The position numbers and the translations under genes were made by a program. DNA of 64,000 nt from Sipunculus nudus (lineage: Eukaryota; Annelida; Sipuncula; Golfingiida; Sipunculidae). The DNA lies in assembly GCA_026874595.1 (NCBI GenBank), contig CM049320.1:25024214-25088213 (forward strand), in the 5' to 3' direction. The notes under the pieces were generated by a model. The model made no database searches and had not been told where the DNA came from. It was given only the letters and a program-made list of their open reading frames with translations. Within the stretch, counting starts at the first letter, position 1. Every line of letters begins with the position of its first letter. This document shows positions 1 through 64,000 of this stretch, piece by piece.

Positions 1-78
1 TTCAGCTCACTCACCGTCTGGCAAAAGAGAGATAGACAATGGAATATTAGATTCGACATGTGGACTAACGCTCTTTAA
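1..78 (+). CDS. Array copy A: last exon (exon 4) of a DUF4440/SnoaL-like gene, 5' part outside window
   Basis: The window opens in the acceptor TTCAG (1-5). The coding exon is 6-78 and ends with TAA at 76-78. With the two bases left by a preceding exon 3 (AA) it reads N-S-L-T-V-W-Q-K-R-D-R-Q-W-N-I-R-F-D-M-W-T-N-A-L-stop. At 73 nt it matches exon 4 of every other copy in the array. The segment is the C-terminal strand of the NTF2-like fold, with the W-x3-D-x-x-W spacing that is typical of DUF4440/ketosteroid-isomerase-like proteins. Exons 1-3 lie upstream of the window. It is closest to exon 4 of copies E and F (SLTVWQKR...DMWTNAL), so it probably belongs to that subgroup. Whether this copy is intact cannot be judged from here. 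Confidence 0.8.
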   Translation, partial: FSSLTVWQKRDRQWNIRFDMWTNAL

Positions 79-2290
79 AACATTTCAAGACCATAGTTGG
101 AATCCTGATTGCTTTTATAGTCCAGAAATCTTTTTTATATGTGTCTCTCCGATATTACCTCGGTTCACTAATGTTGAACAGACACGAACACTCTTTCACA
201 TGAAGATTATTCTAATCTTCTTTAGAACGGTCTTTAGCTTAAACCTTCTTGTTTGTTTTGTACACCGCATCTTATCACATGGTATCTTTACTTGTATGGT
301 ATTCTTCAGCAAGGTAAAGGATCTACCATAAGTAAATAGGTTTGGTAAGGTACATTCAGCTTTACACAAAACATACCACGATTTCTAAGAAGTGCACATA
401 GGTAATACACCGAACCCCCCCTGGGGCGGACAGTCAGGGGACTTGACGATATGTCCGTTATAGCGGGGTTTCTACCCAAGGAGGTCCGGCTGCAACCACA
501 TGTCGAAGACCCAAGAATGGGACTTCAGCAACAACGAAAGCCTGTATTTTTCATATAAAATTTGATCTTACATATGTTAAATTATAATATATGAATAAAA
601 TTAATTGCTATAGGTTGTTGTTTTATTTTTCTTTTGTGGAAAAAGGATTTTAATATTAACTGGAATATTATCGTTATGACTTGTGAGAAAATAATGTTTG
701 AACATTGACTGAAATCAAAAAGACTGACTAATCTCGGCGTATACATTTCGGCACTGGCTCTGTAAAATTTCTTAAAACCTCACTGTTTCCGTGATATTAA
801 AATAATCACCTATGGAATAAATTATTTTCTGACATCTCTTTTAAGTTGTCTATTACGTCTTTCGGGATCGTAAGCAAATATGATAAAGAAATGATATTAT
901 ATATGCCTTATGATTGGTAGGTGGGACTAATTTTCGTGATGCAAATGTTACAGAATTGAATGAAGGGGATTGATTGATAACGTTAAGCCCCCGACCCGTG
1001 AATGTTACGTCTGGGTTTGTAACAGCTACGGCATTATCCTCGATCCAGGGCCTATGATATAATAAAGTGGCCCGAATTCAGAATGAATCGTAGCTTCACT
1101 TAACGCTCGACATAATAGAAACTCCGTACTGATATGGGCACTGCTTTTGATAAAAGGATACATAAATATTATTCCACCTGAAAAATAAGGTAAATTGAGC
1201 AAAACTAGCTCCGGTTTTATAGTCATTGCGAAGTGCCTAAATTATAAGAACATGCCAGACATTAAAGATACACACACATTTGCATAGATATGCGTATAAT
1301 CTTACTTGATTAGTTAAAAACCATCTTGGGCAAATGGGCTTTCAATCTCCAATTTATCTAATATATACGTTGTTATGGTTTTGTGTGTGAGTAAACAACG
1401 TCCACGTGTCTGTTTACCTGAACAACGTGACTAAAAGTGCGATATTGTGCAAAGCCCAAACTATGAAAAACATGATAGGAAACATAAAGGAAACAACGAT
1501 TAAAAGCTTGCAGAATATTAAGCTGTGATGATGGCGTGCGCGAATGTTCATGGTTTGCGTCACTAATCGCCCCTGGTGCAAAGTTTTCTTCCCCTTTGTG
1601 TACAGGAATACGCAAACGAGTTTGTATCAATATATTTCAAAGGAGAAAACATACATAGTATATTTCATGTGTATTTCTGCCTTAACATTAACGTTTATAA
1701 CCCCCTTTTTACGTAATAAACCAAAATTAACAAATTCTATAGTAATTTTCATAGTAACTAAGGAATTTTAGTTAATTATTAATTCGCAGGTGAGTTACTG
1801 TGGTGTGGTGATTCACTTCTTCTGTTCAGTGATATAATGATTTCCCCAATATATAACCATATCGATTTGATAATATGTGAACCAAGCTTAAATAATAATA
1901 AACCAGGTGAAATTTGAGTTTTAATTTGGTCCCGACTGACCATTTTACGATATGTGTAAACACTGCAAATGTTAGTCGTTTCTTTGTCTTTTTTTTGTAT
2001 TTATGTTATGGGTACTTAACTTTATTATCCCTACATGATACACAAGAAATTATATCTAAGAACTTCAAACATACAAAAAAGACAATGGCACAATTTATTA
2101 AATGTATTTTAACGGTCGATGAACTACCCTTCACGCTTCGTAAAGATCTAATTTACTCTCAGGATAATGACACGGTGTGTTTAATTGACATCTTTGTTTA
2201 TGACAGAACATTTTGTGGCCGGCCCTGAAACTCAACTGTAAGTTAAGCAATTAGGCTAATGAAGAGCTGAAGGATTTTGTGTGGTAGCTT
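79..2290 (+). other. Spacer between copies A and B; no gene seen
   Basis: This is AT-rich sequence with only short unrelated open frames and no exon-like segment with family resemblance. A GC-richer patch at about 410-500 (CCCCCCCTGGGGCGGACAG followed by a TGTCCGTTATAGCGGGG motif) looks like a piece of a dispersed repeat. A related TCTATTGCGGGG...TGTCCGG fragment lies near 47400-47440. Confidence 0.5.
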
Positions 2291-2291
2291 G

Positions 2292-2417
2292 ATCTATAAT
2301 TAAGGAGCGAAAGAGTGTAAGGACCTGCGGCTGTTTCCTTTAGGGTTGAAGAGACAAATTGCACACAAGTTCACCCTTCCGTAGAGTTGGTTCACTAGTT
2401 ACAAAATGACCACAGAA
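2292..2417 (+). pseudogene. Orphan relic of an array promoter plus exon 1
   Basis: A TCTATAATTAAGG box starts at about 2292, and an ACAAA-ATG follows at 2406. The 114-bp spacing falls within the 111-123 bp seen in the other first-exon modules. The following bases, ATGACCACAG then AAAGGTT, align with copy B (ATGACTACCG then GTAGGTT), but the donor GT has become AA. No exon 2 follows before the intact first exon of copy B at 4696. It is best read as a decayed extra first exon. It could in principle be an alternative leader of copy B using the shifted donor AG/GTTATT, but that would change the phase. Confidence 0.4.
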
Positions 2418-4440
2418 AGGTTATTGGTATTTACTCCATTGTTCTCCGATACAGTGTTTCAGTGATATTGATTGACGTTATTTTGTTGGTCATCTTATGT
2501 ATAAAACTTTGCCAAATATAAGAGCTATTTATGTACATGTACCGAGTAACCATGTAACCATGAACCCATTTAGATTGATTATTATCCTTGGTATTGTGGA
2601 TATCATTACCTGCAGAAACGGCAGCTTATTTCAAGGGGGATGTCGGAAGGTTAAGGGCAGACAATATGTATCTTTTTCTTGAATTTCGATACTGGCAAGT
2701 AACAATCACATCTATTTCGACAAAATACAACAGTAAAACAATAAAGGGAAATGTTTCAAGAATGTGTATGAAGATTTGTATTTTCCACTATGTTTCCTGT
2801 ATGTTCACCAGTCCAAATTCCAAAGGTGTGAAGTGCTTTTATTTATGCTTTATATTTCCCTATATCAACCACAAAATATTCCAGACATTTTACTGGTTTA
2901 ACCCAAACGCATACATAATGAAACTTTTTTGTGAAACATAAACCTAACGCCTACCAATTTTATGAAATGTTTCTCAGCAAAACTGCTCCATGTTGACATG
3001 AAAACATTTTCATAGCCTAGAAAGCCTAGATGAAGAATAGGAATTCTCGGTTACGGCAGATGTTCTAAAATCAGTGATCCACCTTACATTCCCTGTTGCA
3101 GCTTCGTATTTTCTTGCTTCTATCAGTGTGCACTTGGAAAATGTTCAGGCCTTTCATGACCATGCCGTGGGACGGATCCACTGTGCTAACCACAGTGAAC
3201 ATCCCTATAAACAAATGTATTTATTATGTTTTGATAACGCACGCGCACACAAGCAGATAAAAACTGTAACATTATACATATACAACTGAAAAAACAAACA
3301 AAAACATTAGATAAGGGAAGATTTCAATTCGGGACATCAAATGGTTTTCTCTTTGTTTATGAGAATACGCAGCAGTTTTGGTAACAGGGCAATCTGTACC
3401 AGTAACTTGATCTCCGATTGGTCTTTTCTGCCCTTGTTGATAAAGAACAAAAGCTGTTGGAGTCAGTTTCTCATCCAATTTTATGAAGTATGCTGGTGAT
3501 TATAAATCCATGCAAATGAAGTCGGGTTTCCAGAAGAAAGTTTGGGGTACACTGTTCTTAAAAGACCATGTATATCTATTTCCCGAAAAACCTGCATTTA
3601 CTGTGATTTTTTTAAGTCCCTTTGTAGAAGACACCTTCTGACATTGTCTCTTCAGGTTGCAGTGCCCCGTGTATGCTATTTGCACCGTAGGTCTGCATGG
3701 CCATTCGAATTTCCTTCTCACCTATCCGGCAAGCCTTGTATTATCTTTATTCATAGAAATGAATCTGCAACCATTCTTGCAAATGTGTATAGGATGATAG
3801 GTCTAAAGTGGTCAAGGCGGCGTAATTCTCAGTGTCTCAAAGGCAAAATGGCCTCTGTACATCAGATTCATTGTCATTCATCAGACCGGCCCAACGGTAG
3901 GGCACGGGTGGTCTCTCCTAATGACCTGCGATGTCACATAGAATGTGCCACGGGAACTTTTAAACTACATGTGTTTTCCCTTTTAATAGCCCTTTTGATG
4001 GACACATTTATTAATATAGCATTCAAGGCGTACCGTAGTGTTAATATCATGCAATGACGACGTAGTGACGATCATTATAGTTTCGTCTACTGCTTGCCAA
4101 CCAGACAGCGGCTAACTGGTAACAATTTTTGTAAGACGACAATGATGTCAGAGCTTAATGCATCATGCGGAAAGAGTGAAACTTTAAAATATTCTACATT
4201 ATGATGTAGACGGATCTGTACAGCTAGCGACACCTGTCGAAGAACATTGAGATTTATGTGGCACGGGGGTTTCGGTAAATAATACAGTTTATATCACATT
4301 TCATCTTCTAAGAATGATCATTTTATCTGAATGTCATTTTTTTGCACCTGTTTCATTTTAAAACCGATACTTTTGATGAAAATTATGGAATCAATCGCAT
4401 TGTGAAATGTTTTTTTTTAACACAAGATCTCATATTTCAA
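2418..4440 (+). other. Spacer upstream of copy B; no recognisable gene
   Basis: The longest open frame here (3542-4057, 171 codons from a TTG) has no recognisable domain, no family resemblance and low-complexity composition. It is not called as a gene. No repeat of high identity to other parts of the window was noticed. Confidence 0.45.
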
Positions 4441-4695
4441 TCTGGATACTGTACAATGATGGTGCATGCGTGTATATGTACAACTGGTGTGCTAAAATAG
4501 CAATGCACGTCAGAAGCGCGTCAGACCCCTAAAGTGCATGCCAAGAAGTAACATTTTGTACAGCATACTCCACTTTTCATCTATTTCTATAATTATCTAA
4601 GGATAATAGTTCAACTGTTCTGCTATACGTCTGTGAATCAGCAATTGAAGAAAGGAGAGCTTGCACAAAGTCACTCTGGTTCTCCTATAAACAAA
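4440..4695 (+). promoter_or_regulatory. Putative promoter/5' leader module of copy B
   Basis: This block is repeated, with divergence, upstream of each first exon in the array. It has a TGATG...GCATG...GTGTG stretch, a CACTGGTGT-like segment, GCATGCCA, the box TTCTATAATTATC at 4585-4597, a run around CTTGC, and finally CTCCTATAAACAAA just before the ATG at 4696. The conserved box is TATA-like and sits 111 bp upstream of the start, which suggests a core promoter or transcription-start region. Its function is inferred from conservation only. Confidence 0.5.
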
Positions 4696-7140
4696 ATGAC
4701 TACCGGTAGGTTGCTACTGTCTCTTCGTTTTGTGCTGGGTTTAAACTTAGCACGGTTAACTTTGAATTAATTTAATCAGTGGAATAGATTTACTTTTTTA
4801 CAGTCGGTTTCATATTATTGTGCATTGTTTAAGTATTTGATAACCCTCTCAAAGCCCACCTTGTTCAATCAGTAATATTATTCTTTGGATTATTAGACAG
4901 AGCTTCTGTACGAGGAAATTACCCAAAAGGGTTTGCTTAAATATTCAAGAGATGTCCGACCTACAGTTATATATTGGTCACACAATGGTGAACTTGCGAG
5001 CGTCCGTCTTTATGTCGGTTGTTGGCAGCCTCGAAGAACAAATTGCGGAAGGTTTTATAACATTATACAGTGAAATTGCAAATAGCCTTAAGCATACGGC
5101 AGTGACCCTTTTACATCAGATTTCTCTCTGGTTTGTTTATAGGATCGACTCAAGGATATGGAAAAGAAAGTTTTAAAATATAACCTCGGGACTCATTCAC
5201 CTGTGGGGTTAAACCTTCGTGAGCACATTATCATATTTGCGGTATACCATTTGCCACATAAACAATATATGCTCGTATATGGGAACTTTTCTGTACTGAC
5301 ACATGTCTGCTGCAGTACCGTGAACATATAAACCCAGGACCAAGTGCGCAAGGAATTCCCTAATGCATGTAGATCTCTTCCTGAAAATCAATCCAGGGGC
5401 AGCTTTCACCAATAACATAAACCTATCATACAGGGAAACATATACTTCAATTTTTCTCTGTCATCATGGGATCAAACTGCCAAAACCTCCCAAAAACCCA
5501 ATAAATCCGTTAATTCCTCTAATACCCCACTAGTCTGGATAATCTGATTCAAACCTAGATTAGGATCCGTCAAACACAAGCAAATGCATGCTCGTGGGAA
5601 TGTATAATGTTGGACGTATAATAACATACAGCTGCATAATGCTCATCTGAAGGAAAAAAAGCAATACTTTAGTTTTTAGGACATTAAGCCGTTATATGTC
5701 TGTAGAACGTTGTATTGTAAGGTCTTCTCATTGTGATCTTAACTCTTCGGAAACTCTAGTCTGTTAAATGCATACGAGTTCGCGTGTAATTACCCAATAG
5801 ATGATGCATTCTGTTTCTGCATGTATTTGCTATTTTTTTCTGTTAAATTGAGCCATTCACTTGTCATACCTGTACAGTTCATTAATGAACTTTGCAGTTG
5901 TTCATTAAAGAGACAGTGTTTATAACGCCCGTTTTGTCGAAGTTTGAGCTTTATTTTGCCTTCACATTGTTACCAAGCAAAGTACAGGTTGGAAGGTCAC
6001 AAGTTGGTGAGAGCAACATTTAGTGTTTTGTCATTTAAAAATTATGGTTCGTCTGATATGGAGCCAGATATCTTGGCTGAACATGTTTGGTCACAAATAT
6101 ACAATCGGCGGCCATTTAGACGGCCCCTAGATGTTACAAACACGTTAATGTAAAACGGACAGTTTCTGTACTGTGGGACGAGCGCGTGTTGTCTAACTTT
6201 ATCAAAGATGCAAGCGAATAAAACGGCCTGCACATGATAACTTTGGCTCTAGGCAGAGATATCAGGTTTTACTCGACATGGAGTATGCTTTGGTTTTATT
6301 GTTTATCGTCAATTGTATAGTTCATTGCTGACTATCAACCTGTTTCCATGTTACCGTTAGACATATGTAAACTAATGCAAGCAAATATCAGAAGGCAGTG
6401 GATGTGTTTGACGACTCCCGAATCATGATTTTTTTTGCAGTTGATGAGGATAAGCAGCAGATACTTGAACGTATCCAGATCTTCATGAAGCTCTATGCAG
6501 AAGGAGACGTGGACGGTTTGGCCCAGATGATTTACACATCTGACTGCGTCCTCATGCCACCCGATGGGCCCACATTACACGGATCTGGTAAGGTCTATAT
6601 TTAACTAATATTTGAGAGCCGTTATAATTTGAATCAGTAGTAGTTGAAGAAGAAGGTGTTGTCTCAGGAGCCATCCCAAAAACCAAGACCTTTTATTCAC
6701 ACTAATATCGCTTTTTGTTTGTAATCCATTGGGAAATTTGGGTTTTTCTTCCACAATAATGCTTAAATGTTTGAGCCACTAAGTTGGTCGACAGAAAGAG
6801 CTAAGTGATATTAATGTTGGCTCTTTAAACCTAAATCAGAATAATTAATCTTAAATGGTCACGCTCTTATGCATGTTATTTATATTGTGGTATTTGTTTT
6901 TTGATGTTTAAACATCGGCAAATATATCGTTGTATGTATCTTTTATGGTTTCTCGGATTAAATTATGAAATTTCTCAACATTGGAAGCATGTTTCTTTAA
7001 CACTGGCACAGCGGGAGCTACGCCATGCGATTTTTCTTAAATTGTAGTAGAGATAAAAAGTAGTGTTTTGTGTACCCCTTGTTAAACTAAAAGAACAAAA
7101 ATATTATTTCTAATCTGTTCACATGTTCGGGAATTTATTA

Positions 7141-7192
<52 letters not shown>

Positions 7193-10100
7193 TATTATGA
7201 TAAAATGATAATAAAAAATAATATTAAACACTGAATTATTATTTTTTTTTTTAATTTGTAAAAAAATATAAATTTGAAATATTCAAAATTTAAAAGTTAA
7301 TGAAGGTAAATTAGAACAAGAATCAGTAGTTGTAGTAGTATTAGTAGTTGTGTTAGAAGCAATCCTTAAAAGCAAGAAGTTTTATCTACCCTAATATCGC
7401 TTTTTGTTTTTAATCCATCGGTAACATTTGGTCTTTCATTAACAATAGCACATATTTATGAGCCAATAATTTGGTCGAATGAAAGCACTAATGAATATCA
7501 ATTTTGGGCTACTTAAACCTAAATCAGAATATTAAATCTAACATTGTCACACCCTTATACATGTTATTTATATGGTAGTGTTTTTTTGTTAATATTTTAA
7601 ATTGTGGCAAATATATCGTTGCGTGTGTCATTTTAAGGTTTCTAGGATTACAATATAAAATTTTCTCAACATTTGAAGCATTTTTCATTGACTCTGACAC
7701 AGCTGGAGCTAAGTGTGGCGATTTTTCTAAAATCTTAATAGAGTTAAAATATGGTGCTATGTGTACTTTTCGTTTAAATAAAAGAAAAAAAAATTCTAAC
7801 TTGTTCAAGAATTTGTCATAATTCTTTAAATTATTATTATTATCATCATTATTATTTTTAATTATAATATAAATGATAAATCAGAATAATATAATTATAT
7901 ACTGAGCAAGTAAAATATTAACTTTGTTAAATTAAAAAAAATATATAAAATATACAGAATTAAAAAGTATATGAGGGTAACGTATAATTTGAAACAGTCG
8001 TTGTTGTTGTAGTAGAAGTTGTGTCAGGAGCCATGCTAAAACCAAGAAGTGTAATTCGCACTCATATCTCTCTTTGTTGGTAATCCATTGGAACCTTGGG
8101 TCTTTCATCTATATAAACACGTATCCCAATATTTAAAGCAATAATTCATTCTTTGCATACAGAGGTGAAGAATTACATTCGCAACTCTGATGTGAAGAGA
8201 TACGTCTCGGAAAATATTGAGACTCTCAAGGAGGGGAACATGGCCATATCACGTGACCGTTTCACCGCTTATTACGCCGATGGTAGTATGGCTAGCAAAG
8301 GAAAGTAAGTGACATAAATTTCGATTATTACTTGAATTGTTGAGTAATGATATTCTTATTCACACTGCCTTAACACAGGATACAGCTTATTGGGTATGGA
8401 ATATCATCCAATCATACACACACATATAAACACTAAAGCAATGCGCGGGGCCCAACCTGCCCTGCAGGCCAAAATTAAATTTTCGCGTGCGGACTCAAAA
8501 CTAGGATACGCGGGGAGGGCATCATGATATTTTATTGCGGGTTTCTATGGACCGAAAACATGGTTATCGAGAGGAGATTTATCTAAATGTAAAGCATTAC
8601 AGGTTTGTTTATAATCCTTTGGTTATTCCATTTTCTGAATAACTATATTTTACATGTGAAATAAAATCCCTTAGTTTTGAGACCGAATTATCTGTGCAGT
8701 GACTACTGGTGAGAATATTGTACAAATATACCTGGCAAGAGTGTTGTATATTTAGGCCCTGTATACCTATATATTTGAGCCAGTCTCAGATATTACATAA
8801 CATGGCTCAGGGTAGAGCACCAGGATGCTACTTGCGATCGTATAATGGCCACTGCATGTGGTACAGCTGGCTCTTTCACCAGTTGGATATAGCTTTACAA
8901 ACCCCACAAAGATAAATGTGTGCCGATCATGGATGCGCCAAACAGGATTGGCAAGTTAAGAGAAATTCATTGGCAAAGCAGAATGACACAAATAACTTCC
9001 CGCTCATTTGATATCTATTTCTGTGTACACTACCATTAAATGGAACAGTCCCCCCCCCCTGCAGAACCATCGCCTTCCCCCCTTTTAGCTGATCATTACT
9101 GAACAGGATTAATCTCTTTGTAAACAAAAATTGTGATCTGTGGTGCGCTGGTACAGCTGATCCAACTTGTGTTGCGTAGTGTAACTCTAGGCATACAAAC
9201 TGAATAAAAGTTGATTGCTTAATGCTTGAGTTTTTTTTTTAATTTCCGTATGTGAGAATTATGTTGTTGAATATTTGTTCTCGAGGTTTTTCGTTTCACG
9301 ATAATTGTGAATTTAGAGCGAATATCAATCCCTCGGGATAAAGATGCCTCATAAAATTAAATGAATAATGATGCATCTGCACAAACGATCTAGTTATCAC
9401 ACAAAACTAGATATTTGAAAACATGGTTCGATAATCATCAATCTAATCTGTGCATGGTTTTGGTTCTGGCCTGTATAAATACATTGATTAATGAAAATGT
9501 TGATTAGAGGTAAATTAATAAATGTATGTAGTCGACTCTGACACAGGGCATAAGATAGTGACTGTAACATATATTATTTGGTATGGTGGTATTTATTTTC
9601 AATTATTAGTTAACACCAATACTGTCTTACTCAAATTTTATAGGTTCGGGTGGTTTTGCGAAAATTAAAGCCTTGCGAAACGTTCAAAATCATGAATTCG
9701 CGAAGTTTAGCCTCGCAAATATAAAGCCAACCACAGTATGCATAGAAACTATGTTTAAACTTTAATTAATTAAGTTGTAAGCTAAATATCACAGGGGCGT
9801 CTCCGTTACTGACATTTCCACATATATGGCAGTAAATAATTGTATTTTGGGAGGTGGTAATTTTTAAATTAAAAAATGATACTTGCTAAAATGGTTAACC
9901 ATAAATATATGAAAATAAATCATATATTTTTTTAGTTGGTTTCCTTTTTGGTTGTCCATTTGGTATTTTAGGGGGTTGAATGCGGGTAGGGGCGGGTGCG
10001 GGCTTTAAGCTTTATGTGCCGGGCGGATGTGGGTAAATTCATTCTATAAGGGGGCGGGGTGGTGCGGGCTGCATTATCACAACATCGGGGGGGGGGGGGG

Positions 10101-10905
10101 GGTTGTTTTGCGGGACGGGTGCGGGCTCTTACTTCCGGCCTGCGCAGGGCTCTAATATACACAAACACATACACGCATATATAGTAATTGCCTCGTTCAT
10201 TCTGACGACTTTACGTCTTACAAATAATATTTATAATCACTGATGCCCACTTCATTTATAAAGACACACGTTTGATGCATTGTAGTCAATAAACCCATTT
10301 CATTGCCTTCGAAAGGAGAGTATGCGTTTATTCCCATTCGTGTTTGTATGTTCATGACATTAATCACTTTGTAATGAAAGGGAGCTCATGAAATGGTCAG
10401 GGTACTTCGTGAATTGGAAAAGAATGATTCGATTGGATTTTGACGTGGCCTCGGGTTCGGGCGCGTCATCAAGATATACGATGATATGCACGAATGAACC
10501 CGGAAATATGAGGCAAACATAAGTGAATAAAGACAGGGTCTAGCCTCATGCGCCGCGCAGTGTTTCCCGGCAACCTGTTCAGGTCACGGTCGAGCGCCGA
10601 GCACCTCGGAGTGATGGTTTCCAGTGGTTTTCTCCGGTACACTGTTCTGAGTTTGGTCAAACACATGTCAAATAGCTTCTATCAACAGAGACCCTCACAT
10701 GGCGGAGGCATGCAGTCATTGGGATGCAGATTTATAGTTTATATATACAAGGAGGTCTATTGTTTATCCTGACGCACTTTATGTATCGAGATACTTCATA
10801 CATTTTCAATTTTAAATGTATTTTTTTTTCAGCAACCTCGGCGTCTGGATAAAGAGTGATGGACTATGGAAAGTGAAATACGACATGTGGACGAATCGTG
10901 TTTGA
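4696..10905 (+). CDS. Array copy B: DUF4440/SnoaL-like (NTF2-like) small protein, four exons
   Basis: Exons are 4696-4705 (ATG ACT ACC G), 6441-6587, 8163-8304 and 10833-10905 (TGA at 10903-10905). All junctions are GT/AG and the phases are 1, 1 and 2. The product is about 123 aa. Exon 2 gives VDEDKQQILERIQIF then YTSDCVLMPPDGPTLHGS, the helix pair and first strand of the NTF2-like fold. Exon 3 gives NSDVKRYVSENIETL, EGNMAISRD and YYADGS. Exon 4 gives NLGVWIKSDGLWKVKYDMW. No signal peptide or membrane segment is present, so it is probably cytosolic. Family members bind or convert small molecules, but the substrate is unknown here and no catalytic residues can be assigned. Intron 2 contains an internal segmental duplication and intron 3 a GC-rich patch. 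An in-frame ATG at 6398 runs straight into exon 2 and is a weaker alternative start. Confidence 0.75.
6640..8162 (+). repeat. Segmental tandem duplication inside intron 2 of copy B
   Basis: A stretch beginning with GTAGT-rich sequence and a CAGGAGCCAT motif, then CTAATATCGCTTTTTGTTT and later TTTCTCAACATT, occurs at about 6640-7320 and again at 7321-8000, with an offset near 689 bp. The first part recurs a third time at 8001-8160, just before exon 3. A single unit is the normal end of intron 2 in other copies, where CTAATATTGC-like sequence precedes exon 3 (see 16185). The intron was therefore lengthened by duplication of its own tail. Confidence 0.65.
7135..7197 (+). repeat. (ATT)n microsatellite
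   Basis: About twenty uninterrupted TTA/ATT trinucleotides sit in the first unit of the duplicated intron 2 segment of copy B. The matching place in the second unit (about 7828-7860) has only a short interrupted ATT run. Confidence 0.95.
9649..9739 (+). mobile_element. Fragment of a TIR element related to the one at 62359-62797
   Basis: The sequence carries GGTTTTGCGAAAATTAAAGCC, TTCGCGAAG and AAAGCCAACCACAGTATGC. The last motif matches the right end (CAACCACAGTA) of the complete element at 62359-62797. No matching left end was found, so this is a truncated copy in intron 3 of copy B. Confidence 0.5.
9970..10140 (+). repeat. GC-rich patch with poly-G run in intron 3 of copy B
   Basis: GCGGGTGCGGGC-like motifs occur three times around a G homopolymer at about 10087-10102, in sharp contrast with the AT-rich surroundings. 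It looks like a degraded repeat insertion. Open frames here come from base composition. Confidence 0.45.
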
Positions 10906-13018
10906 AAGAGAGGAGGTTTCAAGACCGAAGTTGAAATCATGGTTGACTACTAAAATCCAGAAACGCTTTCTATATATTTTTCCTGTTATGTCACGGTGTG
11001 TTTATTACAATCGAACACTCTTTTGCAAGCATTTTTTCCATTCTTTAGAATCGGAAGGCACAGTTCATAGCTTAAAATTTGCTTTGCTCTTTAACACATA
11101 TTAACAATACGTTTATATACGGCTATTAAAAGAGCAAGGTACAGGTATCTGCGTTCAGTAAATACATTTTCTACAGTACAATACCGTTTTACACAAAATA
11201 TGTCAAGAATTCCAAAAATAGTACGTAGAATATATTATTCGGAATAAATTTATCATGAGTGATTATTCATCCCGTTTTTTATCGTGCTTTCAATCAGAAC
11301 TACAATGATCAATTTTCTTTATGCCGTTTCCTCATCAGGTTATCCTTTCACATCCACACACAGGCTCACTTCGCCTATAGAGTATTATTCGCATTTCAGT
11401 TATTTGTTATATACACCTATATGACATGTTTGACTGAATATGTAGTTAAGCCTACATACCTCCACCGAAAGCCTGTGTTAACTTTCTTGTGGCCCTACGT
11501 ACACTACACATTTTTAGCTTCTTTCGTAAATCGTCTAAAGGTGGAGCGTCCAGGGTGACTAGTAGACAAAGTTATCGCTGTAGCTTCCGCTCAAGGGAAA
11601 GCAGGCCAGAAAGGTTCTCATATGCGGATCTCTATTGCAGCATTATTTGTCAGAGGGATGATATTGGATGAGCATACAATCGTGAAAGAGGGGTTGTTTG
11701 GTGTCTTACAGGTGTTCTTACCTATGGTAGAACGATTCCCTAGGCCCCCTCCAACATTCTTCAGACACATGATATCTTCCCGAATGCACAGCGTATCCTT
11801 TACGCCTGATTTATCCGTCTGGTAAACAACCCCCTCCCAATATCTATTTGCCGATAACCATATTTTTGGCTTGCTTCATATATGTAAACCATTTCATTAT
11901 AGTTCATTTTATAACCCCTGTTCGATCCAGGGTATCGAATAGAATGCTCATAGCATACGTGTGTTTTACACCCCAACGGACATGTATAACACCAATCTCG
12001 TGGTACTCGGATGTATACATTTTATACGACTCTTCGTCCAGACCCATGTTCAAATAACACAACTTTTCACACAAATGAAAAATAATTTCTGATTTGATTT
12101 AACCTGATAACCCATATGGACATATAAGGTAGACTATAAGGTCGACTGACCTCCGACTCATAACGTTGAAGTGTCGCTGATAACATTTTCCGCTTACACT
12201 TATATGGATATTTTGATAATTTATATGATGTATACATAATAGATATTTTGATATACCGGAGATTCAAGATAAATGTAATGCGTGAAGTCACCAAATACGT
12301 ATATTAATGATTAAACGTAAACAAATCCGTAAACTGCCGCGTTACTGGCGGCATCAGCCTGCAGTGAGGGGTGTAAAGTCTCTTTGCCAAACCCTCAAAA
12401 TCCCCTTCTTAAAAGAATTATGTGTATCGAAAGCCGTAAGGGCTGCTCATTCTCGTCAACTAATATTTTTAATAATAAGCCACCTTCAACATACTTCCTG
12501 CATTTTATTCTTTCGATAATGGTACATAAACTAGATAGGGTATGAGCATAATTGATGTCACGCGCTTCCTCTGGTCACGTGACCTAGGTACGGGGATTAT
12601 TGGCCAGTTTAACAGGTAAAAAATAGACAGAACTCTCGAAGGAAAGTATTCGATCACTCTCTTGCTTATGATGGAAATAATAATATTTAAAAAGAATCTG
12701 GCGTGACATCAAACGACTTTATCTTCATCTTGACATATGTCACCAAAAATTAATCCGTAAGCAGTGGCCTTTCATTGATTAATTGCAAAGTGAATGGTAT
12801 TGTAAGGAACGTGCCGAAGGAATTCAATCGAGTTGAGAGTCAGATGCTTGACTAGGTGATTGAAATTCATAGTTAAATCGATACAAATCGAGGGTTAATT
12901 TGTTACGCTTAGACCAAGGATTTAAAAACGAAATACGCGAGTGTTCACTATTAAAGCTGCCATTTATCAAAATAGGCAAGGAGAATCATTATATATTTGG
13001 TAAAAACATTTATAATAT

Positions 13019-13029
13019 ATATAATATAT

Positions 13030-13094
<65 letters not shown>
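13019..13094 (+). repeat. (TA)n microsatellite
   Basis: This is a near-perfect TA run in the spacer before copy C, preceded by imperfect TATATAATATA units. Confidence 0.95.
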
Positions 13095-13097
<3 letters not shown>

Positions 13098-13335
13098 CTA
13101 AACTCTCCGGGTGATTGTCTAAGAGAGTCAATGAACATAAACATAAGGGAGACACCAACGCCAGCATTTCAATCAATCATATTATCTAGATCACAGGTAC
13201 AGACTGTTGCTACATTTTCAGCTACCCCTGTAGCTTTCATCAGAGCTAGTAAGTATCTTGAAATCAGTAAAGAAAGCTGAGAATCTGACCCTTTGCTAGG
13301 TCATCGGGGCTACAGCTTGCCAGCTATACCCATTT

Positions 13336-13442
13336 ATCTGGCTGATGTCTTTTCAGAACTGGCCTTCCGGTATGTATATGTATAACTTGATACCCCAGCA
13401 GCCCTGCTTTCAAGTGGATATGTGAAGAGACATCAGCCAGAT
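13336..13442. repeat. Small inverted repeat (15-bp arms)
   Basis: ATCTGGCTGATGTCT at 13336-13350 is the exact reverse complement of AGACATCAGCCAGAT at 13428-13442, with a 77-bp spacer. It could be a MITE end pair or a hairpin. No target duplication is obvious. Confidence 0.55.
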
Positions 13443-13449
13443 TAATGAA

Positions 13450-13695
13450 TTATGATGCTGCTGCATACGTGTGTACGTAAAACACTGGTGTTTTTAAAGT
13501 CACATTAAACAGTAGACCAGAAGCTAAAGTTCATGCCAGGTAGCATGTTATACAGCATACTCTAATTTACAGCTATTTCTATAATTATCTAGGGATAATT
13601 ATACACATGTATTGCTCACGTCTGGGTATAAGATGTGAACGGAGGACTTGCCGAGACGTCCATCGTGCTATCAGACAGGTCCTCCTATAAACAGA
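13450..13695 (+). promoter_or_regulatory. Putative promoter/5' leader module of copy C
   Basis: The layout matches the module of copy B: TGATGCTGCTGCAT, CACTGGTGT, GTTCATGCCA, TTCTATAATTATC at 13577-13589 (119 bp before the ATG), GGACTTGCC, and CCTCCTATAAACAGA directly before the start. The role is inferred from conservation between paralogs. Confidence 0.5.
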
Positions 13696-16555
13696 ATGGC
13701 TACCGGTAGGTCGCTACTGCCATATTGTATTGTGTAAGATTTTTACACAAGGTTTCATGGTTATTTAATTGTATTTTATGCAATGTGTACATATTACCAA
13801 TACAGTAGCTTTATTATTTATGATGGTATACTATGGAAGAATTCAAAAACCCAATTATAATCCCCCTTATGTTAACCAGTGGTTGATTTCTAAATGCAGG
13901 CTGTGCCTGTAAACATTGATATCACGCACTAGCATAATTAAAAAGATTTCTTAAACATGGGAATTACTGTTTATACCACAAGGGTTTGCTTAAATATTGT
14001 GTAGCAGTATTTGAACATTTTTTAAAAACAAAATTAATTTACAAACAGTCTCTCTTGTTTAAATCGATTACGGTATTTCCTTTATCAGACGTCCAGGCGT
14101 TTATTTTTTAGACTCTGCTTTCACCCGGGTCTAAACAAGGCGGGCTTCAATTTAAGGCCGGCGTTTATTTTAAAACTACATTATCAGACTCGTCAGACAA
14201 AAAAAGGAACACATCGAAACAAGTAAAAACATTACTTGTACATTGATGGTGTTTACGAAATATCCTTAGATGACATAGGGATATAGGACACGCACAATAT
14301 TTAGAATCACGCACCACAATAAGATTTTACGGGGAATCACAGCGAGAGATTTTGCAGTTATTCACAGAAATCTGTCCGCGCGGGCCTCTCAAAACCAGTG
14401 TTTCATATGGCTGTTCCATTTATTTTACATCGCAGCAGTTGGTAACGTTTCCCTCTGAACACGGGGTGTTCATGGTTTTAATATAAGAAGGTAGCCCTAT
14501 ACATTCTGGAGCCAATACAATGGAGCTAAAACAATATTAGCCAAGACAATTCTTCATACAATAAATTACACCATATTGCATTGGTGCAGGATTCAATACC
14601 TGCGCCATACAAAAAATACTCTTACAGGTGGGTTTACGTTGAACAATATAATTTATTTGCTGCACCATGCACTATCAGTAAAACTGCTTTATCTGCTAAT
14701 AGGGCTGATCCCTAGGTTTGCGTTATTAATATTGCACCGGATGTCTTTTTTCTTTAATTATTTGTGCTCGATAAATCTATCAGATTTAAATAACATTCAA
14801 TTTCATTATTTGGCAACAATCGCACCTGGAAGTTTTTAATCCGTAAGTTTTTAAAGCAACGCCCAACGTCGAGTTGTACAATATCCCTTCTTCCTGTTAG
14901 CATACACCCTTAAAAAGACATTGGGCTCTTCTGTGGGGGATCCGATAAGCAGGTCGGAGAATCGAGGTTAGCGCAGTTTGGGTCTAGGAGTGTGAAGGTG
15001 AATAGACAGTTAAGAACCACTGCAAAGAAAGTTTTCATAACGACTCTCTTGGTTTTAGGTCCAACATATTACAGCACGTGGATATAAAACGGAGAATCTT
15101 ATACTGTGTACTGTGGGATACGAACTAGATGACTTATTTCTATAATATTTCGAGCGATTTTCCTAATGGTACACCCATTTTACACATAAAACCGAATTAG
15201 CACCTTTAAGTTTAAACAATAATCACCTGCACATGATAAAGAACTATTACTCCTAGGAGAGACTTTAAAATTTACTCGATATGACTTTACTGAAACTCCT
15301 CCAGAGTTCAGTACTTTGATGTCTTTTAACTTCATTTCATGTACAGATACATGTTATTTAAAGCAGCCACATTTCAGTTTAAGGACTTCATGCTTCATTA
15401 TTTTTTTCAGTTGACGAGGATAAGAAGCAGATACGTGAAGGTGTCCTCCTGTTCATGAAGCTGCATGCAGAAGGAGACATGGACGGTCTGGCAGAGAGGA
15501 TTTTTACATCTGACTGCGTCCTCATGCCACCAGACGGATCCACAATACACGGATCTGGTAACGTCTCTTTATTAATGACTAAAATATATTCATTTAGTTA
15601 GTCAACTGAAATAGCTCATGAATATTAATTTTGGGTCCCTATACCAAATCCAGAATATTTGATTTTGCGTGATCTGACCCTTTCACATGCAGTTTATAAG
15701 ATGGTGTCTGTTTATTCTACGGGGAATATATCTTTGTAAGTGGTTTTGTACAGGTTCTCGAATTATAATGGCGATTATTCTGAAAATCGGAAGCATTTTT
15801 TTTTATTTATTACTGGCACAGCGCCAGCTAAAGCTTATATTGTCTGTTTAAAGATAACTAAGTAAACAAAATAAAGGTTTCTGTGTAAATTTTGTTTAAA
15901 TAAATAAAAGAGTTAACATTTCTAACTCTTTCACATTATTGGAAAAATATAACGATGGTGATTATTATTATTAATATTAATAATAAGAATATAAATTATC
16001 AATATTATAAATGCTGAAAATTAACATTCATAATAATAGTTCAATAATAATAAATGAAGTAAAAATATAATTTAAATTATTATTATTAGTAGTAGTATTA
16101 GTAATAGTATAAATAGAAGTTGAAGTAGTACTAACAGAAATACTCTCCTAGGAGCTTTCCTAAAATTGAGAAGTTGCCACTAATATTGCTTTTCGTAGGT
16201 AATCAATTCCTAATATGGAGTTTTAGTCTACGTTTTATCTACACTTATACCAATATGTTAAGCAATTATCAAATCCTTTTCCTTCAGAGCTTAAGAATTT
16301 CTTCATCAACTCCGATGTGAAGCGATACGTCACGGAAAATATTCAGACTCTCGTAGAGGGGAACATGGCCATATCACGTGACCACACCACCGGTTTTTAC
16401 GCCGACGGAAGCGTTTATAAGAAAGGAAAGTAAGTCACAAAAATAATTTATAAACGTTGATTTTTAAATACATATAATGATAATCTTTTTCTCACTGCTT
16501 ACGCACAGTATATAGCTTGACGGTACGGGAATACTGATTCAACCACAAACAAACA

Positions 16556-16598
<43 letters not shown>

Positions 16599-16723
16599 TT
16601 ATACAGTTAATGCCTCGTTAATTAAAAAAAACTGTATCGTCTCATACGTAATTTTTAAAATCACTGACGCCAACTTAATTTAAAAACACTAATTATTTGT
16701 TGATGTTATGTGACAATTGAACC

Positions 16724-16802
<79 letters not shown>

Positions 16803-17009
16803 ATGTGCTTATCGACAAACATTTTATCCAAGAATTTATAACATGTCACTTTACAAGGATATACTCTTTACCATTAACACACTTTCCATCTCGAGATGTA
16901 TTGTCAATTGTATTAATTGAATTTTAATTTCTTCAGCGTTCTCTCCGTATGGCTAAAGAGAGATGGACAATGGAAAGTGAAATTCGACATGTGGACGAAC
17001 TCAGTTTGA
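13696..17009 (+). CDS. Array copy C: DUF4440/SnoaL-like small protein, four exons
   Basis: Exons are 13696-13705 (ATG GCT ACC G), 15411-15557, 16288-16429 and 16937-17009 (TGA at 17007-17009). The coding length is 372 nt, giving 123 aa, with the family phases 1/1/2 and clean donors and acceptors. Visible segments are VDEDKKQIREGVLLFMKL and TSDCVLMPPDGSTIHGS in exon 2, NSDVKRYVTENIQTL with EGNMAISRD and FYADGS in exon 3, and VLSVWLKRDGQWKVKFDMW in exon 4. With copies B and F it is one of the array members with every element present, and it is the most compact. It is predicted soluble, a single NTF2-like domain filling the whole protein. Introns 2 and 3 carry AT-rich and microsatellite sequence. 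The biochemical role is unknown. Confidence 0.8.
16557..16802 (+). repeat. (CA)n followed by long (TA)n microsatellites in intron 3 of copy C
   Basis: A CA run lies at 16557-16587 and a TA run at about 16728-16802. Confidence 0.95.
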
Positions 17010-19440
17010 AGGAAAGTTCGAAGATCTTAGTTGGGACCCTGATAGAGTTCTATAGTCCAGAAATCCTTTCAAAATATGTTTTTCCTGTTAGGACCGGTTC
17101 ATGAGAGTTGATTCCACTCGAACACTCTTGCACATATTGATGTTCTATTTTCCTTTAGAACCTAAGGCTTTTGTTCTCAACTTGTAATATATACAAATTT
17201 TTAAACTGCATATTATCACTTCGTTTCTCTTTTGCCACGGTATTCTTCTGCAAGGTAAAGTATCTCTCATCAATAAATACACGTCCCGTTTAACGCAAAA
17301 TACGTAACGATTTCCAACTAGGTAACGCTGGAATAAAATTCATAACAAAACTTTTCATGGAGTGCTTATTTGTCCTATTGCATCAGCTTTGTTTCAGAAC
17401 TCCCACCACTAATTTTTTCCTTTAAGCCGTTTCCTTACCATATGATTCTTTTACATCCGAAAAAGGCACAGAACGCCTTATTAGTACCAATCATTTTTTA
17501 TTTGAATTTTGTATAGGCTATTATGTATAATGTATAACAAGATGTGGAGTCAAAGCCTATCTACCCCTGTCTGGTATTCTGATTAAACTTTCCTCTGGTC
17601 ATGCATGCACATTGTCACGGATCACCGGCTCCAAGCTCCAAGACAATAAAACTTTTTTCCCCATACACATTCTGTAAAATGAATATTATCTTTGAATCAC
17701 CAAAATATCTGCCCACATTTCAAATTTATTATCATCAGACCAAAACTCTCTACGCTCCTATGATTTGTTCTTAACGTGAGCATTAATTAAGCTAAAAATG
17801 ATTTGCTCAATATGTTTAAGATCAACTAAATAAATATCCAGATGCTGGACAGAGGCTAAGGCCTACTGCGAGCATAGTATCAAGGTGACTTGTCCAATGA
17901 CATAGGGACAGACTCTCAATCCTAGGAAAGTTAGTCAAAAAGTAATGACCGTAACCTCCGCTAGAGGGCAAGCAAGTTAAAAACTATTTTTATTGGTTCA
18001 TTTTATTTCATTTCATTATTTCACTTTTTTGTAGTGCAACCTAATTTAAATGTACTGAGTAGAAACATAAAATGATGGCATATGATGAAATGAGTACCTA
18101 CGATATACATTATATGCAGGTGTCGTAACGTTGTTCCGCCTGTCTCAGAAATGCAAAAACGTACACCGAACGGTATTTTCTATATTGCACCTATACGTTG
18201 GAAAGGTGAATACCTCGATGTTTCCCACATTAGTATCTGATAAATAGCTACAGACATGACAAAAATGAATTGTTTTATAGATGGTATTCTACAGACTCCC
18301 TGTTTTCCTATATTTTCTTACAAAAATGGTCAATAATCTCAAAGCTTTTCGCCAATTAGGCCCTGTTCTCCTACACTTACCTGCAAAATCGTGTTTCTGA
18401 CATAACAACCTTACCATTGGAAACATTCAGGTTTCTTTTTTTGCATGCAAGTGTGCATGTAGGCTGTCATGTAAGAATCAGGTTTGTATTTAGCGAAGTG
18501 TGACTGAAAGTTTAATATGATGGAAGGTTGCATCTATAGCGCGGAAAGATAAATTTATCCGTGGAACCTTAACCCTGTTTTGATGCCTTTCCGCTTGAAA
18601 GGTGAAAATCCAAAAGTATTACGATCCCAGCATTATATGTATTTACAATAGAGCGTATATATGCATATAGAAACAAGAATGTATGTACAAATACATTGGC
18701 AATTATAAAAACGAAAACTAATTTTACAATGAGTACTTTAGGTAAAATGTGTAAAGAATGTATTTGTAGGGAGAGCATTACTTAAAGTAAAACGTCATTA
18801 TTACATTTTATTATTTCCCTTCAAGGCAGCGTTATGTCATACAATAAACTACTTCATTTAATTGCTGGGTTTTTTAATTTCCGAAGGAAAAAAAAAACAG
18901 AATATAATTATGCTGCTTCAATAAAGGTTTGCCTACAGATTGAAAAAAAATGATTATCCGTACAATACATTAATCTTGACGAAAATGCTTCATCAGAATC
19001 CATAAGCTGTGTCCTAACAGAAAACAATAGCGACTCCTGTAATAAAATAGACTAGATCAACGTTCTCGTGATTCTCAATATTGGAGAATATGCACCGTTC
19101 AAAGACATTCGAATATTCTGACATGGAGAACAGGTTAACCTATAAAAAGAAGTCAAGATAACAGATAACCGAAACAGTATACTGGCTGATTTCGGGATCA
19201 GTGATAGAATTATTGAAATCCAGTATACTATCAGCCAACACCTCTATACATTTCTGTAGGTATGCCAGACAGCAAGTTTTTGCAATATTATGATTAAAAC
19301 CTTTCGTGGTCATTATATATACATATCAAATGGTTCACTTGTTTTTATCTTAAACTGACAATGATTTTTAATGCAATTCATTCAATCAATCGCCTTGTGA
19401 AATCCATCTGAACAGAAGACTTTAATATTTAAATCTCAAT
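17010..19440 (+). other. Spacer between copies C and D; no gene seen
   Basis: The 3' flank of copy C shares short stretches with the other copies (GTCCAGAAATCC, CGAACACTCTT). The rest is AT-rich and shows no exon of the array family, no RNA gene and no coding frame that I recognise. Confidence 0.45.
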
Positions 19441-19447
19441 ACGCAAT

Positions 19448-19731
19448 ATGATGCTTCTGCATGCGATGGTGTGACTTAATGTTGGGGTGTGTGACACTGG
19501 TGTGCTTGAAACAGCAAAGCACACGGACCCCTAAGCTTATGTGCATGCCCAGTCATAACATTTTATATAACCCATTTTAAATCCCCCTTTAAACCCCTCT
19601 ATTTTAAATCTAATTCTAAATTCTATAAGACTGTACACATGAAGTTCTATACGCCTGCTTGTCAGAGTATGACAGAAGAATTTGTACAGAAGTCAAACTT
19701 GCAATCCTCATGCGGTCTTCATATAAACTAA
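19448..19731 (+). promoter_or_regulatory. Decayed promoter/leader module of copy D
   Basis: The order of motifs follows the other modules (ATGATGCTTCTGCATG, GTGTGACACTGGTGTGCTT, GTGCATGCCCAG, CTTCATATAAACTAA before the first exon). The TTCTATAATTATC box is altered to ATTCTATAAGACTGTAC, and the region around it has gained extra sequence. It is probably no longer functional. Confidence 0.45.
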
Positions 19732-22700
19732 ATAGCTACAGGTAGGTTGTTTCCAAGTGTTTGTAGTGTACTCTGTTTAAAGTTTCACGGCTATATGTTT
19801 AATCATATATTTTTTGCACTTGGTATATCTCATCCGTACAGTAGGGTGTCAATCATTGTGTATTGTGTAAGTGTTTAGAGTCCCAGTCAGGTTCTGCATT
19901 GTTTGATAAGTGGCAGAGATCAAAATGCAGATGTGTGCCTCCTCATATCACCCAGCATCCTTTATCATATTCTATTGTTTGGAATTTTGAAAAAAAATAC
20001 TCATATTTCTAAGTTTTCGGTGGTGTTGGCTATTAAACCTATTATTTTCTTACGTGTACGCGCTTGTCTGCCTGTAATTCAGTTTCTATAGGACAAAGGT
20101 TAAAAGTGTATGAATCAATGGGCGTGGCGACCTCTGACGCATAACAACATTGATAATTTTCGAACTGCCGACGGTGAAATTTCGAACCACTATTAAATAC
20201 GGCATAATATGTAAAAAAAAACCACCAGTTTGATGCAACTGTCGTTAAGTTTCGGGCCCAGTACCTATACTCAACGGATATTCCTCTGAGAGTAACAAGC
20301 TACCTTTTAATACAACCCATTTACATCAGGTTTCTTTCTAATGGGAACCTGCGAGAATTTGGCATGGCAAGATATAATATGTAAAACGTGAGTATATTTG
20401 CGTATTTGAAATTTTCCTTCGACTTCTTAAACTATATACTCGTATATGCGTAAATGTCTGTACTGAAAAAGGCCTAACGCAGTACTGACAACATATATAG
20501 CCGTACTTTTATGAAAAGTACAATGGATTAACTTTATGTCACAGCCACACGCGACATATAAATGGGTGGGCACTAGTACCCTAAGTGTAAGAAAAGCGCC
20601 TGCCCGGGATACAGAAATTTTTGTTTTTACTCGGCATGGAATATGCTTAAGCTTTACTGATAATCGCCCATTGTATAGTTTATTACAGCTGTCCGTCAAC
20701 CTTTCTAACAAATGATGTTTTTTTCGAGTTACAGTAAGGCATGTGTAATTCTAAGTTCCTAATTTTCAGTAGACAGGTTTCGTGTTCGCCGACCTCCTGA
20801 TACATTATTTCCTTCATCTTCATCCTTTATCTTTCAACTTAACTTAACAGATATATGTAATTCAAAGCAGCCATATTTCAGTTTACCTACTTCCTGATTC
20901 ATTATTTGTATAAGTTTACAAGGATAAACAGCAAATACGTGAAGGTTACCTCATGTCCACGAAGGTGCATGCAATAGGACACATGCAGGGACTGGTGCAG
21001 AGGATTTTCATATCTTACTGCGTTCTCATGAAACCAGACGGACCCACAAGGGATGGATTGGATAACATGTTTATTTTTAGCTCATGCACAATTATTTAGT
21101 TGGTCGCCTGAAAAAGCTCATGAATATTAATTTAGGGTCTTTATATGAAATACAGAATATTTGATTTGTATGATCACACCCTTTCACATGTAATGTATAA
21201 CGTGCAGCCTGTTTATTCTCTCTTTAACTTTACGGGAAATATATCTTCCTATGTGATATTGTACAGGTTCTCGGATAACAATGGCTACTATTCTAAAAAA
21301 TGAAGCATTTTTTATTTTTTTAGCTCGGCTGACTGCTACGTCCGTGCGGTCGTGAACAGGCAAATATCGTAAATATATTGGACCTAGAAACTTTAAACTA
21401 TATATCCAGGGAATTCCCGACCAAATCTCCCTGGAAACCTGTGATTTGGTCATGATAACCTTTATTTTGCAAGTTACAGTTCAAGAACATCCTTTTCGGT
21501 ACCCAGGTAGTCAGACAGCACACCGATTGTGCCCGTAAGCCCTATAGAATCGTCTAATGCATCATCCAAGGAGGTTCTGGAAAAATCATCTGGTAAACCT
21601 GAAACTGGTTAATGTTGACCTTTATTCTGCAAGCTACAGGCCAAATACATGACTTGAGCATCCTTAACATGAGATACTATTAAGTTATTTGCATGATGCC
21701 TAGACTCTTCTAAAATAACATCCAAGTATGTCCTTCTGAAATATCCTTAGCTTTTTATTGAACTTATAATTTGATTAAGATCCAGGAACGTACCTGTATA
21801 ATTCCGTGGAAAACTTAAAAAAGGTCACTGTGACTATATTCTGTGAGCTATATAAACGAGCATGATTTTAGCAATTTAATAGCCAGAAGGGCACAGATCA
21901 TAACCGTTGGCTCTCATATTTAATTGAAATCCAGGGAGGACCCTGTAAAACCAGGAAACCCGAAAATAAGGTCACCGTAACCTATATTCTGTGAGCATTT
22001 AGAACCTAGATAAGTTCGACACAAATCGTAGCAGTTGGATGTAGAAACTTAGCATCAAGGTAGTTCCGGATAAATAATCCTTGGAAACCCCATATGAGGT
22101 CGTATATCATATATTTGTAAGGCATATGACAAAAAAGTTTAATTTTGAGCGCTCTGGAAATCATTATATCCTTTGTTGAATTTTCAAATATTTTTAACAG
22201 ATCACTACATTAATAATAAACACAATCATCGTGTGTATGTTGAATTCAGCTGAGCGTCATATTGATAATTATTAAAAGTGATAATAATATAGTTTTTAGA
22301 ATAGTATATTTTCCGAATATTATTAATACTGAAAAGTTAACATATCCGACTTATAAAATTATAAATATAAATAATGCAAAGTAAATATTAAATGTTATTA
22401 TATATATAGATAGATATGTATATATATATGATGTATTTTTATATAATTAATTACAATTTTTGTTGGTAAAGATTGCTATTATGGGGTTTTCAAGCTTCAA
22501 AATCACCATATTTTTAGCAATAACGTATTGTTTTGACTTAAAAGCTTAATAATCTCTTTGCAACTCGGATGTGAAGCGATACGTCGCTGAAAATGATGAG
22601 ACTCGTGGAGGGAAACATTCTATATCAGGTAACCATTTCACAGCTTATAACGCCGAATATGGCGTGGCAGGGGAGGAAGAGTGAGTGCAATAAATATAAA

Positions 22701-23142
22701 TTAATATTTGAAATGTTAGATAATGATAACCTTATTCACCGGCCTGCGTACAGAATAAAGCTTAAAGGGCTGGAAATACGATTGCACCAACACACACTCA
22801 GAAACAAACACATGCACACACATATATAATAATTGCCTCGTTAATTTTTGCTAATAAACCTCACAAGTCTAATATATACAGTTTATAATCACTGACACCA
22901 AGTTCATTTATAAACATTGATTATTTGTCGGTGTGAGCGATGCACCCACTTTCAAAACATATTATATCATTCAAGGAGATACACTGTTTATCATAGATAC
23001 ATTTTATATCTCAAGAAACATGAAATGTTTTCAATTATTATTGTTTTGATATATTTTAATTTCTTCAGCGCCCTCCTCATTTTGGCTAAAGAGAGATGGA
23101 CAATGGAAAGTGAAATCCGACAAGTGGACGAAGGCTGCTTGA
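19732..23142 (+). pseudogene. Array copy D: DUF4440/SnoaL-like pseudogene
   Basis: All four exons are present in order but damaged. Exon 1 (19732-19741) has ATA in place of ATG. Exon 2 (about 20915-21060) has an AAG acceptor, several replaced conserved residues (SDCVLM becomes SYCVLM, then K replaces P) and a donor changed from GT to GA. Exon 3 (about 22543-22680) lacks a CAG acceptor and has deletions that shift the frame near NSDVKRYV and near EGNMA. Exon 4 (23069-23142) has a 1-bp insertion (74 nt instead of 73) that breaks the conserved tryptophan segment. Intron 2 has been enlarged by a dispersed repeat (21318-22256). No open route through the exons remains, so this is a non-processed, duplicated pseudogene. 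Confidence 0.8.
21318..22256 (+). repeat. Dispersed internally repeated element, copy 1 (intron 2 of pseudogene D)
   Basis: It starts with TTAGCTCGGCTGA and a TCCGTGCGGTCGTGAACAGG segment and ends with AATTCAGCTGAGCGTCAT. Between these ends a unit of roughly 130 bp recurs several times, marked by GGAAACC...GGTCA...AACCT(A/T)TATTCTG(T/C)(G/A)AGC. The same architecture is present at 39301-40177 and in part at 47455-47775. I recognise this as the general style of a repeat common in mollusc genomes. The family name is not assigned. Confidence 0.6.
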
Positions 23143-26100
23143 AGGCGGGACATTTCAGGATCGTAGCTGATGTCCTGAAGCTTAAAACTTGCTTGATTTG
23201 TCAACCACATCTTATCACTTCGTTTGCCTAATGTTACGGTATTTTGTGGCAAGGTTAAATATCTACCAATGGTTTCGCGTTGTTCACTTCATCACATTTT
23301 ACACCAAAACGCGGGGTGATTAAAAGTAAAAAGTAAGTAAAATATTCAAAATAAAACTTCTCATGAGGAGTTACAACTGATTTTTCCTACTGCTCCATGC
23401 CTTTCATCAGTACTCATCTAAACATAATGTGGGCCTCTCACATCCGCACAAAGGCTGACATGGCCTAATAAAAATCAGTCATGATTCATTTGCTTGTACA
23501 TGCGCGTATGTAAAAGCTTATTATAATTGTAGTCAAAACCTTTACACCCCATCCCGAATATTTTCATTCACCTTTCCTGCGGCCAGGTGTGCAACTTGAT
23601 CCGCCCACCCTGTCAACAAAAAAGTAAAAAATTTAACAGCACATACTCCTAGCAAAACGTTAATATTCATGAATGTGCAGAGTTCCATGGATATTCGTAT
23701 ATTGTGAAATGGAGAATAGGTTAGATTCAAATGTGTACAATAAAATGCTGTGGAACCATGGATTTTGCTTTCACTTAATTTTCTTTTTTTTATTGTAGGG
23801 TTTCGTTTGAATTAGATATTTACAGTATTTTGTATCTATTTTCGTCAATACAAACACCATGCAAGAACATGCCGTCCAATATACAGACACGTTTTATGCA
23901 TTAATTTGTCTACACATGACGGCGACCAGCATGTCTTTGAAATTGATTTGGGCTATATAAAAACCAAAAACTATTTTTCCAGAAATACGTGATACGTTAA
24001 GTGATAAGGGGATATCGATTTGACCCAAATTTGACCATGGCACGTTTTTCTGGTGCAACTGCTGTGGATTAAATTTTTACAGCATGTTTTTATATGCATT
24101 TCTTCTGTTAAAATCAAAAGTTTGAAACCAGTTGATAAAAAACTGTAGATTTTATTCAAGTTTTCAAGCACCATGTCAAGTATTTTTTACATCAAGCTAG
24201 TGTTATGCATTTTCAACCCCAGCTTCCCAGGCCAGCTCTCATCTCCCAAAATTTGGCAGACAGTTAGATGTCCCCGAAATCCCCTACCATGCCAAGAATT
24301 TGGTCACTAGGACTTTATTCCGTCGTGATATTAAGGAAAAACTTTAATTTTCTTTTAAAACCCCATTGTAACACTTCAAGACTGCCTAATATTTCAATCA
24401 CATCTGAATTTAATCATATATAATATACATATTTTCTATACATTAGCTATGCACAAGTCACAAATGATGTCAGTATTGCTTAATTGTTTTAAGTTATTGG
24501 TCCAAACATAATGCACTTTGTAAAAGATCAAGAAATATATTTACTTCCTTAACATTAGAATTGCTGAATTTCTGTAAGCACTGTAGATAAAAGTTTCATC
24601 GGACATAAGAATTTCTGCTTGTTAGTTTTGAAAATGAAAGAAATTGGCCAAAAACGGCAGATTTTATTAAAGTTTTATGAGAAAATGTCAGAACAATGCT
24701 CTAACTAGCCCCTCTACAGTCACCTGTATGTCACCTATGACCTTTCAGGCATATTGTTAATGCTTGTGGCTGTATATTTTTGGCAGCTAGGCAGCTCATG
24801 GCTGGCCACAGTGTTGATCCAGGTGTCCAACCCAACCAATCTAGTAGTTGTTTTGACCAACAACGTGACAATAAACAATAAATAAACAAACATTTATCGG
24901 TTTTAATGACAAATTAATGGGAAAAGAATTTGATAGTTGATGAACAGGAATTGACCTTGCAATTACTGGTGTGGTAAGAATCTTGTATGGATGGTTGAAG
25001 GTGTATTCCAGATATTACCATGCATTCACCTATGGCATTTTTCATTTCAATTTTAATAATAAAATAAATTAAATTAAATTATATTATTAATTTCTAATCA
25101 TTAGGGATTGTATGAAAGAAATTAATTACAGACAAAGATGCGGTTGATAACATTAATCTATATTTTCATGTCTTTTCCATGTTTTTTGCTTGTTAATTTA
25201 TATTTATTACAATATTAAAAAAAAAACTTTATTATGTCAAAATTTATAAAGATTACTCAGACAAGCACTGATAAAAGAAGTGCATATGTTTTACTAATGA
25301 CATTAAGACTCATGGTTTTATCAGCTGTCACAGATTATTTCAATAATCAAAATTTGTATCCTTTATTTCAGTTAATAAAATTAATCCTGCCCATTTCTAG
25401 TTCCCCCCTTGTATGATTCAAAAGTCGTTCCTATACTCAGATTATTTTTTTTATATATTTAACGGTTTAATACCTTTGACTACTTATAATTTTTAATTTT
25501 TTTTAAATATTTGATTATGATAAAAAATTACACCCTAGACAAGTTCTCTTTATGATTTCTGTAATGTTTATAATTGTCATAAGATTCTTTCCGTGTCTAG
25601 TGTGTAGATTGATGTGAAAGTAGTCTAAAGTGAATATACTTTTATTTTCAAAATTTAAATGAAAGCCATAAAACCAAGTACTTATGATCATTATTTAAAT
25701 TTGGAAATTTTGTATATCCTGGATTCTCAACATCTTTGTTTGGCTGAAACTGAATAAATACCAGACATGGTGCGAATAATTTGCAAAAGTTTTTGAATAC
25801 GAATATGAATATTTACTCCATAATTTCATGCATAAGAATAGGAATACAGGTAACAATGAAAGTATTTTAATACGAATGCAATTACTTTCAAAATGTATTC
25901 ATGAATGCCTTTAAGAATATTTTCTTTATTATTATTTTACTAATCATTTCATTTAATAATATTATGAAAAATCCATATGCTTCTGTTATTATTTTAACTA
26001 AAGTTATATCTGGCACAATATTTGTTATTAAATTAAAAGAAAAATGGTTTAACTCTTATATTATATGTGCTATTGCTACTCCTGGGTAGGGATAACCTGT

Positions 26101-26450
26101 AATTATGAAATAACAGTTACCTTATTTGCAAAAAAAAAGCATGATAAACATGACTGAAAATGAAAAGTTTTTTTCAAATACTTCTACTGCAATGTAGATA
26201 AAGTTATATGTCCGAGTCAAAACCTGTGTGACAATAGCACTCCATTTGTAAATAATATAAATTAAATCAATCCTCTTCCCTGTCTCTAAAGACACTATCA
26301 AAATCTTACATAACTTGAGTTACACATGAACAACTCATTATACAGCTTATATTACCACACAAAACCAGCATGTGCCTCATTTCTAAATCATATTTCGTGA
26401 TCATTTATAACAGCTGAATGCCGTGACCCATGGGTCCCTTTTTTATTCTT
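23143..26450 (+). other. Spacer between copies D and E; no gene seen
   Basis: Very AT-rich sequence, especially 25000-26100. Short open frames at 25234 and 25901 are simply AT-rich translation. No conserved domain, RNA gene or array exon was found. Confidence 0.45.
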
Positions 26451-26454
26451 AGGT

Positions 26455-27119
26455 TATTTTCTGAATACACAAAATATGATGCTGCTGCGTGTGTGTATCA
26501 CTGGCGTCTTATAAATAGAGGGTAAAATGAATGCCAAGCCTTTTCTTTAAAAAAAGCATGAATATTTTTTATGAGCCAGTTCTATAATTATCCCGTACAC
26601 ACTGTACACCTGTACTGCTGCACGGCTGGGTATCAGAGTATGAAAAAAGAACTTGCCCGGCGTGGAGCGTGCCTACAGGCTGATCCTCTTAAAAACAAAA
26701 TGGCTACAGTTAGGTCGTTGCTGTGTTATTCATGTGTTTGTATTGTGCTCTGTGTAGACAGAACAGGACATGTTTTTTTGTTAAGACACGCATATATATG
26801 CAAGCGTTAATGTTATAATATGATTTGTTTTATTCTAAGGTAATTTTCTGAATACACAAAATATGATGCTGCTGCGTGTGTGTGTGTGACTGCTGTCCTT
26901 CATATAGCAAAACGCTTACCCAGAGGCTCATGTGCATGCCAAACCTTTTTTTTTGGAATAAGCATTCCAATTTTTATGAGATGGTTCTATAATTATCCCG
27001 TACAATCTGTTGACCTGTACTGCTGCACGGATAGATATCAAAATGGGAAAGAAGAACTTGCCGGTTGTAAAGCATCCTGCCATTGGGCTGATCCTCCTCA
27101 AAACGAAATGGCTGAATTT
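26455..27119 (+). promoter_or_regulatory. Two tandem promoter/exon-1 modules upstream of copy E, both with damaged donors
   Basis: The segment TTTTCTGAATACACAAAATATGATGCTGCTGCGTGTGTG occurs twice, about 386 bp apart, in part at 26457 and again at 26843 (positions approximate). Each unit has the exact box TTCTATAATTATC (26580-26592 and 26985-26997) 120 and 123 bp before an ATG (26700 and 27108). In the first unit the exon reads ATG GCT ACA G followed by TTAGG instead of GTAGG. In the second it reads ATG GCT GAA TTTAGG. Both have therefore lost the standard exon-1 donor, and the nearest GT alternatives would put exon 2 out of frame. These may still act as promoters for copy E without supplying its start codon. 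Confidence 0.55.
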
Positions 27120-28255
27120 AGGTTTATCCTGTAGTGTTCCTATGTTTGTTTTGTGTTAGTTTTAGACAAAATGTGTCATGGTCATTCAATAAAACAGGCA
27201 TATTTATGCAATTTGAATATGTAATAATACTGTAGGACTTATTTTCCGATCGGTTGTATGAATATATGTTGTGATGGTTTTGGAAGGCAAATTTGTGCCT
27301 ACTATTACTGATATCAAGCACTATCGTGTACTATGGTTTGGATAATTGAGAGGTTTTCTTATAAATGGAAATTAATTTTTATTAATTACTACCTCCAATC
27401 CTCCAAGTAATGGGCAAGATGTTGTCAATGAAATAGAAAATGTGATACCACTCAGCTCTTCAATGAAATAATAAAACAAACTTGTATATATAGTCAATTT
27501 TAGGGAGATAACAGTTGAAGTCAATGGCTTGGCTACAGGAGGATCTCAAACTGATCACATGAGGGTGACACTTGCAAGGGCAGGTATTTATGCCGTTTGG
27601 TGGTAGCACCGAAGTTCATGAGGCCGGTTATTAAAGACATCACAGCATAAGACACTAGAACATATGTTAACTCAGACAGGTTTATAAGGAAAAGAATTAT
27701 TTTATTTACATATGTTAGGTGCAAATATAATTATGAATGGCGTGGCGATCAGTGATGCATAACCCCATAGATCATAGTGCAACATTTAAACGGTGAATTT
27801 GTAAGTCATCATAAATAGACGGAAAATACATTTACTTAATCAACAACACCGATTGGTAAATATTGGTGGGCTTCGATCCAAGTACCTGCAATAAACAGAT
27901 ATTTTATACCCATCTTCTCTTCAGAGGGACAGGCAGTCGAACTTTTTTAGACAAAAAAAAATTTTTATTTTTCAATCAAAAGATTGAGCGATTAACATTA
28001 TGCCACAGTCATTGACGACCTAGACAGATACGGGTACCTTTACGTGTAAACAATCAAGACCTGCGCATAATAAAGAACTTTAAGTGGAAGCTGAGATTTC
28101 TGTTTTAATCGACACGAAGTATGCTTTGGTTTTACTGATAATCGTCCATTTATGTCTTTCAACCTCCTTTCTCGTAACAATTAGACATATGTAGTTAAAA
28201 GCAGCCGCATTTCAGTTTAAGGAATCTATGAATTATGATTCATCATTTTTATCAG

Positions 28256-29487
28256 TTGACCAGGTCAAGCAGCAGATACGTGAAGGTATCGTTCTGTTCA
28301 TGGAGCTGTATGCACAAGGAGACCAGAGGTCCTACACATCTGATTGCGTCCTCATGCCACCAGACGGACCAACAACACACGGCTCCGGTAACATTCTTTT
28401 GTCAATGCCTCATGAATAACCATTTAGTAGGTCTGATGGAACAGATCATGAATATTGATTCTGTGTCCGTGTCCCCCAAATCAGAAATGGATTCTACATG
28501 ATACCACCCATACACATGCAATATACTCATTTAGGTAATTTTATTCTCGCTTTAACATTCTCAGGGTTATCGTTGTATAAAAGTGTGCAAAGGTCCTCGG
28601 ATTAAAATAATGATTATTGGGAGCAATTTATTTCAATTTGTTGCAGTCCGTTTCTTTTTAAAATTCAAATGAGTTAAAAACAAAAGTAATATGCCTACTT
28701 CATGCTAAAATCACAGTCACAAAAATCAAATGAATATTTCTTGAAAAGCATAGTTTCCTATACCTCAATATTGCTTTATGTTGATAAACTCTTGCTATTG
28801 TCTTTAATCAACATTATCTATTTAAGTTCAATAACCAATTATGTTTACCTATGTCTTCAGAGCTTAAGAATATCTTTGGTAGCTCGGATGTGAAGAGATA
28901 CGTCGTGAAAAACGATGAAATTCTGGTGGATGGGAACATGGCGATATCACGTGACAAAGTCACCGGTTATTTCGCCGATGGTTGCGTGGCTATGAAAGGA
29001 AAGTAAGTGACATAAATTTTGATTAATTTTTTAATTGTTTTATTGCGATATTGTTATTAACACTATCTGCGCCAAGGATATAGCTTGACGGATATGGAAT
29101 ATGAATCCAACTGTACACACGCATGGATATAGATCTTGCCTTGTTCATTTGTTATTGCCAAAACTGATTTTATTTATAATTACTATTCAAATCACTGACG
29201 CCATCTTTAAATATAGACACTTGTTATTTTGTGGTGTATCGTTATCAAATACACTCATTTTTAGATATAAAATTACGTGATATCAGACGCACCTTATCAA
29301 ACAATGCATAAAGCTTATTGAATGTGATTATAAAAGAAGGTAGTACTATAGACACACTCTATATCGCGAGATATATTGTCAATCATTATTGTTTTATAAT
29401 TTTAATTTCTTCAGTTCCCTGACCGTCTGGCAAAAGAGAAATGTACAATGGAAAATTAGATACGACATGTGGACGAACGCTCTTTGA
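28256..29487 (+). CDS. Array copy E: DUF4440/SnoaL-like gene, exons 2-4 intact, first exon uncertain
   Basis: Exons are 28256-28387, 28861-29002 and 29415-29487 (TGA at 29485-29487), with normal GT/AG sites and family phases. Exon 2 is 132 nt instead of 147. Five codons (MDGLA in its relatives) are missing in frame between YAQGD and QRSYTSDC. The rest keeps SDCVLMPPDGPTTHGS, SSDVKRYVVKNDEIL, DGNMAISRD and SLTVWQKR...YDMWTNAL. The two upstream first-exon modules have lost their donors. An ATG at 28228 lies in the same frame directly before exon 2 (nine extra codons, MNYDSSFLS, read through the acceptor), so an unspliced alternative first exon is possible. If neither is used, this is a recently silenced copy. 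The deletion falls between helix and strand and could shorten a loop of the NTF2-like fold. Confidence 0.6.
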
Positions 29488-30190
29488 ACATTTCAAGACG
29501 GTAGTTGGATTCCGGATAGCTTTTATAGTCCAGAAATCCTATCTATATGTGTCTCTGCAATAATGTCTCTGTTCAGTCATGCTGAACAGATCCGAACACT
29601 CTTTCACATGTAGATATTGTAATCTTCCTTAGAACGGTGCTTAGCTTAAACCTTCTTGCTTGTTGTGTAAACTGCCTCTTATCATATGGTTTCTTTAGTG
29701 CTATGGTGTTCTTCAAAAAGAAAAGGGTCTACCGTCAAAAAATAGGTTTGAGTCAGTACATCAAGCCTTACACAAAGCACGTCAAGGATTATAAGAGTGG
29801 TGTAGGTAAATGTTCAGAATAAAAATCATCATGCAGTGTTTTTTATCTTTTTTTTCTTATTAAATCATCTTAAGCGCTCCCTCCGCAAAACAATTTTCTT
29901 TCAGCCCCTTCCTTTTAATGTGATGCTTTAACGTTTGCCCAGGTACCCACATCTCTTTATGAGCATCAATCACATTTATTTTAATTTTTTTGTATGTATG
30001 CATATGTAATTTGTTTAAATAGATATAGAGTCAAAACTTACGTACCTCCACCATAATCTTGATCAAACTTTCCTGTGATCATGTGTGCAAATATTCATGG
30101 ATCAAAAACCTGGCTCACAGAAAAACGAACAAGCATTGGCATAGAATCCCTTGAAGAACAACCACATTATGGTGGCCCAGATAGAAATCA
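29488..30190 (+). other. 3' flank of copy E; no gene
   Basis: The sequence resembles the flanks downstream of copies A and F (TTTCAAGAC, GTGTCTCT, GAACACTCTTTCACATG, TAGAACGG, ATCACATGG or ATCATATGG). This indicates that the duplicated unit extends at least 500 bp beyond the stop codon. Confidence 0.55.
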
Positions 30191-30370
30191 GAGTTTAAAA
30201 AATCGGGGGCCTAGAAAGTCGAGGGGTAAAACTCTCGGCTCTCTCCGTTGGCGCCCCGGTATCGATCCCGGCGTGGCGATGACTGTGGGTTGTAGTTTGC
30301 CCGTCCAAGGCGGGTGCTTTTCCCTGGATTCTCCGGTTTCTTCGGCCTCTACATTCTACAGAACGCCAGA
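30190..30370 (+). mobile_element. SINE-like fragment
   Basis: A GC-rich island in AT-rich DNA contains CTCTCGGCTCTCTCCG, then CCCCGGTATCGATCCCGGCG, which is tRNA B-box-like (GGTATCGATCC), followed by a TTCCCTGGATTCTCCGGTTT segment. The combination is typical of tRNA-derived SINE heads with a conserved central region. Boundaries and orientation are uncertain. Open frames on both strands here are not genes. Confidence 0.4.
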
Positions 30371-30591
30371 ATATGAGCCATGGAAAGTTGCGCCATTTGT
30401 TATAAAAACTATTTGTACAATCCATGTAAAATAATATTTAATATTAAATACATTCCACATAATTTTATCAAAACCTGTTCAATACGTTTTGCCTGGAGTT
30501 GCTAAAGGACATATCACTGAAGGAGAACAGCTCCAGGCCTAGATATAATAATCATGAACACCAATTTTGATACTTTTATTTCCTTTTCATT

Positions 30592-30668
30592 GTTTCCCTA
30601 ATCGTCTCACAAAGGCGAGATTGACATTGGTTCACGAGTCTCCATATGTGGACGTAGGGTCTTTCAAA
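30592..30668 (+). pseudogene. Extra decayed exon 4 downstream of copy E
   Basis: TTTCCCTAATCGTCTCACAA, GGCGAGATTGACATTGG, ATATGTGGACG and GGGTCTTTCAAAG follow the order of exon 4 of copies E and F (TTCCCTTACCGTCTGGCAAA, GAGATGGACAATGG, ACATGTGGACG, CCCTTTGAACG). The tryptophan codon TGG has become TCA and the frame is broken. The flanks before and after match those of the second relic at 43846, so both derive from one ancestral duplicated unit. Confidence 0.55.
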
Positions 30669-31167
30669 GCGGGATTACTACAACACTTGCACATACAAAC
30701 AATTTCTTGATTCTTGGTGTCCCCTGTTCCCTGATACCACCCGACCGCAGTTGCATATCTTCTAATTTTTTTTTTCAAACCCAGTTGTTTCAGTCCTGTT
30801 TATTGAGACGTACTGTATATTTAAAATATGAAAGATTAATAAGTAAAAATTTCACTTTTTTTCCAGGAAGATATTGAGTTGGGGAGACGTTTGGGATGAA
30901 TTATTGAAAAAATATGTTGACTCACTTATGGACCGGCATCATATACATTAAACAAAAATGTACTCCTCCATCAAATTTTTTAATGTTTTTTTTTTATCGT
31001 AAGAAGGTCTCACATCCTCACAGCCTTCTCCATTTTATGAAGTAACATTTTAAGTTAACCTTCAGGTTCGATTAAACGAGGGTTATCCATGAACTCTTGT
31101 AGAACATTTATTTCTTGTCCCAACATGTATCTCTGATAAAATATGAGATCAGATAATTGGCCCTTAT
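30669..31167 (+). other. Spacer downstream of the exon-4 relic; no gene
   Basis: The AACCCAGTTGTTTCAGTCCTG segment near 30779 recurs near 44009 downstream of the sister relic. Nothing else was recognised. Confidence 0.4.
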
Positions 31168-31572
31168 CGTCACGGATAACAATAAGAAGTTCTATCAGAT
31201 TTTTCATAAAGTTTTTATATACATTGTATATTTATTGATCATGACTTTTTATCTGTCCCTGAAAACTGGTATCTATTTTTAATACAATTTCCTCATAATT
31301 TTAAGACTGTCATATCGATTCGATGCATTATGTTTCGCAACTGTAATTTCGCCCAGTATCCTGATAACTGACGTCACGGATAACAATAAGAAGTTCTATC
31401 AGATTTTTTATAAAGTTTTTATATACATTATATATTTATTGATCATGACTATTTATCAGTTCCTGAAAACTGGTATCTTTATTTAATACATTTTCCTCAT
31501 AATTTTAAGACTGTCATATCGATTCGATGCTTAATGTTTCGCAACTGTAATTTCGCCTAGTATCCTGATACC
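31168..31572 (+). repeat. Tandem duplication, two copies of about 204 bp
   Basis: CGTCACGGATAACAATAAG begins both copies (31168 and 31372), and TTTCGCAACTGTAATTTCGC followed by AGTATCCTGATA ends both. The copies differ by only a few substitutions, so the duplication is young. Confidence 0.9.
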
Positions 31573-34500
31573 TTGTGTGTTTTTATTATTACTTCTCCCC
31601 ACCACCATTCCTTCTTCTCAAACACCTCCATCCGATTGGGGGAGACATGTTGTTTTCATTCCTATCGTTTGTCGTTTGTCGTCAGTCTTTGTCTGTAGGA
31701 TAACTTTGAAATTAATCTTTAAATAACATGAAACATAAATTATTTCTTGAGATTGAGATCGAGAAATGTGGACCTCGGACAGGTTCTTAAAGGTCATATC
31801 ACCTTCATCATACTTCATAAACTTTAGGATTTCTTGTGAACCTAATTACGAAATATTGTCTTTTTCCCTACATGTGACACACAAGTTTTCACGGAACCAT
31901 ATTTTGTCCTTAAATTTGACATCAAAGTTGTTTTAAATTCTTAGATGAGACCGAACTTTGTGAGTATTGCATTTGATTTTGATCAAACTTGACACAGCCG
32001 TTGTTTCTACAGAGTTCTCAGATATTTTTTAAAACTCTTATCAATATCAATATATCTCAATTTCCCTTGATCAATTATTCTTAAAATAAATTTACCAGCA
32101 GGTCTTGAATACTTGTCCTTCACAGAAGACTTATGGCACCACTTGTGAAGTGTTGAGGTTTTTGGCCGCTTCCAGCTAAAACAGGTGTGAGTTAAGAACT
32201 AAAGTATAAACAGGAGGCATCTTTTAATAATTATAATGTTGCACGTTCATTGATATGAAACAACGGATGAAGTATGTTCAAATTGGGGTTATGTCCTTTG
32301 GTATAATAGTGGTGTTTATCTGTAATACTTCCAATTTTGGTGAAGATCTAATAAAACATTACATTTCATAATGATGGGTGGACAAATTGTTAAGATTCAG
32401 AAATTAGCAAGTGCAAGGAAAGTAATTATTCCGAATTGAAAGCTGTGGACCTTGATCTTGATTATCAATGTCAAAGCAATTAAGAATAACTATGAACCTC
32501 ATAAATTTTAAAACACCGCATATTTTTCATCCACGTTCTATGTGAGGTTCCCAAATTGATGACCTTGACCTTAGTTTTAAGGTTAAATTCTTTCGAAAGA
32601 TTGTTAATGCATTTACTGCAAAACTTCTGTGGTCACACTTTCAATCTTTCATAAACTCTTTACCTGATAGGCAGGGGGGAAACCTGCAATATTGTTTTCA
32701 AAAGGCCAGAGGGTCTACTTCTTTAGAAAGGGGTCTTGATGTATTTACAGTCAATTTTGGAATTTGCAAACCTTTTATCTTTCCCGTATGGTTATCTACC
32801 AACCATTTCATCCAAAATCTTCTATATTTCATAATTAGCTGACCTACCAGTGGGAAAGAACAATATTTTTTTAGGTCCAAAGGTAGAGGGGCAAGATCAC
32901 ATGATTCACATTTGAAAAAAAAATAAATTATAAACTAAAATATCCTAATTCACAAACTGAGATCAACTTCGACACAAATTGGTACCTGGTCCATTCCAGG
33001 AATTTGAATTTGGAATTTGGTACCTCCCAAATTTTCCCTTTCAAGTGCACAAATAGGGGTAAACCGCACGTCGACTATATCTATAGGGAACCACTGTTTG
33101 AACCGACATGAATTTTTGAAACGCTGCCGGGGGTGGGGGTGTCATGGTGTCGGGGAGGGGTTTGGGTTGAGACTTAAAAAATACACCAAGATTCAGGACT
33201 GTAGATGTAATTACAGTTGAGAAACTGAAAGATCAACGTAATTCCGTTTATGGTTATTGCCGTACATGGCAGCTTGTTTGTTTTATTTGCTTACTAAAGC
33301 AGCTGTATTGGATTTTGGAAAGGTAATATGGCATTTTGTCGCCGTAAAATGCAAAGGTCATGAGTGTTCTACGGCCTCTGTTGTCTGCATTGCATTGGAT
33401 GTCGATACCACCCGTGAAAATGAAGGAAGCTTACTCTTCTTTACCCATGAAGAACGTTATCCTGTTTTGACACTAAACTTGACATTTAACAAACTCTAAG
33501 AACATAGTTAATTTAAATTTAAAAGGGACCCTTTTCGATATTTTAAATCTATTAACTAAATTTAACCACTTAAACCTCTACTAAAATCGGCCGGAGAATG
33601 ACGATCCCATTGTTCACAGGCTGCTGGTTATGTTTAATAACATATAGGGGCCATCAAATAATACATAAACATGAAGAAGGACAAATCGCGGGAAGTTAGA
33701 AAAACCAGAGTTTGTAAAGGCGTCTTGCAGAGTCGTGACATTTAAACTTCCACATTTACATGTGTCCAACAACATTAAGTTACATGAGTTTTGCGTTTTC
33801 AACATCTGCGGTTTTTAACGTGATTACTTATAGCATGTAGACAGACAAGAGTTTACATTCTTAACATAGAGCCTTCCTGAGCCTGGATAAGAGCAAGGCT
33901 AAAATCACATACATTCTACAGACTATTCAGCTGAAATGCTGGCCTTAAATAAACACAGGATTACATTCAAATTCTGATAGTCATTTCTTGATCCATTGGT
34001 CTGTGATAGGAAGGCGCACAGGCAGGGGTCGTGTGCAGAATGTCGATAGGGCTCATTATGTGTCTATCAGATGGCGCTCCCTGTCTTGGGGCAAAAATAT
34101 GTTTTCTTCATGGAACAACTTGCTATCGTGAGTGCATATGAACTCACGAATGCCCAACTGTAATAAAATAACAGGTCACCGGCCCAAACTAAAATGAATG
34201 AACCTGTTATTGGCCCGAGTCCTAGTGAATGAACGGTTAATGTATCAGAAACGTAGTGCATGGTTATTGTCACGAGAACCACTGTACTTTGAGGCACTTG
34301 TATAACTGTGAAAGTTCAAAATACACATGAACACATGATTCCGTTGCGACGTAACAAACCATGATGTTGCTAAGATTCTATTGAGAGCTACAAAGAACAC
34401 CATGTTGACACCTGGTCATAGTATGCTCTGAAGAGTCACTGTTTTTACCTGATTGTTTCTCTTTTTAATCCTCACTATAACTATCGAAGTACAGCTACCA

Positions 34501-34795
34501 TGTTGTCTAGATAACTCCTAAATGATGGAAACATGTTGTATAGAATAACCCCTGAATGCGTGAAGTATGTGCTATACACAGAATATAAGGGAAAACCAAA
34601 AATGTTAATGACCATTAATCTCGATTTCTTATAGAAACTTAAAATTATATTTGGTACAATATTTGATATTAAATTTTAATTAATAGTTAAACTCATGAAT
34701 TTTATGTGCTGATGCTACTCCTGGGTAAAGATAACCTGTACTTATTAAAAAACAGTTACCTCATTTGTAAAACTGCATAATTAACATGACTGTTA
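31573..34795 (+). other. Spacer between copies E and F; no gene seen
   Basis: Short open frames (for example 33017-33220, 33257-33499 and 34067-34297 on -) show no recognisable domain and no splice-supported continuation. At 34660-34760 there is weak resemblance to 26000-26110 (ATCTGGCACAATATTTG... / CTACTCCTGGGTA..ATAACCTGTA), so the duplicated block carrying the F promoter module begins at least 150 bp upstream of that module. Confidence 0.45.
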
Positions 34796-34799
34796 GGAT

Positions 34800-35056
34800 G
34801 TATGTTTTAATTCTCAATATAATGCGTCTGCTTGAGTGTGTCACTGGTGTCCTTAAAATAGCAATACACGGCAAACCGAGAGGTTTATGTTCATGGAAAG
34901 CCTCCAGATAGAATACTTATTATTATGAGCTTGTTCTATAATTATCCAGTATTACTGTACACCTGTACTGCTGCACGGCTGTGTATACGAATGTGAAAGC
35001 AGAACTTGCTCGGACGTGAAGCAACAGGGCATCAGGTTGATCCTCCTCAAAACGAA
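34800..35056 (+). promoter_or_regulatory. Putative promoter/5' leader module of copy F
   Basis: It contains GTGTGTCACTGGTGTCCTTA, AAACCGAGAGGTTTATGTTCATG, the exact TTCTATAATTATC box at 34934-34946 (123 bp before the ATG), CTGTACTGCTGCACGGCTG, AGAACTTGCTCGGACG, and TCCTCCTCAAAACGAA immediately before the start. It is very close to the two E modules and the G module, which marks a recently duplicated E-F-G subgroup. Confidence 0.5.
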
Positions 35057-35567
35057 ATGGCTACAGGTAGGTCGCTCTAAAGGTTTCCTTTGTTTGTATT
35101 GTGTCATTGTTATTCATTAAGACTCATTTTCATGCATTGTGTGTATGTCATAATACAGTAGGTTTATTATTTCAGATCAGTTTTATATGTTGTGTAAGTA
35201 TTTGAATGCAGGATTATGCCTCCTATTACTCATTTTATTTACTATCGTGTACTATGGTTTGGATAACTGAGAGGTTTTCTTTTACATGAAAATTAGTTTT
35301 TATTAATTACTACCTCCAATTCAATTTCCCAAGCGAAAGGACAAGGTAAGAGATATTTGAAATAATGGGCAGCTACGGATTAGATAGAGGGGGTGAGTAG
35401 CAAAAATACATATAAATCATTAATGATGTTGATATAATCAAACATGCAATTATTTCTTGATATTAAACATGATCTGAGATAGAATGTAAGTATTTCATGA
35501 CATGGTATTGTCTATGACATAGATAATGTGATACGGCTCCACTCTTCATTGAAATAATAAAAAAAAG

Positions 35568-35622
<55 letters not shown>

Positions 35623-37197
35623 GTTGTGGGGTAGATAACAGTTGAAGTCAGGCTTGGCCATAGGGGGGTGTCATACTTGTCACTTGAGGGTGACACTTCT
35701 AAAGTCACTTTTTTATACTGTTTGGCGGCAGCACCGAAAACAATGTGGCTATTTAATAAAGAAATCACAGGATAAGACCCTAGTATAGATGTAAATCAGA
35801 CGGGTATATCAAGGAATGGAATACCTTCATTTACACATGTCAGATGCAAATATTAATACGATTGGCGTGGCGACCAGTGATGTATAACAGCATGGATCAT
35901 AGTGCAACATTTAAACGGTAAAATTGTGAGTCAGCATAAATAAACACATCTACTAAATCAAAACAAATTGGTAACTATCAGTTGGCTTTGATTCCACACT
36001 GTTAAAAAACACCATAACAATACTTACACATTATATGTGTTATTTCACACTGCATGTCATCGTTAGGGGATTTACACATATCAGCGCAATATTAGCACAT
36101 TTCAGTGCAGTGTTGTCAGTGGTCGGATGCCGGTATGGCGGATTACAATCTGACGCACAGCACAACATTCCGCCTAGCAATGTAATTGTTTACATACCCA
36201 AACCTTCACGCCCGTACGGGGGGGGGGGGGGGGGGGGGGGCTAACTGCCCATGGGTAGTCCAGCGGGCCACGGCTCACTGTGATGTGACTGGTTGGGAAC
36301 TGGGTCAGCGCCGAGTTATAAAGTTGACTGGACCAGGGTCGACAAGCACAGCTTCACCAGCCTGTGAACTGTGCCACAAATCGCCATTTTTCTGATTTTT
36401 CATCAAGTTTCTGTCAATGTGTGAAGACTTTTATGTTTAGTAGGTTGGCATAAATAAACCTTTACATAAATTCCTTGATAACTAGGTTTCATTTGTTGTT
36501 ACGAGTTTCAAGCTGATTCACGGCTTTAGCCATATGGCGATGTATATTTTTAAGTGAAATTCAAATTTGTCCTAATCCGTGAATCGGCTGAATTTTGATG
36601 CATTCACTAAGGTTTGTTTTGTAATATTATCGAAGGCATTCAAAGGCGAGCGATAATACCAGAATATTATACTTATTGAAAGAGGTGATTTACATGCAGG
36701 CAGTGTGGGTTCTATATAGTTCAAGTATCCAATATTACCGACAAGAGCCGGGTTTCGTACAATATCCCATCATTTAAATATTCTCATAAGCAGTTATCAT
36801 AATACTTTACATTAAATTTAATTTCTTTAGAAAAAGTAATGCAGGCCTTTAATTCAGCTTATTTTGGATAAGAGAATTTAAAAAGGTTCTGCGTTATTTT
36901 TTTTTATATGATGTAAGAGAAGTAAAAATATTTTAGGTTTTAAAGTTATAATCAAGGTTGAAATTCATGAACATAAAAGAAACCTGACTGTCTTTAAGAT
37001 ATAAAACTTCTCTTGTACACTGATGGCCGATATAAATCCACCAAGAGGATCAAAGGACAAGAAACCTGAAGGAAGGAGGAGAGGAGACCAGCTGTCAGTT
37101 CAAACGTAAACAATCTTCGTTAGAGACTGAGAGACTTTGAAAATGAGTGGATTTTAGAGTGTTAAATTTCTGTAAACTTCTCAGGATTATACTATTT

Positions 37198-37240
<43 letters not shown>

Positions 37241-40200
37241 CAATGTATTTTTTTACTATCACTTCATACAATTGTACGACGGGTAAATGCAACATATATT
37301 CCTTAAACTTCACTCTCAGATTTGATTTCTAATAAATCATCCTGCTTTTCAGTTGATTTACATATTTAACATTTGTAGCTGTAAAATCATCGAACTATAA
37401 CTGAGGCTTCTTATTGCACATAATCACATAAATATTAATATTTATTATCGAATGTTTTGATAGTAAATAGTTTTTAGCACAAACATAATGTATGAATGTC
37501 TTTTAGTTTAGTAAAAGATATAGATTAAAAAAATAGTTAAGTAATAAGCAGATTAATACTGTGCTTTCTAAGGTTTCAAAAGAGCAGTCTATTAGTACCT
37601 GTTATTGATGTTCCTCGAGCAAGCGTCTTCTAAATGGTTATTACATATTATATCAATATACAGGGTAAACCGGGTTCATCCCCCCCCAGGATCACTAACA
37701 TACTTCTTAAATCTTTTTTTTAAATCCCTGTTTTTTCTGCATGTATTGGAAGTTTGGATGCACAGATTCATTTATTATGTAATCCGTATATGGGGTATTG
37801 CATACAATATTTAAGAAATGTTAATAAATGTGTTTTGCTTAATTTAGTTTCTTCTTTCTCATAATGTGTTTGAATTTCCGATCGAGTTTGTTACTTACAA
37901 AAAAGTTATGTTAATGCCTGACGCCTGCTTAAAGACTAGCTTTGTGAAATTTCCTGTACACTAGGTTTCGGCTGCTCCGATCCCTTTCCTCAGATGTGAA
38001 ACCGATATAAGACAATTTTCAACTGCAATTTTTTTTCTTTATTAAAGCTTATTAATAAAATAATATATATGTTAAATTACATCTGGATCCCAATAAATCT
38101 ATTAAATGACAAAAAAAAAATACTGTAAAATACTAGTTATGATAGTTTGAAATTACACTGGAGTTCAATGTCAATAAAGCATTCCGATTGGATGAAAAGT
38201 AACACAAAGTATAATTGTAAAACTACATTACTATGAAATGTCAACTCTTCTGCCATTGCATAGTAATGTAAATTTACAATTTTTTTTAACAGTGCAATTC
38301 CTACACTAGGCGGATATTTTTGTCTTATCCTCTCTTGAGTGTGACAAGCAGTCTACCATTTTTTATTCCTATTTAAGTAAGGGTTACTTTTGCCTTGTAT
38401 TTGCAGGGTCGGATCCAGGATTCGGAATTGAAGGGGTCTAAGATTATAATTACATTTGCATATATGATATTCGTTTCTTGACCCATGTGTACGTACAGGC
38501 CTCAATGTGTGCACTTAGTGAGGCCTGCTAAATAATGCGAACACAAGAGTCCGTCATCTCCTTAAGTGGACTTAGTGGGCTTAAGTTCGTCAAGAATCCC
38601 CGAGTCCTAGCAGACCTCTGCATGAAAATCATCCTGTGGCAGTACAACTCGGGGAAGTGGATCTAGTCCTTTCTTTTCACTTCCTCCAAGTAAGCAGGGA
38701 ATTAAACTGTCACGATATCCCCCAAAAACATTAAATATGTTTATTCTTTAAAATGCTTAATGCAGTAATGCTTTAGATCTTGCAACTTAAATCCTATATA
38801 GGTGTCAAGGAATTTGTTTTGTAAGGGTCTCTCACTGTTGATACTTGCTCTTCGGAAATGCACAGATGCTAGGACCCATTGGTAGTTAAGTCTATCAAAT
38901 GCCTGGGTGAATCATAAGTGTCATTGCCAAATAAAAGTTATTTTCTGTGTTTGTATGTGTTTGCTAGGTCGTTTTTTATGTTAGAGCTTTGTATTCTTTT
39001 CTCATACTGGTAGAATTTTTCGTACTGAGACACTCTGGATATGCAATAATGAAGTAATTCCTGCACAGAAAAGTTTTTTATAATTCACCTCTGCCTGATG
39101 AATGTGCTTTTTATCTGCATGTTGTTTGCCAACAACATAAACGTTGGAGGACAAATAGTGTTGGTTAGAGCATGCAAAGAAATGTCATATTGTCTTTTGA
39201 AAAGTCAGATATGTTGAACGTGTTTGAATACGACGATAATCGGTAATTGAAGTAGGCTACATGTTACAAAGACTTGGATATGGAATCCGCTTATTGCCTT
39301 ATTAGCTTAGCTGACTGAAAGTCATCTGAGCAAAAACCATGACTTATTGTCCGTCGTCCACCTGGTTGTCCGTTAACAGCAAACAAATCGTAACAGTTTG
39401 ACCTAGAATTTTCTAACTTGACAGCCAGGGAGGACTACGAACAATCTCCTGAGAAAGGTAACTCCAAAGTAATTAAAATTTGATACATAAGCTCCAGTGT
39501 CTGAATAACTAATGCATTGATCGCAATGGTCTTTTTTGCATAATGATCATAGTGTTCATCCTGCAGACTGTTTGCGCCACCTTTTTTTTTTCTTACGCAT
39601 TTTTCTCAAGTTTTAGACCTTCAGATGAAGCTGTCGTCCGTTAACAGGGCAAAACTTGTATCCGTTGGACTTGAAATTTTGTAATTTTATACCATAAAAA
39701 TTCTCCTTCGAAAACTGAAAATAGGTCTCTGTTACCCGTATTCTCTGAGCTATGTCGTTCACAAGTACCCCCAGGAGAATAAAGAAAGTCACAAAATCTC
39801 CAGTATCTAAATAACTAATCCATAGACTTCCATGATTTTTTATGCATGCATATTGAAGTGCTTTACCAGGTCCTGCAGATTAATGGTGCCACCTGTATTT
39901 TTTCATGTTTGATTTTTTAATTTAAAAAATATTGAAAACCTGAAGTAATATCACTGTAACCTATATTCTGCTAGCTGTGTTATAGAACATGATTTTAACT
40001 TTCTGTTATTTAGATGGGCACACATGGTTGCAACTGGATGTAAAATAAGTTCTGTGACATATATCTTAGGTCTATTAGCAAAATGCATGCTTTTGAGCAC
40101 TCTGGAATTCATGTCACCCTTTGGTCAAAGTTTCTTCAATCCAGCTGAGCGCCATGGCCAATGGGACACTTGTTAATATAAACGCTTAGAGCGATTACCT

Positions 40201-41699
40201 TACTGCCACAGGCCTTAGACGACATAGATAGGAATGGGTACCATTAAGTCTAATCAATCAAAGCCTGAGCACGATAAAAACTTTAACTAGTAGCAGGGAT
40301 TTCAGCTTCAATCGACATGGAGTATACTTCGGCTTTACTGCTATTCCTTTATTGTCTAGTACATTGGTGTTTTTCAACCTCCTTTCTTCTACAATTAGAC
40401 ATAGGTAACTCAAGCAGCCACATTTCATTTTTAAGGACTTCATGATTCATTATTTTTATTAGTTGACGAGATCAAGCAGCAGATACGTGAAGGTATCCTC
40501 CTGTTCATGAAGCTGCATGCAGAACAAGACATGGATGGTCTTGCCCAGAGATCTTACACATCTGATTGCGTCCTCATGCCTCCAGACGGACCAACAACAC
40601 ACGGCTCCGGTAATATTATCTTTACACGGTAACCATTTAGTAACTTAACGGGATCAGCTCATCGATATCAATTTTGGGTCCGTATCACAAAGTCAGAATA
40701 TTCGATTCTACATGATCAAACCCTTACACATGCACTATATATAGTCGGGTGATTTTGGTCTCGCTTTAAAACTCTCAGGCTTATGTCGTTGTATTTATGT
40801 TTACAAAGGTTCTCGGATTATAGTAAGGATTATTTTCAAAATTTGGAATCAATTTATTTCACTTTGTGTCTGTCGGGTTCTGTCTAAAGTTTAATAGCTA
40901 AAAAAAGTTAAAGCAAATGTGATCTGTGTACCTCATGCTTAAATAGCAGTCTGAATAAACAAGTTAAAATTTTTGAAAAACTATAATTTTTTGTACCTGA
41001 TTATCGTTTAATGTTGATTAGCCATTGCTTCTATGGGGTTTTATTCTACATTTTCTCCTTATGTTTATAAACCAATAATCTATTCCTTTGTCTTCAGAGC
41101 TTAAGCAATTCTTTATAAACTCGGATGTGAAGCGATACGTCACGGAAAATGATGAGACTCTCGTGGAGGGGAACATGGCCGTGTCACGTGACAACTTCAC
41201 CGCTTATTACGCCGATGGAAGGGTCGCTGGGAAAGGAAAGTAAGCGAGATAAATATGATTTTTTTATTGTAAATGTGAAATAGCGATATTCTTTTTCTCA
41301 CCGTCTGCACACAGAACATGGATTTATCGGTATAAATATATTTTTCTTGCATCGTTCATTTTTTATTGTCAAAAATGAATCTGCTATTACACTCTATTAA
41401 AATCACTCACTCTAACCTAAATTACAGAAACCTGTTATTTGCTTGAGTATCTAAATCAATAAACCCATTTTTAGATCATTTTAACGCATTCTATCGAGCA
41501 ATTCATAAGCTTATTGAACTTGATTATTAAAGGAGATTCACTGTTTATCATAGGCACACTTTATATCGCGAGATATATTGTCAATCATTATCGTAATTAT
41601 TATTGTATGGATTTTAATTGCTTCAGTTCCCTTACCGTCTGGCAAAAGAGAGATGGACAATGGAAAATGAGATTCGACATGTGGACGAACGCCCTTTGA
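35057..41699 (+). CDS. Array copy F: DUF4440/SnoaL-like small protein, four exons
   Basis: Exons are 35057-35066 (ATG GCT ACA G), 40463-40609, 41098-41239 and 41627-41699 (TGA at 41697-41699). All junctions are canonical and the product is 123 aa. Exon 2 shows VDEIKQQIREGILLFMKL and TSDCVLMPPDGPTTHGS. Exon 3 shows NSDVKRYVTENDETL, EGNMAVSRD and YYADGR. Exon 4 shows SLTVWQKRDGQWKMRFDMW. Intron 1 is unusually long (5.4 kb) because it contains a 2.3-kb TIR element (35997-38294) and a dispersed repeat (39301-40177); without them it would be close to the other copies. The full set of splice sites and the open frame suggest a functional gene. The insertions could lower expression, but the sequence alone does not show this. 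Confidence 0.78.
35570..35619 (+). repeat. (TA)n microsatellite in intron 1 of copy F
   Basis: A pure TA run. The matching place in copy E (about 27484-27490) has only GTATATATAG, so the expansion happened after the duplication. Confidence 0.9.
35997..38294. mobile_element. Nonautonomous DNA transposon with 13-bp terminal inverted repeats
   Basis: The left end CACTGTTAAAAAA (35997-36009) is the reverse complement of the right end TTTTTTAACAGTG (38282-38294). Flanking sequence in copy F (GGCTTTGATTCCA on the left, CAATTCCTACACTAGGCGG on the right) aligns with uninterrupted sequence in intron 1 of copy E near 27870-27900 (GCTTCGATCCAAGTACCTGCAATAAAC in part), so the element is an insertion. 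The adjoining 8-mers TGATTCCA and CAATTCCT share five positions (ATTCC) and may be a decayed 8-bp target duplication. The interior (2.3 kb) has a poly-G run at about 36219-36240 and a TA run at 37199-37239. No transposase frame was recognised, so it is probably nonautonomous. The superfamily is undetermined. Confidence 0.75.
39301..40177 (+). repeat. Dispersed internally repeated element, copy 2 (intron 1 of copy F)
   Basis: It starts with ATTAGCTTAGCTGACTGAAA then GTCATCTGAGC (imperfect hairpin) and TTGTCCGTCGTCC. It ends with CCAGCTGAGCGCCATGGCC and AATGGGACACTTGTTA. Inside, units of roughly 130-220 bp recur (TCCGTTAACAG, TTGGACTTGAAATTTT, TATTCTCTGAGCTATG, CTGCAGATTA.TGGTGCCACCT). The ends match copy 1 at 21318-22256. 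Confidence 0.65.
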
Positions 41700-43251
41700 A
41701 CGTTTCAAGACCGCAGTTGGAACCCTGATAGCTTTTATAGTTCAGACTTCTTTTCTATATGTGTCTCTTCGATAATGCCTCGGCTCACTAATGTTAAACA
41801 GACAAGAACACTCTTTAATGTGATGATAGTTTAATCTTCTTTAGAACGGTCATAATTTTAAACCTTCTTGCTTGTTTTGTAAATCGCATCTTATCACATG
41901 GTTACTTTACTGGTATGGCATTGTTTAGTAAGGTAAAGGATCTACAATAAGTAAATAGGGTTGGTTCAGCACATCCAGCTAAACACAAAGCATATCAACA
42001 TTTCACAGTAATGTACACAATTCAATGTTCAGAATAAAATCATCATGCAGTCTTTTAGCTTATTTTTCCTTTTAAAACATGGTTTTAATCAGTACTGCTT
42101 CCACCGAGCAATTTTCTTCCAGCCGTTTCCCGATCATGTGATGCTTTCACGTTTGCCCAAATACTCTCATCTCTTTACGAGCATCAACAACATTTATTTT
42201 GGAAATTCGGTAAGCTTATACGTTTTTGTAGAGTAAAAAAATACGTACCTTCACCAGAATCCTGATTAAATGTTCGTATGATCCTGTGTTCAAATAGTCA
42301 TGGATCCAAAACCCAGCACACAAACAGGAAAGCAATCATTTGTTAAAGAATCCTCTGTAGAAAAACATATGACGGCGATAAAAATTACGGTAAAATTGCA
42401 AATAAGTGACCCCTTTTCATATCTCTAACTAAAAGGTGTAATCACATTTCAATTTTATTTCATGTGTAAGATGCAATTGACATTCAGGTGTTTCGATTGA
42501 TAAAACATATACATATATCTGTTTAAAAATCATTTTGCTTTGAAGTTTCAAAAACGGACCATTGCTGAAAATTGCGATATTGACGTACAGTGATACTTGT
42601 CATGACGACCTGAATCGCAGTGAATACATATGTATGCCAGGTAACACGGGAAATTTATGTGCAATAAAAAGATAAGGTGCATATATAATTCATACATACA
42701 TGTATATACGGACAAACATTATTACGGCAAAGTATCCACATTGTACATTCCTTACATGTCCAAGGTGACGTCGTGCCGCTAAAACGTAAACAACTGTAGA
42801 GTTGGAAGGTATTCGACTGAACATGGGAACTCATATTCTCTTCAACTGCCTCTTTATGTGGGTCTTATTTTTAATCAAAGTAAATCATTGTAAAGTATAC
42901 GATTAGGTTTTATGGGAGAAAAACTGAAAGAACATTTAGGACACGACGTAGATCCTTTTTCCCCCAATTGTTCCCTGTAAGACTACTCTCTATCAACACG
43001 GTCTGACATAAACTTCTACCTTGAGTGTCAGACCACCGAAAATCATGATAGACATGGGAGAATTACATGAACACCTCTGGTCAAATAAAATGGTGTGACC
43101 TCATTTCGAAATATCAATAAATCAATATATGCCTTATTTTATCAATATATATTCCAAAAATATGTGGTTACAGCATATGTGACTTCATTTCAAAATATAA
43201 ATACATCATAATATGCCTTAATTTTGGAATTATTTATTTTTTTGGTGTGAC

Positions 43252-43298
<47 letters not shown>

Positions 43299-43840
43299 TA
43301 CAAAACTTAGAAAAATTGGTATAGAAAAATTTAAATAATTTTTAGTACAGCATTTGTGATCACATGTCAAAATATAAATACATCAGTTGGCCTATGTGCC
43401 TTATTTTTGGTATTATTTCCAGGAATTTTGGTTACAGCCTATAGACATCACGTCATTTTTACATCAGGTCAAAGCGCTTGTAATAAAATAAACAGATTTA
43501 AAGCTGTTACCATAATTTGATATGTAATAATCAAAATGTATAACTGAATAAAGTTTATATCATTCGATTCACCTAAATGTCCACTTCAACTTACAAAATA
43601 TGATTAATTGAAATGTGGTCACCCTATCCTGTTACAGAAATGAATAGCGGTCCACTTATGTGAACCGTTACCCAGACTACCATCAGAGTTTAAAACTTTG
43701 TTACATTTCACATATTTAAAAAAAAAAAAATTAAAATTCGTTCATTACTTTTTTCTGAGGCTGTTTACAGACAAACTAATCATTGAGAACGGCTCCTGGC
43801 GAAGGTATGTAATCATGAACACATACTAGTATTTTAATTC
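41700..43840 (+). other. 3' flank of copy F and spacer; no gene
   Basis: The first 600 bp parallel the flanks of copies A and E, so the duplication unit includes them. The remainder is AT-rich with a tandem repeat block (43095-43460) and no coding signal. Confidence 0.5.
43095..43460 (+). repeat. Degenerate tandem repeat, about four units, one expanded to (TA)n
   Basis: Units begin GTGAC or GTGAT at 43095, 43179, 43247 and 43356. Units 1, 2 and 4 continue with TCATTTCRAAATATMAATA-like sequence and TATGCCTTATTTT. In unit 3 GTGACATTA runs straight into a TA microsatellite (43254-43296). Confidence 0.6.
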
Positions 43841-43845
43841 TCTCG

Positions 43846-43918
43846 ACTCCCAAATCGTCTGGCAAAAAGGGAGATTGACGTTGCTTGACGAGTCTCCAAA
43901 TGAGGACGTAGGATCTTT
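43846..43918 (+). pseudogene. Extra decayed exon 4 downstream of copy F
   Basis: CTCCCAAATCGTCTGGCAAA, AGGGAGATTGACGTTG, CTCCAAATGAGGACG and AGGATCTTTTCA follow the exon 4 order. The tryptophan codon TGG (43860-43862) survives, but the frame is altered and the DMWTN segment is lost. It shares relic-specific changes (GAGATTGACRTTG, GACGTAGGRTCTTT) with the relic at 30592, so both came from one already degraded ancestor. Confidence 0.55.
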
Positions 43919-46224
43919 TCATGTGTGAAATCATGTCTTAAATCTGTAAAGCCCCGGTTCTCTGAAACGGATAACATCGACCGCTGTTGCACATCTATTT
44001 TTTTTTTCAAACCTAGTTGTTTCAGTCTTGTTAATTCAGACGTACCATGTGTTTTAACTAATCTCTAATTTTCGAATATCATTAATATTCCCCAAAAATG
44101 CGTTACCATGGTTATAGAAGATTTTAGACAGCTACACATTAGAAAAACGGCCACTGAATGAGCTACAGTTTATGAGGCTTCGAGGATTCTGGAAGAAGAC
44201 ATGAAGCAAAAAAAAAAAAAAAAATAGCAGTTTTGATGACCTTGAACTGCGATCTATATTGACGTCCAGTACTTTTGATTATCAACTGTGTAAGTTTGAA
44301 TTGGGTTGCTGCAAAACTGTGGCTTGTAGAGTGGAGACAGACAGAAAAATATATCCAAACAGACAAAGAGATATACCCAACTGACAAATATGCTAGCCGA
44401 ACCCAAAGATTTCCGGCAAGCATAAACACACCAACTCATAGAAATTACCATTATGTTTGCCGGCAAGCTCCACACAGACATACGGAACTAAGTAACATGC
44501 TCGTCGATATCGAATATTTCCGGCAAGCGACAATAGCACAAAATCCTAGCTTAACGTCAATATTCATGAATCATTGATATTCGTATATTGTTAAGTGGGA
44601 AATATGGTTACATGGGGATATAAATTTGTACAATAAATTCCTGTGGAACAGGGATTTTTTTTTGCTGGCACTTAATTTTCTTGATTTTTATCGGTGGCGT
44701 CTCATCTTGAAACGATGGACGTATACAGTATATGGTAATGGTTTTCTGTAGTAGACCTACACTATGCAGGAATATGATATTAAGTATACGGGCAAGTTTT
44801 AAACGTAAATCTGTATACGGATAATAGCGAATAGTACGTCTTTGAATTTAACTTTTTCTATAAAAAGGAAACAGTCATAGTTATATTCAGAAATTTGTCA
44901 TATGGTAAGTGACAAGGAGATATCGATTAGTTAGATTGGAAATTACATGCAGTTATGTAAGCAACACGAAATGACGAAGACGCTTTTAACTTGAACATGA
45001 CTATACATGTTTAAGATGGATATTACAAAGCACTAATTAGTTCATCTCTCAATACTTGAAACAGGTTTTGTATAGATATTATTTGTTGACACTCCAAGAC
45101 GTCGCGTAGGTGATTGCGTAGGGTTAATAAAAGCATTACTGTTTATCGCATTACTGCGCACTATTAACCCTGTTGGGTCAGGTTAATGCATTTTATTTAA
45201 CATCGTGAAAAAAGTATGGTTACCTCAGGCAGATTGTGAAATATACGTGTTTTGAAGGTCGGTACCGAAACATGAACGCTCGGAATTTCTAAACAAAATG
45301 ATAGGGCTAACGCAATTATTCATATGTCTTCAATTGGTTTATCGGGACCTGTAATGGACGTTCCGTCTCGCAGCATAAATTATTTTCAGACCTTAAATTA
45401 AATTTTTATTTGTAGTGTAGGTATTCGCCACCACCCCACCCATTTAACGAATAAATAACAAATCTTAACTTGTACGTTCATGCGCAGAATTCAATTTCAA
45501 TATGAAACCATTTGACCAGTCAGTAGCACACGCTTCCGATCAAATTTGTTCGGTGTTAACAAGCCCCGGTCTGGTAACTAACGCACCCGCGAGTCCCGGT
45601 TTAAAATACTCTACCCGATAAAGCCTCTAATGGAGAAGGCTCAGGTAACTGCTGCATTACTTCTGAAACTGAATACGTGAATAGCCAACCGTCTTAAACG
45701 GACCATGATGTCTGATATCTGTATCGAAAGTTGAAAATATTTTTTTGTTGGCTAATGTAATAAAAGGAAGTAGCTTTGAAAATACCTGTAAATAGCACGA
45801 GTGTTTGACCGTGTCTGGCACAGAATATCAAATATTACTGACAAAAGCACGTACATTCATAATAAAGGAATCGAAAGAGAAACTAATCTCCCCCCATCAG
45901 AAAACCTACTGGTAGCACTGGTAAAAGCAGGAAAGGAATTAAATATTTATTTTATTTTAATAAATTTATCAATCGAAACAAATTTGTTTCATACCGTGTA
46001 CAGTGACATAATAGCCGCATTAAGTTTACCCCTTCCCCATAAGTCAGTTCCCGGATAATACATCGACATTAAACGGAAGTAACACTAGCTTATATACAAT
46101 CAGGATCGTCATATACGAAAGGCAGGGTTTTCGCTTGTTCTTTTAAACGTTTGATAACTATGAAGTGAACCAATGAGAAAACCAGACCTTTCATTGATTC
46201 TAAATACAGTTTTTCTCATATCCT
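43919..46224 (+). other. Spacer between the F relic and copy G; no gene seen
   Basis: Overlapping open frames on both strands at 44163-44577 shadow one another and show no domain. The 45000-46200 stretch has no array exon and no repeat that I could match within the window. Confidence 0.45.
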
Positions 46225-47284
46225 TAGGTAATTTTCCGAATACACAAAATATGATGCTTCTGTGAATGTGTGTCACTGGTGTCCTGAATATAGTAATACA
46301 CGGTAAACCAAGAGGCTCGTATGCATACCAAGCCGTTCTTCAGCATACCAATTCTTATGAGCCAGTTCTATAATTATCCAGTACAAACGGATACCTGTAC
46401 TGCTGCACGGCTAGATATCACAGTGTGATTTCAGAACTTGCCCGGACGTAAAGCGCCAGGCCATCAGAGTGATCCTCCGAAAACTAAACGGCTTCAAGTA
46501 GGTTCCTGCTGTGGTTTTCCTGTGCTTGTTTGGTGCTAGGTTAAGACAAAACGTGTCATGGTTATTTATTTAGACACGCCTTTTTATGCAATGTGTATAT
46601 GCCATAATACAGAAGGTTTATTGTTTCCGAGTTAATTTTTTTTATGTGTTGTGTAGGTATTTTTTGAATGCAGATTATGCCTCCGATTTGCTGATATCAT
46701 CCACTATTGTGTTTTATTGTGTTGATAATTGAGAGGTTTTTCTTATATATGGGAATTAGTCTTTATTAATAACTACCTCGAATTCAATTTCCCAAACAAC
46801 AGGACAAGATTAGAGATTTGTTTTTAAATAGTGGGCAGCTTGCGGTTCGATAGAGGGGTGGGGGTGGATAGCAAGAAATATTTTCAAATCATTTTTGATG
46901 CTGATATCCACAAACATGCATTGTTTTCTCTATATTACACATGCTGTGTAATAGAATGAATGTGTTTCATAACACGTTAGGATCTATGAAATAGAAATTG
47001 TGAAACCGTTCCAAAATAGTAAACAGTAAAACAATGTTGTATATATGGTAAATTTGCGGGTTGGACACAGTTAAAATTAAGGCTTGGCCACAGGAAGGTC
47101 TCATACTAGTCTTATGAGTGTAACACTTGCATGACCCGTGTTTATGCCGTTTGGTGGCAGGACCGAAGACCATAAGGCTATTTAATAACGAAGTCACAAA
47201 ATTAGACGCAAGTGTAAAAGTTAAATGAGACCAGTTTATCGAGGACTGAAGTAACTTTATTTACACATGTTAGGTGATAATATA
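46225..47284 (+). pseudogene. Copy G: truncated array copy (promoter module, exon 1, start of intron 1)
   Basis: The promoter module is well preserved (TTTTCCGAATACACAAAATA, GTGTGTCACTGGTGTCCTGA, TTCTATAATTATC at 46366-46378). Exon 1 (46488-46497) reads ACG GCT TCA A before GTAGG, so the ATG is lost. The intron continues in parallel with E and F (GATAATTGAGAGGTTTTTCTTATA; TTTATGCCGTTTGGTGGCAG) as far as TTAGGTGATAATATAATTA near 47284. There the similarity stops at a dispersed repeat. Exons 2-4 do not follow. The copy was cut either during duplication or by the insertion. Confidence 0.7.
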
Positions 47285-47775
47285 ATTAAAGTGGAGCCTC
47301 TCCTTCGTACACTTCTTTACTAGGCTTCTCCTAATAACGGCCACTTATGGGCAGTCCCTTGAAAATATATTCCAAAATCTAAAACCTCTCATTAAGGACA
47401 CCTCTCTATTGCGGGGAAAATGTCCGGTCCCTTACAGAATTTTTTTCTCTATTTTTGAGACCTTCAAAGAAGTGCTCTTCTATTAACAAGGCACAAATTG
47501 TAAATATTCAACCTTGAATCTACTAACTTAACATCCTGGGAGATCCGTAAAAAATCTTTTTGGAAACCTAAACTTAAGTCTCAGTTGCTCATATCATCTG
47601 AGCTATAGGGCTCAGAAGTACCCCCCCCCCCCCCGAATAATGAAAATTTGAAACAAAAGCTGCACTATCTTGACAACTACTGCATTGATCACCATAATCC
47701 TTTGCATGAATATTGATCATGGAGTGTTCCGTCAGTTGCTGCAAATTATTGGTGCAACCTTTATTTTTCTAATGT
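47285..47775 (+). repeat. Repeat fragments at the breakpoint of copy G
   Basis: 47285-47455 has CTAATAACGGCCACTTATGG and ACACCTCTCTATTGCGGGG with TGTCCGG, a style of short element also seen at about 410-500. 47455-47775 is a partial copy of the dispersed element at 39301-40177 (ATTAACAAGGCACAAATTG, GATCCGTAAAAAATC, CATATCATCTGAGCTATAG, GCAAATTATTGGTGCAACCT), with a C homopolymer at about 47622-47634. Confidence 0.5.
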
Positions 47776-49849
47776 TTATGTTTATTTTTCTTATGTGCAT
47801 CACATGAACACATGAATATACGTTGACTAGGAGACGCGCCCACTAGACAGGCCAAGATTGTTACATTTTGTTTAAACCCGTCAACTTACAAGGGGGACGC
47901 GCTGGTGTGGGGTAAATGTAACACTTGTTAGCACTGGTAACGGGCCAGTGTTTACCAATAGATGGTGTATAGGATCATATAGGCTGCATCTGATGATTTA
48001 CTGAAACTCTCGTATACATGTGTCAATATGGACTCAATATATAACAGGGCCAAATCGGGCCATCCGTGTCCCATCCCTGAGTTTCTCCTCGTCTTGTATT
48101 TTATTACGAAGAAAAGGAAGTCAACATATTTCTGTGACTTTGAAAGATACCTGGAGTAACTTTTATACAAGTTATAAGCATATAGCTCGACCGTATAAAA
48201 ACATAATTATGATGACAGGTCCATCGAACATATATGGTTGAAATTAAATAAAAAAAATTCTATAATTTGGTAACGACATTGTGTGGGCCGGCATTGCCGT
48301 CCAGGTTTTAATGACCTATTGATAAGGATTAATACAACGGATAGAAACTGATATAACCTATTTATTTTTATAAGATATGGAATATATCTTAGTTGTGGGA
48401 ACAAGTATTCAGTTCTGCTCTGGACTGAGAAAAAAAAATTTGATTTTATAGACTTAAAAAAAGAAACAGAGAGGAGATAGTGACTATCTAATTACGGTAT
48501 ATTCTAAACTAAACATGACCATATTGCCTCTTATAAACAAGTTAAGTGTATATGGAGACGCGCCAGGGTATCTTAGTGGAGCTTTGTCCAATATCAGTTT
48601 ACCAGTGATATTCATATCAGGTCGTCCATATCAGACAAGAGATTAGGTTGCAGTTTCTTTTTATACAGACTGACAAACAATTTTTACCTCATTATTGACG
48701 GATAATGAAAATGAAAAAAAGAAAACAAAGAAAAAAAGTTTTATTAGTTACATATAGGTATCTAACTGAGACATAATTCTCAGACAGCTCACGTCTTTGA
48801 GATTGTTACACCCCTTGTCAAGTTGTCTGTTTGAAGACGGTCATTATCAGCTTCATTTGTTTGCATGGTAAAATCATATTTTAACATACCATGCCATTCC
48901 ATGCATGGGGAGAGTGACAGCTCCTATTTATCGGTTCATATTTTTAATGGCATTCAAATAATGAGAACTGGCTTACAGATAATTATTGCCTTTATAAAAG
49001 AATAAAAAGTAGGGGTATTATATTGATTTTCGGGGTAAACATATTAGTTTTTAAAGTTTAGACGTTCACGAGGGTTTTATGGCATGCTAGCAACGGAGGC
49101 AAATTGTCACCTGAACAATATAGTTTCACGTGATGGCTATTCAAAGCTTTGCTTGCATCAGTAACACCAATACTGCAGGACTAAAATATTTGTTTATGAT
49201 TACATTTTAGTAACGATTTTTATATCATAATGATAGATGACTCATTATCATACCTGACAATACAAGTACAAAGTTGACACAGGTTTCTCTCTAAATACAT
49301 TTGCCTTGACCGTCGGGCTCTGCAAGCAATTGGCAGTTCATCCCCAAGCCTTAAGAGACGATTTTTACATCCTGCAAAATTGTACAGATTATTATTTGAA
49401 AGAAGAAGTAAGTACCAAGCGATGTTTTATATATCAGGAGTATTAAAAGTTGTTATGTAATAACACATGAGAAGATTATTACCATGATAGTTTAAGTTTC
49501 CGTGAATTATGTCTTTTCTTTAAAGAATTCTTTAACTCAATAACAGGACAGGCATTTTTATACATCTGCAAGGTTGGAAACGTGTTAAAAATATATTCAC
49601 ATCCCAAACATATAATCATCATGATGAATTTTTTAGGGAAAGACTAATCCTTACTCAATTTGAAGAGAACCACTATGAAGATTTGGAAGCTTCTAATTTT
49701 GATGTTATATAAAACTGGAGAGTGTTATTTTGGTTATAGTTTTTCATTTTAATACTGATAAAAAATATGGCGTTATTAACGTGTTTTTGCCCCCGACGTA
49801 CAGAGAAAGATTCTACCATTATATATTATTTCTTTTACTTTTTTTTTAG
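47776..49849 (+). other. Region upstream of the lectin gene; first exon not found
   Basis: A start exon with a signal peptide and a phase-1 donor is expected somewhere upstream of 49850, but I could not identify one. Open frames at 47952-48404 overlap on both strands and show no domain. The rest is AT-rich. Confidence 0.4.
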
Positions 49850-51221
49850 ATTTGCCTGAAGGCGTAACAACACGAGGCAACCTTTACAACATATACAATA
49901 ACAAGCGGTCGGTGGCAAATGAAACGTCACATCCAAAGCATATACCAAACGCCGTTATCTCGCAGGGCCTGCAGTGTATTACAGCCTGTGATATGCATGC
50001 CCTTTGCCGTTCTGTCAATCTGTATAATGATGGCACATGCGAGCTGCTATTTGAAGAAATTCTTGAATATCGGCGACAGATTAACTGCTCGACCTTCATA
50101 AAACAGCAGGGTATTTAATCCGCAATTCAACTTACGTGTCTGTCGAAATGTTCCTTTGCTTATATGCATTCGCTTACGTTTAATAAAAGTACAAGCCATG
50201 TATCATATTGATTGATTAGTCTGGTTTAAGGAAACACGTAACATTACACAAAACTAGAACTGTGTTCCAGGAAAACCTTACATCGACAAATTTTACTTAC
50301 AATATACTTATGGTAACGCACTTCCTCACCTCCCGAACTCTGTAAAACCTTCCATGACAGAGAAAACGTGGCCCAGTACAGGTAATATGCTTGTATTTTC
50401 TAAAAAAAACCTGCTTGTGTGTATTGCGAAAATGTAATAAATGACAAAGTATTTTTTTATTTAAAAACTACAAACGATGTTTCTTTAATCGGGTTAATAT
50501 ATGTATACTGTAATAGGTTTATATAAATTATATTCAACCAGAAAAGGCATTTCATCAGATGTATATCTTTTTTGTTAAATATTAAGAGACTACCATGGTG
50601 AATGGTCATCAATTTGAAAGGCAAGATGATACTATTTCATACTATACCATGTATAAAAAATTACTGGGATGGCATGCAGCTAGAACAAAGTGTTTGAGCA
50701 AAAATGCCGAACTGGTCAGCATTGAAACAAACCGAGAACAGCAATATTTATGGAACTGGTTACGAAAACGAATTCCCATTGGTCCTAGTCTGGATCCCTG
50801 GGGTACTTGAATTTAAGTCAGAATTACTTCGTGAAATATTTGCAAACTAAACATGATATTGTCATAATAATACATGTAAGATGCCAAATCGGATGATCTC
50901 GCAAAATAATAAGTCATTTGTAAGGTTAAAATATTAAAAAAATATTAAGTCTGAGCTCATCATAAGCTCAAATTTGTAAACAGTGTTTCTCTGATCGTAG
51001 AAAACTCATACTGGATTTCGCTTCGTCGCTGTGAAGATGGAGTGTGGTACTGGGCACCAACCAATAAGGAACTGGATTTTAAATATTGGGATATCGGGCA
51101 GCCTGACCGAAGAGGAGCGGATGACAACTGTGCTGCCCTTTTAATAATCAGTCAAGGGAAATGGAACGACAAACCTTGTGATCGCAAATCCATGGTAGTT
51201 TGTGAAGCGGTCAAATCGTAA
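49850..51221 (+). CDS. PAN/apple-like plus C-type lectin domain protein, 3' three exons
   Basis: Exons are 49850-50110, 50587-50802 and 51001-51221 (TAA at 51219-51221), all in phase 1 at their joins, with acceptors TTTTTTTTAG, ATTAAG and GATCGTAG. Exon 1 of this set encodes a cysteine module C-x3-C-x5-C-x10-C (CITACDMHALCRSVNLYNDG then TC) plus a fifth Cys, typical of PAN/apple-like domains. The next two exons form one C-type lectin domain: WHAARTKC, AELVSIETNREQQYL, then NSYWISL, WDIGQPD, DDNCAALL, GKWNDKPC and VVCEAV. The QPD and WND motifs are those of calcium-dependent, galactose-type sugar binding. The four canonical Cys are in place, with one extra (LRRC). The protein is expected to be secreted, perhaps in recognition or immunity, but the signal-peptide exon is missing from this model. 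Confidence 0.8.
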
Positions 51222-51300
51222 AGAAGAATAAGGCGGGAATGTCAGTCTGATTATCCTATTACACATTATAGGTTAAACTTAAAATCCACAAGTATATTAA

Positions 51301-51306
51301 AATAAA
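51301..51306 (+). terminator. Polyadenylation signal of the lectin gene
   Basis: AATAAA lies 80 bp downstream of the stop codon, a normal distance for a metazoan 3' end. No other candidate lies between them. Confidence 0.5.
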
Positions 51307-51309
51307 GAC

Positions 51310-52100
51310 TGTAGGTATGAAATGTGGAGTGACATACTCTGTCTTACGTTTCCACGCACTATTTTAAAATTAATTGATAAAATGTCAGAAGAAATGTATA
51401 TCAGCTTATTGATATTATGTTTTCATGACAAGACTAGAAAAGGAAAAATGTTAACATACAAGTACACATTTATTTAAAGAGAAACAATAACTGCTCAGAA
51501 TTCTTAATGGTGATATAAAATAAAAAAAAAATGTTTGGCACAATAAATTAAAGTACACTTTTTCTGTCAATCATACCTATGAAGAAAATGGCACTTAATG
51601 GCACTAATAAACAATATATCGCTTCTCTGGATTCGGTTTAAGTAAAAATTTTTAGTGTTCAAGGGTCTATTGCGATTTTTATATTCGATTATGAATATGT
51701 TAAATCGAGCATATTCCATTCAATAATCACAAAAAACAACACATTATACATATGAGATCAGTGTGTTAGGGTTTTAATGTTAGGACGTACATGTAAATGC
51801 TCATTATCAGTGTTGTTAGCCTTTTTATCAGCTGAAGCCTAATGCACATTAAAGTCCGTATAATATCGTGAATATTTTACATGGGGCCATCGGCATTAAT
51901 TGATACATGCATGTTTAAACATACTTTTTTTATATAAATTTCATTGCTGAAAAATCATACAGTACACATGTCACACATAATTGTACAAAATCACATCAAA
52001 TACAATATATACAAATATATACAAAGCACATTGCCTATATATTATTGCAACTATGTTAAAAATGCTTCCTTACTTTTCCCCATTTTTCTATATGTGCAGT
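51310..52100 (+). other. Intergenic AT-rich sequence; no gene
   Basis: No open frame with domain resemblance. The far end merges into the 3' region of the LINE on the other strand. Confidence 0.4.
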
Positions 52101-54630
52101 AATTTTATTTTCTGTTTTGCTATTATATATTCAATTTTCTCTATATATTTCAATCTCCCCAAAAATTCTGGCATTGAATGCTTGTGTCTTGATTATTTTC
52201 CTTTCTACTTTGATATACACACATTTTAAATGTAAGGAGCACCTGATTTATTAGAAGGTGATTCTTAATTGGAAACATTCCATACAATACTTTGTTCAAG
52301 GTTAATGGTGGCATTATCACTTCAATTGATTTCATCCAATCCACAATTCTAAAATATAGATTTTTTGTTACAAAACATTCATAAAAAATGTGTTCCTTGG
52401 TCTCTAATTCTATGAAGCAATAAGAACATCGGTAACTATCAACTAACTTCCATTTGTAAAGTAAACTATTGGTTGGTAGATAGTTATGAAGTATTTTAAA
52501 TAAGAATTCTCTTGAGTACATATCCAATGAGATTTTTTGGATGGCTCCAAAGTAACTCTCCCAGTTAATATCATCATCCTGTATTGTATGTCTTAACTTG
52601 ACCAATGATGAGGGTGCAGTTAATTTTTTTTCCACCAACAGATCATAAACATATTTAGAAGATAAAGATTGTATATTTGTAATACCCTTAGTTGTAATTA
52701 TGATATGCTCCTCTGATATATCTTCATTAGATTTGATATCCTCGTCTCGCAATAGTTTTAGCCAGTTACATGGTATTGCAGCTAATACACATCTTCATTT
52801 GAGATAGATTCCTGTTCTAATATCTGGATATTTTTTAATCAAGTCATACTATTTTAGCATTTTTTCCTTCATTTGATACAACGTCTTTTACAAACCTTAT
52901 TCCACATGAGTCCAAATGTTTGCAATACACTGACTTTTTATCCACTTTAATCCATCTATTGTTCCACAGAGGTTGCAGTGGTTGGATCTTTTGAAACAAA
53001 TTGTGACCAATCTTCAAAACATTGTTTATAAAAGCCTGGTATCTTAGATGGTATTCTATCGTATTCAAAGTTTGAAGACACATTGGCAACTCCACCTATT
53101 TTCTCAAGATAAAACATTGGTACTGCTTTCCATGCATAAGCACTATTACACAGAATCAACCTTTTAATCCAAATTATTCTTTGAGTTTTCAATCTGCTGG
53201 CTAAGTCTACAAAGTTTATACCACCTTTATGGTATGGTCCTATAAGTGTACTATATCTGACCTTGGGTTTTTTTCCTCTCCATAGAAAATCTTTCATCAT
53301 TGACATAACAATATCTATGAATGACTGAGGTGGTACATGCATATCGCATATGTATATTACTTTGGATAAAGCTAATGTTCTACTAAGTTCTGCCCTTCCA
53401 AATAATGTTAAATTTCTGCTTGACCACACAGTAAAAATATTTTTCAATTGTTCTCTCATATAATCAAAATTAAGTTTCCTACTGATATCTTTATCATATG
53501 AGTGCCAGTTGCCAAGAGGTTTAATTGCTCCTTTTGTCAAGTTAACCCATTTACATGAAACTGGTTCTAGTGTACTATACTTACTTGCATCTATCCAGGC
53601 TGCCTCAGATTTATTATAATTGACATGCAGGGAAGAAAATTGTGAAAACACATTTATGGTGCTAATTAAATGTTCAAATGAAGCTGTGTTTCTGATGAAA
53701 AAAAGTTATGTCATCTGCAAAACATGTCATTTTTATTTCATATGCACCAACATTGACTCCTTGGATATTTTATTTATACGAACTTGATGTGTTAACACTT
53801 CTAAAACTAATATAAACAGATACGGGGATATTGGGTCCCCTTGTTTAGTACCCCTAGACAACAAAAAGAATGGTGTTGTAAAACCATTGTTATTAACACA
53901 GCTTTTCATGTTATTATGCAGAGTTTTTATCCAGTTATTGTATACTGGGCCAAAGCCTAGTTTTTTTAGAACACTTAACATGAAGACCTGATCTACTGAG
54001 TCAAAAGCAGCTTAAAAGTCAGCTCCAAAAAGAATTGCTTCTTGCTGTTCTGTATCAACATATTCCATCATATCACTGATTAAGCGAACTTAAAATTCCG
54101 ATATAGCGGCCTGGAACAAAAGCATTCTGATCTGAGTGGACCAATTTTTGCCTTCCGCAATCTTGAAACTAAAATTTTACTTAACACCTTACAGTCAACA
54201 TTTATTAAACTTATTGGTCTCCAGGATTCTATATATCTTGTGTCCTTACCAGGTTTTTTTAAAAGCTTAATAACAATTTTTTTTGGCTCTCTGATAATTC
54301 TCCTGAATGATACCCTTCATTTAAACAAGCAGTCATTTCAAAACCTACTTCATTAAATATACTCAATTATAATTCTTTTGTTATTCCATCATTCCCTGGT
54401 GTTTTATTATTTGACATACTTTTTAAGGATTCAAGTACTTCTGTGACAGTGATGTTACCTTCACACTTCAAAGACTCATCCTCATTTAGTTCTGGTAACC
54501 CATAAATACCTTCTAAGGTAATAAAAAGTTTATTCGAATGCAGCTTGCAGATACTTATGTGAAATGTAAATATATTATTATTGATTCTCGTGCTGTGTCT
54601 GTTACTGCTATACTCAATGTGTAGCATTGA
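52100..54630 (-). mobile_element. Decayed non-LTR retrotransposon (LINE) with reverse transcriptase
   Basis: Read on the minus strand from 54627 down, the order of motifs is that of a LINE ORF2. It runs NNKTPGNDGITKEL (about 54370-54400), then HSDQNAFVPGRYIG (about 54110-54160), RGTKQGDPISPYLF (about 53820-53855), and the catalytic FADD (53710-53721) in a different frame. A thumb/connection region follows (53651-52956), and last a C-terminal CSYC...H...C segment (within 52752-52150). Frameshifts near 53770 and between the remaining blocks, and stops between 54100 and 54360, show it is dead. The endonuclease region and 5' end are missing. The motif style is L1/Tx1-like, but the clade is not certain. 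Confidence 0.85.
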
Positions 54631-55440
54631 AACATAGAGTGAATTCTATTTATATAATGCGTGTTTACTGACGTATTGCACATATGTTATAAGATACATA
54701 GTTATTGCTTCTTTCGCAGTGACCTGTCAGTGATGTATTTTGTGGAAATATATGGAAATATATCTGGAAATATATGGTTATCGAGTTTGTGCATTAAATG
54801 CTAGAACCCTTTAATGCACGTATTGATTTAGTTATTTTTGTCATGTTTTACCCTCCGAATTTTGAAATTGATTATAATTTAATCCGAAAATTCACAAGAC
54901 CATCTCTAAAAGGCAACGGGGGTTTGCCTTAACATTTCACTCATTTTTGTTTTACATGCGTGTATGTGTGTTTAATACTATCATTTAGCCAGAAGGCTTC
55001 ACATAGAGATAAATATTGACGCAAAACCTTTTTTTAATTATTTATCAGGATATCTAACATACATAAGGAAAACCTCACGCAGGAGTAATTCTTTCCTTGA
55101 TATATTGAATCTATAACTGGACTGCTTTGCAATTAAAACGTTAGAAGTTTCCACTGAAACACACTTTTTTTCACTGACGCCCTCCCGTATCTTGATCTAA
55201 TGACCTAAAGACAACTATTTTTTTAATTCGAATCTTATGCCCAGAAATAAAACTCCAGTTGCTTTTCATATTAAATATATTTCTTGTAATTTTGGTAATT
55301 TTCATAAATTTAATTTAATATATGATTGTTGAAGAGCTATGTGTAGCAATATGTATATTTTAGATACATATTACATCCGAGAGACGTTGACCGCCAGATT
55401 TGATTCATTATGTCTATTGTTACAGGTGCTCTTTTTATTA
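54631..55440 (+). other. Spacer between LINE and LTR; no gene
   Basis: AT-rich and without coding signal. The open frame at 55339-55626 straddles the LTR boundary and is not a gene. Confidence 0.4.
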
Positions 55441-56126
55441 TGTGACACGGCCGTAACTCCTGTTGTGGCACTCGTGTTTGGCCGCGTATTACATTCTATG
55501 TTTAATCCGTACTGGTTGAACTCTCGTTGTCATGTAAGCCTTGGGTTTTCACGCCTGGCCGTGGGTCACGTGATGACCCTGGTGTATGGGGATACACACG
55601 GCTATGTTCTTCTCGATAATTCTTGAAATGCGTGTTTACTCTGCAAGATCTTATAGACTGTTCGAGAAGTGGACAATTCTCGGCTTGAGGTGTGAAGGTA
55701 TATAAAGGGGCAGAGAGCAGAGAAGATTCCAGTGGACGCCGAAGCGTGTGTCAGATTCTAGGACCTTATCCGACTAATGCGGCAATTATAGATTTTCAAA
55801 GACTTTCTCCTGGATTTTATGCATTGGACTTCAGTTTACTTTCTGGATTGTTGCAAGAACTTTCCACTGGACTGTCATTCTCCGAGAGTTTACATTTAAA
55901 GGACTTATCGTTGTGATGGTGTTGGTACCCAGGTACTGTGAACATTATTTTTTTATGTGATTGTATTGACTTGTTGCTATACCGTTGTTTTACTGTATAA
56001 TTGTATTGATTTAGTGTATTGTAATGTTAGGGTTGTTTTAAGAATAAATTATAGTTATTTGTTAATAAAAAACCACTGACTTCTTTTATTCATTCCCCTA
56101 GACATTTCACGCTGCCTAGTGTTACA
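55441..56126 (+). mobile_element. Probable solo LTR of an LTR retrotransposon (+ orientation)
   Basis: It begins TGTGACACGGCCGTAAC and ends CCTAGTGTTACA, short imperfect inverted ends of TG...CA type. A TATATAAA box at 55699-55706 is followed by AGAGAGCAGAGAAG, and AATAAA signals lie at 56043 and 56064. This is the order expected of U3, R and U5. The GC content of the first half is well above that of its neighbours. I see no clean target-site duplication and no internal coding region on either side, so it is called solo with reservation. Confidence 0.5.
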
Positions 56127-59100
56127 GAATCTGATTTGTTTTTTTTTTATCTCCATTACAAAATTTGTGTTCATCACTCATACGTGATCTTTCATATAAG
56201 TTACGTAACACTATTATAACATTATAAATAATACGCTATTACATTCTGTTGGCCACACGGTGATAATTAAAATGTGCTATTAAGTCCACACATTTTATTG
56301 CTTTTTTATAAAAAAAATGTTCAAGAAAAATATATAAAGCATTAACTTATTTGCATCTTTTGAAAGTTACTTGCTCCCTGCCAAGGCCTCAAACTCCTCT
56401 TATAATTTGCTGTCTTTTTTTATTCTGATAACCGATATCAGTTAAGCAATCATTCATCTAAGTATAAAGACTATTTAATACGCAGAATAAGGCAGTCTTA
56501 AGCCCGTGAAATCTTCACTAAAATGGCCATACATTTCCTACGGTTGATGATTTCCTTCTACCTATTGACCACATCCAATGCAGGAGGTCAATAAATAGAG
56601 CTGCGTGTTAGTGTGTTCTTAAAAGAAGGTTGGGAGCTTTAAATATATATATAGGTATATTGTCTTCTTCTCTGGAAGCCCATGGAATAAATTGTTAATA
56701 TTTTCCAAAGTTCAGAATAAACTAAGTCGAATGCTTTGACGTATTTTTTTTCACATTTTTGTAAATTCATTATCTTAGAGGACATAATATTCCAAATACA
56801 AAATACACATACTCAAGAAATTTAAGCTGTTCTCAAGTATGTTTCTGTATATTTCAAAATTTACCATGATATTCTTTATAAATATAAGAATTATCATCAA
56901 TTCTTGCTTTTATGTTTAGCTTAAGTGAGTAGCTCAGTTACTTACAGATCTCTATGAATACACCATGAAAACACAGAAACGAGCAACATACATATTGCAG
57001 TACATATTGGGATAACTTAACATATTAATAGATAATTAACGCAGCATTACTTATAATAACACTAGTTTTGATTTTCCTTGCATTTCTAATTTTTCAAGCG
57101 ATTTTCGTTGAAGTCTACAGATCTTGAAGTCAAATAGATTCTTGATGTAGTGTAACCAATGCCCACGTTTGAGCAAAAACTAATAAACATTAAGAATGCT
57201 TTAAGTTGGACTTTCAATTCATAGATGGCTGACGTGTAGGTGGTGCTTTCACAAGCTCTCACTATAAAGACGATTTTTTTCCTAATAATGTCAGAAGAGT
57301 TTAACGTGAAGATCAGAGTCATGATTAAAAGTAAACAGGAAACAGAACAGCTTACAGTGGACAAATCTGTGGAACAGAGCCGGAAATAGTCCCAAAACAC
57401 TGAACACAGAACAAATCACGCTACTAGAATCGGAGAATATTACTACCACGTTGAACACGTAATGTGTAGAGCTAGGAAGAGATTTTTGCAGGCCCTACTC
57501 GCATTAAAAGCTTTATTGTATAACAATTTTGAAGAAGCTATAATCAAAGTGTAGATGTTGGTAAAAAACTCACTGTCTTCATACTTCATGTTGTCATGTG
57601 TGACCCATTCAAGGGTGCAAGATCGCAAGCGGTACAAGTTCATGTTGCAAAACATTTAACATACTACATTTCATTGAAATGTGTTCATGCTTGCAGGAGG
57701 ATTAGTTTTTTTTTTCCAGAATATAGTTATTTATTTGATTAAATTCATATTTTTATATAGCCGCGTAAGAATATAATGATATCTCGCAGTATACGAGGTC
57801 ATATGTGCCCATGGGCGTACATTGAAGGATGTTCCACTTTTCAGCAAAGACAATGTTAATATGCTTGTTTTCGAAGTTTTCTATATCGTTTACCCTGGAC
57901 ACATATCCTCTCTTGTATCTTACATTTAGATTCATATTATGCACTATATAATTGAAAAAGATATATATGACAAGTTTTATGTGAAGAACTATTCAGGCAA
58001 CCTTTAAAGCCAGTTTCCCAATGTTGTCAGATTTATCTGTTTATAGTACCTGTATTACACGCACTTTTTTTGTGATTGTTAATATACTAAGAAAATCTAA
58101 TTTTATACAAATCCCAATTTGGTTAAGCAAACTGTGTTATAAACATTTTATTGTGCAGACCTGAAACGCTTACAGTAATATTATTTCATTTGTAATCTTT
58201 AAAGGAGTCTTTTTCTTTATTTATTTTATAATATATTTTTATATTTTATATTTATCTAATCAAATCCATATGTTAATTCAGTTTATACCTGAAATACCAT
58301 AAAAAATTACAATTTATGATTTTGAACTGAGAGAACAGAAATGTCCTCAGATTAAGTAACTGTTTTTTTTTCTTACATTTGTAATTATTTACAATTGTGG
58401 AACAACATTGGATATGTGTTCAAGGGGTGAAAAAAATAAACGCTTAAATGTGTTCAATTTACACTTATAAGGCGTTCCATTTCTCTTTCATCGTCTGAAC
58501 ACCCTTTTGTGTTCATTTTTGAATGTTTCCAGAGTGTTCAAAATGCCATGTTGAACTGTTCAGATGAAATAAACACAAGCGTTCATCCTTAAGCACAGGC
58601 ATTCATTTATTCAGTTAACACTTATAAGTGTGCTTATTTAAAACTGTTTCAAATAGGTGTTCATTAAAGCGTTTAGAAGCGGTCCCTAGTTCCCCAGGTT
58701 TTACGAAATTACAAAAAAAAAACAAAGGCAATAACGTACATTATCATCATTATATTTGGCATAAATGTTGCAAATGCATGCTCTCCATTGACTTATTGAT
58801 AATTTATTTTCCCAGGCGCTGAAACTAGATTTCACCGTACAAGTGTGTTGAGTGTACGGCCGTCTGCCAGATGTTTATCCTTGATGTTTAAAGACAGATC
58901 TTCTGTGTGGAGAATGCAATGACAGGTGTTATGTAAGCAGGGTGTGCTCAGGGCTGATGCTTCCTGTTTGGGGGTTGCAAATATGATACTCGGTTTCTGG
59001 AACACCTTTCAACTTTTAAATACGTTCCCATTTCAAACGTTTTACAATTTACCGAAACATCATTTTACCACTATAATTATCTATAATATAACATATAAAC

Positions 59101-59282
59101 AGGAGTTATAATATATAATGTTATATATTATATTATATATATGTATATGTTCATCATATCCGCCGTAGCTGATATGTGCGTTTGTAAATGTGGTTATGGA
59201 TGATTATGACTTGAGGATTTAATACAACGTGTATTAAACCTCTAAGGCTCGCTATTCAAGATTTTGCTGTTTTTTCTTTCAG
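56127..59282 (+). other. Intergenic region; no supported gene
   Basis: On the minus strand, three open frames (57086-57400, 57443-57655, 57753-57944) lie in a row. The first has a hydrophobic stretch (SCSVSCLLLIMTLIF), but no family could be recognised and no consistent splice model was found. A possible MITE-like block at 58438-58680 is listed separately. Confidence 0.35.
58438..58680. repeat. Possible MITE-like block with imperfect inverted ends
   Basis: AAACGCTTAAATGTGTTC at the left and GGTGTTCATTAAAGCGTTT at the right are imperfect inverted repeats, and ACACTTATAAGG / AACACTTATAAGTG lie inside. GTTCA or its complement occurs many times. No target duplication was identified. Confidence 0.35.
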
Positions 59283-59855
59283 TGTGTTGCTGAATGAAAA
59301 CACAACCGCTGGTTACAGTTAATGATAATAAAAAGGCTTTATTCAGCACTGAGGTTTACACACTTGTTCTCTGTGTTTTCCGGGCTTTCTTCGGGTTTCT
59401 CGAATTAGCTTTTTGTTCTATCTTTGTACACTAACACAGCCACTATAGAACTCTAGGTCCTGTAAAGGGTAATCGCCCTTGCGTACCCCCCCCCTTGTTT
59501 TTAAGTTACAAAGTCTTTTCCGACTGCTTACCTCGTCCGCCCGTTGCTAACTACTCTTCAGTTCTCCCGCGGCTGACCACGCAGCCTCTCTCCTAATCTT
59601 TCAAAACCACTATCTTCAACTAATCCTGATTGGTTAAATTAATTAAAACCGAATTTTCCCCTCCAGCCCGTGGCTGTAATTTAAACTATAGGCTATCCGT
59701 GACAGTCCAGTCCAACCGACTGACAATGAAAAATTACCGGAGATAGGGCTGGCTGGTACTAAGCCACCCTCCGGGCATCGCTATACCCTTCGCCGACCTA
59801 CTATTACGTCATACCCCTCCCTCGGGGCAGAGCGACCCGTATCAGGCGTGACACA
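59283..59855 (-). mobile_element. Probable solo LTR (minus orientation)
   Basis: Read on the minus strand it begins TGTGTCACGCCTGATACGGG and ends AGCAACACA. A TGAATAAAGCC polyadenylation signal lies about 50 bp before that end. The body is GC-rich (GGGGTATGACGTAATAG; CCCGGAGGGTGGC), unlike the flanks. No exact target-site duplication and no internal retrotransposon genes were seen. Confidence 0.45.
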
Positions 59856-59960
59856 TGTGATATGCCTAATTCACTCCAAATGCATCCCACACATGATTAC
59901 TAAATTCCTTAAATAATAATTAACCTGAGCCCCAAAGACCCGTTTTACTTCATTTTTCTG

Positions 59961-59962
<2 letters not shown>

Positions 59963-60012
<50 letters not shown>
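59963..60012 (+). repeat. (TA)n microsatellite
   Basis: A pure TA run just downstream of the inverted array copy. Confidence 0.95.
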
Positions 60013-60013
<1 letters not shown>

Positions 60014-60191
60014 GTAAAAAAGGTCGAATAACAATACCGTGCGAATATTTACTATTGTAATTCTGAAATTCACCACTGTTATGCGTTTCTCGTATTTACT
60101 TCTAAGGCTATGTAGCTCTTGCTGTATCCAGCTATGGTTCTTCTATGATTAATGGTTTCATTTTAGGATGAAAGTCACGTGGCTCCACTTC

Positions 60192-61736
60192 TTACTTCGC
60201 CTTAGTCCACATATCATATTTCATGCGCCACTCTCCATCTTTCTTTAACTATACGGTCAGAGAACTACAAGAGAAAGTAAATAATTTGAAAAAAAAAAAT
60301 TATTGTTTTTACAGCATACATGGGCCTTCTGCTTCCGAATGAGCTGTAAATTTTCCTTTAACAGTATATCCGATGGCACAACTAACTGTTTAAGATGCCC
60401 CCACAACTGAAAAATATGTCTCTCATTTCTTTATGAGAAGTCATATGCTATGAGTTCATATTTTACTAGACTCCCGCGAAGGTCTTCTAAGAGTCATGGC
60501 TTTTAACCAAGCAAGTTAAGTAAAATATACAAAAATTTTAAATGATAAAGCATGAAGTATGAAGTCAGATTTTTTAAATCCCCTAAAGTTAGAAATTATA
60601 AAAAAAAGTCTTTTTATTCTTTCATTGCTTTTTTTATAAAATCATATACAGATTACACAGGGAAGATTAATGTAAGTATCATTAATGTCAATACTATGTA
60701 TCATGCAGAGGAAAAAAATAATTTTACTCGGAAGGTATTTTTTTGTATCCGTCATTTAACGTTCATGAAATGTCTAGAACTGAATGCGTTGGATTTATAT
60801 TATCAATCAGAACGTTAATGACTCTGATAAAATGGACTAACTTTGCTGTTCTTGTGATGGTTCCGTCAGCCCTGTATCCCGTGAACGTGTCACGTGACAC
60901 CGCCATGTTGCCTTCAACAATTGTTTCGTCGTTTTCAAGGATATAGCGCTTGTTTTCAGGATTGGTCATCAAGGTCTTCACGTCTGAAAAAAGGATGCCA
61001 CTTATTATATTCTTTGCTTGAGTATAATATTATTTCATATCATATAATAAGATTATTTATAATATATATAAAGTCAAATAAAACAATACGAAACAATGTA
61101 AATATATGTATAACATAATTTTAACGTATCAAATTTAACATAATAATATAATACGACTTAATAAATATAAATTAATTAGAAGAAAACATGAAACATAAGC
61201 AAAAACTGTAATTTCACTTCGTTTGTTCAAATAAAAGTGTGCAAATACACATGCAGGGGGTCTGGGATTATTTGTGCTCAGTAGGACCGGCAATAAGAAG
61301 GTCATGGGTTGGATTCCCATCGGCAGTGAACTTACTTTTCTGTGTAGGCATGTTCCATATATATATATATATATAGATTAGATTAGATTGTCGTTTATCC
61401 GATCACCATTTATCCGAATAAATTGATTCGGATAAGCGACGCTTTTCTGTATTTACCTTATTTTTTTAAAAATGCACTCGGTTTTTAAACGTGCTACTGG
61501 CCATCGTGTATTTCTTATATTTCTCCTCAGCTTTGCAACAGATGAACTTTGTAAATAAATTCCTATATAAATTACTAAATGGAACTGACCTGGTCCGTAA
61601 GTTGTTGGTCCGTCTGGCGGCATGAGAACACAGTCCGGCGTGTAACATCTCTCATACAAAGCCTCCACGTCACCTGACGCAAAAAGCTCCATCCACAGTA
61701 GGATGCCTTGACGTATCACCTTCTTTACATCACCCT
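60192..61736 (-). pseudogene. Copy R: inverted DUF4440/SnoaL-like copy with a nonsense codon in exon 4
   Basis: On the minus strand, exon 2 is 61736-61590 (147 nt), exon 3 is 60983-60842 (142 nt) and exon 4 is 60264-60192 (73 nt, TAA at 60194-60192). These are exactly the family lengths and phases, with GT/AG sites (GTCAG, GTTAG, TTTAG, TTCAG, TGTAG). Exon 2 gives EGDVKKVIRQGILLWMEL and TPDCVLMPPDGPTTYGP. Exon 3 gives NPENKRYILENDETI, EGNMAVSRDTFTGYRADG. Exon 4 gives SLTV, then TAG at 60251-60249 where all intact copies have TGG, then LKKDGEWRMKYDMWTKAK. The remaining codons are intact, so the nonsense change is the only visible defect. No first exon was identified upstream. The protein has diverged from the tandem copies, so R is an older member. 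It may be a fresh pseudogene or encode a protein about 20 aa shorter. Confidence 0.7.
61258..61335 (+). mobile_element. tRNA-like SINE remnant in intron 2 of copy R
   Basis: TGCTCAGTAGGACCGGC resembles a tRNA A box, and GGGTTGGATTCCCATCGGC, about 25 bp further on, resembles a B box and T-arm. There is no complete cloverleaf, so it is a SINE head rather than a tRNA gene. Confidence 0.4.
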
Positions 61737-62098
61737 CTAAAAATACAATATTGTACAAAGATAAAGTTCAAAATAACGACATTAAGAATTACAACAACAA
61801 GTATTATTCTGTACAAGTGATTCGATCTACCTTTCCACGTAGTGGCGTCAATTTATCTTATATATATATATATATTTTGATCTTCTGTAGTCGGATATAT
61901 AAGCGTTCGAATGTCAGGTGACGCCACTCTTGCATTCGAACTTGAGGACAACACGTCTCTCTAATGTGCTTCTGTATGCTACTTTCAGGTGAGCGTGTGA
62001 TCTATTCATACCTCTTTTCATATTAAATAGTAATTCAATTCTGTGTGAATAATTCTATATGTGAATTGGTTATCATTTTCTGGGAACGTTACATCATT

Positions 62099-62260
62099 AT
62101 GCCCAGTTCGGCCGTGATGCCATGTTATTAGTTATAATATAAGGCCCAGTTAGGCAACGGGGCAACGTCTTTAGTAATAATACTCAGTTCGGCCATGGCG
62201 CCACGTTTTTAGTTATGATATCCCGTGAGGCCGTGGGACCACGATATTTATAAATGTAAC
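62099..62260 (+). repeat. Short minisatellite, about four units of about 40 bp
   Basis: Units are marked by CCCAGTTCGGCCGTG-ATGCCATG, CCCAGTTAGGCAACGGGGCAACG, CTCAGTTCGGCCATGGCGCCACG and CCGTGAGGCCGTGGGACCACG. The first three continue with TTWTTAGT-AT-rich spacers and the last with TATTTATAAATG. The GC-rich halves contain GGCC/GGCGCC palindromes. Confidence 0.6.
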
Positions 62261-62358
62261 ACTGTATATTTCTTGCCATGTCGCATGCACCTTACAGTAA
62301 TTATATTGTATGTATAAGTCCATATATTATACTTAAAGACTATGGCACGTCCTTCTAT

Positions 62359-62797
62359 ATACTGTGGTTGGCTTAATATTCGCGAGGCTGAAATTGCGCG
62401 ATGTCTTCGCTTTGAACGTCTGCGATGGTTTCATTTTCGCGATCGCACAAGAAGATATATATTCTAAGCACAGCAGTATTTGTATTGATTTTCAATTTAG
62501 AATGAAACCTACGATATCTCACTTATTTATAGTTCTTGTGAATACCGTGTGTTTTTTACAATAATTAATGCTTTTATGCATGGATCAGTTTTGATACCAT
62601 GCACATTTAGTTTTGCTGATTAGGTTGTTTCCAGGTGTGTGATCACTTATCACCTGTTTGTGCAGAAGCATCATCCCCTTTTGTTAATCTTAGTTGACGG
62701 GACATCTTATTCCCGAGGGTTTCACATTCGCGATTATTTCACATTCGCGAATATCGCGAAAATAAAACCCTTGCGAATAAAAAGACAACCACAGTAT
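62359..62797. mobile_element. TIR element (MITE) of about 440 bp
   Basis: The left end ATACTGTGGTTG (62359-62370) is the exact reverse complement of the right end CAACCACAGTAT (62786-62797). Subterminal sequence is also inverted (TTAATATTCGCGAGG versus TTCGCGAATATCGCG and CTTGCGAATAAA). The ends are bounded by TA, compatible with a TA target duplication. The open frames inside are not conserved coding sequence. A truncated relative lies at 9649-9739. Confidence 0.7.
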
Positions 62798-62799
62798 GC

Positions 62800-64000
62800 T
62801 ACTTTCAGAATAAAAGCCATGAACGTCCGCATCTACTGTCCCAGGTTTTGTTCATCCACGCACGTGTTTTTCTCATGTACCTCATGAGCCCCATCACACT
62901 TTTCACACACATATCAAATATATATCAATTAATTATAAGGTTTGAAAAAGGTACATGTTAATTCAAAACCATTTTAGATATAAATAATTATATTGTAATC
63001 TCGTAATTGGAACCAAAGTCTATAATTCTATTTATTAATAGATTTCTTTTGTAATATATAATAATTTCTCTAAATAATTGGGAGGGGGGGCTTCCCCCTT
63101 GCCCCTTATCCCCCTATATTGACGCCCCTGTTTCCACGAGCATGCGCACTTGATGGCGGAATTCCATCGCGTGGTCTAAGTAACAAACCAATGAATCCTA
63201 AAAACGTGACATATTTCTTGATATATGACTGAATGTGACTTTATTTGTCCGTTAACTTGATCCGTATATCGAGTGTCGGTTCTCGTCGTTTGGTGTCGCA
63301 ATTAGACCTTATGAATGGTTATTGCTGTTTTATTTTTATTACTCATACTATTATAATTATTATTTAAATTTATTTTATAATTATATTATTGCTGTTATTA
63401 TTATTATTATTATTATTATTATAATTATTGCTGAGCATTTCGAGAAATGACATGCTTGCTAATCGATTTATGTTAATTAAGATTACGAATTATTCTAAAG
63501 CTGATTATTCTAGAGCTACATAGAAAATAAAAGGAGGACAATCAAACTAAGAGAGAAAATAAAACTCCTTTGTCCTACTTATTTGGCATACAAGCACATG
63601 GTCACAAACGAGTACATGGGCTGAAACATAACCGCCGTTATAAATATATGAGTACCGGTATATGAATATACTGACGAACATACAACCAAATGTTGTTTAC
63701 AAGCAGAATTGTTGTTGCATTTGACCAGGTTTGAATTAATTCCAGCCCTTAAATCTACAGTCATAAAAGAAATTATTTGCCATAAATCTGTTACGGTATC
63801 AATACTGTCTGAAGCCCCTATACCTAAATTCAGTCAAAAGTGGTAAAGATTCAAAGTAGCCCCCATAAAGTTTACATTAATTTATACCTGGAACAGTGGT
63901 CTTTCTAATAGTATACATGTATTTTAATTTTCCACTCATTTTCACATGATTTACTTACATTTAGAAAAATATTTTAATACAATAATCTGCTTTTTAATGA
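62800..64000 (+). other. End of window; no gene seen
   Basis: AT-rich with an ATT-rich microsatellite at about 63395-63425 and a G/C-homopolymer patch near 63080-63115. If copy R has a first exon, it would lie here or in 61740-62350. No sequence resembling the array promoter box (reverse complement GATAATTATAGAA) was found. Confidence 0.4.

Follow-up and report, generated by a model that had tools for sequence, protein, structure and literature searches.

A tandem array of small DUF4440 genes with a 10-nt first exon, containing intact and apparently broken copies, in a 64-kb window of Sipunculus nudus

The DNA analysed here (the window, 64,000 nucleotides) very probably carries a birth-and-death tandem array of small DUF4440 (NTF2-like) genes, this degree of confidence being meant for the array and for its family. 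In our best reading it would be an ordinary gene cluster of the standard birth-and-death kind. Motif and tblastn scans of the 64-kb window found seven units on the same strand (A to G) and one inverted outlier (R), all belonging to one family. This agrees with the original prediction, which had proposed a tandem array with an inverted outlier at 60–62 kb; R is indeed on the minus strand and is a family member. The A to G units are adjacent same-strand paralogues that have their introns and flanks in common, as is expected of a tandem gene array. Three of the eight units (B, C, and F) are intact, four (D, E, G, and R) are apparently broken, and A is truncated by the window edge. The three peptide motifs said to be shared by the proteins (SDCVLMPPDG, EGNMA(I/V)SRD, and DMWTN) were all found in the motif scan. 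When the copies were compared with one another by tblastn, E values as low as 8e-25 were obtained from single exons. These values, along with the counts of the exon-1 motif against simulation given below, exclude chance as the source of the array.

Exons of 10, 147, 142, and 73 nt with phases 1/1/2 had been reported as identical in B, C, and F, and this was exact when the splice sites were read from the sequence. All introns of the three copies are GT-AG, and the frames are open and encode 123 amino acids each, the stop codon being counted in the 73 nt of exon 4. The genes span 4696–10905 (B), 13696–17009 (C), and 35057–41699 (F). The exons would be joined as modelled, on the basis of predicted splicing. 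Only exon 4 of A is visible because the start of the window cuts this copy. The exons are placed as follows.

6..78, plus strand: copy A exon 4 (73 nt, stop included), by motif and tblastn
4696..4705, plus strand: copy B exon 1 (10 nt, M-T-T plus 1 nt), by exon-1 motif and splice model
6441..6587, plus strand: copy B exon 2 (147 nt), by splice model
8163..8304, plus strand: copy B exon 3 (142 nt), by splice model
10833..10905, plus strand: copy B exon 4 (73 nt), by splice model
13696..13705, plus strand: copy C exon 1 (10 nt), by exon-1 motif and splice model
15411..15557, plus strand: copy C exon 2 (147 nt), by splice model
16288..16429, plus strand: copy C exon 3 (142 nt), by splice model
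16937..17009, plus strand: copy C exon 4 (73 nt), by splice model
35057..35066, plus strand: copy F exon 1 (10 nt, M-A-T plus 1 nt), by exon-1 motif and splice model
40463..40609, plus strand: copy F exon 2 (147 nt), preceded by a 5.4-kb intron 1, by splice model
41098..41239, plus strand: copy F exon 3 (142 nt), by splice model
41627..41699, plus strand: copy F exon 4 (73 nt), by splice model

It may be noted that in intron 1 of F about 4.2 kb (about 35943–40188) separate two blocks that are close neighbours in E, and this segment is probably an insertion. Intron 2 of B contains overlapping, diverged direct copies of ~800 bp (75%) at 6631–7439 and 7320–8108.

A block of ~190 bp around exon 1 was found once each in B, C, D, F, and G and twice in E, that is, seven times. 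The exon-1 motif of F with its borders, searched with up to six mismatches, gave seven matches on the plus strand (F itself counted) and none on the minus strand, and 30 order-2 simulated plus strands of the window gave two matches in total. From these comparisons the 10-nt first exon is accepted as real, since it sits in a conserved upstream block present seven times, against two matches per 30 simulations. The strict pattern of ATG, seven nucleotides, and GT[AG]AG had no match upstream of exon 2; unit-to-unit comparison gave GTAGGT as the actual exon-1 donor. B, C, and F retain both the ATG and this donor, and each of D, E, and G lacks one or the other. Hence, exon 1 is whole precisely where the remaining exons are whole. 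One further stretch is a weak candidate.

2286..2425, plus strand: candidate relic of exon 1 or its upstream block, by nhmmer (E 0.0072)

The other copies were damaged in several ways. D begins with ATA; its exon 2 retains the acceptor AG but has no donor, its exon 3 has no acceptor, and its exons 3 and 4 carry frameshifting indels. Exons 3 and 4 of E, claimed to keep their size, do so (142 and 73 nt). The claim that R keeps exons 2–4 was likewise borne out (147/142/73 nt), yet exon 4 of R has an in-frame TAG, which replaces a Trp conserved in A, B, C, E, and F. For R, two exon-1 candidates were found, against a chance expectation of about one (hand estimate). Downstream of G, exons 2–4 gave no tblastn match with E below 1 on the plus strand in the rest of the window. 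An inverted exon 2 (relic X), two exon-4 relics, and the doubled exon-1 block in E come in addition to what had been listed earlier. That block, upstream sequence together with exon 1, is doubled in tandem at 26473–27259 on the plus strand, and the donor is missing in both.

12312..12476, minus strand: relic X, inverted exon 2 with broken frame in the B–C interval, by tblastn (E 6.7e-6) and blastn (6e-9 to C)
19732..19741, plus strand: copy D exon-1 slot, ATA start, donor GTAGGT retained, by exon-1 motif
20915..21060, plus strand: copy D exon 2, acceptor AG present, donor GT gone, end approximate, by tblastn and alignment
22540..22680, plus strand: copy D exon 3, acceptor gone, frameshifting indels, ends approximate, by tblastn and alignment
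23069..23142, plus strand: copy D exon 4, 74 nt, that of C plus 1 nt (frameshift), by tblastn and alignment
26700..26709, plus strand: copy E exon-1 slot 1, TT instead of the donor GT, by exon-1 motif
27108..27117, plus strand: copy E exon-1 slot 2 (tandem), donor gone, by exon-1 motif
28256..28387, plus strand: copy E exon 2, 132 nt (in-frame deletion of 15 nt), by splice model
28861..29002, plus strand: copy E exon 3 (142 nt), by splice model
29415..29487, plus strand: copy E exon 4 (73 nt), by splice model
30577..30687, plus strand: exon-4 relic downstream of E, by blastn (4e-9 to F)
43829..43919, plus strand: exon-4 relic downstream of F, by blastn (2e-7 to F) and nhmmer (1.4e-11, outside the training rows)
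46248..47286, plus strand: copy G, with upstream block, exon-1 slot (46488, ACG for ATG), and part of intron 1, by comparison and nhmmer
60192..60264, minus strand: copy R exon 4 (73 nt), in-frame TAG, by splice model and tblastn
60842..60983, minus strand: copy R exon 3 (142 nt), by splice model
61590..61736, minus strand: copy R exon 2 (147 nt), by splice model
62012..62021, minus strand: copy R exon 1 candidate (10 nt, ATG...GT), one of two, the other starting at 63681

The nhmmer profiles were built from already known copies (relic X was among the sequences used to train the exon-2 profile), and the match at 43.8 kb is the sole independent strong one. The two exon-4 relic regions, downstream of E and of F, are 74% identical to each other. 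D, E, G, R, X, and the two exon-4 relics are probable pseudogenes or relics.

The family had been assigned by eye, and HMM searches upheld DUF4440. All five aligned members matched Pfam DUF4440 (PF14534; best E 1.5e-10), with 30.8–40.8 bits for B, C, E, and F, above the curated cut-off of 25.2; R matches as well. Judged from these profile matches, DUF4440 membership is firm. The match spans most of the domain, which is a single domain of ~120 amino acids, as in the array proteins, and no difference from the profile was visible; the four-exon gene and the array are features of the host genome. The name DUF4440 itself marks a domain of unknown function. The SnoaL-like part of the assignment was sustained to the extent that SnoaL_2 (PF12680) matched four of the five aligned members (best 5e-5), but B, C, and F stayed below the curated cut-off (16.5–19.2 against 27 bits) and E had no match when scanned as a single protein. 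Among solved structures, 3hx8, a putative ketosteroid isomerase, was matched by F in phmmer (E 6.2e-4, query residues 5–117) and by C with E 0.13, and it was absent from the five structure matches of the five-row profile (E up to 1); solved structures thus lend little support. DUF4440 belongs to the NTF2-like clan. DUF4440 membership and the 3hx8 match thus predict an NTF2-like fold, a cone-shaped alpha+beta barrel, for the array proteins.

We also weighed ketosteroid isomerase activity but did not adopt it. In a weak hhalign alignment (probability 31.6%), the N-terminal half of Delta5-3-ketosteroid isomerase (1opy/1oh0 sequence) was paired with residues 15–58 of F. The enzyme's Tyr16 and Asp40, presumably the catalytic Tyr and the Asp general base, correspond in that alignment to Phe or Trp and to Met or Pro in the array proteins. 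As the Tyr and Asp are not retained at the aligned positions, this argues against ketosteroid isomerase chemistry, within the limits of the weak alignment.

The N-terminus reads MATVDE or MTTVDE, and besides DUF4440 no Pfam domain scored above its cut-off. The lack of other domains above cut-off and the N-terminus, judged by eye, point to a cytosolic location. An NCBIfam profile scan of F gave no match, and one of the five members weakly matched an NCBIfam sigma-70 model (E 0.032); some sigma-70-type factors end in a SnoaL-like tail. No match was obtained in an Rfam scan. The product would be a 123-residue single-domain protein from a four-exon, animal-type gene. That it is a small cytosolic NTF2-like barrel binding a hydrophobic small molecule is a tentative suggestion, made from the family, to which we give somewhat less than an even chance. 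A binder or a dosage copy would be a likelier role than a ketosteroid isomerase.

Relatives were sought elsewhere. One scan each with two short peptide patterns gave 59 matching stretches in the prokaryotic collection and 21 in the viral collection, and none of these was confirmed as a relative. Two weak matches came from a plasmid search, at identities of 28% and 29% and E values of 3e-3 and 5e-3. In literature searches covering few subscription journals, DUF4440 brought up no title about such an array, and SnoaL with tandem and mollus brought up mushroom work only. For SnoaL-like gene duplication in animals, the matches concern plants, fungi, and algae by title. A sponge protein is described as combining IG and DUF4440 domains (PMC4633127).

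E and F could be aligned over ~2.2 kb, comprising exons, introns, and 3′ flank, with an identity of 0.72 in the introns and 0.75–0.77 in the 3′ flank. The tree of the upstream block separated B, C, and D from E, F, and G (0.992; A absent from the tree), and that of exon 4 with the 3′ flank separated B, C, and D from A, E, and F (0.974; G absent from the tree). In the codon tree, B grouped with C (0.992). Exon 4 and the 3′ flank of A are 86% identical to F and 83% to E. A lies at the left end yet is nearest to F and E, so the chromosomal order differs from the order of descent. Compared with the other copies, R gave a dN/dS of 0.17–0.22 at a dS of 1.6–1.8, which is near saturation, and from this dS it is placed as an old branch of the family. 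The array very probably arose by repeated duplication of a unit made up of upstream block, tiny exon 1, introns, and 3′ flank. Growth would most likely have proceeded through unequal exchange among units with homologous flanks, and copies would have been lost by deletion and point damage.

When whole genes were compared, dN/dS was 0.45 for B–C, 0.43 for B–F, and 0.37 for C–F, with dS of 0.38–0.48. A codon model for B, C, and F gave lnL −919.07 with omega free, against −926.50 at best with omega fixed at 1 (four fixed kappa values). This gain suggests that B, C, and F are likely to be under purifying selection on average. When changes were polarised, the E branch had 15:5 and the F branch 8:2 (nonsynonymous:synonymous), with 17 ambiguous. 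These nearly equal ratios give no sign of relaxed constraint in E, nor of constraint confined to F. In the E–F pair, exon 3 had the lowest identity (0.796, against 0.909 for exon 2 and 0.918 for exon 4), E being apparently broken.

The array might instead be an adaptive repertoire, each copy having diversified to bind or turn over its own small molecule. Of 119 residues compared, 44 vary among the intact B, C, and F, and exon 4 of B–F, alone among the exons of the intact pairs, has dN close to dS (0.30 and 0.29). Moreover, the NTF2-like superfamily includes small-molecule enzymes and binders (PMC3924330). The original prediction had placed the ligand-related divergence in exon 3 loops. However, the variable residues among B, C, and F are spread evenly (16/48 in exon 2, 18/48 in exon 3, and 10/23 in exon 4; chi-square P = 0.71), exon 3 being no more variable than its neighbours, so that this route to ligand diversification is unsupported. 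The low exon-3 identity of the E–F pair leans the other way, but it involves an apparently broken copy. The whole-gene dN/dS of 0.37–0.45 and the apparent breakage of four of the eight units also count against a repertoire, which we regard as improbable. There is an equally small chance that the array is lineage-specific, with B, C, and F (perhaps also A) retained for different small molecules and unequal crossing-over yielding new variants. The logic would be that of detoxification or odorant-binding gene arrays, an analogy that we think unlikely to apply here. With D, E, G, and R apparently broken, turnover is favoured over a growing repertoire.

The apparently broken copies D, E, G, R, and X and the exon-4 relics could also suggest that every copy is decaying and that the working gene is located elsewhere. 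This is more improbable still, as exon lengths, reading frames, and splice sites are exactly preserved in B, C, and F at the dS given above, and the dN/dS of these copies is below 0.5. A working R, in which the TAG would come from a sequencing error or be a rare allele, is doubtful but has a better chance than either, and would be compatible with the birth-and-death array. Its exons 2–4 keep their lengths and splice sites and its pairwise dN/dS is low, though measured near saturation; on the other side, the TAG falls at the conserved Trp and would cut the C-terminal end of the domain, and exon 1 of R is represented by candidates only. The birth-and-death array is thus preferred, with B, C, and F intact and likely under average purifying selection, A unjudged, and the rest probable pseudogenes or relics. 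Three intact paralogues with common upstream blocks and matched broken copies make a handy system for asking about the ligand and the cause of the duplications.

The interval between G and R holds other features, for which Pfam was scanned with selected long ORFs only (4 + 9). A C-type lectin domain was found at 50955–51218 on the plus strand (Lectin_C, 2.4e-11). A cysteine-containing ORF at 49780–50115 on the same strand precedes it, PAN/apple-like by eye and without a Pfam match. The lectin exon, perhaps together with this ORF, is likely an unrelated gene. Pieces of a non-LTR retrotransposon occupy 52150–54011 on the minus strand (RVT_1, 2.1e-7, at 53736–54011; zf-RVT, 1e-7, at 52150–52794). 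This LINE-like element, the lectin exon, and the richness of the genes in introns point to an animal genome. Elsewhere in the window, a 204-bp unit is repeated twice in tandem at 31168–31570, the copies being 94% alike.
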